Shown one piece after another: positions 1-64,000 of a stretch of DNA of 64,000 nucleotides. The translations under genes and the position numbers were made by a program. Source of the DNA: Clostridia bacterium. Its GTDB lineage: Bacteria; Bacillota; Clostridia; Oscillospirales; CAG-272. The number at the start of each line of letters is the position of its first letter. Position 1 is the stretch's first letter. The notes under the pieces were generated by a model. The model had not been told where the DNA came from, did no database searches, and saw only the letters and a list, made by a program, of their open reading frames with translations. The stretch lies in the NCBI GenBank assembly GCA_017503105.1, contig JAFVTS010000035.1, forward strand, positions 1 through 64,000, given 5' to 3'.

Positions 1-978
1 CGTCACTACGCTCACGTTGACTGCCCCGGCCACGCTGACTACGTTAAGAACATGATCACCGGTGCTGCTCAGATGGACGGCGCGATCCTCGTTGTTGCAG
101 GTACTGACGGCCCTCTTGCACAGACCAGAGAGCACGTTCTTCTTGCTCGTCAGGTTGGCGTTCCCGCACTCGTTGTTTTCATGAACAAGTGCGACATCGT
201 TGACGACGAAGAGCTCCTTGACCTCGTTGAAATGGAGATCCGTGACCTCCTTAACGAGTACGAGTTCCCCGGCGATGACATTCCGATCATTCGCGGTTCC
301 GCTCGTGAGGCTCTTAACTCTAACAACGGTCTCGACGCTCCCGAGTTCGCTTGCATCAAGGAACTTATGGCAGCTGTTGACACCTACATTCCTACTCCCG
401 ACAGAAAGGCTGACCTTCCCTTCCTTATGCCTGTCGAGGACGTATTCTCCATTTCCGGTCGTGGTACCGTTGCTACCGGTCGTGTAGAGCGTGGTACTAT
501 TAAGATGGCTGACGAAGTTGAAATCGTTGGTCTTAAGGACGAGTCCTCCAAGACTGTCGTTACCGGTATCGAGATGTTCCACAAGCTTATGGACTATGCA
601 GAAGCAGGCGATAACGTTGGTCTTCTTCTCCGTGGCGTTCAGAAGAACGAGATCGAGAGAGGCCAGTGCCTTTGCAAGCCCGGCTCCGTAACTCCCCACA
701 CCAAGTTCATTGGTCAGGTTTACGTTCTTACTGAGAAGGAAGGCGGCAGATCTAAGCCCTTCTTCTCCGGTTACAGACCTCAGTTCTACTTCAGAACTAC
801 CGACGTTACCGGTATCATCACCCTTCCTGAGGATGTTGAGATGTGCCGTCCCGGCGACAACGTTGATATGAACGTTGAGCTCATCACTCCTATCGCTTGC
901 GAGAAGGGTCTCCGTTTCGCAATCCGTGAGGGTGGCCGTACCGTTGGTTCGGGCGTCGTTGCTGAGATCCTTGCTTAA
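1..978 (+). CDS. tuf: Elongation factor Tu (5'-truncated by the window edge)
   Basis: GTPase that delivers aminoacyl-tRNA to the ribosome in the cytoplasm. Reading frame 1 is open from base 1. It begins in the G-domain at the G3 motif ([20 protein letters not shown]), continues through G4 (NKCD, codons at 184-195), and carries complete domains 2 and 3, ending in VVAEILA with a TAA stop. About 325 residues are present, so roughly 70-75 N-terminal residues lie upstream. The first in-frame ATG at 52 is internal and not the start. Codon use is strongly biased (GTT, CTT, AAG), as expected of a highly expressed gene. A strong intrinsic terminator follows, so tuf is the last gene of its transcript. 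Confidence 0.98.
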
Positions 979-1021
979 TTTTTAAGCGAGTTATTTCGGG
1001 TCGATTGACCTAAATCACATT

Positions 1022-1060
1022 CTGCCCGACATTTCGTTTTTACGAGTGTCGGGCAGTTTT
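1022..1060 (+). terminator. Intrinsic terminator of tuf
   Basis: A perfect 9-bp stem, CTGCCCGAC (1022-1030) with GTCGGGCAG (1048-1056), is followed directly by TTTT and lies 44 bases after the tuf stop codon. Confidence 0.9.
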
Positions 1061-1158
1061 ATAAAAAAATCATATAATAATAAAGAGGCAGCTCGGAACC
1101 GCTCTTATTCGTCGGTATCTTCCGTCAGCCTTTTGTTCTTAAAAAATAATACCGTGTT

Positions 1159-1288
1159 TTTCTTTGGGGATTGGTGTAATTCCATACCGGCAGTGTAGTG
1201 CATTTTGGCTCTGAGTCTGCGAAGGGCGTATGCCCCCGACGAGGTGAGAATCCTTGACCGACGGTTAAAGTCCGGATGAAAAAAGAAA
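1159..1288 (+). ncRNA. FMN riboswitch (RFN element)
   Basis: The conserved blocks of the FMN aptamer are present in order: GGGGATTGGTGTAATTCC at 1166-1183, ACCGGCAGT at 1186-1194, GAGGTGAGAATCC at 1241-1253, GACCGACGGTTAAAGTCCGG from 1256, then GGATG. A closing P1 helix can form between TTTCTTT (1159-1165) and AAAGAAA (1282-1288). The next gene is a riboflavin transporter S component, which is a standard target of this class. FMN binding is expected to switch the downstream hairpin at 1315-1338 into its terminator form. Confidence 0.92.
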
Positions 1289-1314
1289 AGGGCAACGTGC
1301 CCGTATTTTCTGTC

Positions 1315-1347
1315 TCCGCCCGTGCAGTAACGGACGGATTTTCTTTT
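1315..1347 (+). terminator. Riboswitch-controlled terminator in the ribU leader
   Basis: The stem TCCGCCCGT (1315-1323) with ACGGACGGA (1330-1338) has one mismatch and is followed by TTTTCTTTT. It lies between the FMN aptamer and the ribU ribosome binding site GGAGGT (1359-1364). This fits the expression platform of a transcription-terminating riboswitch. The competing antiterminator was not worked out. Confidence 0.7.
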
Positions 1348-1367
1348 GCCCCAAGCTTGGAGGTAAA

Positions 1368-2033
1368 ATGCAAAAAAGCAATACTGATAAAAAATTACGA
1401 ACAGTCGTCGGAATAGCGCTGTTCGCGGCTCTTGCATTCGGTGTGTCGCTCGTGTTCAGATTTCCCGTAATGTTTCTCACGTTCGACGCGAAGGATGCGA
1501 TAATAACGATAGCGGCATTCGTCTGGGGGCCTCTTTCCGCCATTCCGATGGCAATAATAGCAGCCCTTCTTGAATTGGTTACTATAAGCGACACGGGTCT
1601 TTACGGCTTTATTATGAATATCGCCTCGACCCTTGCTTTTTCATTGACTGCAGCTACTATCTATAAATTCAAAAGAACGAGGAACGGCTCCATTATAGCT
1701 ATCTATTCTGCCGTGGTCGCGGTTTCCGCGGTTATGATGCTTATGAATATACTTATTACGCCGTATTTTATGGGTCAGCCTACAAAGCTCGTTATCGAGA
1801 TGATACCCACGGTGCTTTTGCCTTTTAATTTTGCGAAGGCGATGCTCAACAGCGCGGTCGTAGTTCTTCTTTACAAGCCGTGCGTAACGGCACTGCGCCT
1901 TTTGGGATTTGCCAAAGGTTCAGCAAGCGGTTCTGACTTAAAGCTCAATAAAAATTCCGTAGTAATGCTTATAATCGGCGCACTCACTCTCGTTTTTGCA
2001 GTGACGATATTCATCGTCCTGAAATTCAAATAA
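1368..2033 (+). CDS. ribU: Riboflavin ECF transporter S component (RibU)
   Basis: Membrane substrate-binding subunit of an energy-coupling factor importer for riboflavin. The 221-residue protein is almost entirely hydrophobic with about six membrane segments. It has the ECF S-component opening (LRTVVGIALFAALAFG) and an FPVMFLTFDAKDAIITIAAF region typical of RibU. No EcfA/A'/T genes are nearby, as expected for group II systems that share one energising module encoded elsewhere. GGAGGT lies 3 bases upstream of the ATG. The FMN riboswitch directly in front gives independent support for the substrate and predicts repression when FMN is plentiful. The gene ends before a convergent terminator. Confidence 0.93.
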   Translation: MQKSNTDKKLRTVVGIALFAALAFGVSLVFRFPVMFLTFDAKDAIITIAAFVWGPLSAIPMAIIAALLELVTISDTGLYGFIMNIASTLAFSLTAATIYKFKRTRNGSIIAIYSAVVAVSAVMMLMNILITPYFMGQPTKLVIEMIPTVLLPFNFAKAMLNSAVVVLLYKPCVTALRLLGFAKGSASGSDLKLNKNSVVMLIIGALTLVFAVTIFIVLKFK

Positions 2034-2055
2034 GCCGTCAGCGAGCATAAAATTT

Positions 2056-2096
2056 AACACGCCCCCGTACTTGTCTTAGGTGTACGTGGGCGTGTT
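2056..2096. terminator. Bidirectional terminator between ribU and the MFS gene
   Basis: A 15-bp inverted repeat with one mismatch (2056-2070 with 2082-2096, AACACGCCCCC arm) has T-rich sequence following on both strands. It sits between two convergent genes. Confidence 0.8.
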
Positions 2097-2114
2097 TTGC
2101 AATTTTAAGTATTT

Positions 2115-3410
2115 TTAGTCTGCGTTGCGCTTGAGCTTTGATACGACCGTGAGCATATACACAAGAGCAAGAGCACACATTAGTGCTGATATCATAGATG
2201 TTACCTGTTGCGCGTAAATGTTTATGCCGAAGAGAGTGTTGCCGTTTTCTTGTATGTAATCCACGAGCGGGGTCAGAGCGAGGGTCGTGAAGAAGCCTGT
2301 AAATCCGCAGATAAGACCCTTTATCGCAATAGCACCGACACGCAAAGAGCGCGAGGTGTAGTCGAGCACGAGATTGAGGTCACTTGAATTCATTCCTGCC
2401 ATTCCTATAGAATGCATAACCGAATAGAGTATGTAAAGATACTTTGAATCGGGTGTTGTGAATATCATTGCCGTGAAGGCGACGAGCATAAGTGAATAGC
2501 AGATATATAACATTTTTGAGAATCCGTGCCTATCGGCAAATGCGCCAATCGGGATCGAAAACGTCGCTCTTGTGATCGAGCCTGCCATATTTATGACCGA
2601 GATCAAGGTCATAGAAAACGCAAGCTCTCCGATAAGGTAAGTGCTGTAAAACGGCGTGGACGCGTAGGTTGCTATCGACCAGAAGACGAGAACGGGAAGT
2701 ATAGTCCAGAAATTTTTGTTTTTGAAAATTCCAACGAACTGAGCTTTAACCGAACTGTTGTTTATCTCCTCGGTCGTCTTGGGCTTCTCTTTTGCGAAAA
2801 TAAGAGTCAGAGTGTGCAGGACTGTAAGACCGAGAAGGGTAATGCCGCAGACGATAAACGCGCCGTTTATGTTGCCCCTTGCTTCGAAGACGTCTACGAC
2901 TCTGCCCATTACAAGCGTGAATATAATTCCCGAGAGCAAAGAAACCATTTCTTTTATAGCGGTGAATTTACCTCGTTTATGCTCGTCTACAAGTCCCATC
3001 AACCAGCCGATTTTCGGTGAGAAAGCGATGTTGCTGATTGCCGTGCCGCTTATAAGAAGCACGCAGATCAGAAGCGTTTTAGTGTTTGATGAAACGTCGA
3101 TGAGCGGCACGACGTACATAAACGTGAAGAGCAGCTGATTCAGAAGATGAACGGGCGTCACCCATCTTTTCGTAGAGTGTCTGCCCGAGATAAACAGAGC
3201 AAGTATCTGGAATCCGACGCCGAGCGAGACCGACGAGGCGAGCAGGGCGGTCGTGCTGTCCTTCATACCGATGGTTTTTGTGATCTTAGCAAGGTACGTG
3301 CCGTGGCTGAGCATAGAGATGAAATACTCGAGAGCCGCCTCAATTATGTACATAAGTCGGCTGAAACGGTAAATATCTTTCGTTTTTTCTTTTGCTTGAA
3401 GTGTTTGCAT
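2115..3410 (-). CDS. Major facilitator superfamily transporter
   Basis: A 431-residue integral membrane protein with about 12 hydrophobic segments in two halves, split by a charged central loop around residues 210-225 (KEKPKTTEEINNSS). The second half holds a loop of the form GAFADRHGFSKM, which matches the conserved MFS G-x-x-x-D-R/K loop. Substrate cannot be read from the sequence. The gene is monocistronic, convergent with ribU and divergent from the fur-like gene. Its start follows an AGGT-containing site (plus-strand ACCT at 3417-3420). No association with a pathway is visible. Confidence 0.85.
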   Translation of the reverse strand: MQTLQAKEKTKDIYRFSRLMYIIEAALEYFISMLSHGTYLAKITKTIGMKDSTTALLASSVSLGVGFQILALFISGRHSTKRWVTPVHLLNQLLFTFMYVVPLIDVSSNTKTLLICVLLISGTAISNIAFSPKIGWLMGLVDEHKRGKFTAIKEMVSLLSGIIFTLVMGRVVDVFEARGNINGAFIVCGITLLGLTVLHTLTLIFAKEKPKTTEEINNSSVKAQFVGIFKNKNFWTILPVLVFWSIATYASTPFYSTYLIGELAFSMTLISVINMAGSITRATFSIPIGAFADRHGFSKMLYICYSLMLVAFTAMIFTTPDSKYLYILYSVMHSIGMAGMNSSDLNLVLDYTSRSLRVGAIAIKGLICGFTGFFTTLALTPLVDYIQENGNTLFGINIYAQQVTSMISALMCALALVYMLTVVSKLKRNAD

Positions 3411-3548
3411 TACTTTACCTCTTTTCTATTACTTAAATATTATATCACTTTTTAAATTGAATTTCAAGATTGATTTTCAACATTTCGTATTTTGATACGA
3501 TAATAGTCGATTTTGACTGTAAAATTCTTATGTTTTTTAATAAAAGTA

Positions 3549-3577
3549 TTGACAACGGAGAACGAATAGTGTATTAT
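3549..3577 (+). promoter_or_regulatory. Promoter of the Fur/metal-exporter operon
   Basis: TTGACA at 3549-3554 and TATTAT at 3572-3577 are separated by 17 bases, close to the sigma-70/SigA consensus. A Fur-box-like palindrome lies just downstream over the likely transcription start. Confidence 0.75.
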
Positions 3578-3587
3578 ATAATAGATT

Positions 3588-3602
3588 TGAGAATTATTCT
3601 CA
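3588..3602. promoter_or_regulatory. Fur-box-like operator (7-1-7 palindrome)
   Basis: The sequence TGAGAATTATTCTCA is a perfect 7-1-7 inverted repeat. It differs from the Bacillus Fur box (TGATAATNATTATCA) by one base per arm and matches the general geometry of Fur, PerR and Zur boxes. It begins 10 bases after the -10 hexamer, so a bound dimer would block initiation. The gene that follows is itself a Fur-family repressor, which suggests autoregulation. Confidence 0.78.
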
Positions 3603-3632
3603 TTTTCGGTATAAATGCAGAAGGGATAATTT

Positions 3633-4028
3633 ATGACTTACAATACATCCGCTCGCCGTGAGCTGCTCGCGTTTTTAGAGGGGCATTCCGACCGAGCCTT
3701 CACCCAAGAGGAGATTTGCGACGAGATACTCGTCGACGGTCACGGCAAGAGCACGGTTTACCGTCTTGTTTCAAAGCTCGTTGACGCGGGGTGCGTCCGC
3801 CGAATTTCCGATGAAAAAACAAGAAGAGTCACCTATCAGTTTATAGGAGACAAGACCTGCTCCGAGCATTTGCATCTTAAATGTAAGGGGTGCGGCAGAC
3901 TTATTCATCTTGACGCTGAAATTTCACACGCCCTCGGGGATGCGCTCAAAAAGAGCCGTGGCTTCGTGCTTGACGAGAGCACGTTGCTCTTTGGAAGGTG
4001 CAAGGATTGTGAGGAGGAGAAAGTATGA
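3633..4028 (+). CDS. Fur-family metal-responsive repressor
   Basis: A 131-residue protein of typical Fur length. The N-terminal winged helix (about 1-80) includes a recognition region KSTVYRLVSKLVDAG. The C-terminal dimerisation/metal domain has EHLHLKCKGCGRLIHLD and a second Cys pair, CKDC, close to the end. The two CxxC pairs are the structural zinc site of Fur/Zur/PerR proteins. Which metal or signal it senses is not determined; the operator looks more like a Fur box than a Zur or PerR box. Its stop codon overlaps the start of the next gene (ATGA at 4025-4028), so the repressor and the putative exporter are translationally coupled. It probably represses its own operon through the palindrome at 3588-3602. 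Confidence 0.9.
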   Translation: MTYNTSARRELLAFLEGHSDRAFTQEEICDEILVDGHGKSTVYRLVSKLVDAGCVRRISDEKTRRVTYQFIGDKTCSEHLHLKCKGCGRLIHLDAEISHALGDALKKSRGFVLDESTLLFGRCKDCEEEKV

Positions 4029-4945
4029 CGCTTTTGCACGCACACGCACACGTACACGCCGAGATCACCTTCGGCATCTTTGCCGAAGAAGTTCTCCTTC
4101 ATTCTCTTATTGACGTTTTAAAGCTTTTGCCGATACTGTTCCTTACCTATCTTTTGATGGAATTTATCGAGCACAGAGCATCGGACAAGACTGTTCGGTT
4201 CATTGAGCGCTCGGGGACGCTTGCGCCCGTGGTAGGTGCGGCGGCGGGACTTTTGCCGCAGTGCGGATTTTCCGTTTCGGCAGCAAATCTCTACACGGGT
4301 AGGGTCATAAGCGTAGGAACTCTTATCGCGGTCTTTCTTGCCACCTCTGATGAGATGATTCCGATTATGATATCGGGCAACATTCGCGTGACAACTATAA
4401 TTTACATTTTGCTCTATAAATTTGCCGTGGCTGCCGTCGTTGGAATTCTGGCGGACTTCGTGCTTCGCCTCTTCGGAAAGCGTCGCGAGCCAATAAATAT
4501 CGACGAGATCTGCGACGAGGATAACTGTCACTGTGAGAGGGGGATCTTCTATTCCGCCCTCCACCATACTCTGACGATAACCGCTTTTGTTGCGATAGTC
4601 ACGCTCGTTCTTAACTCGGCAGTATTCTTTATCGGAGAGGAAAGAATAGGTGAGCTCGTCGGAAATATTCCCGTTTTAAGTCATTTCGTTGCAGCACTCG
4701 TCGGTCTTATACCGAACTGCGCCGCGTCCGTAGTGCTCTCAACCTTCTGTGCAAAAGGAATAATAACGAGCGGTGCTATGCTCGCGGGACTCTTCTCGGG
4801 GGCGGGTGTCGGAGTGCTCGTGCTCTTCCGCGTGAACAAAAATCTTAAGACGAATTTGATGATACTCGGAGCGCTCGTTTGTGTCGGTGTTGCCTTCGGA
4901 CTGCTTGCCGACGCGCTCCCGTTTCTTGAAATTGTGAGAAAATAA
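4025..4945 (+). CDS. Putative heavy-metal/manganese exporter, ArsP_2 type (10 TM)
   Basis: A 306-residue polytopic membrane protein. It starts with a His-rich tail (HAHAHVHAE), suggesting metal binding, and has two internally similar halves: GLLPQCGFSVSAANLYTGR at about residues 76-95 and GLIPNCAASVVLSTFCAKG at about 227-246. Duplicated GLxPxC-containing membrane segments are characteristic of the ArsP_2 family, annotated as arsenic efflux or putative manganese transporters. A Cys/His-containing loop (CDEDNCHCE) lies between the halves. The start overlaps the stop of the Fur-family gene by 4 bases. Co-transcription with a metalloregulator under a Fur-like box supports metal transport. The actual metal is unknown; manganese, iron or arsenite are all possible. 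Confidence 0.78.
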   Translation: MTLLHAHAHVHAEITFGIFAEEVLLHSLIDVLKLLPILFLTYLLMEFIEHRASDKTVRFIERSGTLAPVVGAAAGLLPQCGFSVSAANLYTGRVISVGTLIAVFLATSDEMIPIMISGNIRVTTIIYILLYKFAVAAVVGILADFVLRLFGKRREPINIDEICDEDNCHCERGIFYSALHHTLTITAFVAIVTLVLNSAVFFIGEERIGELVGNIPVLSHFVAALVGLIPNCAASVVLSTFCAKGIITSGAMLAGLFSGAGVGVLVLFRVNKNLKTNLMILGALVCVGVAFGLLADALPFLEIVRK

Positions 4946-4974
4946 AATATTTTTAACTTTTTTTGAAATAAGGG

Positions 4975-5003
4975 TAGAAATATTTTTAAAACTGTGATAT
5001 AAT
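4975..5003 (+). promoter_or_regulatory. Candidate promoter of the Gfo/Idh/MocA gene
   Basis: TAGAAA (4975-4980) and TATAAT (4998-5003) are spaced by 17 bases. The -10 is perfect and the -35 is weak. Confidence 0.5.
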
Positions 5004-5055
5004 GTACAAGAACTAATGACAAGAGCCCCGCGCGGGGGAAAGGAATGAAATCAGT

Positions 5056-6102
5056 ATGAAAAAGAATCTTGCTATTATCGGTTACGGCGGACAGGGTGCG
5101 TGGCACGCAACTTGGGCAGGTAAGAGTGACGTTGTCGCCCTTGCGGGAATTTACGATATCGCCGAGAAGCGTGTAAAAGCCGCAAAGGAAAACGGCATTC
5201 ACACCTACGCGAGCCGTGAGGAGCTCCTCGCCGATAAAAACGTTGATATAGTTCTTTGCGCAACTCCCAACGACGTACATAAGGAGATCGTTATCGCCGC
5301 TCTCAACGCGAAAAAGCACGTGATCTGTGAGAAGCCCGTTGCGCTTTCCGTAGAGGATTTTGACGATATGGTTGCCGCCGCAAAGAAGAACGGCGTCTTC
5401 TTCACCGTTCATCAGAACAGACGCTGGGACGTTGACTACCTTGCAATAAAGAGCCTCATCGAATCGGGTGAGATCGGTGAAACGATCAATATCGAGTCCC
5501 GCGTTCACGGTTCTCGCGGCATCCCCTCCGACTGGAGATGCCACAAGCCCTACGGCGGCGGAATGATACTTGACTGGGGCGTGCACCTCATCGACCAGAT
5601 GCTCAAGCTCATTCCCGAAAAAATCACGAAGGTCTATTGCGAAACTACCAATATTACCACCGACGAGGTTGACGACGGCTTCAATCTTCACCTTACGTTT
5701 GAGTCAGGCAAGCGCGCGACCGTCGAGGTCGGAACCTACAACTTCATCTCGATGCCGAGATTCTATATGCAGGCAAAATCGGGCTCCGCTCTCATCGAGG
5801 ATTGGCAGAAGAAGTGCCGGGTCGCAAAGCTCAAGGCTTGGAACGAGAAGGAGGTCCTTCCCGTACAGACCGCCGCAGGAATCACTAAGACTATGGCACC
5901 TCGCGATGAGATCACTATCGACTCTTACGAGATAGAAAGACCCACCTCCGACGTTCACGATTTCTACCGCAATTATACGGCAGCTATCGACGGCAAGTGT
6001 GAGCAGCTCATCAAGAACTGCGAGGTAAGACGCGTGCTCCTCGTTATGGAGGCGGCATTCAAGTCTGCCGAAACGGGTAACGCCGTAATTATGGATATAT
6101 AA
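5056..6102 (+). CDS. Gfo/Idh/MocA-family NAD(P)-dependent oxidoreductase
   Basis: A 348-residue cytoplasmic dehydrogenase. The N-terminal Rossmann fold opens with a glycine-rich IIGYGGQGAWHA loop. It carries the family hallmark CEKPVALS (Glu-Lys-Pro) at about residues 94-101 and ends the catalytic domain with GGGMILDWGVHLIDQM (about 165-180), whose Asp and His match the family's conserved active-site positions. Substrates in this family are usually sugars, inositols or sugar acids; nothing here narrows that down. An upstream ATG at 5044 is out of frame and stops at once, so 5056 is the start. It is a single-gene unit closed by a strong terminator. Confidence 0.9.
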   Translation: MKKNLAIIGYGGQGAWHATWAGKSDVVALAGIYDIAEKRVKAAKENGIHTYASREELLADKNVDIVLCATPNDVHKEIVIAALNAKKHVICEKPVALSVEDFDDMVAAAKKNGVFFTVHQNRRWDVDYLAIKSLIESGEIGETINIESRVHGSRGIPSDWRCHKPYGGGMILDWGVHLIDQMLKLIPEKITKVYCETTNITTDEVDDGFNLHLTFESGKRATVEVGTYNFISMPRFYMQAKSGSALIEDWQKKCRVAKLKAWNEKEVLPVQTAAGITKTMAPRDEITIDSYEIERPTSDVHDFYRNYTAAIDGKCEQLIKNCEVRRVLLVMEAAFKSAETGNAVIMDI

Positions 6103-6187
6103 TAAATTGAAAAGAACGGCAAAAAGGCAGATTCTCATAAGGATATTAAGTAAATCCAAGTGAAAATGCCGATTGAGAGTGGCTGAA

Positions 6188-6233
6188 CAATAAAAATGCA
6201 ACATGGACGAAAGTCAATGTTGCATTTTTATTG
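6188..6233. terminator. Bidirectional terminator
   Basis: A perfect 17-bp inverted repeat (6188-6204 with 6217-6233) has T-rich distal arms in both directions. It lies between the convergent oxidoreductase and LysR genes. Confidence 0.9.
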
Positions 6234-6238
6234 TAAAT

Positions 6239-7126
6239 TCAATTTGAAAATTCGTGAGCCTTGATATATTCAATGAAGGTTTTCATACTTTTGGAGAGCC
6301 ATTTGTTTTTATGATAAATGAGCTGCTTCCAGATATCGATATTCATATCAATAACGTCAAGATGACACAGCTTTCCCGATGCGATCAACTCATCGGTAAC
6401 GAAATCAGGCAAGAAAGAGATCATATTGTTTTCTATAAGAACTGAAGTAATGATGTCAGTTCGACCGATCTCGAGGACTGGCGTGATCTCCAAGGACTTT
6501 TTAGCAAGCTCTCTGTCAAAAACACGGCGGTAGCCTTGACCGTACTCGGTCAGCACAAAAGGCTCTTCGATAATATCTTTGATCGACAGCCCTTTGCTCT
6601 TGGCAAATTTGGATTCTGATGATGCTACAAAATGCATTGGTATTTTCTGCTCTTTTGCGACTACGTAATCCTTATTATACAGATGGTGGTCGAGTGTAAT
6701 AATGACGTCTGCCTCGTTACGGTCCAGCATATGGAGCAGATTACCTGAATCTCCCGTGGAAAACCTAATATAGATAGACGGATATTTCCTATGAAAATCC
6801 GCATAGTGAGCCGAGATCATTTCCTCGCAGACGGAATCGGGGGTCACGATATGCAAATGACCTCTCAGATCTTCTTTTGCGAGTGTCTCTTTAAAATCCT
6901 CGGTCAGCGCACGCACCTGATGTGCATAGGAAACCAGCTCGTGTCCTTGCTCGGTGAGGGTAATCGTATGATTGATGCGCTCGAACAAGAGACATCCAAG
7001 CTCATCCTCCAGCTGCTTTATTTGAAAGGAGATCGTCGACTGCGAATATCCGAGCTGCTCCGCCGCCTTTGTAAAGCTGCCAAGCTCTGCAACGTGTATA
7101 AAGGTTATTAAATTTCTGAGTTCCAC
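6239..7126 (-). CDS. LysR-type transcriptional regulator, likely of the ilv operon
   Basis: A 295-residue LTTR. The N-terminal winged helix-turn-helix spans about residues 1-60 (FTKAAEQLGYSQSTISFQIK) and is followed by a periplasmic-binding-protein-like effector domain. The frame is open to an ATG at 7168. However, GGAGG sits 6 bases before a GTG at 7126, which yields the usual LysR start VELRNLITF, so GTG 7126 is chosen. The gene is divergent from the T-box ilv operon, and the shared region holds repeats typical of LTTR sites (7155-7199). By position it probably controls ilv expression; the co-inducer is unknown. Confidence 0.88.
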   Translation of the reverse strand: MELRNLITFIHVAELGSFTKAAEQLGYSQSTISFQIKQLEDELGCLLFERINHTITLTEQGHELVSYAHQVRALTEDFKETLAKEDLRGHLHIVTPDSVCEEMISAHYADFHRKYPSIYIRFSTGDSGNLLHMLDRNEADVIITLDHHLYNKDYVVAKEQKIPMHFVASSESKFAKSKGLSIKDIIEEPFVLTEYGQGYRRVFDRELAKKSLEITPVLEIGRTDIITSVLIENNMISFLPDFVTDELIASGKLCHLDVIDMNIDIWKQLIYHKNKWLSKSMKTFIEYIKAHEFSN

Positions 7127-7154
7127 AATATACCTCCGAGCATCGAAAAAATAG

Positions 7155-7207
7155 ATAGTTATCATCAAAACTATTCGCTTGACTAATGATGAGAACTATT
7201 ATATACT
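7155..7207 (+). promoter_or_regulatory. ilv promoter with LysR-type operator repeats
   Basis: TTGACT (7179-7184) and TATACT (7202-7207) with a 17-base spacer form the ilv operon promoter. Directly upstream, ATAGTT (7155-7160) and AACTAT (7169-7174) form an inverted repeat with T-N11-A character. In addition ATCATCAAAACTAT (7161-7174) recurs as ATGATGAGAACTAT (7186-7199), 25 bases further on with three changes, overlapping the promoter. Two half-related sites on one face of the DNA are typical of LysR activation and autorepression. Binding itself is inferred. Confidence 0.68.
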
Positions 7208-7295
7208 ATTAACGTGAAAAATGCAAGCCCTTTGATAAAAATTCCCGAAAATACTTTTATCAAATAAGAGGTAAGCAATCAAAATTAAATAACTC

Positions 7296-7590
7296 ACAAA
7301 AGCTATGATGAAGACGGAAGCTACGAGCGATTTTCACAGAGAGTCGGGGATGGTGCGATCCCGATAAATGACAGTAGATTTCTTATCCCTTCTGAGCCGG
7401 AAGTCCCAAAGGTTCACACCCAGTAGGCGTTTCCCGTGTATGCTACGTTAGTGCATAGAAGTTGTCTGACTTCGAAGAGGTGGCGGAGTGTTTATATCCG
7501 CAATTTGAGTGGTACCGCGAGTGTTTATATTTTTATAGAAGCACCCGTCTCAAAGCAAAATTTTAGGCTTTGAGGCGGGTGCTGTTTTTT
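7296..7590 (+). ncRNA. T-box leader, probably isoleucine-specific
   Basis: Stem I elements include AGAGAG (7338-7343) and GGTGCGA (7352-7358). The invariant T-box core GAGTGGTACCGCGA, which pairs with the tRNA acceptor end, is at 7507-7520. A 17-bp terminator hairpin (7540-7556 with 7567-7583, one G-U pair) followed by GTTTTTTG closes the leader. The likely specifier codon is ATC (Ile) at 7385-7387, just before CCTTCTGAGC. This assignment rests on position alone but agrees with ilvA being the first gene. Uncharged tRNA-Ile should stabilise the antiterminator and allow read-through. Confidence 0.9.
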
Positions 7591-7645
7591 GTCCCAAGGC
7601 CGCCATATCACAAAACAGCAAAACTTATGAAAGGCGGAGTCCAAA

Positions 7646-8836
7646 ATGTTATCCCTCGACAAAGTATTCAACGCGCAAACGGTTCTAAAGAATATCGTTC
7701 GTGAAACGAAGCTCGTTAGAGCTTACGGAATCGCTCCCGATTGTGAGCTATATCTGAAGCCCGAAAACTTACAGATTACAGGTTCTTTTAAGGTCAGAGG
7801 CTCGGCGTATAAGATCGCTATGCTGACCGATGAGGAAAAGAAAAAGGGCGTGATCGCCTGCTCCGCGGGAAATCACGCACAGGGCGTTGCACTTGCCGCA
7901 ACCAAGAACGGCATCAGATCCTTGATCTGCCTGCCCGACTCGGCTCCCATCTCAAAGGTAGAAGCGACCAAGGGCTACGGTGCTGAGGTTTGCCTTGTGG
8001 AAGGCTGCTACGACGACGCTTATGCGAAGGCGTTAGAACTTCGTGACAGCGAAGGGTATACCTTCGTACACCCCTTCGACGACGAGAACGTGATCGCAGG
8101 TCAAGGCACGATCGCGCTTGAAATTCTGAATGACCTTGATAATATTGATGCCATTGTCGTTCCCATCGGTGGCGGCGGACTTATTTCCGGCATTGCTTAT
8201 ACAGTAAAACAAATTCGTCCTTCGGTCAAAGTCTACGGCGTACAGGCGGCAGGCGCGCCGAGTATGTATAACTCGGTTAAGGACGGAGAAATTGAATGTC
8301 TTTCTTCGGTCTCTACGATTGCGGATGGTATTGCGGTTAAGAAGCCGGGTGAAAACACTTTCCGTTATGTCAGTGAGTATGTGGATGAAGTTGCACTTGT
8401 CACCGATGACGAGGTATCTTCCGCAATACTCGCGCTGATCGAAAAACAAAAAATGATCGCAGAGGGCGCGGGAGCTACGGCAGTTGCGGCTATTATGTTT
8501 GACAAGTTCAATTTGAAGGGCAAACGAGTGGTCGCCGTAGTATCGGGCGGTAATATTGACGTAACGAGCCTATCCCGTGTGATCGACCGAGGACTTCTCA
8601 AGTCGGGACGTTCGTCGAGCCTCCTCATCGAGCTGATCGACAAGCCGGGACAGCTCAAGGATATTTCACGTATAATCGCCGACTGCGGCGGTAACGTAAC
8701 AGGCGTTCACTACGAAAAAGGCAACACCGAGAGCGTCAACGGATGTTTCCTCCGTATTGAAATGGAAACAAGAGATTTTGAACACGTGAACCTCATCACA
8801 AAAACACTTCGTGATGAAGGTTTTAAATTGGTGTGA
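7646..8836 (+). CDS. ilvA: Threonine ammonia-lyase (threonine deaminase) with ACT domain
   Basis: PLP enzyme converting threonine to 2-oxobutanoate and ammonia, the first committed step to isoleucine. At 396 residues it has the PLP-binding Lys49 in ITGSFKVRGS, the phosphate-binding glycine loop IGGGGLISG at about 175-183, and a single C-terminal ACT domain (about 325-396, opening SSLLIELIDKPGQLKDIS). This is the short IlvA/TdcB-like form rather than the long form with two regulatory repeats. Leading an ilv operon behind an isoleucine-type T-box argues for a biosynthetic role over catabolic TdcB. Confidence 0.93.
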   Translation: MLSLDKVFNAQTVLKNIVRETKLVRAYGIAPDCELYLKPENLQITGSFKVRGSAYKIAMLTDEEKKKGVIACSAGNHAQGVALAATKNGIRSLICLPDSAPISKVEATKGYGAEVCLVEGCYDDAYAKALELRDSEGYTFVHPFDDENVIAGQGTIALEILNDLDNIDAIVVPIGGGGLISGIAYTVKQIRPSVKVYGVQAAGAPSMYNSVKDGEIECLSSVSTIADGIAVKKPGENTFRYVSEYVDEVALVTDDEVSSAILALIEKQKMIAEGAGATAVAAIMFDKFNLKGKRVVAVVSGGNIDVTSLSRVIDRGLLKSGRSSSLLIELIDKPGQLKDISRIIADCGGNVTGVHYEKGNTESVNGCFLRIEMETRDFEHVNLITKTLRDEGFKLV

Positions 8837-8856
8837 TTTTGAAAGGAGTTAAAGCT

Positions 8857-9234
8857 ATGAGCAACAAGATTCAAACAAACAAAGCACCGGCGGCAATTGG
8901 CCCCTACTCGCAAGCAGTAGTCGTAGGCAATCTCATTTTTACCTCCGGGCAAATTCCGCTGAATCCCGAAGCGGGAGTTCTTGAAGGAAAGGACATTGTT
9001 GAGCAAACGCATCGTGTTTGCAAGAATTTGGAGGCAGTTCTGACTGCCGCAGGCGGTTCTTTAAAAAGTGCCGTGAAAACAGTGTGTTTCCTTGCTAATA
9101 TGGCAGATTTCGCGGCATTCAATGAAGTATACGCACAGTATTTTACCGAAAAGCCCGCAAGAAGCTGTGTGGCAGTTAAAGATCTTCCCAAAGGAGCCTT
9201 GCTCGAGGTGGAAGTTGTAGCAGAAAAGGAGTAA
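8857..9234 (+). CDS. ridA: RidA family 2-iminobutanoate/2-iminopropanoate deaminase
   Basis: A 125-residue RidA/YjgF protein that hydrolyses the reactive enamine/imine released by threonine deaminase and other PLP enzymes. Family features are AIGPYSQAVVVGN near the N terminus, IFTSGQIPLNP, and the carboxylate-binding Arg with the C-terminal VAVKDLPKGALLEVEVVA strand. The frame extends upstream to 8833, but AAAGGAG sits just before ATG 8857, which also gives the usual RidA length. It lies directly downstream of ilvA, whose product it detoxifies, so the operon couples the two steps. Confidence 0.95.
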   Translation: MSNKIQTNKAPAAIGPYSQAVVVGNLIFTSGQIPLNPEAGVLEGKDIVEQTHRVCKNLEAVLTAAGGSLKSAVKTVCFLANMADFAAFNEVYAQYFTEKPARSCVAVKDLPKGALLEVEVVAEKE

Positions 9235-9240
9235 GACGTT

Positions 9241-9315
9241 ATGAGCGAGGGAGAAACTTTAGTTGGCTGTAAGCAATGCGGCGAGCTGATTATAGAAAAT
9301 TTAAGAAAGGAGTGA
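9241..9315 (+). CDS. Possible small ORF of 24 residues with a CxxC pair
   Basis: An ATG at 9241, six bases after the ridA stop and with an AAAAGGAG site in front, opens a 24-codon frame that ends in TGA at 9313-9315, five bases before the ilvB start. The peptide contains Cys-Lys-Gln-Cys followed by a hydrophobic stretch (GELIIENL). Its last codons (AAG GAG) serve as the ilvB ribosome binding site, so translating it would couple ridA to ilvB. It could be a real microprotein, a coupling leader, or a remnant of a zinc-ribbon gene. No function is claimed. Confidence 0.35.
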   Translation: MSEGETLVGCKQCGELIIENLRKE

Positions 9316-9320
9316 GAAAT

Positions 9321-10990
9321 ATGCAGCTTTGCGGCGCAGATATTCTTGTAAAAACCTTAATTGAACAGGGCTGTGAAACCGTTTTCGGATATCCGGGCGG
9401 TCAGATCTTAAACGTATATGACAGTCTTTATAAATACCGAAATGAAATCAATCACGTTCTGACCGCTCACGAGCAGGGAGCAGCGCACGCTGCTGACGGT
9501 TATGCGAGAACCACGGGAAAGGTTGGTGTGGTCATCTCTACATCGGGCCCCGGTGCTACCAACCTTGTCACAGGTATAGCAACCGCTTATCTTGATTCGA
9601 TTCCTATGGTTGCCATTTGTGGCAACGTGCCCACAACGCAGATCGGCACAGACAGCTTTCAGGAGATCGACATCACGGGCGTGACGCTCCCCATCACAAA
9701 GCATAATTACTTTGTCGGTAACGTAGAAGATTTAGCAGACACTATTCGCGAAGCATTCCGACTTGCCAAATCGGGCAGACCCGGTCCTGTGCTGATCGAC
9801 GTTCCAAAGGACGTTCAAATTGCAAAATGCGAGTACGAACTGAAGCCGCCCGTTGAGAAGGACGAGGCCTTTGCCGCGAAAGATATTCGCATCAAAGAAG
9901 CGGCAGAGATCATCAATGCGGCAAAACGCCCTTTCATCTACTTTGGCGGCGGCGTGATTACGGCGAACGCGCAAGATGAAGTACTCGCTCTTGCCGAGAA
10001 GATTGACGCGCCTATTGGCTGTTCCTTAATGGGGTTGTCGGCAATTCCTACCGATCATCCGAGATTTCTTGGTATGCAGGGCATGCACGGTCACTACGCG
10101 TCCTCCATGTCCATGCACAATGCCGACGTGATCCTATCCCTCGGTGTTCGCTTTAACGACCGTGTAACAGGAAACCGAACAAAATTTGCTACGGGTGCCA
10201 AAATCGTTCACATCGACGTGGACGGCTCGGAGCTGAATAAAACCGTCAACTCTGTTTGCGGTCTGCGCGGAGATGTAAAGCTTACCTTGCAAAAGCTTCT
10301 GCCTCTTTTGAATGAAAGCGCCAAGCCCGATTGGATGGCCAAAGTTGATGCTTTACGTAAGGAAGAAGAAAGTTATCTCGACAACCGCGAGGGACTCACA
10401 CCTCGCAGAGCAATCTTGACCGTAAATAAGTATCTCGGTGAAAATACGGCAGTATGTACAGACGTCGGTCAGCATCAGATGTGGTCGGCGCAAAACCTCA
10501 ACTTCAAAACCGCAAGACGCTTTGCGTCCAGCGGAGGTCTTGGAACGATGGGCTACGGCTTTGGTGCGGCAATCGGTGCGGCGTACGGCACGGGTGAGCG
10601 CAGCGTGCTCATTACGGGTGACGGTAGCTTTGGTATGAACTTGAACGAGCTTGCAACCGCTGTTCGCTACGGTGTTCCCGTTGTTGTGGTTATTATGAAC
10701 AACGGTGTGCTGGGAATGGTTCGCCAATGGCAGACGCTTTTCTATGATAAGCACTATTCCAACTCGGTTTTGGATTGTAAGACCGATTTTGCCGCATTTG
10801 CAAAAGCCTTTGGTGCTGACGGCGAGACAGTCACAACGCCCGAAGAATTGGACGAAGCGCTTGGTCGCGCTTTTGCCACCGACGGCCCTTACGTCATCGA
10901 TTGCAAGATCGATAAGGACGAATTCGTCCTTCCTATGCTCCCGCCCGGCGGCAGTATGGATGATATCATCACGAAATTGGAGGTGGAATT

Positions 10991-10994
<4 letters not shown>
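9321..10994 (+). CDS. ilvB: Acetolactate synthase, large (catalytic) subunit
   Basis: ThDP-dependent enzyme forming 2-acetolactate from pyruvate (valine/leucine) or 2-aceto-2-hydroxybutanoate (isoleucine). The 557-residue protein carries the catalytic Glu in the early TAHEQGAAHAADGYAR motif, a central FAD-type domain, and the ThDP-binding GDGSFGMNLNELATAVRYG...NN motif in the C-terminal third. The frame is open to 9276, but ATG 9321 follows AGAAAGGAG and gives the usual N terminus (MQLCGADILVKTL). It overlaps ilvN by 4 bases (ATGA), consistent with stoichiometric subunit synthesis. Confidence 0.96.
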
Positions 10995-12536
<1,542 letters not shown>

Positions 12537-12550
12537 TAGGAGGTGACATT

Positions 12551-14206
12551 ATGCCAAAGGAAAATGTAGTTACGGGTGTTCACAACGCCCCTCACCGCAG
12601 CTTGTTTCACGCGCTTGGACTTACCGAAGAAGAACAGAAAAGACCGCTGATCGGTATCGTAAGCTCATATAACGAGATTGTTCCCGGGCACGTGAATCTT
12701 GATAAGATCGTAGATGCCGTAAAGCTCGGTGTTGCTATGGCAGGCGGTACGCCCATAGTGTTTCCTGCTATTGCCGTTTGCGACGGTATTGCCATGGGAC
12801 ACACGGGTATGAAATATTCTCTCGTTACCCGTGATTTGATTGCAGATTCTACCGAAGCGATGGCGCTCGCTCACGGTTTTGACGGCCTCGTAATGGTTCC
12901 CAACTGCGACAAGAACGTACCAGGATTGCTTATGGCGGCGGCAAGAGTGAATATTCCCACCGTGTTCGTCAGCGGCGGTCCTATGCTTGCGGGCAGAGTG
13001 GAAGGTAAGAAAACCAGCCTTTCATCGATGTTCGAGGCGGTAGGTGCATACAACGCGGGTAAGATCACCGACGAAAAGCTCTATGAATACGAGTGCAAGA
13101 CCTGCCCGACCTGCGGCTCGTGTTCGGGTATGTATACCGCCAATTCCATGAACTGTCTGACCGAGGCTCTTGGAATGGGACTTTGCGGAAACGGCACGAT
13201 CCCCGCCGTTTACTCGGCGCGCATCGAGCTTGCCAAGCACGCGGGTATGGCGGTTATGGAGCTTGTTCGCAAGAATATCTGCCCCCGTGATATTATGACA
13301 AAAGAGGCACTCATGAACGCCTTGACAGTGGATATGGCGCTCGGCTGCTCTACCAACAGTATGCTTCATCTTCCCGCCATCGCCCACGAATGCGGCGTGG
13401 AGCTGAGCTTGGATATTGCCAACGAGATCAGCGCGGTCACGCCCAATCTCTGCCATCTCGCCCCCGCAGGTCGCACTTATATGGAGGATCTCAACGAGGC
13501 AGGCGGTGTCTATGCGGTTATGAACGAGCTGACCAAAAAGAATCTTCTCCATACAGACTGCATGACGGTTACGGGCAAGACGATCGGTGAGAACATTGCG
13601 GGTCGTATCAATCTGAACCCCGAGGTCATTCGCCCCGTGGAAAACCCCTTTAGCGAAACGGGCGGTATCGCGGTGCTCAAGGGCAACCTTGCTCCCGAAG
13701 GAAGCGTGGTCAAGCGTTCTGCCGTTCTTCCCGAAATGCTGGTTCACGAAGGCCCTGCCAAGGTATTTGATTCCGAGGAGGAAGCGCAGGCGGCTATCAA
13801 CGCAGGCAAGATCGTGGCGGGCGATGTAGTCGTCATTCGCTACGAAGGTCCTAAGGGCGGTCCCGGTATGCGCGAGATGTTGAACCCCACCTCTGCTATT
13901 ATGGGAATGGGGCTTGGCAACAGCGTTGCCCTCATCACCGACGGGCGCTTCAGCGGAGCAACGCGCGGTGCTTGCATCGGTCACGTAACGCCTGAGGCAG
14001 CTTCGGGCGGTATGATAGGAGTTGTCGAGGATGGCGATATCATCTCTATCAACATTCCCGAAAACACCATTGAACTGAAGGTCGACGAGGCTATCCTTGA
14101 CGAACGTATGAAGAATTTTGTGCCCAAGAAAAAAGAGCTTTCGGGCTATCTGAAACGATATGCTGCTCTTGTTTCGGGAGGCGCTACGGGGGCGATACTG
14201 AACTGA
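12551..14206 (+). CDS. ilvD: Dihydroxy-acid dehydratase
   Basis: Iron-sulfur enzyme that dehydrates 2,3-dihydroxy acids to the 2-oxo acid precursors of valine, leucine and isoleucine. At 551 residues it matches the IlvD/Edd family. Cluster-ligand Cys motifs are PNCDKNVPG (about 116-124) and [18 protein letters not shown] (about 185-202). The Mg-binding MGHTGMK segment is at about 79-85, and the C-terminal signature [20 protein letters not shown] is followed by [20 protein letters not shown] precedes the ATG. It ends one base before the next gene. Confidence 0.97.
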
Positions 14207-14207
14207 T

Positions 14208-15371
14208 ATGAAAGAACTCAAGGACAAATTATTTGCTCTTTGTATTTTCCGCGATATTTTGGAGGATCGGGTGCTTGACGCGCTGTTTTCACACATCAAG
14301 AATCCCTCCGTCGCGAGCTATGCCGAGTTTGTGTCGCGCTTGTATGCGGCAAACGGCGGAGATCTCGGAGAATACGTCAAGGAGCTTTGCCTGAACAGTG
14401 AAAACGCTTATGTAAAAACGGTCGGCGCAAAGAAATCCGTACCAAGCTATATGCGGGATGCCGCGGAAGCGGAGCTGGACGTTTTGCAAGAGGTATCCGC
14501 GCTTGATAAGGAAACGCTTTGCGCTCCCTTGAAGTATAGCGGATTTCTCCCCGACTTTACAACCACAGGGCTTAGCTTAAAGGACATCTATCTGCATCGC
14601 GCGGAGAATATTGAGAAATACGGCTATGGCATCTATGCAAAGCACAAAATGTTCTACGTAGATGAGAACGGCTGTATTGTTCCCGTTCTCAATCCCGACA
14701 AGACCGAGCTTTGTGACCTTGTTGACTATGAGCGTGAGCGCCAGATCGTGATCGACAACACAAAAGCATTACTCGCGGGCAAGTCTGCGGCAAACATCTT
14801 GCTCACGGGTGACGCAGGTACGGGAAAATCCTCAACCGTAAAGGCAGTAGCCAATGCGCTGTGGGACGAGGGGCTTCGCATTTTGGAAATGCGGAAGGAT
14901 CAGCTTCGCAGTATTCCAAAGGTTCTCGACGAGCTTTCAAGCAATCCGCTGAAATTTGTAATGTTCATCGACGACCTTTCGTTCCCCGCGGACGATGATA
15001 ATTTCAATGCACTAAAGGCTGTGCTCGAGGGCTCGGTCACGGCAAAATCAAGTAACGTGGTGATCTATGCTACGAGCAACCGCCGACACATTATAAAAGA
15101 AACCTTCTCTGATAGAGAAGGAGATGACGTACATCGCAACGATACGGTGCAAGAGCTTATATCTCTTTCGGAGCGCTTCGGTATCCATATCACGTTCTCA
15201 AGACCCAACAAGCAGACCTTCTTAAACATCGTTCATCACTTAGCCAATGAAAACGGCATAGATATGCCGACGGATGAGCTTGATCTGCTTGCCGAGCGTT
15301 TTGCACTTGAGCGCGGCGGCAGATCGGCAAGACTTGCAAAGCAATTTATTGACGGAATACTTGCAAGATAA
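14208..15371 (+). CDS. DUF815-family AAA ATPase
   Basis: A 387-residue predicted cytoplasmic ATPase. The N-terminal half (1-180) has no recognised motif. From about 195 it has a Walker A NILLTGDAGTGKSSTVKAVAN and then a Walker B KFVMFIDDLSFPADD, followed by a sensor-like VVIYATSNRRHI. This combination is the DUF815 family of AAA-type ATPases, whose cellular role is poorly defined. It begins one base after the ilvD stop, with no convincing ribosome binding site of its own, so it is probably translationally coupled as the last gene of the ilv transcript. No link to amino acid synthesis is known; it may be a bystander. Confidence 0.82.
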   Translation: MKELKDKLFALCIFRDILEDRVLDALFSHIKNPSVASYAEFVSRLYAANGGDLGEYVKELCLNSENAYVKTVGAKKSVPSYMRDAAEAELDVLQEVSALDKETLCAPLKYSGFLPDFTTTGLSLKDIYLHRAENIEKYGYGIYAKHKMFYVDENGCIVPVLNPDKTELCDLVDYERERQIVIDNTKALLAGKSAANILLTGDAGTGKSSTVKAVANALWDEGLRILEMRKDQLRSIPKVLDELSSNPLKFVMFIDDLSFPADDDNFNALKAVLEGSVTAKSSNVVIYATSNRRHIIKETFSDREGDDVHRNDTVQELISLSERFGIHITFSRPNKQTFLNIVHHLANENGIDMPTDELDLLAERFALERGGRSARLAKQFIDGILAR

Positions 15372-15396
15372 CGGCGCAAACTTTTTTGTGACAAGC

Positions 15397-15425
15397 TTGC
15401 TCTTTTGCTATTTTTATGGTATAAT
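15397..15425 (+). promoter_or_regulatory. Promoter of the MBL-fold gene
   Basis: TTGCTC (15397-15402) and TATAAT (15420-15425) are spaced by 17 bases and lie 31 bases upstream of the next start codon. Confidence 0.65.
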
Positions 15426-15456
15426 TATTGAAAATAAAATTTAAGTTGGTTCGTAA

Positions 15457-16320
15457 ATGGATATAAAAATAACAGACGTAAGATGCCAAATGGGCGATGC
15501 CTCGTTTTTGATTGATAACGGTAAAACAAGTATTTTATATGACACCGGTTTCGGATTTACCGGATATGCAGTTGCTGAAAACATTAAGAAATGCTTGGGA
15601 GAACGTCAGCTCGATTATATATTTCTGACGCATTCACATTACGATCACGCTCTTGGCAGCGCATACATTTTAAGGCGTTTTCCAAGTGCAAAGGTCGTAG
15701 CGGGGAAATATGCGGTGGATATTTTCAAGCGCGACGGCGCCAAACGAGTAATGAAAGAACTCGACTCCAAGTTTGCGAAAAAATGCGGAGTTACTGATTA
15801 TGAATTTTTAGGCGACGAATTAAAGGTAGATATTGCCGTTGACGATGGAGATACCGTAGAGGCGGGGGATATGTCCTTCGAGGTCATAAGTCTTCCGGGA
15901 CACACCCGTTGCTGTGTTGGATATTATTTTGAAAAAGAGGGCTTACTGCTCTCGAATGAAACGCTTGGCGTATATGACGGCGATAGAACCATTCTGCCGG
16001 CATACCTTGTTAGTTTTTCTGATACGATTTCTTCTATTAAAAAAATTGAAGGGCGCAGGATAACGGCAATCGTTGCACCGCACTTGGGACTTCTTAATAA
16101 AGCTCAAACAGAATATTTTCTTGATAATATGAAATCCGCCGCTCAGAATATAGCCGGAAATTTTCTTGACAGCATAAAAAGCGGACTTTGTGATGAAGAT
16201 ATCATAAAACAATTTAAAGAGAAATATTGGCACGGCTATATAAAGGAAATATATCCCGAGGATGCCATGACGTTAAATACGTCGATTATGATCCGTTTGA
16301 TCAAGAACGAGTTGTTATAA
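15457..16320 (+). CDS. MBL-fold metallo-hydrolase
   Basis: A 287-residue metallo-beta-lactamase-fold hydrolase. The zinc-binding motif THSHYDHALGS at about residues 58-68 (H-x-H-x-D-H) is followed by further metal ligands in LPGHTRCCVGYYF (about 148-160) and IVAPHLG (about 205-211). The fold serves thioesterases, glyoxalases, lactonases and nucleases; no substrate-specific feature is visible here. It has its own promoter and terminator and is separate from the ilv operon. The preceding sequence is AT-rich with only a weak Shine-Dalgarno. Confidence 0.85.
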   Translation: MDIKITDVRCQMGDASFLIDNGKTSILYDTGFGFTGYAVAENIKKCLGERQLDYIFLTHSHYDHALGSAYILRRFPSAKVVAGKYAVDIFKRDGAKRVMKELDSKFAKKCGVTDYEFLGDELKVDIAVDDGDTVEAGDMSFEVISLPGHTRCCVGYYFEKEGLLLSNETLGVYDGDRTILPAYLVSFSDTISSIKKIEGRRITAIVAPHLGLLNKAQTEYFLDNMKSAAQNIAGNFLDSIKSGLCDEDIIKQFKEKYWHGYIKEIYPEDAMTLNTSIMIRLIKNELL

Positions 16321-16353
16321 TTGGCACAAGAAAAGCTATCCCGATGCTTATGT

Positions 16354-16390
16354 GAGCGGAGAGCCGAGGCTCTCCGCTCTTCGTTTTTTA
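16354..16390 (+). terminator. Terminator after the MBL-fold gene
   Basis: A 12-bp stem, GAGCGGAGAGCC (16354-16365) with GGCTCTCCGCTC (16368-16379), closes on a very short loop and is followed by TTCGTTTTTTA. Confidence 0.85.
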
Positions 16391-16505
16391 ATATTCCTCG
16401 CTAATTTTTCATATTTTGTCTTATAGCAGGACAATAAAATTCCGAAATTAGTATATCATAAAAAGTGTCTTGTGTCAAGACAAATGTACTAACGGAGAGA
16501 TTGCT

Positions 16506-16745
16506 ATGGCGAGGATAATAGACGGAGAGAAGAAAAATCTCATAGGCGCGAGTCTTAAAGAGATCCGCGGAAGAAAGAAAATCAGTCAGCAGGACTTGTC
16601 AAACAAGCTTGAGCTTCTCGGCGTATACGTTTGCCGCGGCTCTATATCGAGAATAGAGGATTTTTCGCGTACGGTTACCGATATTGAACTTTTTGCGATT
16701 GCCGAGGTTCTCGGTGTTGACCCGAAGGAACTCTACTGTAAATGA
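16506..16745 (+). CDS. Small helix-turn-helix (XRE-like) DNA-binding protein
   Basis: A 79-residue protein consisting of little more than one XRE/Cro-type helix-turn-helix: IGASLKEIRGRKKISQQDLSNKLELLGVYVCRGSISRIEDFSRTV marks helices 1-4 when read in sections from residue 13 to 57, and it ends GVDPKELYCK. The frame extends to 16470, but GGAGAG lies upstream of ATG 16506. It stands alone between two terminators. This compact HTH type is frequent as a solitary chromosomal gene in Clostridia; its target is unknown. Confidence 0.8.
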   Translation: MARIIDGEKKNLIGASLKEIRGRKKISQQDLSNKLELLGVYVCRGSISRIEDFSRTVTDIELFAIAEVLGVDPKELYCK

Positions 16746-16766
16746 AAAAATGAATATTTACAAATA

Positions 16767-16804
16767 AAAATCGGAGTTGCCATTTTAAAGGTAACTCCGA
16801 TTTT
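16767..16804. terminator. Bidirectional terminator
   Basis: An inverted repeat of about 15 bp (AAAATCGGAGTTGCC arm with GGTAACTCCGATTTT) at 16767-16804, with A/T tracts at both ends, separates the HTH gene from the convergent phosphatase gene. Confidence 0.88.
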
Positions 16805-16839
16805 GTTCGCTTGTCCCCCAATGCGGGCAAATCGTAATT

Positions 16840-17550
16840 TTAAAAATATATCGCGTTCTGATACTTCGTCGGCAAGCCCTCGCGATAGACGTGCGAGTCG
16901 TTTGCAAGGGTGAGCACGCGCGGATAGGCGTAGCCGTCCTCGTTTTTGAATTCTATGACGGTGAGCCCCGAGTGACCGAAGTCGAATTTCGTCGAAAACG
17001 TGGGGTAGGGAATACCGAGCACGTGCGAGAGGAATGCGAGACCGAAGCCTTGGTGCGCGAAAAGCGCTACTCTCTCGTCACTTTCGTTCACGACCTTATA
17101 TTTACCGAGTCCCTCTCGCCGATATCCGAGGCTCTCAAAAAACGCGTCCGATTCGCCCCCTATTCTGTCAATCCCTTTTTTGTAGTTATAGGACGCAAGC
17201 TCGGGATGCTCGTACCATCTGAAGCCAAGAGACGTTATTTCATCGGTGTGGAAAAGTGCTCGAGTTTTCTTATCTTGGAAGAGCCACTTCATCCCCACGT
17301 CCGATTTTACCGTAAGGTCGCGCCACGCGTGCCCTTCGTTCGCGAAATCGAGTTTAATTATTTCTTTTTTCAGTATTTCCGCGGTTGGGGTCGCGGTGAG
17401 AATCGCTCGGTTCGAGGTCGATGCGAATATGCGGTCAAGTCCATAGAGGCAGAGCCTTTTTGAAAGAGCCTCCGCTTGACGCTCGCCGAGGGGTGTTAAG
17501 CTGTCAGGTTTGTATATCGGGTCGCCGTGGCGCACGTAGAAGAATAACAT
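16840..17550 (-). CDS. Histidine phosphatase family protein
   Basis: A 236-residue phosphoglycerate-mutase-like phosphatase. The catalytic RHG motif is at the N terminus (FYVRHGDPIY, His9), followed by LTPLGERQAEALSKRL. A later LFAHQGFGLAFLSHV (about 167-181) supplies the second active-site His. Substrate is not predictable within this family, which includes sugar-phosphate, cobalamin-pathway and phosphohistidine enzymes. AAGGA precedes the ATG. It lies 42 bases downstream of the flavoprotein gene on the same strand and is probably co-transcribed with it. Confidence 0.88.
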   Translation of the reverse strand: MLFFYVRHGDPIYKPDSLTPLGERQAEALSKRLCLYGLDRIFASTSNRAILTATPTAEILKKEIIKLDFANEGHAWRDLTVKSDVGMKWLFQDKKTRALFHTDEITSLGFRWYEHPELASYNYKKGIDRIGGESDAFFESLGYRREGLGKYKVVNESDERVALFAHQGFGLAFLSHVLGIPYPTFSTKFDFGHSGLTVIEFKNEDGYAYPRVLTLANDSHVYREGLPTKYQNAIYF

Positions 17551-17592
17551 TTTATACCGTCCTTTTCTTTAAAAACTTTACACGGGTAGGGG

Positions 17593-18222
17593 TTAACGTC
17601 TTACGAAGTTGGTAAACACCTTCGGTTCGCGCTCGGGCAGGGGAATCTCTTCTTTCGCAAGGGCAATAGTCTTCATAAGAAACGCCATATTTCTCGCAAG
17701 AGTTCTGACCGTCCTGAGCCCCTCAAGGTCTTCCTTCGCATCCTCTGCGAAAGCGCCGTGCACCTGATTCCAATACGTGGAGGTGGCAATAGGCATCTCG
17801 GAGATCGAGAAATATTTGTTGAGCACGTCAAACGTGGCGGTAAGTCCGCCGCGCCTTGCGACGGCGACGGAGGCGCCGACCTTCATTCTCTTGTCGCACT
17901 TCGATGAATAGAAGAGCCTGTCAAGAAAGGCGAGGAGCGAGCCGTTTGGCGACGCGTAATATACGGGGGAGGCGAGAAGCAGACCGTCCGCTTCCGCGAA
18001 AATTTCAGCCGCTTCGTTTACTTTGTCGTCGAACACACACCTTCCCGTCTTTTTGCAGGAGGCGCAGCCGACACATCCGCGCACGGGATCCTTGCCTATT
18101 TGAATCACGCGGCACTCGACTCCCTCTTTTTCAAAGGTGGCTATCATTTCCCCGAGCACCGCCGTGGTCGTTCCCTCTTCGTGCGGGCTTCCGTTTATTA
18201 TAAGAACTGTCGGTTTTTTCAC
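17593..18222 (-). CDS. Flavodoxin-like NAD(P)H-dependent FMN reductase family protein
   Basis: A 209-residue flavodoxin-fold protein. The FMN phosphate-binding loop LIINGSPHEEGTTTAVL is at the N terminus. A CVGCASCKKTGRC cluster at about residues 50-62 and a DGLLLASPVYYASPNGSL flavin-site segment follow. The Cys-rich stretch is common in the iron-sulfur flavoprotein-like group, although the spacing seen is not enough to assign a cluster. The gene starts at a GTG with AGAGGT upstream. It is the first gene of a two-gene minus-strand unit with the histidine phosphatase. Its physiological electron acceptor is unknown. Confidence 0.85.
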   Translation of the reverse strand: MKKPTVLIINGSPHEEGTTTAVLGEMIATFEKEGVECRVIQIGKDPVRGCVGCASCKKTGRCVFDDKVNEAAEIFAEADGLLLASPVYYASPNGSLLAFLDRLFYSSKCDKRMKVGASVAVARRGGLTATFDVLNKYFSISEMPIATSTYWNQVHGAFAEDAKEDLEGLRTVRTLARNMAFLMKTIALAKEEIPLPEREPKVFTNFVRR

Positions 18223-18336
18223 GTTTCTTTACCTCTTTTTCGTTTTATATATTCATTATACTACCCGACGAGCTTTTTTGCAACACCCGTTTTGATATTT
18301 TATACAAAACTTTTACATTTCTTTGTGCCGTTATAC

Positions 18337-18365
18337 TTGAATAAACGTACATTATATGATATAAT
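18337..18365 (+). promoter_or_regulatory. Promoter of the MutS-like/coaW operon
   Basis: TTGAAT (18337-18342) and TATAAT (18360-18365) have an exact 17-base spacer and lie 55 bases before the start codon. Confidence 0.75.
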
Positions 18366-18419
18366 ATTAAAAAAAGAGAAATATCTTTTGCAAAATAAAG
18401 GTTATCGGAGAGTGACAGA

Positions 18420-20042
18420 ATGAGTGAAACGGGAATAAATAGTAACGAAGAAGTGTTTGTAAGCCTTCTTTATCCAAATGCCGAGAGCCGTGATTTTCAC
18501 GCGGACAAAAATAACCTTCCGAACATATCGGAGGACGTCTGCGACGAGCTTGGGCTTACTGAAATATTCGGTCTCAGATCCTCTTCGCTTTCTGATTTCT
18601 TCACCGTTTCCGAGGAGGTCATAAAATACCGTCAGAGCACGATATCCGATATGCTTGAAATTCCCGAGCTTGAGAAAACTCTCTCCGAGGTGCATCCCAT
18701 CCTCGAGGATATAAAGGAGCTTCGCCGTCTTGATTCAAGCGGTACGTCATCGGGAGATTCCTATCTTTACAGCATAACGGAGATCGAGCTTTACGTTTCT
18801 TGTATAAATACGCTGAACGCGGGCTTCGCGTCCGTGCGCGACAGGATAAAGAGCCGCGCCTTCGGCGACCTTGCGGATCTGATATTCCGCCTCGCCGAAT
18901 CGGAATATTATAAGGAGCTCAACAAAAAGCTTACTGCACTTGCCGCGAGAGTCCACGAGGTAAAGAGCGTTACCATCGGCGTAAACCTTGACAGAGAGCT
19001 GCGCCCCGAGTCGGCAGGCGTTATCTCCGTTAATTCCGAAACCTTTAAATCGGGCAAGGTGCTTGACAAAATACTCAGATTTTCGTTTAAGAACGACGCT
19101 TTCACCTGCATCGCGGAGCTTTCTGCCTTCGGAAAAGGGCAGAGCGATAATAAGAGAGAAGCTCTTACGGGCGCCTTTAACGCGGCGATAGAGGACGTTT
19201 TCCGCTCATCGGTGCGCGGTTGGCGCGCGGTCGTTGGCGAGTACGTTCTTGAAAACACCGATTTCATTCTCCGACTTTTGCCCGAGATCGAGTTCGTGAG
19301 CCGCGCGGCAAACCTCGTAAGAGAATTGCGCGATCATCCGGGTTGTGCGGTAACAGCACCCGATATCCGTCCTATGGAGGAAAAGGCGTTCGCCGCAAAG
19401 GGGCTCTATAACCCGAGGGTGGCTCTTGCTATTGAGGACGAGATAGTGACTAACGACCTCTCGTTTGACGAGGCGGCGCATATCTACGTTCTTACAGGTC
19501 CTAACAGGGGCGGAAAATCGGTAATAACCGTTGCCCTCGGTGCGGCACAAGCGCTTTCGCAGCTCGGTCTGCCCGTTCCTGCGGAGTCGGCGGAAATATC
19601 GCCCGTCAGCGGTATATTCACCCACTTCCCCGAGGGGGCAGAGGACACGATAGATAAAGGAAGGCTCGGCGAGGAGTGCGCAAGACTTCGCGAGATATTC
19701 GATTCCTCCGATGCCGACAGTATGATACTTCTTGACGAATCGCTTTCGTCAACGGGAGCTTACGAGGCGTCGTATCTTGCCTCGGAGATACTCACGGCGT
19801 TTGCGGCGCGCGGCTCAAGAGGAATTTTCTCGACCCACCTTCACGAGCTTGCGGCAAGCGTGCCCGAGATAAACTCGCGCTCAAAAGAGCGCGGAGGCGT
19901 TTCGGTCGACACGCTCGTCGCGGGAATAGAAGAGGGAAAGAGATCGTTTAAGATAATAAGGGCAAAGCCCGACGGCAAGTCATATGCGCGCGATATTGCC
20001 GAGAAATACGGACTTACGTTCGACAAGCTTATGAAGGATTAA
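18420..20042 (+). CDS. Short MutS-like ATPase lacking the mismatch-recognition domain
   Basis: A 540-residue member of the MutS superfamily. The C-terminal ATPase domain has Walker A GPNRGGKS (360-367), a Walker B in SMILLDESLSST, and the D-loop/His segment FSTHLHELAA. The first 330 residues resemble the MutS core/lever helices. There is no N-terminal mismatch-binding domain with Phe-x-Glu, and no C-terminal Smr nuclease domain as in MutS2. It therefore belongs to the short MutS-related proteins of Firmicutes, for which a role in standard mismatch repair should not be assumed. It is followed by coaW after 4 bases. Confidence 0.82.
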   Translation: MSETGINSNEEVFVSLLYPNAESRDFHADKNNLPNISEDVCDELGLTEIFGLRSSSLSDFFTVSEEVIKYRQSTISDMLEIPELEKTLSEVHPILEDIKELRRLDSSGTSSGDSYLYSITEIELYVSCINTLNAGFASVRDRIKSRAFGDLADLIFRLAESEYYKELNKKLTALAARVHEVKSVTIGVNLDRELRPESAGVISVNSETFKSGKVLDKILRFSFKNDAFTCIAELSAFGKGQSDNKREALTGAFNAAIEDVFRSSVRGWRAVVGEYVLENTDFILRLLPEIEFVSRAANLVRELRDHPGCAVTAPDIRPMEEKAFAAKGLYNPRVALAIEDEIVTNDLSFDEAAHIYVLTGPNRGGKSVITVALGAAQALSQLGLPVPAESAEISPVSGIFTHFPEGAEDTIDKGRLGEECARLREIFDSSDADSMILLDESLSSTGAYEASYLASEILTAFAARGSRGIFSTHLHELAASVPEINSRSKERGGVSVDTLVAGIEEGKRSFKIIRAKPDGKSYARDIAEKYGLTFDKLMKD

Positions 20043-20046
20043 GACG

Positions 20047-20910
20047 ATGAAGGAAAGTGAAAAGAGAAATATAATAATAGGTATAGACGTCGGAGGCAGT
20101 ACGACGAAGATAGTCGGATTCAAGCGCACCGATTCGGGCGCTGAGCTGATAGCTCCGGAGATAGTCAGAGCAAATGATCCCGTGACTTCTACCTACGGCG
20201 CGTTTGGAAAATTCACGGATGAGCACCGTATTCCTATTTCTTCTATCGAGAGGGTAATGATGACGGGTGTCGGCTCGTCTTACGTAAAGCACGACCTTTA
20301 CGGTCTTGATTGCAGAAGGGTCGAGGAATTCCGCAGCATCGGTCTTGGCGGTCTTTATCTTTCGGGGCTTGAAAATGCTCTTGTCGTAAGTATGGGCACG
20401 GGCACGGCGCTCGTTCATTCCAAAAGCACGGGCGAGATGAACTATCTCGGTGGCACGGGAGTCGGCGGCGGTACGCTCGTCGGACTTTCGAAGCTGCTCT
20501 TGCAGGTCGGAAACATTGATCACATTATCGAGTATGCCGAGGGGGGCGATCTTGCAAACATCGACCTCAGAATAAAGGACATTACGGCAAAGGACGAAAC
20601 GAGCCGTCTTTCGGCGGATCTTACAGCCGCAAACTTCGGAAACGTTTCCGACGTTGCGACGAAGAGTGATATTGCTCTCGGAATCATGAATATGGTCTTT
20701 GAAACCGTCGCGATGGTATCCGTGTTCGCCTCAAGGCACGTCGGAGTAAGCGACGTCGTTCTTACGGGAAATTTAACACGCCTCCCCTTCTGTGCTGAAA
20801 AATTCCACGAATTTAACACCAAACACAAATACGGCGTAAACTTTATTATACCTGAAAAAGCTCAATTCTCAACTGTTATAGGAACGGCACTCGCAGGTCT
20901 TGAAAAGTAA
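20047..20910 (+). CDS. coaW: Type II pantothenate kinase
   Basis: A 287-residue ASKHA-fold kinase phosphorylating pantothenate, the first step of coenzyme A synthesis. ATP-binding IIIGIDVGGSTTKIVGF lies at residues 9-25, the adenosine/phosphate motif VVSMGTGTALV at about 113-123, and GGTGVGGGTLVGLSKLL at about 137-153. These match the bacterial CoaW group, which in general resists CoA feedback. It is coupled to the MutS-like gene upstream (4-base gap) and followed by the CBS-domain gene after 47 bases. The co-location with a MutS-like ATPase appears to be positional only. Confidence 0.88.
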   Translation: MKESEKRNIIIGIDVGGSTTKIVGFKRTDSGAELIAPEIVRANDPVTSTYGAFGKFTDEHRIPISSIERVMMTGVGSSYVKHDLYGLDCRRVEEFRSIGLGGLYLSGLENALVVSMGTGTALVHSKSTGEMNYLGGTGVGGGTLVGLSKLLLQVGNIDHIIEYAEGGDLANIDLRIKDITAKDETSRLSADLTAANFGNVSDVATKSDIALGIMNMVFETVAMVSVFASRHVGVSDVVLTGNLTRLPFCAEKFHEFNTKHKYGVNFIIPEKAQFSTVIGTALAGLEK

Positions 20911-20957
20911 ATTTAAGTTTACAAATAAAACTCCAATACAAGAAACGGAGCAAGCTT

Positions 20958-21377
20958 ATGAACATTTTTACCTTTATGATCCCGAAAAGTCTTGTGGTCT
21001 GCGTTGATTCTGACAGCACGGTCAGGCAGGCTCTTGAAAAAATGAAATTTCATCGCTACGTTGCCGTGCCCGTCCTTGATTCCGAAGGCGTTTACGTCGG
21101 CACGCTCAGAAACGACGACATTTTCAAGTATTTCGAAGATAACGGAAAATTTGACTATAAATCCGCAGAATACGATAAGGTCACGTCCATTCTTGACCGG
21201 GGCTATGCAAAGCCTCTTTATCATACCGCAACGATAGAGCAGATGATAGAGAGCGTTACCGAGCATAACTTCGTCTCCGTCGTAGATGACAGAGGCTGCT
21301 TTATAGGTATGATACTCAGGCGCGACGTCTTGAATTTCCTTTCCGAGCACTATAAAAAGACCGCGGATAAGGTTTAA
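20958..21377 (+). CDS. CBS-domain pair protein
   Basis: A 139-residue stand-alone protein built of two CBS motifs: the first around residues 10-55 (VCVDSDSTVRQALEKMKFHRYVAVPVLD read in parts, then GTLRNDDIF) and the second around 80-135 (TATIEQMIESVTEHNFVSVVDD in parts, then GMILRRDVLNFL). Such Bateman modules bind adenine nucleotides and regulate partners. No fused enzymatic domain is present and the partner is unknown. An AT-rich region follows that holds the promoter of the rimP operon. Confidence 0.85.
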   Translation: MNIFTFMIPKSLVVCVDSDSTVRQALEKMKFHRYVAVPVLDSEGVYVGTLRNDDIFKYFEDNGKFDYKSAEYDKVTSILDRGYAKPLYHTATIEQMIESVTEHNFVSVVDDRGCFIGMILRRDVLNFLSEHYKKTADKV

Positions 21378-21410
21378 TTAAAAAAATATTTTCTTTTTTT
21401 GGCAAAACTA

Positions 21411-21438
21411 TTGATTTTTTTTAAAAAAGTGTTATAAT
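21411..21438 (+). promoter_or_regulatory. Promoter of the rimP-nusA-infB operon
   Basis: TTGATT (21411-21416) and TATAAT (21433-21438) are separated by 16 bases. They lie about 240 bases upstream of rimP, so the transcript has a long leader. Confidence 0.7.
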
Positions 21439-21444
21439 GTATAT

Positions 21445-21676
21445 AGTAAGAATATATGAAAGTGAGAAGAGTGACCCGAACAGAGTCACTCTTCGCTCAT
21501 TATTGGCGAGACTTCTTTTTGTCGCCTTTCGTTCGGTCGACCGTCAAAAGGTTAGAGCCTTCCGTCGCTCCCGACGAAAATGCGTAGGCTTGGATCTTTA
21601 TGAATTTTAAGTAATAAGCACGAAAATAACAAGTGATCAAATAACTGCCGTGCTTGGCATTGAATATGGAGGAAAA
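21445..21676 (+). promoter_or_regulatory. Long structured 5' leader of the rimP operon
   Basis: About 230 untranslated bases lie between the promoter and rimP. A 10-bp hairpin, GAAGAGTGAC (21466-21475) with GTCACTCTTC (21485-21494), has no T-tract directly after it. A weaker GGCGA/TCGCC hairpin follows around 21504-21528 and encloses a T-run. No known riboswitch class was recognised. NusA autoregulates transcription in other bacteria, so an attenuation role is possible but unproven. Confidence 0.4.
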
Positions 21677-22138
21677 ATGAAAAAAAGCATCAGAGAAACC
21701 GTAAGAGAGGCAATAGAGCCAACAGTCACAGAGCTTGGATATTCCATATGGGACGTGACTTATTCCAAGGTCGGTGCGGATTATCACCTTGAGATAACGA
21801 TTGACAGTGAAGAGGGCATCGACATTGACGACTGCGAAAAGGTGCACCGCGCGATAGATCCGATCCTTGACGAGTGCGATCCTATCGAGAGCTTTTATTA
21901 TCTTGACGTTTCCTCCCCGGGCATTGAGCGTGAGCTTAACACGGACGCGCAGATCGAATGGGCACTCGGTCAGAGGATAGAGGTAAAGCTCTTCGCACCG
22001 ATAGACGGAATGAAGTCATTCGTTGGAGAGCTTCGCGGATTTGACGCCGATACCGTTACGGTTTTTGCGGCAGGTGAGGAAAAGTCTATCCAAAGAGATA
22101 AGATATCGAAGCTCACCACGTTGTTTTTTGAAGGATAA
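21677..22138 (+). CDS. rimP: Ribosome maturation factor RimP
   Basis: A 153-residue protein required for 30S subunit maturation. The N-terminal domain has YHLEITIDSEEGIDIDDCEK and the conserved YYLDVSSPGIERELN at about residues 75-89, followed by the SH3-like C-terminal domain (about 100-150). The frame is open upstream to 21650, but GGAGG directly before ATG 21677 gives the standard start MKKSIRETV. It is the first gene of the conserved operon rimP-nusA-rnpM-ylxQ-infB. Confidence 0.95.
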   Translation: MKKSIRETVREAIEPTVTELGYSIWDVTYSKVGADYHLEITIDSEEGIDIDDCEKVHRAIDPILDECDPIESFYYLDVSSPGIERELNTDAQIEWALGQRIEVKLFAPIDGMKSFVGELRGFDADTVTVFAAGEEKSIQRDKISKLTTLFFEG

Positions 22139-22203
22139 TAAAATAAAAAATATAGAAAGGCGCAAGAGCCGAAAAAGCTTTTGCGAACGGTAAAGGAGAA
22201 AAA

Positions 22204-23235
22204 ATGAACAAGGAATTCTTCGAGGCGATAGACCTCCTCGAGAGAGAGAACGGCATTGACAAAGCGGCAATGATAGCCAACGTTGAGGCAGCTCTTGCGA
22301 ACGCGTGCCGCAAGGAACTCGGACCTACGACGGTCATAAGAGTTCAGATGGATCCTGTTAAGCAGGATATGAGAGTTTTCCAACAGAGAACGGTAGTGCC
22401 CGACGGCGAGGTGACCGATCCGAGATGCGAGATCGGATACACCGATGCAAAGGCGCTCAGCCGCCGCCACAAGCTCGGCGGAGTAGTTGAAACGGAGCTT
22501 AAGACAAAGAATTTCCGCCGCCTTTCCGCACAGGCAGGCAAGCAGATGATCGTTCAGGCAATAAGAACGGCAGAGCGTGACAGACAGACGAGAGAGTACG
22601 AGGACAAGAAGGAAGAGATCATCACCGCGATAGTCGACAAGGTTGACAACACCACGGGCAACCTTATACTTGACACGGGCACAGGCTTCGCCACTCTTCT
22701 TAAATCCGAGCAGATACCCGGAGAGGTACACGACGTCGGTGAAAGACTCAAGGTCTTCATCTCCGAGGTAAAGTCGGGTGAAACGCGCGGTCCGCTCGTA
22801 ACCCTTTCAAGAGTTCATCCGAACTTCGTAAAGCGTCTTTTCGAGCTTGAGATCCCCGAGATCCAGGACGGAACCATACTTATCAAGGGTGTTGCCCGCG
22901 AGGCAGGCTCAAGAACGAAGGTTGCCGTTCAGTCAAGAGATGAGAACGTTGACGCGGTAGGATCGTGTATCGGTAAAAACGGAATGAGAATAGGCGCGAT
23001 ACTTGATGAGCTCGGCGGTGAGAAGATCGACATAATCAAGTACAGTGAAGACATAGCGGAATACGTTGCGGAGGCGCTCTCGCCTGCGAAGGTGCTTTCC
23101 GTCACGGTTGAAGATGAGAGAACGTGCAGAGTTACCGTTGCTCCCGAGCAGCTTTCCCTCGCCATAGGCAAAGAGGGTCAGAACGCAAAGCTCGTAGCAA
23201 GACTCACGGGCTGCAAGATCGACATCAAAGCGTAA
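22204..23235 (+). CDS. nusA: Transcription termination/antitermination factor NusA
   Basis: A 343-residue NusA of the short Gram-positive form. It has an N-terminal RNA-polymerase-binding domain (1-130), an S1 domain (about 135-200, GEVHDVGERLKVFISEVK), KH1 (about 205-275, REAGSRTKVAVQS) and KH2 (about 280-343, ending IGKEGQNAKLVARLTGCKIDI). The acidic repeats of proteobacterial NusA are absent, as normal in Firmicutes. AAAGGAG precedes the ATG. The 65-base gap from rimP shows no terminator. Confidence 0.97.
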   Translation: MNKEFFEAIDLLERENGIDKAAMIANVEAALANACRKELGPTTVIRVQMDPVKQDMRVFQQRTVVPDGEVTDPRCEIGYTDAKALSRRHKLGGVVETELKTKNFRRLSAQAGKQMIVQAIRTAERDRQTREYEDKKEEIITAIVDKVDNTTGNLILDTGTGFATLLKSEQIPGEVHDVGERLKVFISEVKSGETRGPLVTLSRVHPNFVKRLFELEIPEIQDGTILIKGVAREAGSRTKVAVQSRDENVDAVGSCIGKNGMRIGAILDELGGEKIDIIKYSEDIAEYVAEALSPAKVLSVTVEDERTCRVTVAPEQLSLAIGKEGQNAKLVARLTGCKIDIKA

Positions 23236-23241
23236 GTTGAT

Positions 23242-23529
23242 ATGGCAGCGAACGTAAAGCCTGTAAAAAAAATACCGACCAGACGGTGCACGGGTTGCGG
23301 TGAGCACTTCCCCAAGATCGAGCTTATCAGAGTGGTAAGAGGACCCGAGGGGGACGTTTCGCTTGACAAAACGGGCAAGAAATCGGGAAGAGGCGCATAT
23401 ATTTGCAAGAGCCTTTCGTGCTTAAAGAAGGCGAGGCAGAAAAAACGCCTTGAGGCATCGCTTGAATGCGAGATCCCCGACGACGTATACGCAGTAATGG
23501 AAAAGGAGCTTTTGTCCGATGAGGGATGA
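23242..23529 (+). CDS. rnpM: YlxR/DUF448 RNA-binding protein (RNase P modulator RnpM)
   Basis: A 95-residue YlxR-family protein. The diagnostic signature is RRCTGCGEHFPK at about residues 11-22, followed by LIRVVRGPEG and GRGAYICKSLSCLKKARQKKR. Family members bind RNA, and the Bacillus homologue was described as a modulator of RNase P. It lies 6 bases after nusA and overlaps ylxQ by 11 bases, the conserved order in Firmicutes. Confidence 0.93.
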   Translation: MAANVKPVKKIPTRRCTGCGEHFPKIELIRVVRGPEGDVSLDKTGKKSGRGAYICKSLSCLKKARQKKRLEASLECEIPDDVYAVMEKELLSDEG

Positions 23530-23848
23530 GGTTGACAGCCGTTTTCTCGGAATGCTCGGTCTTGCAAGACGGGCAGGACGGGTCATAATCGGAACAGAGC
23601 TCGTATGCCGCGCAATGCCAAAGCGCGGAAAAGATAGCGTAAGGTTGGTTATTATCTCGGATAAGGCGTCCGAGGCTACGAGAAAAAAGCTTACCGTAAA
23701 GAGTGCTTTTTACGGGATTGAATATATAGAAGTAAGCATAGACACCGAGGAGCTTGGAAGAACGCTCGGAAAGACGTACGCCCCTGCCGCCGTTGCGGTA
23801 ACGGACGAGAATTTCGCAAAGGAGCTTAAACGCACTCGGGAGCCTTGA
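23519..23848 (+). CDS. ylxQ: L7Ae/L30e-like ribosomal protein YlxQ
   Basis: A 109-residue L7Ae-type RNA-binding protein. It opens with FLGMLGLARRAGRVIIGTELV (read in sections from residue 7) and has the L7Ae/L30e core with VRLVIISDKASEATRKKL and the C-terminal APAAVAVTDENFAKEL. It is placed between rnpM and infB as in other Firmicutes. Its exact RNA target is not known. Its start lies inside the end of rnpM, so the two are translationally coupled. Confidence 0.9.
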   Translation: MRDEVDSRFLGMLGLARRAGRVIIGTELVCRAMPKRGKDSVRLVIISDKASEATRKKLTVKSAFYGIEYIEVSIDTEELGRTLGKTYAPAAVAVTDENFAKELKRTREP

Positions 23849-23869
23849 TCACAAGAAAGGATAACTCGT

Positions 23870-26710
23870 ATGGCAAATCAATCTATAATAAAAATTACAC
23901 AGCTTTCCAAGGACCTCGCGATGAAGTCCAAGGATATTACCGACTCTTTTAAGGAGATCGGATTTGATAAGAAGAGCGGAGCGTCCGTAGACACCGAGGA
24001 GTTCGAGGTGTTTATGAACCACCTTACTAAGACGCACCAGATCAAAAACATAGAGGCGTACCTCGGCGGAGAAACGAAGATATCTTCCGTTTCCGAGAAA
24101 AAGCCTGAGGCAGCGCCCGCAAAAGCGGAAGCCGCACCCGAGGCAAAGCCCGAAGTGGCGGCTGCGGAGGTAAAGAAGACTACCCCCGCACCCGAGGCAA
24201 AGCGTCCCACTCCCGCGCCCGAGGCACAAAAGAGACCCGACGCCGATAAAAGACAGGCGCAGGGCAAAGATCCTCGCCAGGGCAACCGCCCCCAGGAGCA
24301 AAGAGGCGAAAGACGCCAGGATTCAAGACAGGAGCAGCCCAAATTCCGCAAATACGAGAGCGCACCGTCGCTTGATCCGTTCGCGAAGCGCCGCGACAAT
24401 CTCAACAGAGAGGCGCAGGGCTTCAGACGCGACGGAAGCCGTCCGCCCGTTAATAATAACGTGCAAAAGCCGCAACCCGCACCCGCGCCCGTACAAAAAC
24501 CCGAGGTGAAGGCGGCTCCCTCGGCAGTTCTTCCCGCACAGAAGGCACAGCTTGAAAAGCAGCAGAAGCAGGCACAGCAGCCCCAGGCTCAAAAGCCCCA
24601 GCAGCAGAAGCCGAAGCAAGAAGAAAAGCGCGCTCAGAAGCAGCAGTTCAAGACCATCACTCCGAGCGTTGACACCAAGAATATCAAGGGCGGAGTCAAT
24701 ATCGGCGGTGAGTATTCGAGCGGTACGGCACCTTCGAAGACGCGCGTCGTTGACACGAGAAGCTCTGACGTCAACCTTTCCAAATACGACGACCGCTATA
24801 ACGAGCAGTTCTACGCCATAGCAAACGGCACAGATAATAAGAGCAACAAGCAAAAGCTCAAGAAGCAGGACACCAGAGGTCAGAATCAAAAGAGCGCTAA
24901 GGATAAGGAAAGAGCCGCGCAGGAAAAGCTCAAGAAGCTTGAGGCGGAGCGCGCAAGAAATAAGCAGCTTGAGATCACCGTTCCCGACGAGATCACCGTT
25001 TCCGAGCTTGCTCTCAGACTCAAAAAGACCTCTGCCGAGGTTATTAAGAAGCTTATGTTTATGGGCGAGATGAAGGGCGTGAACGACACTATTGATTTCG
25101 GTACCGCGGAGATCATCGCAGACGAGTTCGGCGCGAAGGTAACGAAAGAAGTCGTCGTTACTATCGAGGAACGTCTGTTCACCGAAGCGGAGGATTCCGA
25201 CGAGGATCTCGTTACCCGTGCGCCCGTAGTTTGCGTTATGGGTCACGTTGACCACGGTAAGACCTCTATTCTTGACGCTATAAGACACACTAACGTAACG
25301 AAGGGCGAGGCAGGCGGAATTACGCAGGCTATCGGCGCTTACAGAGTTAAGGCTAACGGTCAGGACATCACTTTCCTTGACACTCCCGGTCACGAGGCAT
25401 TCACCGCAATGCGTATGAGAGGCGCGAAGTCCACCGATATCGCCATTCTCGTCGTTGCGGCGGACGACGGAATTATGCCTCAGACCATAGAGGCTATAAA
25501 CCACGCAAAGGCTGCAGGCATCGACATCATCGTTGCTATAAACAAGATGGATAAGCCGCAGGCGAACCCCGATAACGTATTGAATCAGCTCACTCAGCAC
25601 GAGCTCGTGCCCGAGGAATGGGGCGGTGACGTTATATGCGTTCCCGTTTCCGCACTTACGGGAATGGGTATCGAAGACCTTCTTGAGAACGTTCTTCTCG
25701 TTGCCGAGGTCAAGGAGCTTCGCGCTAATCCGAAGCGCCGTGCAAAAGGTATAGTTATAGAGTCCAAGCTTGATCGCGGACGCGGTCCCGTTGCGACGGT
25801 CCTCGTTCAGAACGGTACCCTTCATCAGGGTGACTACGTAATAGTAGGAAACGCCGTTGGCCGTGTAAGAGCAATGATAGACGATAAGGGTAAGACCGTT
25901 AAGGTCGCAGGTCCGTCCGTGCCCGTTGAGATAGTGGGTCTTGACGACGTGCCTCAGGCGGGTGACGAGCTCAACGCCGTTGAAGATGAGAGAATGGCGA
26001 GAAACCTTGCCGAACAAAGACGTGAGAAGCTCCGTCAGGAGATCCTTGCCGCAAACGCGAGAGTCAACCTCGACGAGCTCTTCAGCCAGATAGCAGAGGG
26101 TGTAAAGACTCTCAATATTATAGTAAAAGCAGACGTCGCAGGCTCTGCGGAGGCTGTCAAGGCGTCCCTCGTCAAGCTTTCAAACGAAGAGGTTAAGGTC
26201 TCCGTTATCCACTCGGCAGTCGGCGGAATTACCGAGTCTGACGTTATGCTTGCGGCGGCTTCAAACGCCATCATCGTCGGCTTCAACGTCCGTCCCGATA
26301 AAAACGCGCTTGACTCCGCAGAGAGAAATAACGTTGACATCCGTTGCCACAGAATCATCTACGAGATCATAGACGAGGTCGAGGCGGCAATGAAGGGTAT
26401 GCTTGCACCCACCTACAAGGAAGTCCTTCTCGGTCACGCCGAGGTGCGTCAGACCATCAAGGTGCCCGGTGTCGGCATTATCGCGGGCTGTTATATTCAG
26501 GACGGAAAGATCACCCGCCAGGCGCAGATCAGAATAGTCCGCGACGGTATAGTTATCTTCGAGGATAAAATATCCTCTCTCCGCCGCTTCAAGGACGACG
26601 TAAAAGAGGTTGCCGAAGGATACGAGTGCGGTGTCGGAATTGAAAAGTTCAACGACATTCGCGAGGGCGATACTCTCGAGGCGTTCATTATGGAAGAGGT
26701 CGCAAGATAA
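23870..26710 (+). CDS. infB: Translation initiation factor IF-2
   Basis: A 946-residue GTPase that places initiator tRNA on the 30S subunit. It has an N-terminal IF2N domain (1-60), a long low-complexity linker rich in Pro, Ala, Glu, Lys and Gln (about 80-270), and a second IF2N-like domain at about 365-420 ([17 protein letters not shown]). The G domain follows, with GHVDHGKT at 458-465, DTPGHEAF and NKMD, then domains II-IV (end [24 protein letters not shown] region). AGAAAGG precedes the ATG and a strong terminator follows. Confidence 0.98.
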
Positions 26711-26736
26711 TTTTTCGCTAAAAATCTAAAAAATAA

Positions 26737-26779
26737 AGGAACGAAGCGCTCTCACATCGGAGCACCTCGTTCCTTTTTG
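26737..26779 (+). terminator. Terminator of the infB operon
   Basis: An imperfect stem pairs AGGAACGAAGCGCTC (from 26737) with GAGCACCTCGTTCCT (from 26759) and is followed by TTTTTGTTT. Confidence 0.85.
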
Positions 26780-26952
26780 TTTATTTCAAAAATATAAGAA
26801 GGTATTCCTTCTTATGAGGTAAAAATCGTAGCACGTAAAAAGAAAGACAGTTCGTTTTTCAGCAGTTGACAATTTGCACAAATTGAGCGACGCATATTTG
26901 TATACAATGACTATAAAATATTTATAAAAAAACGAGAGGGGCTCAAATTCGG

Positions 26953-26981
26953 TTGACTTTAAATTTTAAAAAGTTTATAAT
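26953..26981 (+). promoter_or_regulatory. Promoter of PL8-like genes 1-3
   Basis: TTGACT (26953-26958) and TATAAT (26976-26981) have a 17-base spacer and lie 37 bases upstream of the first lyase gene. The rest of the 26780-26950 gap is AT-rich with no recognisable gene or RNA. Confidence 0.8.
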
Positions 26982-27018
26982 AAATTGAAAACGATAAAAT
27001 TTTAAGGAGTGTGGAAAA

Positions 27019-29850
27019 ATGATTGATGTAAAAAGACCTGTGGAAACAAGCTTCCCCGGGTATTTTGTAGCCCCGATCGACGAGTTTTGTGAGATGGCAA
27101 AGAGCGGTGTAACTGCTATTTACCTTTATTCGTCAAACGTATTTAAGGACGGTGAAGTAAAGAAATTCGATGATGCCGACAAGAGTGTGCGCACAATGAA
27201 GAAAAGCGGCGTTACAGCGGCACCCGTGTCACTTTTTACCGATTTCCTTGACGCTGCGATGGAAGAAAAAGGCGGTGACGTTATTCTTGCTCTCGGAGAA
27301 AAGCGCGCGGTGCTCGGCTCGGAGCTTCCCCTTTTCACGGAAGGGGCGATAAAGCTTGCCGACGTAAATAAAACCGCCGAGGCGCTCGGCCTTAGTTTTG
27401 CGACCTTCGCTGAGGATAGGCTCACGGTCTTTGCCGGTGACGATATTCTCACGGCTCTGAAAAATGATAAAATGCTTATGCGCGGTGCGTGCTATGCCGT
27501 TTTCGGCAAGTATTCGACAGACGGTCTTACTCACGAGGATTTCGTTTTCGCAAAGAAAAAATGGCGCACGACCCTCGTTGGAAACGAGGAGATAAACGAC
27601 CCGACAGACCCCGATGCCAAGAAAAAGCTCGACGCTATTTCCGATAGGTGCGACAACCTTCTTTCCAATATGCACAGAGAAGCGGACGCGGTCATCCTTT
27701 GGGGAGATGAGCCTCCCGTTAATTCTTGCGACCTTCGCACGCAGTATCTTAACGTGCTGGCTATTGCCGAGGCTTACGGAACTTATGGAACAAGACAGTA
27801 TAAATCGGAAAGCCTTGCCGGAGATATTCGCTACGCCTTTCTTTGGATGTATGAAAATATGTACGGTGAGTCGATAATCGAGGGAAGGGGATGGCGTGAC
27901 CCGCATCTCTTTAATTGGTGGGAATGGATGACGGGCGCGATAGACCCGATGACGGACGCCCTTCTTATCGCCGAGGAGCTCTTTGACATAGAAACGATAA
28001 GAAAATATTTAAGGTGCTACGATTACGTATGTACCTTCCATCGCACGTATTACCGCGAGGATCACGCCTCGACCCGTCTTAAGGTCGGCACGAAGGTCGC
28101 GCTGCTTCTTGAAGACAGCGAGCGTCTTTATTACAGATTCCTCGATTACGACCTTCAGTTCGAGCCGATAGGACCGCAGAAGGGGAAGTATTGTGACCAC
28201 GTTTGTTGGACGCACGGTTTTCCTTACAATATGATGTACGGTCTTATTTATATGAACAGGACGCTCTTCGTCGCGTCGAATCTTATCGGCACGGCAATGG
28301 AGTACACCTCGCCCGATTTTTACGATCTTTTCTTGACAGCGAAATATATGTACGACGCGGCTATGTACCGCGGACGAGGCTTCGCGGTATTCCGCGGACG
28401 CGGCTTCGGCGGCGAGAAGGACGCGGGCTCCAACGTCTTGAACGGAATCTTGCCGATGCTTGGAGCATTCGGTGCGGAAGAGGATATTTTCATAAAGAGA
28501 ATGATAAAGGTAGGCTGCGCCGATCCCGAAGTAAAGAGGATGCTCTTGAGCCGATGCTCGGTGCGTGACCTCGCTCTTATAAAATCAATTCTCGCGGACG
28601 AGAGCATATCCGACGAGAATGATAAGGAGCTTGCTTATTCCTGGTTTACGGCGGACAGATTTGCTCAGCACAGAAACGACTACGCGTTTATGCTTGCTAT
28701 GCCCTCCGAAAGGCATATGTCATACGAGTCGATAAACTCAGCGCACAAAATGGGGTGGTACACGGGTGACGGAGCGCTTTACCTCTACACGAATGCCGAT
28801 TCGGAGTCGTTCAATTTCTCCGCGTTCCAATCAAATCCCGCTGTGTGTTACAGAATGCCCGGTGTCACGGCAGACCTTCGTCCCCGCGCCGTTTGGTCGT
28901 ACAGAAAAGGCTGGAAGCCGTCTAAGGCATACTCGGGCTCTATGGACTTTGACGGCTTATACGGTATGGGTGCTTTCGATTACGAGCCCTATCACTACGA
29001 GGGTCACGAGGCTGACGGCACGGTCGATGACGGATACGGCGGCGGATTTACTTATCACGAGAATGACCTTACGGCGAAAAAGTCGTACTTCTTCTTTGAC
29101 AAAGAGTGCGTGTGCCTTGGCGCGGGTATAAGCTCAACTATGAATTCGCCCGTAAGAACTACCGTCGAGCACAGGCGTCTTGTAGACGGTGCGCGAAAGA
29201 TCACCGTAAACGGGAAAGAACCCGCGAGAGAATACGTAGAAGAGATCGTAAAAGCTCCCGCGTACGTTACCCTTGAGGGCGTCGCCTCGTACGTTTTCCC
29301 CGAGGCTTGCGACGTGCGCGTGGCAAAATACAGTTATGATCCTGCGAAAGCAAAGAGTGACCATTATCACGAGGATGAAAAGCTTTGCGCCAACGATTAT
29401 TTTGAGCTTGGAGTAGAACACGGAGAGAATCCAAAGGATGCGTCGTATTCTTACGTTATCCTTCCTCTTGCGGACGAAAACTCAACACGGGTATACGCTT
29501 CTTGCCCCGAAACGGAGATAATTTCAAATACCGCAGAGCTTCAGGCAGTAAGAAAGAAGAGCCTCGGTATCACGGCGGCAGCACTCTTCAAAGCAGGTGA
29601 GATAGGACCCGTAAAGGCATCCGTTCCTTGTCTTATAATGTATAAGGAAACGGGCGGAGAGTTGAATATTTCCATTTGTGACCCGACCCAGAAGCTTGAG
29701 ACGGGTGAATTTACAGTCGTCGGCAATTACGAGTGCACAAGCGCCTCGGATGAGCTTTCGGTTGAATGCGGCAAGAGCTCGTGCGTGATAAAAGCCGATT
29801 TTACGTCTCTTGCGGGCAAATCACTTGTGATAACTTTGAAAAATAAATAA
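27019..29850 (+). CDS. PL8-like polysaccharide lyase, copy 1 (stalk-domain N terminus, cytoplasmic)
   Basis: A 943-residue protein. The N-terminal ~150 residues (KSVRTMKKSGVTAAPVSLF, then a second EALGLSFATFAEDRLTVF repeat) resemble the copper-amine-oxidase-N/stalk domain. Residues ~160-530 resemble the PL8 alpha/alpha toroid, with aromatic patch N299-W300-W301, His399 and Tyr407 in WTHGFPYNMMYG, and Arg461 in FRGRGFGGE. Residues ~540-943 resemble the PL8 super-sandwich (GWYTGDGALYLYTNAD from 579, then SYFFFDKECVCLGAGISS). There is no signal peptide or membrane segment, unlike secreted hyaluronate or chondroitin lyases. PL8 enzymes cleave uronate polymers by beta-elimination; the substrate here is unknown. 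AAGGAG precedes the ATG. Confidence 0.78.
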   Translation: MIDVKRPVETSFPGYFVAPIDEFCEMAKSGVTAIYLYSSNVFKDGEVKKFDDADKSVRTMKKSGVTAAPVSLFTDFLDAAMEEKGGDVILALGEKRAVLGSELPLFTEGAIKLADVNKTAEALGLSFATFAEDRLTVFAGDDILTALKNDKMLMRGACYAVFGKYSTDGLTHEDFVFAKKKWRTTLVGNEEINDPTDPDAKKKLDAISDRCDNLLSNMHREADAVILWGDEPPVNSCDLRTQYLNVLAIAEAYGTYGTRQYKSESLAGDIRYAFLWMYENMYGESIIEGRGWRDPHLFNWWEWMTGAIDPMTDALLIAEELFDIETIRKYLRCYDYVCTFHRTYYREDHASTRLKVGTKVALLLEDSERLYYRFLDYDLQFEPIGPQKGKYCDHVCWTHGFPYNMMYGLIYMNRTLFVASNLIGTAMEYTSPDFYDLFLTAKYMYDAAMYRGRGFAVFRGRGFGGEKDAGSNVLNGILPMLGAFGAEEDIFIKRMIKVGCADPEVKRMLLSRCSVRDLALIKSILADESISDENDKELAYSWFTADRFAQHRNDYAFMLAMPSERHMSYESINSAHKMGWYTGDGALYLYTNADSESFNFSAFQSNPAVCYRMPGVTADLRPRAVWSYRKGWKPSKAYSGSMDFDGLYGMGAFDYEPYHYEGHEADGTVDDGYGGGFTYHENDLTAKKSYFFFDKECVCLGAGISSTMNSPVRTTVEHRRLVDGARKITVNGKEPAREYVEEIVKAPAYVTLEGVASYVFPEACDVRVAKYSYDPAKAKSDHYHEDEKLCANDYFELGVEHGENPKDASYSYVILPLADENSTRVYASCPETEIISNTAELQAVRKKSLGITAAALFKAGEIGPVKASVPCLIMYKETGGELNISICDPTQKLETGEFTVVGNYECTSASDELSVECGKSSCVIKADFTSLAGKSLVITLKNK

Positions 29851-29883
29851 TAAAATCGGTAATACAAGGAGTAAACAGATAGT

Positions 29884-32706
29884 ATGATAGACGTTAAACG
29901 ACCGATACAAACTACCTTCAAGGGTTATTATAACGTACCTATGGACGAGTTTACGGAGATGACGAGAGACGGTGTAACAGCCGTTTACCTCTACTCGCCA
30001 AACGTCCTCTCCTGCGCGAAGCTATCGCGCTTTGACGAGAATGATAAAAGCGTTCGTCTGATGAAGAAAAACGGTGTAACGGTGGCACCCGTGTCACTTT
30101 TTACCGACTATCTCGGCGTTAAAGCAGAGCTTGCGGGATCTCTTATTACGCTCACGCTCGGTCAAAGGAGCTTTGCGTGCGAGTGGGTTACGGTCGGCGG
30201 AACTCATTACGCTCCGCTTGAAGAGTGCTCCTCGGCACTCGGACTTTCCTTCGGCACTTATGCCGATGGGCGTCTTACCGTCTTTGCTCCCGAGGAGCTT
30301 CTCACAAATCTCAGAAACGATGAAATGCTTATGCGCGCTGCGTGCTACGCGGTCTTCGGAAAGTATTCGACCGAGCACCTGACGCACGAGGACTTCGTTT
30401 TCACTAAGGATAAATGGCGTAAGGTTCTTGTCGGCTCACCCGAGCTCAACGACCTCTCCGATCCCATCGTGCTTGGGAAGATCGCCGAAATAGACGAGGC
30501 GTGCAAGAGCAAGCTTGCCATAATGAACAGAGATCCCTCGTCAGTTATCCTCTTCGGTACTGAGCCGCCCGTGGCATCCTCTGACCTTCTCGTTCAGTAC
30601 GGAGCTCTTTGGGATCTTGCTCGCGCATTCGGCACTTACGGCTCGCGTTATTACAGAAACGAGGAGCTCAAAAACGATATACTTTACGGCTACCGTTGGA
30701 TGTACGATAATATGTACGGCGAGTCGATAATTGAAGGCAGAGGCTGGCGTGACCCGCATCTCTTCAATTGGTGGGAATGGATGACGGGCGCTATCGAGCC
30801 TATGACCGACGGACTTATGGTTATGGAAGAGTTTTTGGACAAGGAAACTCTTGCAAAGTATTTCAGATGCTACGATTACGTGTCGACCTTCCACCGCGTG
30901 CCGTATCGCGAGGATTATGCCGCTACAAGACTTAAGGTCGGAACGAAGGTCGCTCTTCTTCTTGAGGACAGAGAAAGACTATTCTACCGCTTCCTTGACT
31001 ATGATTTAAGATTTGAGCCCCTCGGTCCCGAGAAGGGCAAGTATTGCGACCACGTTTGCTGGACTCACACATATCCTTATAATATGGGCTACGGTCTTGG
31101 ACATATGCACAGAACGGTGTACGTTGCGTCTATACTTATCGGCACGCCCGTAGAATATACTACTCCTAATTTCTACGATCTCTTCCTGACGGCGAAATAT
31201 ATGTACGATGCGGCACTTTACCGTGGGCGCGGCTTCTCGGTATTCCGCGGCAGAAGCTTCGGCGCTGAAAAGTGGGCGGGCGCCAAGGCTATAAACGGGC
31301 TTATTTCTCTGATAGGCGCGTTTGGCGATGAAGAGGACACGTACATAAAGCATATGATAAGAGTTTCCTGTACCGATGAGGTATTTAAGAAGGTGCTTAT
31401 AAGTATGTGCTCGCTCTATGACCTTGCGCTTTTGAAGTCCGTGCTTGCTGATGAGAGCGTTTCCGAGGAAAACGATAAGGAGATGGGCTACTCTTGGTTT
31501 ACCGCTGACAGATTCGCTCAGCACAGAAACGATTACGCCTTTATGCTTGCTATGCCCTCCGAAAGGCATATGTCATACGAGTCGATAAACTCAGCGCATA
31601 AGAGGGGCTGGTATACGGGCGACGGTGCTCTTTACCTCTACACTAACGCGGATTCTGAATCCTTTGAATTCCCCGCGTTCCTTTCCAATGATAATATTTG
31701 CCACAGGATCCCCGGCGTTACCGCCGACCTCCGTGCTCGCACGGTGTGGTCGTACAGAAAAGGCTGGCGTCCCGACAGAGCGTATTCGGGCTCGATGGAC
31801 TTCGATGAAAAGTATGGAATGGGAGCCTTTGACTACGAGGCGTATCACTACGAGGGCCACGAGGCTGACGGAACGGTCGATGACGGATACGGCGGTGGTT
31901 ATACGTATTACGAGAACGACCTTGTCGCAAAGAAATCGTACTTCTTCTTTGACAAGGAATGCGTGTGCCTCGGTGCGGGTATAAGCTCAACTATGAATTC
32001 GCCCGTCAGAACTACCGTCGAGCACAGACGTCTTGTCGAGGGCGGAAAGAATATATCCCTTATGGGTGAGAAAATGCCCGACGAAAACTTTGAAAAGAGA
32101 TTTGAGGGTGCGGCTTTCGTAAACCTTGAAGGTGTCGGCGGATTCGTCTTCCCCGAGGGGGAGAACGTTCTTTTGAGAAGCTATAAATACGACCCGAGAG
32201 AGGGAGCTGTGACGGACGAATACACGGCAAACTTAAACCTTAAAGTCCAGCAGTTCTTTGAGCTTGGCATAGAGCACGGGGAGAACCCGAAGGGGGCGAC
32301 GTACGCGTACTTTATCCTTCCTCTCGCGGACGAAAACTCAACACGGGTGTACGCTTCTTGCCCCGAAACGGAGATAATTTCAAATACCGCAGAGCTTCAG
32401 GCAGTGAGAAAGAAGAGCCTCGGCATTACGGCGGCAGCGCTCTTCAAAGCAGGTGAGATAGGACCTGTATGTGCATCCGTTCCTTGTCTTATAATGTACA
32501 AAGAAACAGATGAGGGACTTGAGGTGTCGGTTTGCGACCCGACGCAGAAGCTTGAGAGCGGTGAGTTCACCGTTTCCGGTGCTTTTGAATGCACCGACGC
32601 GGATATCGAGCTCAAGGTGGAGTGCGACGGCACGGCTGCTCGCGTAAGCGCCGACTTCAGAGAGCTTGCGGGTAAGGCTTTAAGATTTTCTTTGAAAAAA
32701 GTGTAA
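29884..32706 (+). CDS. PL8-like polysaccharide lyase, copy 2
   Basis: A 940-residue paralogue, closest to copy 1 (both begin MIDVKRP, and both have WWEWMTGAI). The active-site set is N295-W-W, His395 and Tyr403 in WTHTYPYNMGYG, and Arg457 in FRGRSFG. Compared with copy 1 the stalk-like segment is diverged (LITLTLGQRSFACEWVTVGG), while the C-terminal sandwich has stretches of near-identical DNA to copy 1, notably 32317-32506, pointing to gene conversion. There is no signal peptide. It starts 33 bases after copy 1 with CAAGGAG upstream, so it shares the promoter at 26953. Function is inferred from fold motifs only. Confidence 0.77.
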   Translation: MIDVKRPIQTTFKGYYNVPMDEFTEMTRDGVTAVYLYSPNVLSCAKLSRFDENDKSVRLMKKNGVTVAPVSLFTDYLGVKAELAGSLITLTLGQRSFACEWVTVGGTHYAPLEECSSALGLSFGTYADGRLTVFAPEELLTNLRNDEMLMRAACYAVFGKYSTEHLTHEDFVFTKDKWRKVLVGSPELNDLSDPIVLGKIAEIDEACKSKLAIMNRDPSSVILFGTEPPVASSDLLVQYGALWDLARAFGTYGSRYYRNEELKNDILYGYRWMYDNMYGESIIEGRGWRDPHLFNWWEWMTGAIEPMTDGLMVMEEFLDKETLAKYFRCYDYVSTFHRVPYREDYAATRLKVGTKVALLLEDRERLFYRFLDYDLRFEPLGPEKGKYCDHVCWTHTYPYNMGYGLGHMHRTVYVASILIGTPVEYTTPNFYDLFLTAKYMYDAALYRGRGFSVFRGRSFGAEKWAGAKAINGLISLIGAFGDEEDTYIKHMIRVSCTDEVFKKVLISMCSLYDLALLKSVLADESVSEENDKEMGYSWFTADRFAQHRNDYAFMLAMPSERHMSYESINSAHKRGWYTGDGALYLYTNADSESFEFPAFLSNDNICHRIPGVTADLRARTVWSYRKGWRPDRAYSGSMDFDEKYGMGAFDYEAYHYEGHEADGTVDDGYGGGYTYYENDLVAKKSYFFFDKECVCLGAGISSTMNSPVRTTVEHRRLVEGGKNISLMGEKMPDENFEKRFEGAAFVNLEGVGGFVFPEGENVLLRSYKYDPREGAVTDEYTANLNLKVQQFFELGIEHGENPKGATYAYFILPLADENSTRVYASCPETEIISNTAELQAVRKKSLGITAAALFKAGEIGPVCASVPCLIMYKETDEGLEVSVCDPTQKLESGEFTVSGAFECTDADIELKVECDGTAARVSADFRELAGKALRFSLKKV

Positions 32707-32737
32707 TTCATTACGCTCAATAAGAAAGGATTGCAAA

Positions 32738-35533
32738 ATGAGTGAAACTCCGATTTTAAGATATACCGAAACCGACAGAGGGCTTTTTCTCCGCACGGTA
32801 GGTAACGGCGCAAAAGCGGTGTTCTTGTATTCGGGTAACGTACTTTCTGACGGAAAGCTTCAAAAGTATTCGAACGGTGCTCGCACCGTTGCTTACGGCG
32901 GCGAATTGTACGTGCCGTGTGAGCTTTTCACGCGCTTTTTGGGCGCGGAGTGCGACGCGGAAAAAGCGGCGCTCGTCACGGGCACGGGCGAATACCGTTA
33001 CCGCGATGACGCAAAGGAAAAGGACGGCACCGTCTACCTTCCTGCCGAGGCGGCTTGCGGTGCGCTCGGCATCAGCGCGAGAATATACGATAAAAAGCTT
33101 CTCGTTATAGCGGATGACGACGTTCTCAGCGCCCTCTCTTCCGACGCGGAGCTTCTTAATTCCGCGATGTACACCGTTACGGGCGAGTATTCGACGGACC
33201 GCCTGACGAGCGCGGACTTCACACAGATAAAGAACAAGTGGCGCAAGATACTCGTCGGTGACGCAAGCACTAACGACTCATCCGATCCCGACGTCGCCTT
33301 GAAGCTTGAAAATATCGCTAAGGCTGCAAGAAGCGTTCAAGGGGAGCTTAACAGAGCACCCGACAGAGTTATCCTCTTCGGCGCCGCGTCTCCCGAGGCT
33401 TCGAGCGATCTTACGACGCAGTACAATAAGATCTGGACGATGGCGCAGGGCTTTGCGACCTTTGGCACGCAAACCTATCGCGACGAGGCGTTGCGCGACG
33501 ATATTCTTGACTCGCTCTCTTGGATGTATGAGAATATGTACGGTGAGTCGATAATTGAGGGACGCGGATGGCGTGATGCGCGAGCCTTCAATTGGTGGGA
33601 TTGGTTTGTCGGCGGCGTCATTCCTCTTACGAGGACTATGCTCGTGATGGAAGAATTCCTTTCGATGGAAACGAAGGATAAGTATCTTAAGTGCTTTAGG
33701 TGGATAATGACGGTCCACAGAGTCGGATACAGGAAAGATTTTGCGTCAAGCCGTATTCCCGTAGCCACGCTCGCGGCACTTCTTCTTGAGGATAAGGAGC
33801 TTCTTTACAACGAATTTCTCGATTACGATCTTCTTCTTGAGGAATCGGGAGCTGAGAGGGGAAAATATCCCGACCACGTTTGCTGGACCCATAATTATCC
33901 CTACAATATGATGTACGGCTTCTGCGCGATAGACCGCACCTTCTTCGTCGGCTCCGTCCTTTCGGGCACGGCGGCAGAGTTCAAAAGCCCCAAGGAATAC
34001 GGAATGTACGATCTCGTAAAATATATGTACGAGGCGGCGTGCTACAAGGGGCAGGGCTTCGTGATATTCAATGGCAGAGCGAATATGGGCTCGGAATTCG
34101 CCTCGGGAATTACCATAATCACCAAAGTTCTTCCGATGATAGGCTGCTTCGGTGATGACGAGGACGAGTACCTTAAGCATATGGTAAAGCGCCTTTGCTC
34201 GACGCCGGAAATAGTCGCGGGGGCAAAGAGAGCTTGCTCGCTTTATAATCTCTCCGTTCTGAACTCCGTACTTGAGGATGAGAGCGTTTCGGGCGAGAAC
34301 GATTATCAGCTGACCTACGCGTGGTTTACCGCTGACAGAATAGCTCACCACAGAGATGACTACGCCTTTATGCTTGCTATGTCCTCTGAAAGACATCCGT
34401 CCTACGAGTCTATAAATTCCGCAAACAGACGCGGCTGGTATACGGGCGACGGCGCGCTTTATTTCTATACGAATACCGACAGGCACTCCTTCGACGGCGC
34501 CAACTTCATAACCAATCCCGAAATAACGAGGCGCATCCCCGGCACGACGACCGACGCGCGGGAGATGAAGGAGTGGGCTTACAGATCCGGTTGGAAGAGC
34601 CCTAAGGCTTATGCGGGCTGTATGGACCTTTTCGGCTCGTTCGGTATCGGCGCGTTTGAGTATTCGGCATACCACTACGACGGTCACGAGGCTGACGGCA
34701 CCGTTGACGACGGCTACGGCGGCGGATTCGTTTATTACGAGAATGATCTTGAAGCGAAGAAGTCTTACTTCTTCTTCGACGGTGAGGTCGTGTGTCTTGG
34801 CGCGGGTATAAGTTCAACGATGAACTCTCCCGTCAGAACTACCGTCGAGCACAGACGTCTTGTAAAGCCCTTGGGCGGCGAGCTTATAAGCGTCGCGGGT
34901 GAGAAAATGCCTGACGGCGAGTTTACGAAGACGGGCGAAATTCCGTTTATATGCATAGAGGATTTTGCGGGCTACGTCTTCCCGTCGGGCGGCGAGGTCG
35001 AGGTGAAAAGATATATTCGCCGCGAGTCGACCAAGCTTGACGGCTATTTCACGGGCGATATAAACGAAAATACGCAGTTCTGCGCTGAAATAAATATGTT
35101 GCACGGCGAAAATCCGAAGGACGCATCGTATGCTTACGTTATCCTTCCTTACGCCGACGCGGATAAGACCGCGGCATACGCGAAAGCTCCCGAGATTGAA
35201 ATAATAAGGAACGCTCCCGAATGCCAGGCGGTAAGAAAGCCCTCGTCGGGCGTCACGTCTATTGCCTTTTACGGGGCGGGCGAGTGCGCGGGCGTTAAAA
35301 CCGATATTCCCGCGATAGTAATGCTCGGCGAAAGGGACGGCGTCTTGACCTTCTCCGTATGCGACCCGACGCAAAAGGCGGAGCGCGGAGTATTTACCGT
35401 TGAGGGTAAGCTTGAGCTTGTCAGCGCTTATCCCGAGATGACGGTAACCGTCGGCGAGAACTCTTCCGTTATAGAGGCTGACCTTACTTCTCTTGCGGGA
35501 AAGAATCTTGTGGCGGAGTTTAAAATAAAGTAA
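32738..35533 (+). CDS. PL8-like polysaccharide lyase, copy 3
   Basis: A 931-residue paralogue and the shortest member. It lacks the MIDVKRP opening and starts MSETPILRYTETDRG. The stalk-like N terminus keeps GGELYVPCELFTRFLGAE and the second VYLPAEAACGALGISARIYD repeat. Active-site candidates are N285-W-W-D-W, His385 and Tyr393 in WTHNYPYNMMYG, and Arg447 in FNGRANMGSE. The super-sandwich has GWYTGDGALYFYTNTD and VVCLGAGISSTMNSPV. It is the last gene of the first transcription unit, with a strong terminator about 120 bases downstream. There is no signal peptide. Confidence 0.77.
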   Translation: MSETPILRYTETDRGLFLRTVGNGAKAVFLYSGNVLSDGKLQKYSNGARTVAYGGELYVPCELFTRFLGAECDAEKAALVTGTGEYRYRDDAKEKDGTVYLPAEAACGALGISARIYDKKLLVIADDDVLSALSSDAELLNSAMYTVTGEYSTDRLTSADFTQIKNKWRKILVGDASTNDSSDPDVALKLENIAKAARSVQGELNRAPDRVILFGAASPEASSDLTTQYNKIWTMAQGFATFGTQTYRDEALRDDILDSLSWMYENMYGESIIEGRGWRDARAFNWWDWFVGGVIPLTRTMLVMEEFLSMETKDKYLKCFRWIMTVHRVGYRKDFASSRIPVATLAALLLEDKELLYNEFLDYDLLLEESGAERGKYPDHVCWTHNYPYNMMYGFCAIDRTFFVGSVLSGTAAEFKSPKEYGMYDLVKYMYEAACYKGQGFVIFNGRANMGSEFASGITIITKVLPMIGCFGDDEDEYLKHMVKRLCSTPEIVAGAKRACSLYNLSVLNSVLEDESVSGENDYQLTYAWFTADRIAHHRDDYAFMLAMSSERHPSYESINSANRRGWYTGDGALYFYTNTDRHSFDGANFITNPEITRRIPGTTTDAREMKEWAYRSGWKSPKAYAGCMDLFGSFGIGAFEYSAYHYDGHEADGTVDDGYGGGFVYYENDLEAKKSYFFFDGEVVCLGAGISSTMNSPVRTTVEHRRLVKPLGGELISVAGEKMPDGEFTKTGEIPFICIEDFAGYVFPSGGEVEVKRYIRRESTKLDGYFTGDINENTQFCAEINMLHGENPKDASYAYVILPYADADKTAAYAKAPEIEIIRNAPECQAVRKPSSGVTSIAFYGAGECAGVKTDIPAIVMLGERDGVLTFSVCDPTQKAERGVFTVEGKLELVSAYPEMTVTVGENSSVIEADLTSLAGKNLVAEFKIK

Positions 35534-35650
35534 CGGGCGATTGCAGAGAAAAATCTGTAAAGCAAAGCTTGCGAAGCCGGAACTATTCACGCGGTATTCG
35601 AAGCGAGGAGCGGAAAATCGACTCTTGCAAAAGCTTAAAGCCAAGGGTAA

Positions 35651-35692
35651 AGTTGCACAAAATCCTTCATTGGATTTTGTGCAACTTTTATA
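35651..35692 (+). terminator. Terminator between PL8-like copies 3 and 4
   Basis: A perfect 15-bp stem, AGTTGCACAAAATCC (35651-35665) with GGATTTTGTGCAACT (35672-35686), is followed by TTTATA. It closes the first lyase transcription unit. Confidence 0.88.
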
Positions 35693-35730
35693 TCAAAACA
35701 AGAAAAAATTTTTTTAATTTTTTAAAACGG

Positions 35731-35759
35731 TTGACATCAATTTTTGCGGAGGGTATAAT
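35731..35759 (+). promoter_or_regulatory. Promoter of PL8-like genes 4-7
   Basis: A perfect TTGACA (35731-35736) and a perfect TATAAT (35754-35759) are separated by exactly 17 bases. The copy 4 start is 51 bases downstream. This is one of the strongest promoters by consensus in the window. Confidence 0.88.
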
Positions 35760-35810
35760 TGTGGTGTAGTGTAAATAAATATTTTTCCCTAAAGGGAAAG
35801 GAGAAGAAAA

Positions 35811-38702
35811 ATGAGCACTTTAAGAGAAAAAATTTACAAGACCAAGTGTGCAAAGCCCGAGATCTTTGAATGGTATTCAAAGAAGGGCGTCACGTCTATC
35901 TTCATCTATTCGAGAAACGTTTTGAAAAACGGCGTTATCTCTACGTATGACGATGAAAATAAGAGCGTGCGTTCCGTGCAAAAGGGAGGAGAGATATTCG
36001 TCCCCGCATCCTTCTTTGAGAAGTATCTTGACCTTGCCGTAAAGACCGAAGGAAATACGGTGAGCATCAGCCGCGGTAAAAAAACTCTTTCCGCGACGCT
36101 CGGAGAGTGCGAGTATTCCGTTTCCGACAAGGTCGGAAAGTTTGTCGCACCCGTATTTTTCCTTGACGGATATATATACCTCCCCGCTATAAAATGCGCC
36201 GAGGCGCTCGGCGTTTCTTGCCGTGCCTTTGACGGCGGAAAGATGATAATTTTCGCTAAAAAAGAACTTCTTGATGAAATTGAGCGCGACACCGAGCTTG
36301 AGGTCTCGGCAAGCTACGCGACGGTCGGAAAATACGATGCGTCCAAATTCACAAAACAGGATTTCGAGGTGGTAAAGAACAAGTGGCGCACCGTTCTCGT
36401 CGGAAACGAGGAGATAAACGATCTCTCCGACCCCGATTTTAAGGAAAAGCTTGCGGAAATATCCGAAAGAACCAGGTCGGTCTGGAACGCTCTTCACAAG
36501 GAAAAGGACAGATTTATCCTTTGGGGCGATAATCCGCCGAGCGCGTCCTCCGATCTTACAAGGCAGTATTCGAACATCTGGGCGCTCACCCAAGGTTTTG
36601 CGATATACGGCTCGGATTACTATAAGAACGAGGAGCTTAAAGCGACGATTATCGACTGCTTCCAGTGGATGTATGAGAATATGTACGGCGAGGCGGAGAT
36701 CGAGGACCGCGGTTGGAGAAGTATGAAGATCTTCAACTGGTGGGACTGGTTCTGGGGCGGAATCGAGCCTATGACCAACGCTCTTATGGTTATGGAAGAG
36801 CATCTTACCCTCGATCAGATAAAGACCTGGCTTCGCGCGTTCAAGCACGTGCTTACTATTCACAGACTCGGTTACAGACGCGAGTGCGCAATGAGCCGTC
36901 TTACCGTATGTACTAAGGCAGCGCTTCTCCTTGAAGACCGCGCGATGCTTGAAAACGAGTGCGCCGATTACGACCTTACCCTTAACGTAACGAGAACGGA
37001 AGAGGGCGCGCACGTTGACTACGTTGAGTGGACGCACGGCTTCCCGTATAATATGATGTACGGCTTCAACAATCTCTCACGCGGCGGCTTCGTCGGAACG
37101 CTTCTTGGCGGAACGCCTATGGAGTATATCAGCCCGAAGCAGTACGAGCTTTACAATATTGCTAAGTATATGTTCGAGGCAGCTTGCTATAAGGGGCAGG
37201 GCTTTATGGGCTTCAACGGCAGAGGAACCGCGGGCACGGAGTTCGGCTGCGGCGTTACCATAATGAACGGCGTGCTTCCCTTCATCGGTCTTTTCGGTGA
37301 AGAGGAGGATATGCACTTGAAAAAGCTCATCAAGCGCTGCGCTTCTACCCCGAAGCTTATAAAAATGTTAAAGAGCGCTTGCTCGGTCTATAATTTTGCA
37401 AAGCTTATGGAGATCCTTCGCGACGACTCGATCTCGGCTGTGAACGATTACGAGCTCGGTCACGCGTGGTTCACCGCAGACAGATTTGTTCAGCACAGAA
37501 ACGACTACGCCTTCTTCCTCGCTATGCCGTCCTCCCGCCACCCCTCTTACGAGTCTATAAACTCGGCGAACAAACGCGGTTGGTATACCTGCGACGGTGC
37601 GGTGTATTATTACAACGACACCGACAGAGCCGCCTACGACGGTGTAAACTTCATAATGAACCCCGAGCTCTGTCAGAGAGTTGCGGGCACAACGGTCGAC
37701 GCGAGAGAAAGACAGCCGTGGTCTTATCGCTCGGGCTGGCGTCCCTCGACCGCCTTTTCGGGAACTATGGACGTTCTTAAAAAATACGGAATGGGCGCGT
37801 TCGAATACGAGTCCTATCATTACGAGGGTCACGAGGCTGACGGCACGGAGGATAAGGATTACGGCGGCGGCTTTACCTTCTGGGAGAACGACCTTACCGC
37901 AAGGAAATCGTATTACTTCTTCGATAAGGAGTGCGTATGCCTCGGAGCGGGTATAAATTCTACGATGAATTCCAACGTCTTGACAACGCTTGAGCACAGG
38001 CGTCTTGTTAAGAACAAGGATCCTCGCGGTGCCGAGGACGTTTACGTTGACGGTGCACTTATGCCCAAGGATGACTTTGAGGTGATAAAGAACGATCCCG
38101 AGTGGATACACCTTGAGGGCTTCGCGGGTTACGTGCTTCCCGCGGGCGGCGTTGCAAGAGTATCCAAGTACAAACACGTTCCCAATACGTCGGGCAAGGA
38201 CGATTATTTTGTTTCAGATCCCGATGGGAAAATATACGAAAACGGCAAGCCCTTCTTCGAGATCAACCTTTATCACGGAGAGAATCCGAAGGACGCGTCC
38301 TACGAGTACATAGTTCTCCCCAACGCGACCCCCGAAGAAACGAAGGCTTATTCCGCCACCCCCGAGGTTGAGATAATAAAGAACACGAAGAAGTGCCAGG
38401 CGGTAAGAAAAGAGGCTCTCGGACTTACCTTCATCACCTTCTTTGAGGCGGGCGAGTGCTGCGGAATCAAGGCAAACGCACCTTGCATAGTTTCCGTTTT
38501 GGAAAAGGACGGCGTAAAGACCGTTTCCGTTGCCGATCCTACTCAAAAGCTTTCCGAGGTAAAGCTTACGCTTGATAAGAGGTACGCTCTCCTGAGCGCT
38601 CCCATTATCGCACGGGTCGATCAAAAGCGCGGTGTCAGCGTTATCACCGCAAAGACGGAAGAGCTCGCGTGTGAGCCCGTAAGAGTCAGCTTCAAGGTGT
38701 AA
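35811..38702 (+). CDS. PL8-like polysaccharide lyase, copy 4
   Basis: A 963-residue paralogue that opens the second transcription unit. The N-terminal stalk-like pair is the clearest of the seven: KGGEIFVPASFFEKYL with VSISRGKKTLSATLG, then GYIYLPAIKCAEALGVSCRA (read in parts, residues ~60-145). The toroid carries N309-W-W-D-W, His409 and Tyr417 in EWTHGFPYNMMYG, and Arg471 in FNGRGTAGTE. The sandwich has GWYTCDGAVYYYNDTD, where Gly-Asp of the GDG turn becomes Cys-Asp, and CVCLGAGINSTMNS. AAAGGAG lies upstream. There is no signal peptide or membrane span. Confidence 0.77.
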   Translation: MSTLREKIYKTKCAKPEIFEWYSKKGVTSIFIYSRNVLKNGVISTYDDENKSVRSVQKGGEIFVPASFFEKYLDLAVKTEGNTVSISRGKKTLSATLGECEYSVSDKVGKFVAPVFFLDGYIYLPAIKCAEALGVSCRAFDGGKMIIFAKKELLDEIERDTELEVSASYATVGKYDASKFTKQDFEVVKNKWRTVLVGNEEINDLSDPDFKEKLAEISERTRSVWNALHKEKDRFILWGDNPPSASSDLTRQYSNIWALTQGFAIYGSDYYKNEELKATIIDCFQWMYENMYGEAEIEDRGWRSMKIFNWWDWFWGGIEPMTNALMVMEEHLTLDQIKTWLRAFKHVLTIHRLGYRRECAMSRLTVCTKAALLLEDRAMLENECADYDLTLNVTRTEEGAHVDYVEWTHGFPYNMMYGFNNLSRGGFVGTLLGGTPMEYISPKQYELYNIAKYMFEAACYKGQGFMGFNGRGTAGTEFGCGVTIMNGVLPFIGLFGEEEDMHLKKLIKRCASTPKLIKMLKSACSVYNFAKLMEILRDDSISAVNDYELGHAWFTADRFVQHRNDYAFFLAMPSSRHPSYESINSANKRGWYTCDGAVYYYNDTDRAAYDGVNFIMNPELCQRVAGTTVDARERQPWSYRSGWRPSTAFSGTMDVLKKYGMGAFEYESYHYEGHEADGTEDKDYGGGFTFWENDLTARKSYYFFDKECVCLGAGINSTMNSNVLTTLEHRRLVKNKDPRGAEDVYVDGALMPKDDFEVIKNDPEWIHLEGFAGYVLPAGGVARVSKYKHVPNTSGKDDYFVSDPDGKIYENGKPFFEINLYHGENPKDASYEYIVLPNATPEETKAYSATPEVEIIKNTKKCQAVRKEALGLTFITFFEAGECCGIKANAPCIVSVLEKDGVKTVSVADPTQKLSEVKLTLDKRYALLSAPIIARVDQKRGVSVITAKTEELACEPVRVSFKV

Positions 38703-38712
38703 AAGCAAAGGT

Positions 38713-38741
38713 GGGCGCTCCTATAAAAAATGTGAGCGCCC
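38713..38741 (+). other. Hairpin between PL8-like copies 4 and 5
   Basis: GGGCGCTC (38713-38720) pairs with GAGCGCCC (38734-38741) across a 13-base loop. An A-rich tract follows instead of T, so it is unlikely to terminate the plus-strand transcript. It may protect or process the mRNA between the two genes. Confidence 0.5.
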
Positions 38742-38787
38742 AAGAAAAAATAGAATTGCACTGTCAGGGGAAGAGAGGGACAAAAAA

Positions 38788-41679
38788 ATGGCAGAAAAAA
38801 AGAATTTTGATTATTATTCCGAGGGTGATACCGCGACGTTTAAAAGAATATCTATAAGAGGCGGTATTGCTATATTCCTTTATTCAAGAAACGTATATAA
38901 GGAATGCAAGATACATCTTTACGACGACTCTAACAGAGCCGTCCGCGCGATAGCGAAAGCGGGAGTGACCTACGTGCCCGCATCGTTCTTCGCGAAATTC
39001 CTCGGTGCTAAAGAAAGCAAGAGGTGCGGCAAGGTAACGCTCACGCTCGGTGAGCGCACCGTCACCTTCTCCGAGGGCTCTGTTGCTTATAAGAGCAACG
39101 CAGAGGCAGGGGAGTTTGATTTTCCCGTCGAGAAAAAGGACGGACACCTTTATCTCCCCGCTGTGAAGACTGCCGCTATGCTCGGCATTCCCGCAAAGTC
39201 TTATAACGAGGATCTTCTGACCGTCTTCGGCGAGGAGGCGGTAAGCACTCTTGACGCAAATCCCGGCGCCGTATACGCGGGCGGTTACCTCGTGCTCGGC
39301 GACTACGACAGAACGGCTCTCACTCCCGAGAATATGAAGATCGTTAAGGACAAGTGGCGCTCCGTGCTCGTCGGCGACGAAAAGATAAACGATCTTTCAG
39401 ACCCCGTAGTTCTTGAAAAGATAGAGGCAAAAAGCCGTTCTTGCGAGGAAAAGTGGAAGAGCCTTAACAGAGGCGAGGACCGATACGTGCTCTTCGGAGA
39501 TAAGCATCCGACAGATTCCGTCGACCTTCTTACACAGTATTCGGGTCTTGCGCAGATGGCTCACGGCTTTGCGACCTATGGCTCAAGATATTACCGCAAC
39601 GAGGAGCTTAAAAACGATATTCTTGACTGTATTCAGTGGATGTACGAGAATATGTACGGCGAGGCGGAGATAAACGAGCGCGGTTGGAGAAGCCCCAGGG
39701 CTTACGACTGGTGGCACTGGTACGTGGGTGGCGTTGAGCCTTTGCTTGACTGTCTTCTTCTTATGGAAGAGTTTATTCCTATGGAGAAAATGGAGAAGTA
39801 TCTTCGTTGCTTCAAGTACGTTCTTACTATTCACAGAGTCGGATATCTTCGTCCGTTTGCGATGAGCCGTATAAAGGTCTGCACAAGAGCGGGTCTTCTT
39901 CTTGAGGATGCGGATATGATATATGAAGAATTCCGCGATTACGACCTTCTTCTGACCATAACGAAGGACGAAGAGGGTGCGCACACCGATTACGTCGAGT
40001 GGACTCACGGCTATCCTTACAATATGATGTACGGTCTTAATAACCTCGTAAGAGTTACATATATGGGTGCTATGCTCGGCGGAACGCCGCTTGAGTTCAC
40101 AAGCCCGAGGCAGTACCGTCTTTTCAATATGGCGAAGTATATGTTCGAGGCGTCGTGCTATCAGGGCAGAGGCTTTATGGGCTTCAACGGACGCGGCATC
40201 AGCGGCTCGGAGATGAACAGCGGTGTTTCTATCGCAAACGGCTTGCTTCCTATGATAGGTCTTTTCGGCGACGATGAGGATAATTACATAAAGAAGACTA
40301 TTAAAAGATACTGTGCCAATCCTAAATTCAAGGCGGCACTCAAAGCTGCCTGCTCGCTTTATTACCTCGCGAAGCTTATGGAGATACTTAACGACGATTC
40401 CATTTCCGAGGAGAATGATTTTGAGCTGACTCACGCGTGGTACACGGGTGACAGAGTGGCTCAGCACAGAAACAACTACGCGTTTATGCTTTGTATGCCC
40501 TCTTGCCGTCACCCGTCTTACGAGAGTATAGACGAGGCAAACAGACGCGGTTGGTATACCTGTGACGGAGCTCTTTATCTTTACACGGACGCCGATTATA
40601 ATTCCTTCGACGGAGTGCATTTCATCGCAAACGAGCGTATAGCGTACAGAATTCCCGGCACGACGGTTGACGAGCAGACGAGAAAGCCTTGGGCTTACCG
40701 CTCGGGCTGGCGTCCGTCAAGAAGCTTCTCGGGCTGTATGCAGGTGGACAGAAAATACGCGGTCGGCTCCTTTGATTATGAGTCTTACCACTACGAGGGA
40801 CACGAAAACGACGATAAGACGGACGGCGGCTACGGCGGCGGCTTCGTCTTCCACGAAAACGACCTCGTGGCAAAGAAATCCTACTTCTTCTTTGATAAGG
40901 AGTGCGTCTGCCTTGGCGCGGGCATCAACTCTACGATGAACTCTCCCGTAAATACCACGGTCGAGCACAGAAGACTCGTAAAGGATGCGGACGGAAGCTT
41001 CGGTCTTGAAGATATAGTTCTTGACGGTGCGCTTCTTGAAAAGGGCGAGTATTCCGAGAAAAAGTCTGGCGCTAAATGGGCAAGCCTTGAGGGTGTCGGC
41101 TCTTACGTCTTCCTTGAGGACAGCGAGGTGTATCTGAACAAGTACAGCGTCAAGGGCGAGATGAAGGTTGAGGATATGTACTTCAGACCCGATCCCGACG
41201 ACGTTAAGTATAAAGATGCGGGCAAGCCCTTCTTCGAGCTTGGCATAGCTCACGGCAAGAACCCCACCGACGCGGATTACGCTTACGCTATACTTCCTTA
41301 CGCGACCCCCGATGCGGCAAAGGCATATTCCGATACCCCCGAGGTTGAGGTGATAGCGAACACCAAGGCTCTTCAGGCGGTAAGAAAGCCCTTGCTCGGT
41401 CTTAGCTTCTACGTCTTCCACGAGGCGGGCGAGTGCGATGGCATCACCGTTTCCGAGCCCTGCATAGTCGCATTAAAGGCAAAGGACGGCGAATGCTCCG
41501 TCAGCGTTTGCGACCCGACGCATAAGCTTGAAAGCGCTACCGTCAAGATCGATCGCGCACTTTCTCTTGTCAGCAAGGCAAGGCAGCTTGCGGTCGAATG
41601 CGAAGCGCAGACGCAGATCACGGTAGATTTTGTAAATTCCGCAGGTGAGAATTTCGTCGCGGAGTTTGAAGAAAAGTAA
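38788..41679 (+). CDS. PL8-like polysaccharide lyase, copy 5
   Basis: A 963-residue paralogue closest in motif pattern to copy 4. Its aromatic patch reads Y-D307-W-W-H-W instead of N-W-W, a change shared with copy 6. His407 and Tyr415 are in EWTHGYPYNMMYG, and Arg469 is in FNGRGISGSE. The sandwich has GWYTCDGALYLYTDAD and CVCLGAGINSTMNSPV. The N terminus has the two stalk-like repeats (GVTYVPASFFAKFLGAK, then GHLYLPAVKTAAMLGIPAKS). It begins 85 bases after copy 4, with GAGAGGGA upstream. No export signal is present. The Asp and His changes near the substrate cleft suggest a shifted specificity within the array. Confidence 0.76.
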   Translation: MAEKKNFDYYSEGDTATFKRISIRGGIAIFLYSRNVYKECKIHLYDDSNRAVRAIAKAGVTYVPASFFAKFLGAKESKRCGKVTLTLGERTVTFSEGSVAYKSNAEAGEFDFPVEKKDGHLYLPAVKTAAMLGIPAKSYNEDLLTVFGEEAVSTLDANPGAVYAGGYLVLGDYDRTALTPENMKIVKDKWRSVLVGDEKINDLSDPVVLEKIEAKSRSCEEKWKSLNRGEDRYVLFGDKHPTDSVDLLTQYSGLAQMAHGFATYGSRYYRNEELKNDILDCIQWMYENMYGEAEINERGWRSPRAYDWWHWYVGGVEPLLDCLLLMEEFIPMEKMEKYLRCFKYVLTIHRVGYLRPFAMSRIKVCTRAGLLLEDADMIYEEFRDYDLLLTITKDEEGAHTDYVEWTHGYPYNMMYGLNNLVRVTYMGAMLGGTPLEFTSPRQYRLFNMAKYMFEASCYQGRGFMGFNGRGISGSEMNSGVSIANGLLPMIGLFGDDEDNYIKKTIKRYCANPKFKAALKAACSLYYLAKLMEILNDDSISEENDFELTHAWYTGDRVAQHRNNYAFMLCMPSCRHPSYESIDEANRRGWYTCDGALYLYTDADYNSFDGVHFIANERIAYRIPGTTVDEQTRKPWAYRSGWRPSRSFSGCMQVDRKYAVGSFDYESYHYEGHENDDKTDGGYGGGFVFHENDLVAKKSYFFFDKECVCLGAGINSTMNSPVNTTVEHRRLVKDADGSFGLEDIVLDGALLEKGEYSEKKSGAKWASLEGVGSYVFLEDSEVYLNKYSVKGEMKVEDMYFRPDPDDVKYKDAGKPFFELGIAHGKNPTDADYAYAILPYATPDAAKAYSDTPEVEVIANTKALQAVRKPLLGLSFYVFHEAGECDGITVSEPCIVALKAKDGECSVSVCDPTHKLESATVKIDRALSLVSKARQLAVECEAQTQITVDFVNSAGENFVAEFEEK

Positions 41680-41690
41680 TAACTGTTTCA

Positions 41691-41720
41691 AGAGGCGGCA
41701 GGCGGCTGTCGCCTCTTTTA
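41691..41720 (+). terminator. Weak terminator-like hairpin between copies 5 and 6
   Basis: AGAGGCG (41691-41697) pairs with CGCCTCT (41710-41716), followed by TTTA. The short T-run suggests partial termination or attenuation ahead of copy 6. Confidence 0.45.
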
Positions 41721-41732
41721 GAGGTGTAAAAA

Positions 41733-44534
41733 ATGACTGAAATTTCTAAGTTTAAAATAGAAGTAGTAAGAGATCCCAATAAATTTGATTACTATACACC
41801 CGAGGATGAGTCGAGATTCTGCGAGCTTATAAAGGAAAGCGGAGCCTGTTCGCTCTTCCTTTATTCAAGAAACGTTCTTACGGGCGACGGCATAAAGTGG
41901 CTTGACGCGGGCGATAAAAGCGTCAGGACCATTGCAAGAGGCGGAGTTATGTACGCACCCGTGTCGTTTTTCCGTGACTTTCTCGGTAAAGAGGTAAGCT
42001 CGGAGGACGGATTTTTACCGCTCGTCGGGACCTGTGAGGAGCTTGGAGTTTGCGCAAAGACCTACAACGACGGACTTCTCTGTATCGTCGGCGGCGAGGT
42101 TATAGACTCGGAGATAAAGAAAAATCCGCGCCTTATCTATGCGGGCGGATATGCGACGCTCGGGAAATACGACGCGTCAAAGTTCACGTCGGATGATTAT
42201 AAGATCGCAAAGAAAAAATGGGTCGAGTCCATCGTCGGAAATGAGGAGATCAACGATCTTTCCATTCCCGAGGTCAAGGAAAAGGTCGAGGCGGCTGAGA
42301 AAAATTACGAGGCGGCACTCGCAAAATTCCACAGAGATCCCGATGCTATAATCCTCTTCGGCGAAAAGCCGCCGACAGATTCACACGATCTTAACACCCA
42401 ATACGATGCCATAAGAAGCTTTGCCATCGCTTGGGCAATGCCCGGGTCGAAATATTATCACGATGAGCGCGTGCTATCCGACGTTCTTTTTGGACTTGAG
42501 TGGATGTACCTTCATATGTACGGAGAGGCGGAGATAGAAAACCGCGGTTGGCGCAGCGCTTACGATTACGATTGGTGGCATTGGTTTGTCGGAGCGTCGG
42601 AACTCCTTACGGACGTACTCTTCTTAATAGAAGAGCACGTCACGATGGAAGAAAAGACAAAATATCTCAGATGCTTCCGCTGGGTAGTTACCTTTATGCG
42701 CCAAGGCTATTTCCAGAACTGCGCTACGAGCCGTATCAAGGTTTGCACGAAATGCGCTCTTCTTCTTGAGGACGGCGAGTGGATGGAGAACGAGTTTTAC
42801 GACTACGATCTTCTGAACGAGATAAACGAGGAGGGTGAAGGTCCGCATATCGACTTTATAAACTGGACTCACGTCTACCCCTATAACTTCGTTTACGGCA
42901 ACAATAATCTTTGCCGTGTCCTCTTCGTCGGCGCGATGCTCGGCGGCACGCCTCTTGAGTTCACAAGCCCGAAGCAGTATAATCTCTTCAAGATCGCGAA
43001 GTATATGTTTGACCCCATAGTTTACCGCGGAAGAGCCTCGCAGATATTTGTCGGCAGATGTATAGGCAGCGAGTTTGCCCTCGGTGCCGACACCCTGACA
43101 CAGCTGCTTCCTATGATAGGTCTTTACGGCGAGGATGAGGACGACTTCATCCGCCGAATGATAAAAAGAAATTCCGTAGCTCCCGAGGTGGTAAGTGCCG
43201 TTAAGCGTCAGTGCCAGCTCCCCGAGCTCAAGAAATATATTGACATACTTAACGACGAGAGCCTCTCTTATGAGAACGATTACGAGATAGGACACGCATA
43301 CTTCACGGGTGACAGAGCCGTTCAACAAAGAAACGATTACGCCTTTACGGTCGCACTTTGCTCGGACAGACACCCGTCGTACGAGAGCATCAACGGAGCA
43401 AACAAGCTCGCTTGGTACACGGGCGACGGCGCGCTTTATCTTTCAACGAAAAATGACAGCCATACGTTTGACGCGGCTAATTTCTTCGTCAACGAAAAGG
43501 TGATGATGAACGTTCCCGGTACGACCGTTGACACGCAAAAGCGTATTCCCTGGTCACACAGAGTGGGGCTTTCCGGCGCGAGTGATTTTGCGGGCTCGCT
43601 TGCGATGAACGGAAAATTCGTTACGGCTGCAATGGATTATCACGCTTACGATTACCACGGAGAAACGAATCCCGCAAGCGACGGCGATTACGGTGGCGGA
43701 TACCTTCCTCATACGAACGACCTTAACGCGAAAAAAGCGTACTTCCTTCTTGACAAGGAGTGCGTGTGTCTTGGCGCAGGGATAACGTCCACGACGGGCT
43801 ATCCCGTAAAAACGGTGGTAGAGGACAGGTCGCTTGTCGTAAACGACGGTGAGATAAGAGGTACCGATCGCACGGCCGTTGACGGCACGGTGCTTTCCGT
43901 TTCCGATTTTGAAGAAACGCTCTTTGACCGCCCGCGCTTTGCGTCCCTTGAGGGGGTCGGCGGTTACGTATTCCTTGAGGAAGCTCACGTTTCAGCTGAA
44001 AAGTTCACACTGACCGAGTTTATCTCATCGGCAAAGGACGGCAAGGTGCTTGATATGAAGAAGCACGGTGAGCCTAAGAGATTCTTTAAGCTTTGTATAG
44101 AGCACGGGGAGAATCCGAACGGGGCAAGCTATGCTTACGCAACGGTTCCGTATGCAACCGACGCTGAGCTTTCCGAGTATGCAGAGCACCCCGAGGTCGA
44201 GATAATAAGCAACACGAGTGCTTTGCAGGCACTCAGAAAAAAATCCATCGGAATCAGCTCTTACGTCTTCTATCAGGCGGGGGCGTGTGAAGAAATTACG
44301 GTTTCCGAGCCTTGTATAGTCACGGTGTATGAGTCGGAGAATGAATACAAAATATCCGTGTGCGACCCTACGATGAAGCTTGAGAATATCAAAATTACCG
44401 TGGCAAAGGCGTTGAAGCTTGAGCGTGCCGACGACGCTGTTAAGGTAACGGACGGCGCGAATGCGGAGCTTGACGTAAACGTAACTCATTCCGTCGGAAG
44501 ACCTTACACCGTTGATTTTAAACTTTTATTTTGA
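41733..44534 (+). CDS. PL8-like polysaccharide lyase, copy 6 (shortened N-terminal domain)
   Basis: A 933-residue paralogue. The stalk-like N terminus is reduced: after RGGVMYAPVSFFRDFLGKE the following strand pair found in the others is missing, and the second repeat resumes at FLPLVGTCEELGVCAKTYND. The catalytic module has D280-W-W-H-W, His380 and Tyr388 in NWTHVYPYNFVYG, and Arg442 in FVGRCIGSE. The sandwich has AWYTGDGALYLSTKND and CVCLGAGITSTTGYPV, the latter more diverged than in the others (EDRSLV instead of EHRRLV). It follows a weak terminator-like hairpin and is possibly expressed less. There is no signal peptide. Confidence 0.75.
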   Translation: MTEISKFKIEVVRDPNKFDYYTPEDESRFCELIKESGACSLFLYSRNVLTGDGIKWLDAGDKSVRTIARGGVMYAPVSFFRDFLGKEVSSEDGFLPLVGTCEELGVCAKTYNDGLLCIVGGEVIDSEIKKNPRLIYAGGYATLGKYDASKFTSDDYKIAKKKWVESIVGNEEINDLSIPEVKEKVEAAEKNYEAALAKFHRDPDAIILFGEKPPTDSHDLNTQYDAIRSFAIAWAMPGSKYYHDERVLSDVLFGLEWMYLHMYGEAEIENRGWRSAYDYDWWHWFVGASELLTDVLFLIEEHVTMEEKTKYLRCFRWVVTFMRQGYFQNCATSRIKVCTKCALLLEDGEWMENEFYDYDLLNEINEEGEGPHIDFINWTHVYPYNFVYGNNNLCRVLFVGAMLGGTPLEFTSPKQYNLFKIAKYMFDPIVYRGRASQIFVGRCIGSEFALGADTLTQLLPMIGLYGEDEDDFIRRMIKRNSVAPEVVSAVKRQCQLPELKKYIDILNDESLSYENDYEIGHAYFTGDRAVQQRNDYAFTVALCSDRHPSYESINGANKLAWYTGDGALYLSTKNDSHTFDAANFFVNEKVMMNVPGTTVDTQKRIPWSHRVGLSGASDFAGSLAMNGKFVTAAMDYHAYDYHGETNPASDGDYGGGYLPHTNDLNAKKAYFLLDKECVCLGAGITSTTGYPVKTVVEDRSLVVNDGEIRGTDRTAVDGTVLSVSDFEETLFDRPRFASLEGVGGYVFLEEAHVSAEKFTLTEFISSAKDGKVLDMKKHGEPKRFFKLCIEHGENPNGASYAYATVPYATDAELSEYAEHPEVEIISNTSALQALRKKSIGISSYVFYQAGACEEITVSEPCIVTVYESENEYKISVCDPTMKLENIKITVAKALKLERADDAVKVTDGANAELDVNVTHSVGRPYTVDFKLLF

Positions 44535-44556
44535 TAAATAAGGGAAGGAAAGAAAA

Positions 44557-47442
44557 ATGATAAAGCTTGACGAAGTTTGTCTTGACGCCTTTACATCGGA
44601 GGACGTTTCGGAGTTCAGAGCCCTTGCGAAGAACGTTACGGCGATATTTATTTATAACAAAAACGTCCTCGTCGGCGGAAAAGAACGTTGGATAGATCCC
44701 GATAATTTTAAAGTCAGAACCGAGATGCGCCGCGGAGTCAGCGTTGCTCCCGTCAGCATTTTCGAGTGCGCAGAGGGGGGGCGTGTAGAGAAAAACGCCA
44801 TAACCGTCGGCAAAAAGACCCTTAATTTTAAGAAAAATTCAAAGAAGTATACGGTTGGTAATAAGACGGGCGTATTTTCCGTAGCTCCGTTTTCTTACCT
44901 TGGGCATACTTACGTCCCCGTGGCGGAATGTGCCGAAGCTCTCGGTATTTCGGTACTCACGCTTTATCAGAACAGACTCACCGTTTTCGGAAAGAAAAGC
45001 GATATTTCCGCGATAAAGACCGCGATAAAGAAAAATCCCGCCCTTGAGTTTGCGGGCGGCAGAGCCGTTATAGGTGAATACGATGCGACGAAGTTCACCT
45101 CCGCCGATTATAAAGCTGCAAAGGATAAATGGCGCGAGTCACTCGTCGCATCTCCCGAGCTCATCGACACGGCCGACGCACTTCTTATGGAAAAGATAAC
45201 GGAGAGAAACGACAGTGCTGCCGAGCTTTGGAGAACTCTTAACAGAGGCGAGGACAGAATAATTCTCTGGGGTGACGAAGCGCCGACGGAGTCCTGTCAT
45301 TTAAGATTCCAGTACGATAAGCTTTTTGCCTTGACTCTTGCCTGGGGCACTTATGGATGTGAGCTTTATCACAACGAGGACTTAAAACGCGATATTCTTG
45401 ACGCGTACCGCTGGATGTACGAAAATATGTACGGCGAGGCAGAGATAGAGAACAGGGGCTGGAGAAGCATACACACCTTTAACTGGTGGGATTGGTACGT
45501 AGGAGCTATCGAGCCTATGACCGACGGTATGCTTATAATGGAAGAGTTCTTCACTTACGAGGAAAAGAAAAAATATCTCAAGGTGCTTGAATTCGTCCTT
45601 GACAGCTGGCGCACCGGTGATTCACAGGACCATTGCTCGGGCAGAATGAGCGTCGGCACGAAATGCGCTCTTCTCCTTGAAGATCCCGTAAGGCTTGCGC
45701 GCTCGTCCAACGACTATCACGTAATGCTTGAGGTCAAGCTTGCAGGTCCCGGAACGCACACCGATTATTGCAACTACCAGCACGGCTTCCCCTATAATAT
45801 GATGTACGGAATGTCTAATCTCAACCGAGTATTGAGGGTTGGAGCTAATCTTGCGGGAACGCCCCTTGAATTTGCGAGCCCGAGATATTACAATCAATTC
45901 AACCTCTTTAAGTTTATGTATGAGGCGGCAATGTACAGAGGACGCGGATTTATGTGCTATTGGGGCAGAGCCTCGGCGGGCTCCGAGCGCAGCGCGGGTA
46001 TGGGAGTTATCACGAAGATCCTCCCGATGATAGGCAATTACGGTCCCGAGGAGGACGAGTACATTCGCCACTTCGTTAAGTACAGCCTCTCATCCGAGGA
46101 GCAGATAGACGTTGCAAAGCGTTCTTGCTCGCTTGGCTCTTACGCCGCCTTTAAACAGATACTTGATGATGATACTATCTCCGCAAGCAACGATTACGAG
46201 TGCGCTCACGCTTGGTTTACCGCCGACAGAGCGGCTCTACACAAAAACGATTACGCATTCTGCGTTTCTATGCCGTCATACCGTCACCCGAATTACGAGT
46301 GCATAAACAACGCGAACAAGACGGGCTGGTATATGAACGACGGAACGCTCTATCTTTACACCAAAACCGACCAATTTGAGTTTGACGGTGTGAATTTCGT
46401 GCTTAACGATCGCTTGGCGCACAGAATGCCCGGCACTACCGTTGACGTAAGAGAGCGTAAGGCTGTCGCGATCGCGGGCGGCTCAAGCTGGCGTCCGAAG
46501 TCCGACATCGTCGGATGTATGCAGTTTGACGGCAAGTACGTCGTCGCGGGTATGGACTACGAGGCGTATAATCAGGCGGAGGATGAAATAAAGGAGGACA
46601 AGGGCTACGGCGGAGGAAAGCCGAAGTTCGTAAACGATCTCGTTGCCAAAAAGGCGTACTTTATGTTTGACGACGAGTGCGTCTGCCTTGGCGCGGGCAT
46701 TACCTCTACTATGAACTCTGATATTAACACCGTCGTTGAGCACAGACGTCTTGTAAAGCTCGACGGTGCGCCCTTCGGCAAGGATAAAATCGTAGTTGAC
46801 GGTGAACTCTTAACGGAAAAGACCTTTGATAAAAGCTTTGATAAACCGAGCTTTGCTATGATAGAGGATTTCGCGGGCTATGTTTTCGAAGACGTGAAGA
46901 CCCTTTCCGTCAGCAAGTATATGTACGAGCACAATCCCGAGTCCTTCGATAACTACGTTTCCTTCCCCGAGTGGGCAAAGGGCAAGCGTCCGTTTGCCGA
47001 GATAATGGTAAATCACGGAAAGAACCCGAAGGGCGACACCTACGCTTACGCTATTCTTCCTTACGCGGATGAAGAAAAGACCGCAGCTTATGCCAAAAAT
47101 CCCGATTACAAGATAATTTCCAACACCACCGCGTGCCAGGCGGTAAAGGAGAAGACCCTCGGCGTAACGGCTATCATCTTCTACGGGGCAGGTGAGTGCG
47201 CGGGAATCAAGGTTGACAGACCCTGTATCGTGACGTATTCCGAAAAACGCGGCAAGTTTAAGATAAGCGTCGCGGAGCCCACTAACAAAACCGACAAGGT
47301 AAAGCTTGAGATTATGAAGAAGCTTGAGCTCGTATCGGCTGACGCGCGCTACAAGATTCTGTGCGGCGATACTGTGAAGATCACGCTCAACGTAGATCTT
47401 TCCGCAGGTGAAGCTTACGAAGCTGTATTCTCTAAAACGTAA
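44557..47442 (+). CDS. PL8-like polysaccharide lyase, copy 7
   Basis: A 961-residue paralogue, 22 bases after copy 6, with AAGGGAAGGA upstream. The toroid has N309-W-W-D-W, His409 and Tyr417 in YQHGFPYNMMYG (nearest of the seven to the QH-x-Y-x-x-x-YG form of characterised PL8 enzymes), and Arg471 in YWGRASAGSE. The sandwich differs at the key turn: GWYMNDGTLYLYTKTD replaces T-G-D-G by M-N-D-G. CVCLGAGITSTMNSD is kept. The N-terminal stalk-like repeats are at about 60-145 (GVSVAPVSIFE; GHTYVPVAECAEALGIS). There is no signal peptide. It is the last gene of the array and ends at a bidirectional terminator. Confidence 0.76.
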   Translation: MIKLDEVCLDAFTSEDVSEFRALAKNVTAIFIYNKNVLVGGKERWIDPDNFKVRTEMRRGVSVAPVSIFECAEGGRVEKNAITVGKKTLNFKKNSKKYTVGNKTGVFSVAPFSYLGHTYVPVAECAEALGISVLTLYQNRLTVFGKKSDISAIKTAIKKNPALEFAGGRAVIGEYDATKFTSADYKAAKDKWRESLVASPELIDTADALLMEKITERNDSAAELWRTLNRGEDRIILWGDEAPTESCHLRFQYDKLFALTLAWGTYGCELYHNEDLKRDILDAYRWMYENMYGEAEIENRGWRSIHTFNWWDWYVGAIEPMTDGMLIMEEFFTYEEKKKYLKVLEFVLDSWRTGDSQDHCSGRMSVGTKCALLLEDPVRLARSSNDYHVMLEVKLAGPGTHTDYCNYQHGFPYNMMYGMSNLNRVLRVGANLAGTPLEFASPRYYNQFNLFKFMYEAAMYRGRGFMCYWGRASAGSERSAGMGVITKILPMIGNYGPEEDEYIRHFVKYSLSSEEQIDVAKRSCSLGSYAAFKQILDDDTISASNDYECAHAWFTADRAALHKNDYAFCVSMPSYRHPNYECINNANKTGWYMNDGTLYLYTKTDQFEFDGVNFVLNDRLAHRMPGTTVDVRERKAVAIAGGSSWRPKSDIVGCMQFDGKYVVAGMDYEAYNQAEDEIKEDKGYGGGKPKFVNDLVAKKAYFMFDDECVCLGAGITSTMNSDINTVVEHRRLVKLDGAPFGKDKIVVDGELLTEKTFDKSFDKPSFAMIEDFAGYVFEDVKTLSVSKYMYEHNPESFDNYVSFPEWAKGKRPFAEIMVNHGKNPKGDTYAYAILPYADEEKTAAYAKNPDYKIISNTTACQAVKEKTLGVTAIIFYGAGECAGIKVDRPCIVTYSEKRGKFKISVAEPTNKTDKVKLEIMKKLELVSADARYKILCGDTVKITLNVDLSAGEAYEAVFSKT

Positions 47443-47478
47443 GCATAAATGCCGGTTTACGTAAACTTTAATTGACAA

Positions 47479-47519
47479 AACACCCACAGTCCGAAGAGGA
47501 CTGTGGGTGTTAAAATTTT
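47479..47519. terminator. Bidirectional terminator ending the lyase array
   Basis: A perfect 14-bp stem, AACACCCACAGTCC (47479-47492) with GGACTGTGGGTGTT (47498-47511), is followed by AAAATTTT. It separates the convergent copy 7 and MATE genes. Confidence 0.88.
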
Positions 47520-47528
47520 GCAAACGAT

Positions 47529-48896
47529 TTATAGGTATTCATCTTTGTCTTTTAGTTTTGACATTCTGCGGTAGACGGTGAAGTACATAGTGGTAAAGCA
47601 GGCAATGCCTCCAATGACGCTTGAGATAGGCTCGGCAAGAAATACTCCGTCGGTGCCGAATCCGAGGTGCGGAAGAATGATGGTCAGCGGTACAACTATG
47701 ATAGCTTTTCTTAAAAGTGAGAAGACTATCGCGCGCCCTGCAAAGCCGAGGGCTTGGAATATGGCTTGCCCTGCGAATTGAAGCGACATAAATACAAATC
47801 CGAAAAAGTAGATGCCCAGCGCGCGTGTTCCGAGAGAAATAGTCAGGGCGTCTTTTGTGAATATTGCAATGAATGCCTCTGGAAAAACGAGCACTAAAAA
47901 CCAAACGATAGCGGTATAGATTATACCGACAGAACACGTAAATTTGATTCCCGAACGTACTCTTGAATAAAGCTTTCCACCGAAATTATATCCAAGCACG
48001 GCGCTTGCTCCCGTTGTAAGTGCTGAAATAGGTAAGGTGGTCACTTCTCTTACCGAAGTCAGTATCGCCATTATGCTGACGTACGTGTCACCGCCAAAGG
48101 TCTGCAAGGTAGAATTGCAAGCAACGCAGACAAGTGTATAAGTACCCTGCATTATAAACCCGGAAATGCCATAGAGTGTTATCTTTTTGATGATTTGTAT
48201 ATCCGGTCTCATACAGGAAGGCTTGAGTCTTACAGGAGCTTTTTTCCCGAGAAGGAAGAGCAGAACCCAAATCGCAGACACAGCTTGGCTTATAACCGTG
48301 GCAAGAGCCGCTCCGCCAACACCCATATTTAGTGTGAAGATAAATATGGGATCAAGGGCTATGTTTATTAAAGCACCGATAACGGTGGTTATCATTGCAA
48401 CCTTCGGCGCGCCCTCGGCGTTTATGTATGAATTGAGTCCGGATGACGTCGTAGCAAATACCGTACCGAAAAGATATATTCTAAGGTATTCGTCGGCGTA
48501 GACGTAAGAGCTGTCCGATGCTCCAAAAAGATATAGTATAGGTTTTTTGAAGGTAAAGCAAAGCACGAAGAGTATAGCGGAACTTATGAGAATGAGAAGA
48601 AACGAGTTTCCAAGCACGCGTTCTGCCTTTCCGTCATTTCCCTCGCCGCGTGAAATTGAGAAGAGCGGCGCGCCGCCTCTGCCGAAAAGAGCGGTAAAAG
48701 CAGCGATCAGCGTGACGATCGGAAACGTGATACCAACGCCTGCAAGAGCTACCTCATCGCCCATTCTTCCGATGTAAATGCGGTCAACTATGTTGTAGAG
48801 CATATGCACAAGCTCCGCCAAGAGTAGAGGTAATGTTTGTGCGAGAATGTTCTTATATACCTTTCCTTCGGCAAAATTGCCCTTTGTGTTTGTCAA
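47529..48896 (-). CDS. MATE-family efflux transporter (first of two)
   Basis: A 455-residue membrane protein with 12 predicted membrane segments. It shows the MATE pattern: LPLLLAELVHMLYNIVDRIYIGRMG at the start of each half in variant form, and GAxAVLGYNFGGKLYSRV mid-protein (SALTTGASAVLGYNFGG). The start is a TTG at 48896 with AAGG upstream, because no ATG fits the family length. It is convergent with the lyase array, so there is no operon link. Drug or metabolite export via a cation gradient is the usual role; the substrate is unknown. Confidence 0.88.
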   Translation of the reverse strand: MTNTKGNFAEGKVYKNILAQTLPLLLAELVHMLYNIVDRIYIGRMGDEVALAGVGITFPIVTLIAAFTALFGRGGAPLFSISRGEGNDGKAERVLGNSFLLILISSAILFVLCFTFKKPILYLFGASDSSYVYADEYLRIYLFGTVFATTSSGLNSYINAEGAPKVAMITTVIGALINIALDPIFIFTLNMGVGGAALATVISQAVSAIWVLLFLLGKKAPVRLKPSCMRPDIQIIKKITLYGISGFIMQGTYTLVCVACNSTLQTFGGDTYVSIMAILTSVREVTTLPISALTTGASAVLGYNFGGKLYSRVRSGIKFTCSVGIIYTAIVWFLVLVFPEAFIAIFTKDALTISLGTRALGIYFFGFVFMSLQFAGQAIFQALGFAGRAIVFSLLRKAIIVVPLTIILPHLGFGTDGVFLAEPISSVIGGIACFTTMYFTVYRRMSKLKDKDEYL

Positions 48897-48992
48897 TTAC
48901 CACGCCTTCTTTCAATTTTTTGCATAAACATTATAACATAGCTATCAAAGATTTTCAATGCTTGTTTTGATTTTTTTACGCAAATGAGAGAA

Positions 48993-49021
48993 AATCCCGT
49001 GAGCCAAAGACTCACGGGATT
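48993..49021 (-). terminator. Terminator of the GHL6-like gene
   Basis: A perfect 11-bp stem, AATCCCGTGAG (48993-49003) with CTCACGGGATT (49011-49021), is followed on the minus strand by TTTCTC. Confidence 0.75.
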
Positions 49022-49072
49022 AAAGTTTTTTTATAATAATTTAACACGGGGTAGGGCTGATATGAGATTTTA

Positions 49073-51079
49073 TCAATAATCAAGCACTATGACCTGCTTG
49101 CAGGTGAGGGCGTCGAGGATGAACGTTACGGTGCCGTCCTTTTCTTCAAACGCGAGCTCTTTGTTTTCGGGGACGAGCCTGACGCTCTTTATCTTCTTTT
49201 CCGTTTTCAGAGCGAATTCGATGCCGTTTACCGTCGGCAGATCCTCAATTACCTCAAGGGCGGGGTTCGCGACTTTCGCAAGAGCGAGAATGTTAGTTCC
49301 TCCGCGCTTGTGAGGCGTTGCGTAGAGAGCGTGAAGGACGTATCGCGATTCGTCTATTTGGTCGTTGAGCGTTACGACACCCGCAGAGGGGAGGTTGGTC
49401 CTTAAAGTGATGCTTTCGCCGAGGATAAGGTCTATCGCGCGAAGAACGGTGTCCTTGGATATTATCGCGCCTATCTCTGCGTACTCGGTGAACGTGTCGA
49501 AGGCTATGTAAGCGCCGTCGCGTCCTACGGTGAAGGCGGGCGTGCCTTCTTCAATCTTGTACGGAGTGTGCTTGTGCGAGCAGAAGTGCTCGGGGGCTCT
49601 GTTGAAGAAGGAGCGATGCGCGGTGCCAAAGACGCGCGCGCCTTCGGTAGTCTCGACGTCGTACATATCCATATACATAACGTAATTGGTCGGAGAAAGA
49701 CCGAGAGCGTTATAGGCGGGTCTGTAATACGCGGGTCGGCATTCGCTCTTGCCGAGCATTTTTGCGCCGAGGTCAAACTTCTCACTCGGCATAGCCGCGC
49801 CCGTAGCAAGAATCTTTCCGCCGCCCTTTACAAAGGCTTCAAGCTTGTTTTCGTACGCTTCGGGTATCTTCGCGTCGGGGAGTATTACGAGCTTGTATTT
49901 GGAAATGTCGCACTGTAAGTCGACGATATCGAAGAGCTTGTGACCTTCAAGAAGTATTCTGCCCGCACCCGTGTCGGCTACGTGATTTTTGACTTCTGTG
50001 TACGATTCTGCGGAAAGAAGGGCAATATCCGCGACGGAGCTTACGCCGTAGCAGTATTCCTCAACAGCCTCCGCCTCGGCGTAAGCGATACCGATGGACT
50101 CGTACGTTGCCTCATCAAGGAAGCCGTAGGGGTGCATCTGGTCGCCGATGGAGCATTTTGCACCGTTAGCTAACGAGAGAGCGACCTCGTAACGCAGAGC
50201 GTTCGGGTGCTTGTAACCGCCAAACTCACCCCAAGAAAGGTGGAATTTGCCCGTCATACCGAGGAAGTCCATTCCAAGATTGGAAACGTATTTTGCCGAG
50301 CGCGGGAAATGGTCGTAGCCCCAACCACCCGTCGGAAGACTCTCAAGCTCAAGGTGCGTGTTCATATAAGCAAGCTCCCGTCTTCCCGCGAGGATGTGAC
50401 CGCCGTTGTGGAATATTTTGATGTCGGGCTTTATCGCGGTGGAGATCTCTCTTACCTTGTCGGTATATTTTTTGTAGGTGATGCGTCCAAGCTTTACGAA
50501 GGTTTCGTCGTCCTCCGTGTCCATTCCGAGCTCGCGGGCGAGCTTCATACAGTGCTCGCAGAAGCAGGTGCGCTCACTCACGATGTCAAGAAATATGCCG
50601 ATTGGCTTGAACTTCTCAACCACCTCTTTCACCTGCGACATAAGCACGTCAAAATAGGGAGAATTGAAGCAAAGAAGATGATACTGCGCGGACTCGTCAG
50701 CGTATTTGCCCGTCGGCTTTTCCTTTATGCTCGGGGTGTGATATGCGCGTGAGAACTGTGCCGCGTGGTCGGGATGCTCAACGTAGTATTTCTCGTCAAG
50801 ACCTGCGGAAATGTAGACGGGCGCGTCAACGTTCGCCTCCGCACAAGCCTTGAGCATCGCTGAAAGAAGGTCGAATTTAAGCCCCGGATGCATTTTATTC
50901 GTCTGTGAAGGGAAGTACGCCCAACCGTGGTGGCATTTTGCAAAGACGGTGATCGAGTTTACGTGCCCCTTCTTCAGGGCTCTTTTAAATTGCTCCCCAT
51001 CAAACATAGAGCCTATATTGTCAATGTCCTCAGAGGTGTGAAAGTCAAGGTGTACCTGTCTTTGAGCAAGCGGCTTCAT
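49073..51079 (-). CDS. Putative glycoside hydrolase, GHL6-like with trimerisation-like domain
   Basis: A 668-residue cytoplasmic protein. The N terminus has RQVHLDFHTSEDI, FAKCHHGWAYFPS and a TIM-barrel series including FKPIGIFLDIVSERTCFC (about 163-180), typical of the Hypothetical glycosyl hydrolase 6 family. A middle region (about 390-560, YKLVILPDAKIPEAYENKLEAFVKGGGKIL in parts) resembles the beta-galactosidase trimerisation domain, and a beta-rich C terminus follows. There is no signal peptide. Catalytic residues and substrate are not established for the family; a sugar-hydrolysing role is inferred. Proximity to the lyase array suggests shared carbohydrate metabolism, although it lies on the opposite strand behind a MATE gene. 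GGAGG precedes the ATG. Confidence 0.72.
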   Translation of the reverse strand: MKPLAQRQVHLDFHTSEDIDNIGSMFDGEQFKRALKKGHVNSITVFAKCHHGWAYFPSQTNKMHPGLKFDLLSAMLKACAEANVDAPVYISAGLDEKYYVEHPDHAAQFSRAYHTPSIKEKPTGKYADESAQYHLLCFNSPYFDVLMSQVKEVVEKFKPIGIFLDIVSERTCFCEHCMKLARELGMDTEDDETFVKLGRITYKKYTDKVREISTAIKPDIKIFHNGGHILAGRRELAYMNTHLELESLPTGGWGYDHFPRSAKYVSNLGMDFLGMTGKFHLSWGEFGGYKHPNALRYEVALSLANGAKCSIGDQMHPYGFLDEATYESIGIAYAEAEAVEEYCYGVSSVADIALLSAESYTEVKNHVADTGAGRILLEGHKLFDIVDLQCDISKYKLVILPDAKIPEAYENKLEAFVKGGGKILATGAAMPSEKFDLGAKMLGKSECRPAYYRPAYNALGLSPTNYVMYMDMYDVETTEGARVFGTAHRSFFNRAPEHFCSHKHTPYKIEEGTPAFTVGRDGAYIAFDTFTEYAEIGAIISKDTVLRAIDLILGESITLRTNLPSAGVVTLNDQIDESRYVLHALYATPHKRGGTNILALAKVANPALEVIEDLPTVNGIEFALKTEKKIKSVRLVPENKELAFEEKDGTVTFILDALTCKQVIVLDY

Positions 51080-51216
51080 AGCTTTGTTCCTCCATAATAA
51101 AATCGGTTTTTATTTTATTATATACCATCACTTGTGCGATTTCAATACAGAAAATACACTTTTTTCTTAACAAAACTTATGTTAACGAAAAAAGAACCTT
51201 GGCTTCTTTGCGCAGA

Positions 51217-51247
51217 AAAGCCGCACGTAAGTTTTGCGTGCGGCTTT
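51217..51247 (-). terminator. Terminator of the second MATE gene
   Basis: The stem AAAGCCGCACG (51217-51227) pairs with CGTGCGGCTTT (51237-51247). On the minus strand it is followed by only a short T-run. Confidence 0.6.
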
Positions 51248-51273
51248 GACCAATATTTATTTAAAGAACTTTT

Positions 51274-52674
51274 TTACTTTTTCTCGTAAGCCGTATTGCT
51301 TACTAATCTTTCAATGCGCTTTTTCCTTGAAACGAACAGCATCATACCGAATTGGAACAATGTGGCGAGTGCCCAAGTGATAGGGTAGATAAGGAATAGC
51401 CCCGAGAGCGTATTGAAGAGTGGGAGAGGGAAGACGAGCTTCGCCCAAAGAACTCTTACGACGCAGATACAGAATATGCACGATAGCATAGGAAGGAGCG
51501 AATAACCCCAGCCGCGAAGGAAGCCCGTGAACGTTTCCATATAACCGCAGAGGACGTAGGGGATAAGAACGATTACCGCCCGCTCCTTTGCCGCGGCAAT
51601 TACCGCCGCCGTGTTTGCCGCACCCGGATCGACGAAGATCGACGCGATGGGCTCGATAAATACAGTCATAAGAGAGCCGAGAGCGAGCCCGATCACCGTA
51701 GCCTGTATAAGTGAATAAAGAACGACCTTTTTTGATCTTTCAAATTTACACGCACCGTAATTCTGACCCGCGAAGGTGAGGGTGGTGTGATAGAAGCTGT
51801 TGAGAGTTATGTAGGTAAAGCCGTCTATCGTTGAGCCTATTGCCGCGCCCGAGATAGCATCGGTCGGGAAGGTGTTGATCGAGGTCTGAAGGATCATATT
51901 TGAGATTGAGAAGAGCGAGGATTGGATAGCCGAGGGAATAGCTATTTTCAGCATTCTGCCGAGGATCGGTGCGTCTATTCTCGCCTTTGAGAAATAGAAT
52001 CTATGCGCCCCCTGCGCGCGCTTTAACACGATTATTATCCAAGCGGCGGACACGTACTGTGAAATTATCGTGGCTATGGCAACGCCCGCGACACTCATTC
52101 CGCATCCGACGACGAAGAAGAGGTTGAATGCGATGTTTACAAGCCCCGTGCTGGCAAGAATAACGAGCGGCGTTTTCGAATCTCCGATCGAGCGCACTAT
52201 AGCCGCGCCGAAATTGAATATCGCCGAGGCGGGAACGCCGATAAAGATTATCCGCGTATAAAGCAGAGCCGAGGGCATAAGAACGGGGTCGGTGCCGAGG
52301 AGATTTAAAAGCGGCTCTGAAATAAACTCACCGAGCGCGAACATAAATACGCCTCCGATAAGCCCTGCGGCAAGAGAAGTGTGCACTACGCGCGAAACTC
52401 CCGAATCGTTCTTTGCTCCGAAGAACTGCGACACGAGCACGCCCGTGCCCGCGCCAAGACCCATAAGCATATTTATAAGAAGTCCCGTCGCCGACGTCGT
52501 ACATCCGACGGCACCGAGCGCGTTGGGGTCGCCCGAAAAACGCCCGACGATAACGCTGTCGGCTGAGTTGTAGAGGAGCTGAAGTATTCCTGTCAGCATA
52601 ATCGGAATGGTGAAAAGGATCATTTTCGTAAATAACGGACCCTCTGTTGCAGGTGCGTGCTTAATAGTTTGCAT
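51274..52674 (-). CDS. MATE-family efflux transporter (second of two)
   Basis: A 466-residue membrane protein with 12 predicted membrane segments and MATE hallmarks: FTIPIMLTGILQLLYNSADSVIVGRFSG at the N terminus (in parts) and TLTFAGQNYGACKFERSKKV at the start of the second half. It is only distantly similar to the MATE protein at 47.5-48.9 kb (different loops and ends), so the two are not a recent duplication. GGAGGAG precedes the ATG. It is monocistronic between terminators. The substrate is unknown. Confidence 0.9.
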   Translation of the reverse strand: MQTIKHAPATEGPLFTKMILFTIPIMLTGILQLLYNSADSVIVGRFSGDPNALGAVGCTTSATGLLINMLMGLGAGTGVLVSQFFGAKNDSGVSRVVHTSLAAGLIGGVFMFALGEFISEPLLNLLGTDPVLMPSALLYTRIIFIGVPASAIFNFGAAIVRSIGDSKTPLVILASTGLVNIAFNLFFVVGCGMSVAGVAIATIISQYVSAAWIIIVLKRAQGAHRFYFSKARIDAPILGRMLKIAIPSAIQSSLFSISNMILQTSINTFPTDAISGAAIGSTIDGFTYITLNSFYHTTLTFAGQNYGACKFERSKKVVLYSLIQATVIGLALGSLMTVFIEPIASIFVDPGAANTAAVIAAAKERAVIVLIPYVLCGYMETFTGFLRGWGYSLLPMLSCIFCICVVRVLWAKLVFPLPLFNTLSGLFLIYPITWALATLFQFGMMLFVSRKKRIERLVSNTAYEKK

Positions 52675-52752
52675 TGTTCTCCTCCGACTTCCGTAGTACC
52701 CCTATTTTAGCATTGCATCAATGCAAAGTCAAGGGGTTTTAAAAAATATAAA

Positions 52753-52793
52753 ATAAAAAAACGGAAGTGCACCGTTATTTTATGCACTTCCGT
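52753..52793 (-). terminator. Terminator of the Gly-rich membrane protein gene
   Basis: A perfect 11-bp stem, ACGGAAGTGCA (52761-52771) with TGCACTTCCGT (52783-52793), is followed on the minus strand by eight T. Confidence 0.85.
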
Positions 52794-52802
52794 GAAAAAC
52801 GT

Positions 52803-53735
52803 TTAATTCCAATAGCGCGGGTCGTTGTAATCCGTGCCGTTGTTTCGATTTTCTCTTTGTTTTTTAGCCGCCTTGCTTGCCTTGACGGATTTGTAGATCC
52901 ATACTCCCGCAAAAATGCAGATTCCGAGAGAGATCACTCCTGAAATGATTATGGACGGAGGAATCGTCCTTCCGAAGATGGATTCCGCGTCGTCGATGAT
53001 CATAACGACGTTGATGCCTGTTTCGTCGGAGAAGTTTGTCAGCGCTTCGTAAGTATATCCATCGGCGGGAAACTCGCTTTTTAAATTGTCATCTCCAACT
53101 TTCAAAACGGGGTCTTTCTTTTCGCGTGTCGGATCCTTCAAAAACGAAGAATCATACTTTTGTGCTTCTACTTTGAGCTTTGTAATTGCAGAATATAGGT
53201 TCCTGTCAAAGGAAAGGTTATAATCCTCTGCCGGAAGAGCTGCAGTAAGTGACTGTTCGAATAACTGCCCGTCATCAAACATATAGAGATATTCATCTCT
53301 TACGTTATTTCCAACAACCGCTTCTTGATAAAATTGATCGTAGCCTTCTATTGTGCAGAAATATATCAAAATGTTATCTTCGTATCCGGCACTATCGGGA
53401 GTGAAATACTCGTTGTATGCAGCGGTTGCTTTCTGATTGAACTCATATTTGTCGAACTGTACTATACCGCCCTGTGAAACGACGGAGATCAGCGTGACTA
53501 TGGAAGAAACGAGGAATATCAGCGCGAATACGAGTATAATTATCGGAAGGAATAAAAGGCTGAAGAGCCCTCCTCCGTAATAAGGCCTGCGCCACGGGAA
53601 GAAGAAAAATCCGCCGCCGTAATGATGATGGTGGTGATAGCCTCCGCCGCCGTAACCGCCGCGTCCTCCGCCACCAAATCCGCCTCCAGCGCCGCGTCCG
53701 CCGCTGCCGAAGCCTCCGCTTGAAGATCTTGGCAT
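52803..53735 (-). CDS. Gly-rich membrane protein of unknown function
   Basis: A 310-residue protein. Residues 1-50 are a Gly/Ser/Arg/Tyr/His low-complexity tail (repeated GGGFGG, GGYGGGG and five consecutive His). A first membrane span lies at about 58-85 (LFSLLFLPIIILVFALIFLVSS), a central soluble domain of ~170 residues has no recognised motif, and a second span is at about 262-285 (IIISGVISLGICIFAGVWIY). A basic, Asn-rich C tail ends it. The layout resembles TPM-domain and similar Firmicute envelope proteins, but no TPM signature was identified. Function is unassigned. It is the last of the minus-strand genes here, after the GDPD gene. Confidence 0.75.
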   Translation of the reverse strand: MPRSSSGGFGSGGRGAGGGFGGGGRGGYGGGGYHHHHHYGGGFFFFPWRRPYYGGGLFSLLFLPIIILVFALIFLVSSIVTLISVVSQGGIVQFDKYEFNQKATAAYNEYFTPDSAGYEDNILIYFCTIEGYDQFYQEAVVGNNVRDEYLYMFDDGQLFEQSLTAALPAEDYNLSFDRNLYSAITKLKVEAQKYDSSFLKDPTREKKDPVLKVGDDNLKSEFPADGYTYEALTNFSDETGINVVMIIDDAESIFGRTIPPSIIISGVISLGICIFAGVWIYKSVKASKAAKKQRENRNNGTDYNDPRYWN

Positions 53736-53812
53736 ATTATGTCCTCACTTTCGTGTTTGGTTTTAATATATTATACTCCCGCATTGTGGAAAATAACGGA
53801 ATGCTTTGTAAA

Positions 53813-54547
53813 TTATTCAAGAACATTCGTCGTGATGAAGTCAACACCGAGCTCCTTCATCTTTTCCGCAAGCTCGGGCGTGTTTACCGTCCAGCAGTTG
53901 AAAAGAAGTCCTGATTCGTGTATTCTGTCAACGGCCTCTTTCGTTATCATTTTGTGGCTGAAATCTGCATCAAAACCGTTTTTTAAGCAGAAATCAAGAG
54001 CATCCGCAAGAGCCTCGGGTTTCTCCGAAAGAAATTGGATCCTTGCATCGGGATAAACTCTCTTAAGGCTCAGGCAGCTCTCTTTTGAGAAAGAGATAAA
54101 GACGGTTTCTTCAAGCATATTAAAGTTTTTTAAAATTTCAACTATGCGAAGAGTCTGCCCGCCTGTGAAGGTGCCCTTTATTTCAAGAATAGGATGCTTT
54201 TCGTACTTTTTGCATATATGGACGTACTCTTCAAGCGTGGGAAGAAAAATGTCCTCTCTCGGAAAATCGTCACAGATGTCGGTGAAACGTATCGCGCGAA
54301 GCGTGTCAAAATTCGTTTCTTCTATGACCATATTTACGCCTGTAACGCGCTCAATGTCCGAGTCATGGCAGAGGATGAACTTCCCGTCCTTGGTTATGTG
54401 AACGTCCGTTTCAATGCCGTAATAGCTTCTTTGTCCCGCAGCAACGAAAGCGGGGCAAGTGTTTTCGCGCTCAAGACCCGAAAGTCCTCTGTGGGCTATC
54501 ATCTTGATGTTGCCTTTGCTTTCAAATTTAACGGTATCGTACTTCAT
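53813..54547 (-). CDS. Glycerophosphodiester phosphodiesterase
   Basis: A 244-residue TIM-barrel phosphodiesterase that releases glycerol 3-phosphate from deacylated phospholipids. GDPD motifs are IAHRGLSGLERENTCPAF at about 17-34 (catalytic His, Arg and Glu) and GIETDVHITKDGKFILCHDSDIERV at about 43-67 in parts, with metal ligands Glu and Asp and the second catalytic His. The C terminus CWTVNTPELAEKMKELGVDFI is the usual end of the fold. There is no signal peptide, so it acts in the cytoplasm. It lies 13 bases after the MIF-like gene, in the same operon as the folate genes. Confidence 0.93.
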   Translation of the reverse strand: MKYDTVKFESKGNIKMIAHRGLSGLERENTCPAFVAAGQRSYYGIETDVHITKDGKFILCHDSDIERVTGVNMVIEETNFDTLRAIRFTDICDDFPREDIFLPTLEEYVHICKKYEKHPILEIKGTFTGGQTLRIVEILKNFNMLEETVFISFSKESCLSLKRVYPDARIQFLSEKPEALADALDFCLKNGFDADFSHKMITKEAVDRIHESGLLFNCWTVNTPELAEKMKELGVDFITTNVLE

Positions 54548-54560
54548 AACGCCTTTTCCT

Positions 54561-54905
54561 TTAAAAGTTGAACCCGTTATAACCCCAATGTCCGACTTCC
54601 GCGTATTTTACGTATATTCTGTCCGGACTGACTCCCGTTTTATCGCTGACAACGTCGCAAAGCCTCTTCGTCAGCGAGTCGTACGCCTCGTTCTTTGCGG
54701 CGCCGAAAAGCTCGACCTCAAGCATTGCGCATCCGCTTTTAAAATCTCCGGCGAACGCCATATCGCATCCGTCCTCAATGTTTATCATCAGCCATCTTTC
54801 CGTCTTCCCGGGGATGAGGGCTATCGCCTCGCCAAAGGCTTTTTTCAAGGCTTCGGCGGCACCCGTGTCAAGTTTTGCAGACGTTTTCATATTGATGTAA
54901 GGCAT
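54561..54905 (-). CDS. MIF/D-dopachrome tautomerase-like protein
   Basis: A 114-residue protein of the tautomerase superfamily in its long MIF form. It has Pro2 directly after Met (MPYINMKTS), the expected catalytic base once Met is removed. The C terminus YVKYAEVGHWGYNGFNF corresponds to the W-x-W-N-G-x-x-F end of MIF. Lys35 (PGKTERWLMINI) sits at the place of the active-site Lys. The natural substrate in bacteria is not known. It begins two bases after the folC stop with GGAGA overlapping it, so it is translationally coupled to the folate gene. Confidence 0.87.
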   Translation of the reverse strand: MPYINMKTSAKLDTGAAEALKKAFGEAIALIPGKTERWLMINIEDGCDMAFAGDFKSGCAMLEVELFGAAKNEAYDSLTKRLCDVVSDKTGVSPDRIYVKYAEVGHWGYNGFNF

Positions 54906-54906
54906 A

Positions 54907-56703
54907 TCATATCTCCTTTTTATCTAAATATTCTCTGAAATCGCGGTAAAGGTAGAGTGAGCCGCAGATGACCGTAAGCTGCCCTTTTTCAAGAGCTGCT
55001 TCGTATGCGTCACCAACGCTTTCGTAAGCCTCTCCGACGTAGCCGAGCGACGCCGCTTTTTCCTTCAGCGCTTCCGCCTTCATCGCGCGCGGATTGTCCT
55101 TGACCTCGGTGAAGATAAAATGCGTTTTATCCGAGAGCATTCTCAGCGACGCTCCGATATCCTTATCCGCCATACAAGCAAAGATCACCGTTTTTTCGCA
55201 TTCTCCGAAATAGCGCAGGAGGGACGCTGTCAGGGCTTCTATACCGTTTTCGTTGTGCCCGCCGTCGTATATCACGGGCGGGTCGTTTCTTATAAGCTCA
55301 AACCTTGCAGGATTCCTTGCCGAAGCGATCCCCGCTTTTATATGCTCTTCTTTTATCCCGAGCAGCTTTGCGACTTTTACCGCAAGGGCGGCATTTTCGA
55401 CCTGGTGAAGTCCCGAAATTCCGCATTTTATACCAACGATCCCCTCGCAGTCAAAGACTTCAAAGGTGCCGTCCGTCCCCGTGCTTTTATATTCGGGAAT
55501 CGCGAGCGAAGCTCCGCGCTCACTCGCCTTTTTTTCTATTACGGCGAGTGCTTTCGGTACTTGTTCGACCGTTACCACGGTACCCGTGTCACATTTTTCT
55601 TTGATTATGCCCGCTTTTGCCGCCGCCACCTCTTCTATCGTAGAGCCGAGGTACTGTGTGTGATCAAGCCCGAGGCGGGTTATCACGGCAACCGTGTTTT
55701 CTTCTATTACGTTCGTTGCGTCAAGCTCGCCGCCAAGACCTACCTCAAGCACGACGTAGTCGCATTTCTTTTCTTTATAATAAAGGAAGGCGGCGGCTGT
55801 CCAGATCTCAAATTGCGTCGGAGCAAGTCCTTTTTCTCTCTCTACCTCTGCTGACAGCGGCTCTATGCGCGAGAGCAGGTCCGAGAGCTCCGAGTCGGAA
55901 ACATCTTCTCCGTTTACGGATATGCGCTCGTTGACCTTGAGGAGGTTCGGGGAAATGTATTTTCCTACCTTGTAGCCCGCCGCTTCAAGTATGGAAGCGA
56001 TGTTTGCGGAGGTCGAGCCCTTGCCGTTGGTGCCCGCCACGTGAATGAATTTCATACCGCGCTGTGGGTCGCCGAGCTTTTTGCATAACGCCCCGATGCG
56101 TGAAAGCCCGGGAACGGTCACTGCTTGAAAGCTGTTGGCGAAATTCTTAAAGCTTTCATCTTTTTTCATTTTTGTTCTCCGAGTAAAGCGCGAGAGCGGC
56201 TTTTTTAATACCTTTGCCAGAACGTAGAAGGTGATAATGCGGAAGGGGAGAGTTGCTGCGGCGTTTATCGCCCTCGTTGCAAAGGTCACCCCCCAGGTCC
56301 AGTCGTACATAAAAACGAAGATCGGTGTCATCAAAAGAAAGTCGATCGCTACGTTTATTACGGAAAACGCGGTTATGACCCTTGGCAGAGAAGTACGCCC
56401 TCGTGAGAAGAAAACGCCCATTATAACGCCCGTCAAAAGCTTGCAGACTGCGATATAAGGATTCGGCGCGTAGCCTTGAACGAACGAGCCGATTATATCA
56501 GCCGCAAGGTATCCTATGCCCGAATAAACGGGGCCGAGCAGCTCGGCGAGTATCGCTATCGGCAAAAAACCGAAATCGAATCTTACGGGTGAGTCGAGCG
56601 GGGTGAAGCCGAGAAAACGGCATACGACAACACTCATTGCCGTGGCAAGAGCGGTAATGGAAAGCGCAAGCGTTGATTTTTGAAGATTGCTTTTTCTTTG
56701 CAT
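54907..56703 (-). CDS. Fusion of folate ECF S component (FolT) and folylpolyglutamate/dihydrofolate synthase (FolC)
   Basis: A 598-residue two-part protein. Residues 1-172 are a six-helix ECF S component of FolT type (FRFDFGFLPIAI-like segment at 41-52, GYAPNPYIAVCKLLTGVIMG at 77-96). Residues 179-598 are a complete Mur-ligase-fold FolC with P-loop GTNGKGST at 224-231, LEVGLGGELDATN and the C-terminal YDGGHNENG. It would import folate and trap it by glutamylation. The junction keeps an internal ATG (56169) with GGAGA eight bases upstream, so free FolC may also be made. A THF riboswitch and a terminator-like hairpin precede the start, whose GGAGG lies inside that hairpin. Confidence 0.92.
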   Translation of the reverse strand: MQRKSNLQKSTLALSITALATAMSVVVCRFLGFTPLDSPVRFDFGFLPIAILAELLGPVYSGIGYLAADIIGSFVQGYAPNPYIAVCKLLTGVIMGVFFSRGRTSLPRVITAFSVINVAIDFLLMTPIFVFMYDWTWGVTFATRAINAAATLPFRIITFYVLAKVLKKPLSRFTRRTKMKKDESFKNFANSFQAVTVPGLSRIGALCKKLGDPQRGMKFIHVAGTNGKGSTSANIASILEAAGYKVGKYISPNLLKVNERISVNGEDVSDSELSDLLSRIEPLSAEVEREKGLAPTQFEIWTAAAFLYYKEKKCDYVVLEVGLGGELDATNVIEENTVAVITRLGLDHTQYLGSTIEEVAAAKAGIIKEKCDTGTVVTVEQVPKALAVIEKKASERGASLAIPEYKSTGTDGTFEVFDCEGIVGIKCGISGLHQVENAALAVKVAKLLGIKEEHIKAGIASARNPARFELIRNDPPVIYDGGHNENGIEALTASLLRYFGECEKTVIFACMADKDIGASLRMLSDKTHFIFTEVKDNPRAMKAEALKEKAASLGYVGEAYESVGDAYEAALEKGQLTVICGSLYLYRDFREYLDKKEI

Positions 56704-56704
56704 A

Positions 56705-56749
56705 TAAAAAACCTCCGATACACAGATTTACATCTTCCGTACCGAGAGG
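56705..56749 (-). terminator. Hairpin with T-run overlapping the folT ribosome binding site
   Basis: On the minus strand, CCTCTCGGTAC pairs with GTATCGGAGG (56749 to 56712, one bulge) and is followed by TTTTTT and then ATG at 56703. The GGAGG of the 3' arm is the start signal of the fusion gene. The structure could stop transcription, hide the ribosome binding site, or both, and is the likely output of the upstream riboswitch. Confidence 0.7.
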
Positions 56750-56779
56750 CGCCTTTATTTGTGATACTTTGCTCACATC

Positions 56780-56895
56780 ACCTGGTGGTAACAGTGGGAT
56801 GCGGACCGTATACCGCAAGACGGCAAAAACCGTCTTTTCGTCCGCGTGACAACTCCCCGTCCACTCGGCACTGTACGCATACTGTCCTACTCTGT
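56780..56895 (-). ncRNA. Tetrahydrofolate (THF) riboswitch
   Basis: Read on the minus strand, the blocks are AGAGTAGGACAGTATGCGT at the 5' end, AGTGCCGAGTGGACGGGGAG, GTTGTCACGCGGACGAAAAG, a variable hairpin GACGG/CCGTC, then GCGGTATACGGTCCGCATCC. GAGTAG, GCGT and the GCGGT...CCGCATCC end match the folT-motif/THF riboswitch of Clostridia. The downstream gene codes for a folate transporter fused to folate polyglutamylase, the typical target. The call rests on motif recognition without covariance scoring. Confidence 0.8.
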
Positions 56896-56961
56896 TTGGT
56901 ATGTACGTGACTATTGTAGCACAAAAATATTCGATTTGCAATACTTTTACGCATTTTTTAC

Positions 56962-56998
56962 AAAAAAACGAAGCGGACGGCAAAAGCCGTCCGCTTCG
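56962..56998 (-). terminator. Terminator after the 47-residue ORF
   Basis: A perfect 13-bp stem, CGAAGCGGACGGC (56969-56981) with GCCGTCCGCTTCG (56986-56998), has a 4-base loop and is followed on the minus strand by seven T. Confidence 0.92.
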
Positions 56999-57015
56999 GG
57001 ATCCTGCGCTTAATA

Positions 57016-57159
57016 TCAGATGTTATAATTCTGAGTATTCGTTTCTGCGTCGTTCCACTGAATGGTTATCTTATCCGTGGTGACCTCCGCGCTCGTTCTG
57101 ATAACGTCGGAGTCGGAGAGATTTTCGAGCGTAAGCTCTATTCTTTCGTAATTTTTCAT
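57016..57159 (-). CDS. Small protein of 47 residues, unknown function
   Basis: ATG at 57159 with an excellent AAAGGAGG nine bases upstream opens a 47-codon frame ending in TGA at 57016-57018. The acidic, soluble peptide starts MKNYERIELTLENLSDSDVI and ends in an Asn/Gln-rich tail (ETNTQNYNI). It begins 21 bases after the stop of the 951-residue secreted protein and lies before a strong terminator, so it is the last cistron of that transcript. It has no signal peptide, Cys or membrane span. It looks like a real small gene on signals and placement, but no family was recognised. Confidence 0.7.
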   Translation of the reverse strand: MKNYERIELTLENLSDSDVIRTSAEVTTDKITIQWNDAETNTQNYNI

Positions 57160-57180
57160 TTTAAAATCCTCCTTTCCCTA

Positions 57181-60036
57181 TCAAAGAGCCTCACAAGCCG
57201 CACTGTAAAGGTAGAGCGCCTTCATAAGATTTGCGAAATCGGTACCGTAGGTCGCCTCGTCATTCGCAACGATGGATGCAATGCCGAGCACGCTTACCTT
57301 CACGTTTATTCCGTTAACGGTGAGCTCGTATACGGTATCAAGATTCTTCGCGTCGATGTTCCAGATGTCGATATAGAACTTTCCGTCCTTCTCAACGTAC
57401 TGAACGCCGCCGTAGGAGCTCGTTACCTCTGCTGCACCGGTGAGATTGAGTCTGATCTTAGTAGCGTTGTTAAGAATAAGATGAGCGTCGGCAAGTATCG
57501 CGGAAGTGTTTGTGCCGTCAGCGCTTACCGTGCCTGTAATAAGGGAAGCGTCGAGTGCCGTAACTGCATCCCTGTCGCTCTGCGCGATCACGGTATCGAA
57601 GCCGGCGTTCTTGCCGAAGTATTTCTCAGCGTATGCCGCGTAGTTGAGCATAGCCTTGACTGCTGTGACAGCCTCGGCACCGTAAAGCTTTTCGTTAGAT
57701 GCAACCGCCTTTGCGTAATCCTTAACGCTTGTGATATAAGTGCCCTCGTACAGAGCGTCCGTGGTTATGATATTCATTACCTCCCCGTCATCGCCGTAGA
57801 ACGCAAGCCTGATCTTTTCGCCTACGTTAATGGAGGAAACGGCAGAGGAGATCTTGTAAAGACCGTCAGCGTTTGCCTGAAGCTTCGTAAGATCGACGAT
57901 CTGCTGTTCGCCGTTAACGGTGATGACCGCGGTCTTAGCGTTGCCGATAGCCGCATAGAAGTTCACGCCGAGCGTCTCGCCGAGCGTTACGGAGTAAGAT
58001 TTAAGAGCAACGACACCGTCTTCCGTCGCGTTTTTGTCAAGCGCGGTAGCAACGCCGTTTTCATAAGTGTAGATTCCGTCAACGGTTGCGACCTTTCCGG
58101 AGAAGGGCGTCTCGACAGCACCGAGATAATCACCCGCATAGCTCTGAATGTTACCCCAGGTGATTAGAGGCTCGGACCAATAGCGATTTGTACCTATATA
58201 GCATCCGAAAGCTCGGTACTGATAGTTCGTTATGCCTGCTTTGATAAGAATGCCTTCCGCAAGAAGAGCGCCGTTTACGTAAAGGTCGTAAACGAGGTTG
58301 CCTTCTTTAAGATAAGTGCTTATAGAAAGATCGGTGTAAGCGTCGGCGCGAAGAATACCGCAGTCGACAGGGTTCACACATTTTTGCTCGCCCATCATAA
58401 GGTGAGGAAGCCCGTCGTCTGTTACCTGAATCTTACCGATGTCGGCGTCGTTGTTGGTCTTGGATCCGTCGATATAATAACGAAGTCTTACGATACCGTC
58501 GCCGTAGTTTTTAAGTGCTTCGCCCGCCTTTAAGCGGAAGTTTATGTTGAGTCTGCCCGTCGTGAACACGCCGTCCTCAAGTCCGAAGTAATAAGAGAGG
58601 TCGGGGTAAACGTTTTTGTTAGGAGCGGTCGTCGTCTTGTAACCGATAACGGTCACGCCGTCGGTATCGGTAAGTGCTTCCGCGCCCGAGGGAATAACGC
58701 TGTAGTATTTTACCGAGGTGGTATTATGCTTCGTTGTAAATTCGAATCCGTCTCCAACGTCGGTTCCTATGTTGTACGCTTTTCTTATGGTCGATATCTC
58801 GGGCTCTACGATATAATAGGTCGTTCCGTCCTCAACTACGGTCGTAAAAGCGTATCCCGTAGTATCGGTAGCACCGACAGAGAACGAATGGTTATATCCG
58901 TCTTTTATAAGAGAAACGCCCGCTTCGTTAAAGTCAGCCGCATCCCATCTGTCGTATACGGAAGTATCGTACGTCTTATAGCACTTGATTATCTTACCCG
59001 TATTAGCCTCGGTAACTACGGTGTAGCCGTCAACGGTCCTGGTCGCGCCGATGACGGGCTGGTTGTTTTCAAAGAAGTAATAGTCGCCATCGATATTGAA
59101 TACGCCGTTTGCGGGAGTAGCATCCTCGACAACGCACTTGTTAAGAGTTTCCTCGTCGTTTACGAAGTAAGCTCTTACGGTGTTAAGGGAATAGAAGCGT
59201 CCTTGGTGCGTCTTGTTTCCGTACCACCAGCTGATGTCACGAATGTTGTTAATGCTGTTCTTCTGAATAACACCGCCCGTTGCGTTCTCAACCGTTTCAA
59301 CGGGCATACCGTTTGCATATGTCACGAGCTTATCTGTCTCAATATCGTATACTGCGGTAATGGTAGTGAACAGGGATGTGCTGAAGGGCACGGTGGCTGT
59401 CGCCTTGTTCGAAAGAGCAAGCTTGCCGTTTCCTCTGTAATTGGCAACCCAAAGCTCGGGGGTGATATCCTTTTTTTGCGTTGCGTCGTAATACGAACCG
59501 AAGCGAATGCGGGCAAAGTAACCGCTTATCATTGCCTCTCCGCGCTTAACGTCAAGTGAGAAGACGATGTATCTCGTGCTTTCTTCGAAGGTTGCGGTGC
59601 CGTTTACGTAAGTTACCGTAATGTCGCTTGCTGCGGGAACGTCGATGAACTGTGCCTCACCGCCTGCAAAAACGAGAGCTTGGGAATACTTGTTCAACTG
59701 GCCGCCGCCCTTGAGCGTCTTTGCGTCACCGATGTAACCGACGGAGCCGTCTTCCTTCACACCGTAGTGACCCTCGGCAAGAAGCACGCCGTTTTCACCG
59801 GATGCTGTCGACGAGTTGACGCCGAGATAGCCTGCGAGATCACTGTAACTCATTGCGGTGTAAAGCGAGCCCTCTGCTTTGCTCGCGAGCGCGTCAAGTG
59901 CGCCTGCGTCGTACGTAGTTTCTTGTGTCTCTTCGGTCGTCGGAGTCGCTTCCTCTGCAAAGAGGGAAAGCGGCATTACGCCGACGAGCATCAGAGCCGC
60001 AAGCAAAAACGCTAAAAATTTGATTTTCTTGTTCAT
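57181..60036 (-). CDS. Large secreted protein with two concanavalin-like modules
   Basis: A 951-residue protein with a clear Sec signal peptide (MNKKIKFLAFLLAALMLVG, cleavage near LFA-EE at about residue 28) and then a Thr/Glu-rich linker. Two related beta-rich modules follow (about 95-330 and 480-670); each ends in a VDG-Y-ENN-type tail (NIDGDYYFFENNQPV; TVDGIYTYENGVAT) and resembles LamG/concanavalin-like folds. A C-terminal region (about 690-951) has the ETLGVNFYAAIGN strand and KAMLNYAAYAEKYFG motif seen in large secreted proteins of gut Clostridia. No LPXTG, S-layer or dockerin signal is visible. It may bind a surface or a glycan; no catalytic motif was found. Confidence 0.7.
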   Translation of the reverse strand: MNKKIKFLAFLLAALMLVGVMPLSLFAEEATPTTEETQETTYDAGALDALASKAEGSLYTAMSYSDLAGYLGVNSSTASGENGVLLAEGHYGVKEDGSVGYIGDAKTLKGGGQLNKYSQALVFAGGEAQFIDVPAASDITVTYVNGTATFEESTRYIVFSLDVKRGEAMISGYFARIRFGSYYDATQKKDITPELWVANYRGNGKLALSNKATATVPFSTSLFTTITAVYDIETDKLVTYANGMPVETVENATGGVIQKNSINNIRDISWWYGNKTHQGRFYSLNTVRAYFVNDEETLNKCVVEDATPANGVFNIDGDYYFFENNQPVIGATRTVDGYTVVTEANTGKIIKCYKTYDTSVYDRWDAADFNEAGVSLIKDGYNHSFSVGATDTTGYAFTTVVEDGTTYYIVEPEISTIRKAYNIGTDVGDGFEFTTKHNTTSVKYYSVIPSGAEALTDTDGVTVIGYKTTTAPNKNVYPDLSYYFGLEDGVFTTGRLNINFRLKAGEALKNYGDGIVRLRYYIDGSKTNNDADIGKIQVTDDGLPHLMMGEQKCVNPVDCGILRADAYTDLSISTYLKEGNLVYDLYVNGALLAEGILIKAGITNYQYRAFGCYIGTNRYWSEPLITWGNIQSYAGDYLGAVETPFSGKVATVDGIYTYENGVATALDKNATEDGVVALKSYSVTLGETLGVNFYAAIGNAKTAVITVNGEQQIVDLTKLQANADGLYKISSAVSSINVGEKIRLAFYGDDGEVMNIITTDALYEGTYITSVKDYAKAVASNEKLYGAEAVTAVKAMLNYAAYAEKYFGKNAGFDTVIAQSDRDAVTALDASLITGTVSADGTNTSAILADAHLILNNATKIRLNLTGAAEVTSSYGGVQYVEKDGKFYIDIWNIDAKNLDTVYELTVNGINVKVSVLGIASIVANDEATYGTDFANLMKALYLYSAACEAL

Positions 60037-60072
60037 AGCTTTTTCTCCTTGTTTAAATTTTTGAGATAATTT

Positions 60073-60101
60073 AGTATAACACTTTATTTATACTTAGTCA
60101 A
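60073..60101 (-). promoter_or_regulatory. Promoter of the secreted protein gene
   Basis: On the minus strand, TTGACT (60101-60096) and TATACT (60078-60073) have a 17-base spacer, 37 bases before the start codon. Confidence 0.78.
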
Positions 60102-60136
60102 TAGAAATTCTAAAAAATCGTGAATAATCAATAAAG

Positions 60137-60161
60137 CGTTTTGGTGAAAATGACCAAAACG
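60137..60161. promoter_or_regulatory. Inverted repeat upstream of the secreted-protein promoter
   Basis: CGTTTTGGT (60137-60145) and ACCAAAACG (60153-60161) form a perfect 9-7-9 palindrome 36 bases upstream of the -35 element. No T-run follows on the minus strand, so it is a better operator than terminator candidate. The regulator is unknown. Confidence 0.45.
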
Positions 60162-60185
60162 AGAAAGGTAATAAAAAAGAAAAAA

Positions 60186-60218
60186 GGGACGGAAGAATGC
60201 AAAGCAAACGTCCGTCCC
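60186..60218 (-). terminator. Terminator of the zinc-ribbon membrane protein gene
   Basis: GGGACGGA (60186-60193) pairs with TCCGTCCC (60211-60218). On the minus strand a T-rich run follows (A-rich on plus at 60171-60185). Confidence 0.75.
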
Positions 60219-60251
60219 AGAGAGAATTACGGGAACCCGTAAGTATTTGAT

Positions 60252-60833
60252 CTAAGAAAATTCAAGTCCGCAAACGGGGCAGTCAACGCCGTCGGGCGAA
60301 ACGCTGCCGCAAACGGGGCAGAGCCACTTTTCGCGCGAGGGCGGCTCGTTTGTAACGAGAGGGAACTTAGCACCCGCAAAAATCACGACCTCGTCGCCTT
60401 TTGCAAAGAATGCGGTCTGGTCCTCGTTAAGCTCGTCGACGGTAAAAATACTGCCGTCCTTCCTTTCAATAAACAACGTGCCGACTACGACCTCGCATCT
60501 GTCCTGCTCGTAAGGTCTTATATCGGAAAAAGATCCGAAGCTCCCTACAAGCTTTTTATCGAGTATGCGCGGAGTTTCCTTTATTTCAACGACGGTGCCC
60601 GTTATTTCCTTCGAGAAAATTCTGACAGTTCTGCTTTTTATGATGAAGATAAGGCGCAGAGCCGACAGTAGCGTAAGCCCCGCCGCACTTATAAAGATCC
60701 TGAGTTCGTCGTTCCAAAGCACGAGCGCTGTCACTCCGAGCGCAAGGAGTAAAGAGAAAATAACGGTCTGCGTTATAAATGTGCGCCTTGCCTTTCGTAT
60801 CCGCTTTTTATATTCCGAATGTCTGTTTTCCAT
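60252..60833 (-). CDS. Membrane protein with C-terminal zinc ribbon
   Basis: A 193-residue protein of unknown function. A basic N terminus (ENRHSEYKKRIRKARR) is followed by two membrane spans at about 23-42 and 47-65, then a soluble beta-rich domain (about 75-165, with EVVVGTLFIERKDGSIFTV). It ends in a rubredoxin-like zinc ribbon WLCPVCGSVSPDGVDCPVCGLEFS (in parts; four Cys as two CPVCG knuckles). The frame reaches an ATG at 60845, but that ATG overlaps GGAGG itself, so ATG 60833, five bases after it, is the start. It lies 76 bases after the glycosylase gene region boundary and could be co-transcribed from upstream. Confidence 0.75.
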   Translation of the reverse strand: MENRHSEYKKRIRKARRTFITQTVIFSLLLALGVTALVLWNDELRIFISAAGLTLLSALRLIFIIKSRTVRIFSKEITGTVVEIKETPRILDKKLVGSFGSFSDIRPYEQDRCEVVVGTLFIERKDGSIFTVDELNEDQTAFFAKGDEVVIFAGAKFPLVTNEPPSREKWLCPVCGSVSPDGVDCPVCGLEFS

Positions 60834-60909
60834 AACGACCTCCAAACGAGCAAAGTGGTACCCGTGTTAATTTTTTTGATTTTTAGACCGCATAAAAGTA
60901 AACTTTGGT

Positions 60910-61854
60910 TTACTTATTTTCAAGATTCCTTATGTAGTGGAAAATGTACTGCTGAGCAACGCCCGCGTATTCTCCGAAAACGGCAGGGTCGAGTGAGCCG
61001 TCAAAATAAGTGTCTATCGCGCGCTTCATCCAAACGTCTATCGGAAAGGCGTCAAGATTTCCGAGTCCGAAGAGCGCGACGCACGACGCAACCTTGTCGC
61101 CGACGCCCGTGATCTTTTTGAGCTCTTCAAGGCTGTATGCGTAAGAGTGAGCCGCTTCGATTGCTGAAAGATCCGTTTCTCCCGAGTTTACTCTCGCCGC
61201 TGCGTCGCAAAGATAACGGTAACGGAATCCGGGATTTGCAAGCAGGAGCTTCTCGGGGCATTCGCACACGTCCTTAGCCTTCGGGAACGAATAGCAAACC
61301 CCGCATTCGCCGCAATTTTCTCTACACGGGGTGCCACCGTGCTTTGAAAGGGGACAGGCTTCAAGACTCGACTTTTCCGCAAGATTCTCGCCGTATTCAA
61401 GGCAGAGCCTGCGCAATATCTTTCTTATCCTCGGGATGTTATTGTTTTGCGAAACGATGAAAGAGAAGAGTGTTTCCCACGGGTCTTGCTTCAGAATTGC
61501 AATGCCCTTCGCGTGTTCAACGGCTTCTTTGAACCACGGTTTGCCGTAGCTGCCGGCTACCGTGTCCGCTATCTTGCCGTAATCGGTATTCAAAGAGAAA
61601 TAGGGCGCGATAACGTTATCAAGCATCTCGTCGTCCGCTCCGTAAAAGATGAGCTCGCCGAGTCGCTCCTGACCGACTGTGAGAAGCACGTCGCCTATCG
61701 GAATGATATATTCCTTGTAGGCGCCATCGCTCACGGTCTGCGTGTACGAAAACGCCTGACCGCATTCAAGCGTGTCGGAAAGCGAGTACGCTCCGAGCTC
61801 CGTTATCACCAAAGCTTCACGCCCGTGTGAAATTTTTTTAACTTTATTGTACAT
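60910..61854 (-). CDS. 8-oxoguanine DNA glycosylase/AP lyase (OGG1 type) with Cys-rich insertion
   Basis: A 314-residue base-excision repair enzyme. The N-terminal OGG_N domain has LECGQAFSY, the HhH hairpin is EELKKITGVGDKVASC (about 240-255) with catalytic Lys in GVGDKVASCVALFGL, and the catalytic Asp is in DAFPIDVWMKRA (about 267-278). The SQNNNIPRI helix near 136-144 is also conserved. Between helices it has an unusual segment with five Cys (ACPLSKHGGTPCRENCGECG, about 166-185, then VC), which may bind zinc or an iron-sulfur cluster. The start has only a weak ribosome binding site. It is divergent from the DUF6062 gene. Confidence 0.88.
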   Translation of the reverse strand: MYNKVKKISHGREALVITELGAYSLSDTLECGQAFSYTQTVSDGAYKEYIIPIGDVLLTVGQERLGELIFYGADDEMLDNVIAPYFSLNTDYGKIADTVAGSYGKPWFKEAVEHAKGIAILKQDPWETLFSFIVSQNNNIPRIRKILRRLCLEYGENLAEKSSLEACPLSKHGGTPCRENCGECGVCYSFPKAKDVCECPEKLLLANPGFRYRYLCDAAARVNSGETDLSAIEAAHSYAYSLEELKKITGVGDKVASCVALFGLGNLDAFPIDVWMKRAIDTYFDGSLDPAVFGEYAGVAQQYIFHYIRNLENK

Positions 61855-61870
61855 TTTCGCCTAAATCCTC

Positions 61871-61899
61871 TTGAAAAATTTAAAGATATAGTGTATAAT
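61871..61899 (+). promoter_or_regulatory. Promoter of the DUF6062/YhaN-like unit
   Basis: TTGAAA (61871-61876) and TATAAT (61894-61899) have a 17-base spacer in the divergent intergenic region. Confidence 0.75.
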
Positions 61900-61970
61900 A
61901 TTTATTAAAAGACTTTATATTTATATTTTAGCATATTTTTCGTGCTTTTTCAAGAGGGAAAGCGCAAAAT

Positions 61971-62690
61971 GTGCACGGAGGAAAATTGGAACAGATCTAC
62001 ACCATACCCGTGAACGAGGCGTTTGACGCCGTTATGGAGCACCCCGAGGACGGCTGCCCGTTCTGCAAGCTTTATAAGAGGCTTGAGGAGGACGAGCTTG
62101 AGATAATTCTCGGCGCGTCGATGATGGAGCCCGATATCAGAATAAAGACGAACGAGCAGGGCTTTTGCCACGGTCATTACAGGCGAATGCTGAAGCGTAA
62201 AAGAATGCTCGGTATGGGACTTATGATGGAGAGCCACCTTGACGAGGTTGAAAAGCGCGTTGACGGCAAAGGAGCCTTCGGCTCGCCAAAAAGCGCGAGC
62301 ATCCCGCTTCTCTCTGCTCTTGAGGCGGATTGCTACGTTTGCTCGAGAATAGACAAGAATATGCGAGCTATGATAGCAACGGCGGTATACCTCTTTGAAA
62401 CGGAGCGCGATTTCAGGTCGAAGCTTTCAAAAATGCCGTTCTTCTGTTTACCGCACTACCGTATGATGCTTGAATATGCGTCAAAGAAGACGAGCAAAAA
62501 AGTGTACGCGGATTTCTTCGATACCGTGCACGGAATAGAAAAGAATTATATGCAGACCCTCCGCTCGGACGTGAGTTGGTTTTGTAAGAAGTTTGATTAC
62601 AGATACGACGAGGAGCCCTGGTATAATTCCAAGGATTCGGTACAAAGGTCTATTAAATTTCTCTCGGGCGTTATGGATGACGACGAGTAA
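61971..62690 (+). CDS. DUF6062-family protein with paired Cys/His motifs
   Basis: A soluble protein of about 239 residues. It carries two copies of a CxxC...CxxH arrangement: CPFCKLYKRLEEDELE with GFCHGHYRRML in the first third and CYVCSRIDKNM with FFCLPHYRMML in the second, which suggests two metal sites. This matches DUF6062, whose function is not known. The start is uncertain: GTG 61971 has a GAGGGAAAG ten bases upstream, while TTG 61986 follows GGAGGA by four bases and would give 234 residues. It is followed after 21 bases by a YhaN-like ATPase gene with which it is probably co-transcribed. Confidence 0.75.
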   Translation: MHGGKLEQIYTIPVNEAFDAVMEHPEDGCPFCKLYKRLEEDELEIILGASMMEPDIRIKTNEQGFCHGHYRRMLKRKRMLGMGLMMESHLDEVEKRVDGKGAFGSPKSASIPLLSALEADCYVCSRIDKNMRAMIATAVYLFETERDFRSKLSKMPFFCLPHYRMMLEYASKKTSKKVYADFFDTVHGIEKNYMQTLRSDVSWFCKKFDYRYDEEPWYNSKDSVQRSIKFLSGVMDDDE

Positions 62691-62711
62691 GGTATAAAAA
62701 GGAGAGGAAAA

Positions 62712-64000
62712 ATGATTATTGAGAAGGTTGACATTAAAAGCTTCGGCAGGATAACCGACCTTACTATGACGTTCTCCGAGGGAGTAAACGTCATAGAGGG
62801 AGAGAACGAGTCGGGAAAAAGCACCATCGCCGCGTTCATAAAGTATATGCTTTACGGATTCGACACGGCCGTCGGCGGTGAAGATCTTGACGAGCGCCGC
62901 CGCCGCTTGAATTGGGGCACGGGAATTTGTCAGGGAACGATGACCGTGCGCGTTGGCGGAAAGGGCTATATTATCTCGCGCACCACGGTGCCCACTACGG
63001 ATTCGGGCAGGCTTTCTTATAAAGAGGAGTCTTCCATTATAGATATGGATACGGGAGCGCCCGCGTTCGGCAAGCTCTCGGCGGGTGAGGTATTCTTCGG
63101 CGTTGACAGAGAGCTTTTTGAAAATACGGCGTTTCTCGGTCAGATAGGAGATTCAAAGATCGATGAGGGCGCTGTAAAGCAGTCCATAGAGAATATTCTC
63201 TTCTCGGGCAACGAGAGGATAAATAATCAAAGAGCCGCGGCAAAGGTCGAGGAAAAGATGCGCGCTCTTCTTCACGAAAACAACTCGGGCGGCGCTATAA
63301 TGGACCTTGAGCGTAAGCGCGATAAGCTTGAGGAGCGAATGAAGCAGTCCGACGTTGACAACAAGCAGATACTTGCCAAGGAGATGGAGCTTCACGAAAT
63401 AAGAATGCGCAAGGAGTCTGCGGAGAGCACTTATAAAAAGTTTACCGACCTTGACGAGCGTTATAAGAACGCTATGATCATTCAATCCTTCGACAATCTC
63501 CACGACCTTGAGCTTGAGGCTGAAAAGAAGGCGGCGGCATATAACGATTACGTTTTAAAGAATACGAAGGCGGGATACGTTCCCGATGAAAAATATCTTT
63601 CCGATATAGTTACCGCGCGTATGGCGGTAAACGACACCTACCACAGCCTGACCGAGGCGTCGGACGAGTATTCGCGCCAAAGGAACGCGGCAGGTATTAC
63701 GAGAGAGAGCGAGGGAATGATCGAGCTCTGCGATACTATGGGCGGTGAGGAGGCTGTTCTCAAAAGAGCGAACGAGCTTTATATGTCAAAGCTCAAGGGC
63801 ATCTTCATCGGCATAGGCGGCGCAGTTCTCGGAATTTTTGCGATAGTTCTTGCCGTTCTTTCGGGCAAGCTCGGCGTCGGTGCCATCATCGGTGCGTCGC
63901 TCGTCGGAGTTCTTTCGCTGTCAGCACTTGCTTATTTCCTTTATTTGTTTATTAAAAACACCAAAGCTCTCGGCGAGATCTTCGCAACCTTCGCAACTCC
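62712..64000 (+). CDS. YhaN-like AAA/SMC-type ATPase (3'-truncated by the window edge)
   Basis: About 429 residues are visible, with no stop before the window end. The N terminus is an SMC/Rad50-type ATP-binding domain: KVDIKSFGRITDLTMTF, Walker A EGENESGKST (about 33-42) and the following FIKYMLYGF. A long helical/coiled-coil region begins around residue 185. Two adjacent hydrophobic spans at about 362-410 (IFIGIGGAVLGIFAIVLAVL, then VGAIIGASLVGVLSL) match the membrane-linked insertion seen in YhaN-type proteins. Family members usually act with an SbcD-like nuclease, which would lie outside this window. GGAGAGG precedes the ATG. Confidence 0.85.
   Translation, partial: MIIEKVDIKSFGRITDLTMTFSEGVNVIEGENESGKSTIAAFIKYMLYGFDTAVGGEDLDERRRRLNWGTGICQGTMTVRVGGKGYIISRTTVPTTDSGRLSYKEESSIIDMDTGAPAFGKLSAGEVFFGVDRELFENTAFLGQIGDSKIDEGAVKQSIENILFSGNERINNQRAAAKVEEKMRALLHENNSGGAIMDLERKRDKLEERMKQSDVDNKQILAKEMELHEIRMRKESAESTYKKFTDLDERYKNAMIIQSFDNLHDLELEAEKKAAAYNDYVLKNTKAGYVPDEKYLSDIVTARMAVNDTYHSLTEASDEYSRQRNAAGITRESEGMIELCDTMGGEEAVLKRANELYMSKLKGIFIGIGGAVLGIFAIVLAVLSGKLGVGAIIGASLVGVLSLSALAYFLYLFIKNTKALGEIFATFAT

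Follow-up and report, generated by a model that had tools for sequence, protein, structure and literature searches.

A tandem array of seven PL8-family genes with a remodelled active site and no apparent export signals in a Clostridia genome

Seven PL8-family genes in a variable chromosomal site

The window, a 64,000-nucleotide stretch of a Clostridia bacterium contig (JAFVTS010000035.1), contains seven same-strand open reading frames (ORFs) of 931 to 963 codons that together occupy 20.4 of its 64 kb, as originally predicted. The genes, all on the forward strand, were designated A (27019..29850, 943 amino acids [aa]), B (29884..32706, 940 aa), C (32738..35533, 931 aa), D (35811..38702, 963 aa, the copy whose structure was modelled), E (38788..41679, 963 aa), F (41733..44534, 933 aa), and G (44557..47442, 961 aa). 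Their proposed membership in PL8 was borne out by Pfam profiles for all seven and by the predicted fold of D. Every copy matched Lyase_8 (E values of 1.2e-42 to 4.1e-48), Lyase_8_N (7e-15 to 5e-25), and Lyase_8_C (5.5e-14 to 5.1e-18) above the Pfam cutoffs, and the N-terminal alpha-toroid, super-sandwich, and C-terminal beta-sandwich of PL8 were all recovered. The N-terminal ~175 residues are Cu_amine_oxidN1-like in D and E, with G falling just under the cutoff. Sequence and fold firmly support placement in PL8, and lyase activity is predicted.

Pairwise identity among the seven copies is 41 to 68% and is highest between A and B (68%). All had been expected to carry the same set of PL8-type motifs. 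This held for [ND]WW, HxxPYNxxYG, and GR (7/7 each) but not for CVCLGAGI, which is present in six copies and reads VVCLGAGI in copy C, or for the GDG turn, which is present in four, with D, E, and G retaining DG only. Chance is not an issue as an explanation for a seven-gene PL8 array. The concern that the array might be misassembled was checked on sequence repeats: no exact same-strand repeat in it is longer than the 59 bases shared by A and B, which makes repeat-driven misassembly unlikely. Although the genome is a 44-contig and probably metagenomic assembly (2.60 Mb, 96.5% complete), it is highly improbable that copies from several strains were artificially strung together, given their divergence and short repeats, GC and GC3 values that fall within those of ten other genes in the window, and an array contig of 155,716 bases whose scanned flanks carry ordinary chromosomal genes.

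The intergenic gaps from A to G are, in order, 33, 31, 277, 85, 53, and 22 bases. Sigma-70-like promoters, identified by consensus match only, precede A (26953..26981, forward strand; 11 of 12 positions) and D (35731..35759, forward strand; 12 of 12, with a spacer of 17); of 31 sites found, against 17.1 expected, these two score best. Between C and D lies a strong forward-strand hairpin with a 17-bp stem ending in T-rich bases (35649..35688; −25.1 kcal/mol, z −8.9), which is absent from the list of terminator-like sites. Further forward-strand hairpins are found between D and E (38712..38742; z −4.0), where there is no T run, between E and F (41690..41717; z −4.4), where the hairpin is on the terminator-like list, and after G (47479..47511; −27.5 kcal/mol, z −7.2), where a strong hairpin with a short T run lies beyond the stretch covered by the terminator-site scan. 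In the simplest reading, the array is likely transcribed as two units, ABC and DEFG.

Comparison with two genomes of the genus places the array in a segment between infB and an OGG_N gene (26711..60909). In the first of these (G013), infB is followed directly by the OGG_N gene and DUF6062, with nothing between infB and OGG_N, and in the second (G823), infB and the OGG_N gene are separated by two other ORFs in about 2.3 kb. In the window, the OGG_N gene and DUF6062 are found at 60910 and 61971, 34 kb from infB, and we therefore place the array in a variable site. The other eight of the ten genus flanks examined (5.6 to 8.2 kb each) contain neither the OGG_N gene nor DUF6062, and no mobile-element genes were recognized among the scanned neighbors.

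The flank scan covered 20 proteins, all encoded beyond the first 14 kb of the window, and Pfam gave no match for 3 of them; the neighbors include two MATE proteins and a GHL6-type protein. The original prediction that no transporter, regulator, sulfatase, or GH88 enzyme lies beside the array holds among these 20 proteins for regulators, sulfatases, GH88 enzymes, and, of the transporters, sugar importers, but an MFS_2-type transporter is encoded farther away in the window (2115-3410). A Gram-positive PUL comprises enzyme, transporter, and regulator in one locus, according to PMC9067506, and this combination was not found among the 20 flanking proteins. Elsewhere in the window, a 598-aa ORF (54907-56703, reverse strand) combines an ECF-transporter S-component-like N terminus (just under the cutoff) with Mur-ligase (FolC-like) domains and is preceded by a tetrahydrofolate riboswitch (56790-56896, reverse strand); it is perhaps a folate transporter-folylpolyglutamate synthase fusion. 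An FMN riboswitch (99 bits) lies at 1156-1291 on the forward strand.

Relatives and history of the copies

The genome has nine Lyase_8 matches. The two PL8 genes beyond the array, designated H (945 aa) and a 581-aa gene, are both on contig C17, H near its end. PL8 is rare in related genomes: it was found in 4 of 35 others of the same genus, 13 of 393 others in an order-level sample, and 2 of 397 others in a phylum-level sample, the samples overlapping and including many incomplete genomes. The highest count elsewhere in these samples was four genes on three contigs (G320). A search of named genome contigs yielded 16 related loci, 12 of which (L021 to L030, L033, and L035) were placed in a signal-less group with the window's copies. 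The titles of these 12 name goat, roe-deer, or water-deer gut in six cases and no host in the other six, which makes an animal-gut origin of the window's genome probable. Judged by hydropathy, not by a trained predictor, none of A to H has a strongly hydrophobic N terminus, while L031a, L031b, L032, L034a, and L034b do. Stop-to-stop frames exceed the ORFs by just 1 to 14 codons, except for E, where the excess is 35.

A tree of 22 units supported the signal-less clade, which comprises 19 of them, at 100/100. Copy G groups with genes of other species (L021 to L024), F with that of another species (L027), and D with H from contig C17, each with 100/100 support; A and B pair at 100/100, and C joins them at 99/98. 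The expectation that the seven would form one clade did not survive: an AU test, using sets named after the first tree had been viewed, rejected both A to H together (p-AU of 1.4e-7) and A to F plus H (p-AU of 8.9e-7). Both rejections reflect the grouping of G and F with genes from other species. Several older lineages thus lie side by side in the array. Recent in-place amplification of the whole array is ruled out by the tree and the AU test and is likely only for A and B.

That the divergent copies have been retained under constraint, as proposed, is supported by the A/B comparison (dN of 0.24 versus dS of 1.5), where dS is near saturation; D/H synonymous sites are saturated. Within one 60-codon window (codons 811 to 870), A and B are 94% identical at the DNA level, compared with 53 to 88% in other windows, which suggests gene conversion.

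Among the relatives, two double ORFs (L026:7001-12706, 1,902 aa, and L029:7190-12703, 1,838 aa) each encode two complete signal-less PL8 units, head to tail. In the tree, the two first units pair together and so do the two second units; the fusion therefore probably predates the split of the two genes. A 2,660-aa frame in another genome of the phylum (G449:C1:1795105-1798179) also has two Lyase_8 matches, and one relative (L036:9833-11126) is split over two overlapping frames beside an M14-like gene. No relative is encoded by any of 192 pattern-matching stretches from viral contigs, and 24 plasmid records had weak PL8 matches below 60% identity. A Nonomuraea plasmid record with five matching places was rejected as an array, since it has one PL8 ORF in the 38 kb examined.

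Active-site residues

Residue positions were derived from an alignment with Bacillus xanthan lyase and follow its chain numbering. All seven copies keep NWW or DWW together with His246, Tyr255, the GR arginine, and the YE glutamate (in YExxN). The catalytic His and Tyr of PL8 are thus present in 7/7. The column of xanthan lyase Asn194 reads T, T, S, S, S, S, and G from A to G, so the neutralizing Asn is missing throughout. The ISR arginine (Arg313), presumably important in xanthan lyase, is likewise absent from all seven, leaving neither of the two residues sought as marks of xanthan lyase (EC 4.2.2.12). The GS in the DGS before the His is replaced, and a GWR-containing insert, whose W and R are invariant in a 23-row alignment, precedes NWW. 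Relative to the xanthan lyases of Bacillus sp. GL1 (PDB 1j0m) and Paenibacillus (PDB 6f2p), A to G have therefore lost Asn194 and Arg313, have one residue fewer between His and Tyr and an added GWR insert, and carry an extra N-terminal ~175 residues with no signal peptide seen.

Asn is found at the lost position in none of the 21 signal-less units that cover it (L035 does not). In the same alignment, it is present in six of eight other relatives (L031b, L034a, L034b, L037, L038, and the 581-aa gene) and missing from the secreted L031a and L032, the latter also lacking the catalytic His. Of 15 further PL8 pieces, 14 cover the position and 13 have the Asn, L054 being the exception. A profile-profile alignment (hhalign) set a Ser of D opposite the Asn, in agreement with the first alignment. 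Another alignment shifted the segment by three residues, bringing other residues into the column in A, D, and G but still no Asn. In an alignment-free check, copies A to E and G had no Asn between the first invariant Arg (HR/MR/WR) and the next T(K); copy F has one in this stretch, at another place.

In chondroitin AC and xanthan lyases, this Asn holds the substrate carboxylate. PMC12088678 (Table 4) lists Asn183 as the neutralizer of chondroitin AC lyase and Asp398 as that of chondroitin ABC lyase II (PDB 2q1f), a PL8 enzyme whose neutralizer is thus not Asn; PL8 enzymes without this Asn therefore have a precedent. An Arg following the lost position is a weak candidate for a substitute, because it is present in xanthan lyase too and is not new to the signal-less clade. 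With the Asn gone, the chemistry may be altered or weak.

Proposed function and alternatives

The original prediction had noted the lack of an unsaturated-glucuronyl hydrolase gene. None is among the 20 flanking proteins scanned, but an unsaturated-uronate route (GH88-like, KduI) is encoded elsewhere in the genome, unlinked to the array. Contig C14 carries a GH2 gene, two GH88-like ORFs (one over the cutoff, one below), a KduI-family protein gene, and an ORF resembling an SDR by eye. Contigs C40 and C18 have further GH88-like matches; for the one on C18, GH127 is the better match. The surroundings of H on C17 include AraC regulators, a rhamnosidase-family protein, GH95, a secreted 1,966-aa protein with HepII_C, and a secreted 1,065-aa protein. 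Part of a 951-aa protein encoded in the window (57181-60036, reverse strand), which has a hydrophobic N terminus and no Pfam match, is 31 to 34% identical to this 1,065-aa protein. Two very large proteins on different contigs (L019:858-6758 and L071:1730-8338) are 46% identical, and the former has a HepII_C match and a hydrophobic N terminus. Genome-wide, searches for the transporter families SBP_bac_1 and MFS_2 gave one and two matches, respectively.

We favor, with a probability of roughly 0.6, the reading that A to G are cytosolic PL8-fold lyases with a remodelled site that finish the breakdown of imported uronic-acid oligosaccharides by beta-elimination. Its basis is the PL8 fold, the lack of an export signal by hydropathy, the kept His, Tyr, Arg, and Glu, the lost Asn, and the unsaturated-uronate genes elsewhere in the genome. 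Oligosaccharides would be set free extracellularly, perhaps through the genome's secreted heparinase-II-like proteins, and then enter the cell. Tyr and His would remove the C5 proton and supply one to the leaving group, and another residue, perhaps Arg, would neutralize the carboxylate; candidates are the Arg of GWR before NWW or one of the two Arg flanking the lost Asn. GH88-like hydrolases would then release unsaturated uronate for processing by KduI and a dehydrogenase. The old lineages may have come together by duplication and probably transfer, and may have been kept for different preferences in neighboring sugar or decoration. Against import, no importer gene adjoins the array. PMC12827396 describes signal-less PL8 xanthan lyases that cleave oligosaccharides, one of which, Pt_XanPL8a, was nevertheless found in the culture supernatant.

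It is unlikely that the seven are ordinary extracellular lyases of host glycosaminoglycans, of the hyaluronate or chondroitin type, amplified to cover sulfation patterns. Hydropathy gives them no export signal, the Asn is lost, and no sulfatase is among the 20 flanking proteins scanned. For D and G, the copies scored, the HylB NCBIfam equivalog gave 217 and 235 against a curated cutoff of 1350, and the chondroitinase AC equivalog gave 116 and 110 against 1000. Bacteroides thetaiotaomicron likewise has more than one PL8 enzyme with different modes of action; unlike the array, BT3324 and BT3350 are two periplasmic proteins that work alongside a sulfatase and a GH88 enzyme within a PUL system for chondroitin sulfate (PMC9067506).

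Xanthan-type side-chain lyases acting on imported gum oligosaccharides and differing in terminal-sugar decoration would fit the nearest solved relative, which is xanthan lyase both by sequence (of G) and by fold (of D), as well as the existence of signal-less xanthan lyases (PMC12827396). We nonetheless consider this improbable, as Asn194 and Arg313 are absent in all seven and neither a xanthanase nor a mannosidase was noticed beside them. The same source describes Pt_XanPL8a and a Ruminococcaceae UCG-13 xanthan lyase, which resemble A to G by description in being signal-less PL8 proteins; unlike A to G, they sit in xanthan loci with GH88, mannosidase, and other genes, including a transporter in the Paenibacillus locus. 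PL8 substrates do extend beyond glycosaminoglycans and xanthan, as in the mannuronate-specific PsMan8A (PDB 7r2x; PMC7911691).

The consistent lack of the neutralizing Asn in the signal-less units would also suit catalytically weak or inactive proteins with a lectin-like or scaffold role. This seems quite unlikely, because His, Tyr, Arg, and Glu are kept in 7/7 and another PL8 enzyme, ABC lyase II, neutralizes with Asp instead.

Half of the related loci (8/16) have an M14-like gene beside PL8. A gene of ~345 to 366 aa (PF00246, 4e-7 to 1e-13) adjoins PL8 in L021, L022, L025, L031, and L032, and tblastn added L023, L024 (a partial match), and L036; the other eight gave no match by tblastn, and two of these, L033 and L035, stop at a contig end. 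This genome has three tandem M14-like genes on contig C14 (L067:14871-18084), away from the contigs with PL8 genes, and these are 75, 62, and 61% identical to the L025 copy. Carboxypeptidases are expected to have a GVDLNRN motif. HGGE and NPDGR are kept in 7/7 M14-like rows, but this motif reads GVNMMHD or GINMMHD in six and GVNIMHD in one, making a true carboxypeptidase doubtful. In the order sample, 3 of 394 genomes have M14 copies of at least 61% identity; these are also the three with PL8 matches better than 1e-200 to alignment A1, and two of them are from one genus. Listings from open-access literature searches showed no description of PL8 genes in tandem array or of PL8 paired with M14.

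Because the carboxylate-neutralizing Asn is gone, the signal-less clade could be envisaged as an undescribed PL8 subfamily that may eliminate at uronic acids with a masked carboxylate (e.g., an amide-linked amino acid), the M14-like zinc hydrolase removing the mask. We regard this as a long shot. Six further genomes of the order sample have M14 relatives at 38 to 52% identity without any PL8, which speaks against the partnership being obligate.

The seven are best seen as members of a variant PL8 subgroup with no export signal seen, a remodelled site, and unusual clustering. Together with the two double-PL8 genes, which come from goat and roe-deer gut genomes, the array offers ready material for a substrate screen. 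A clade that keeps base and acid but lacks the Asn naturally tests which parts of the mechanism are needed, and seven clustered members without an export signal point to a glycan not yet assigned.
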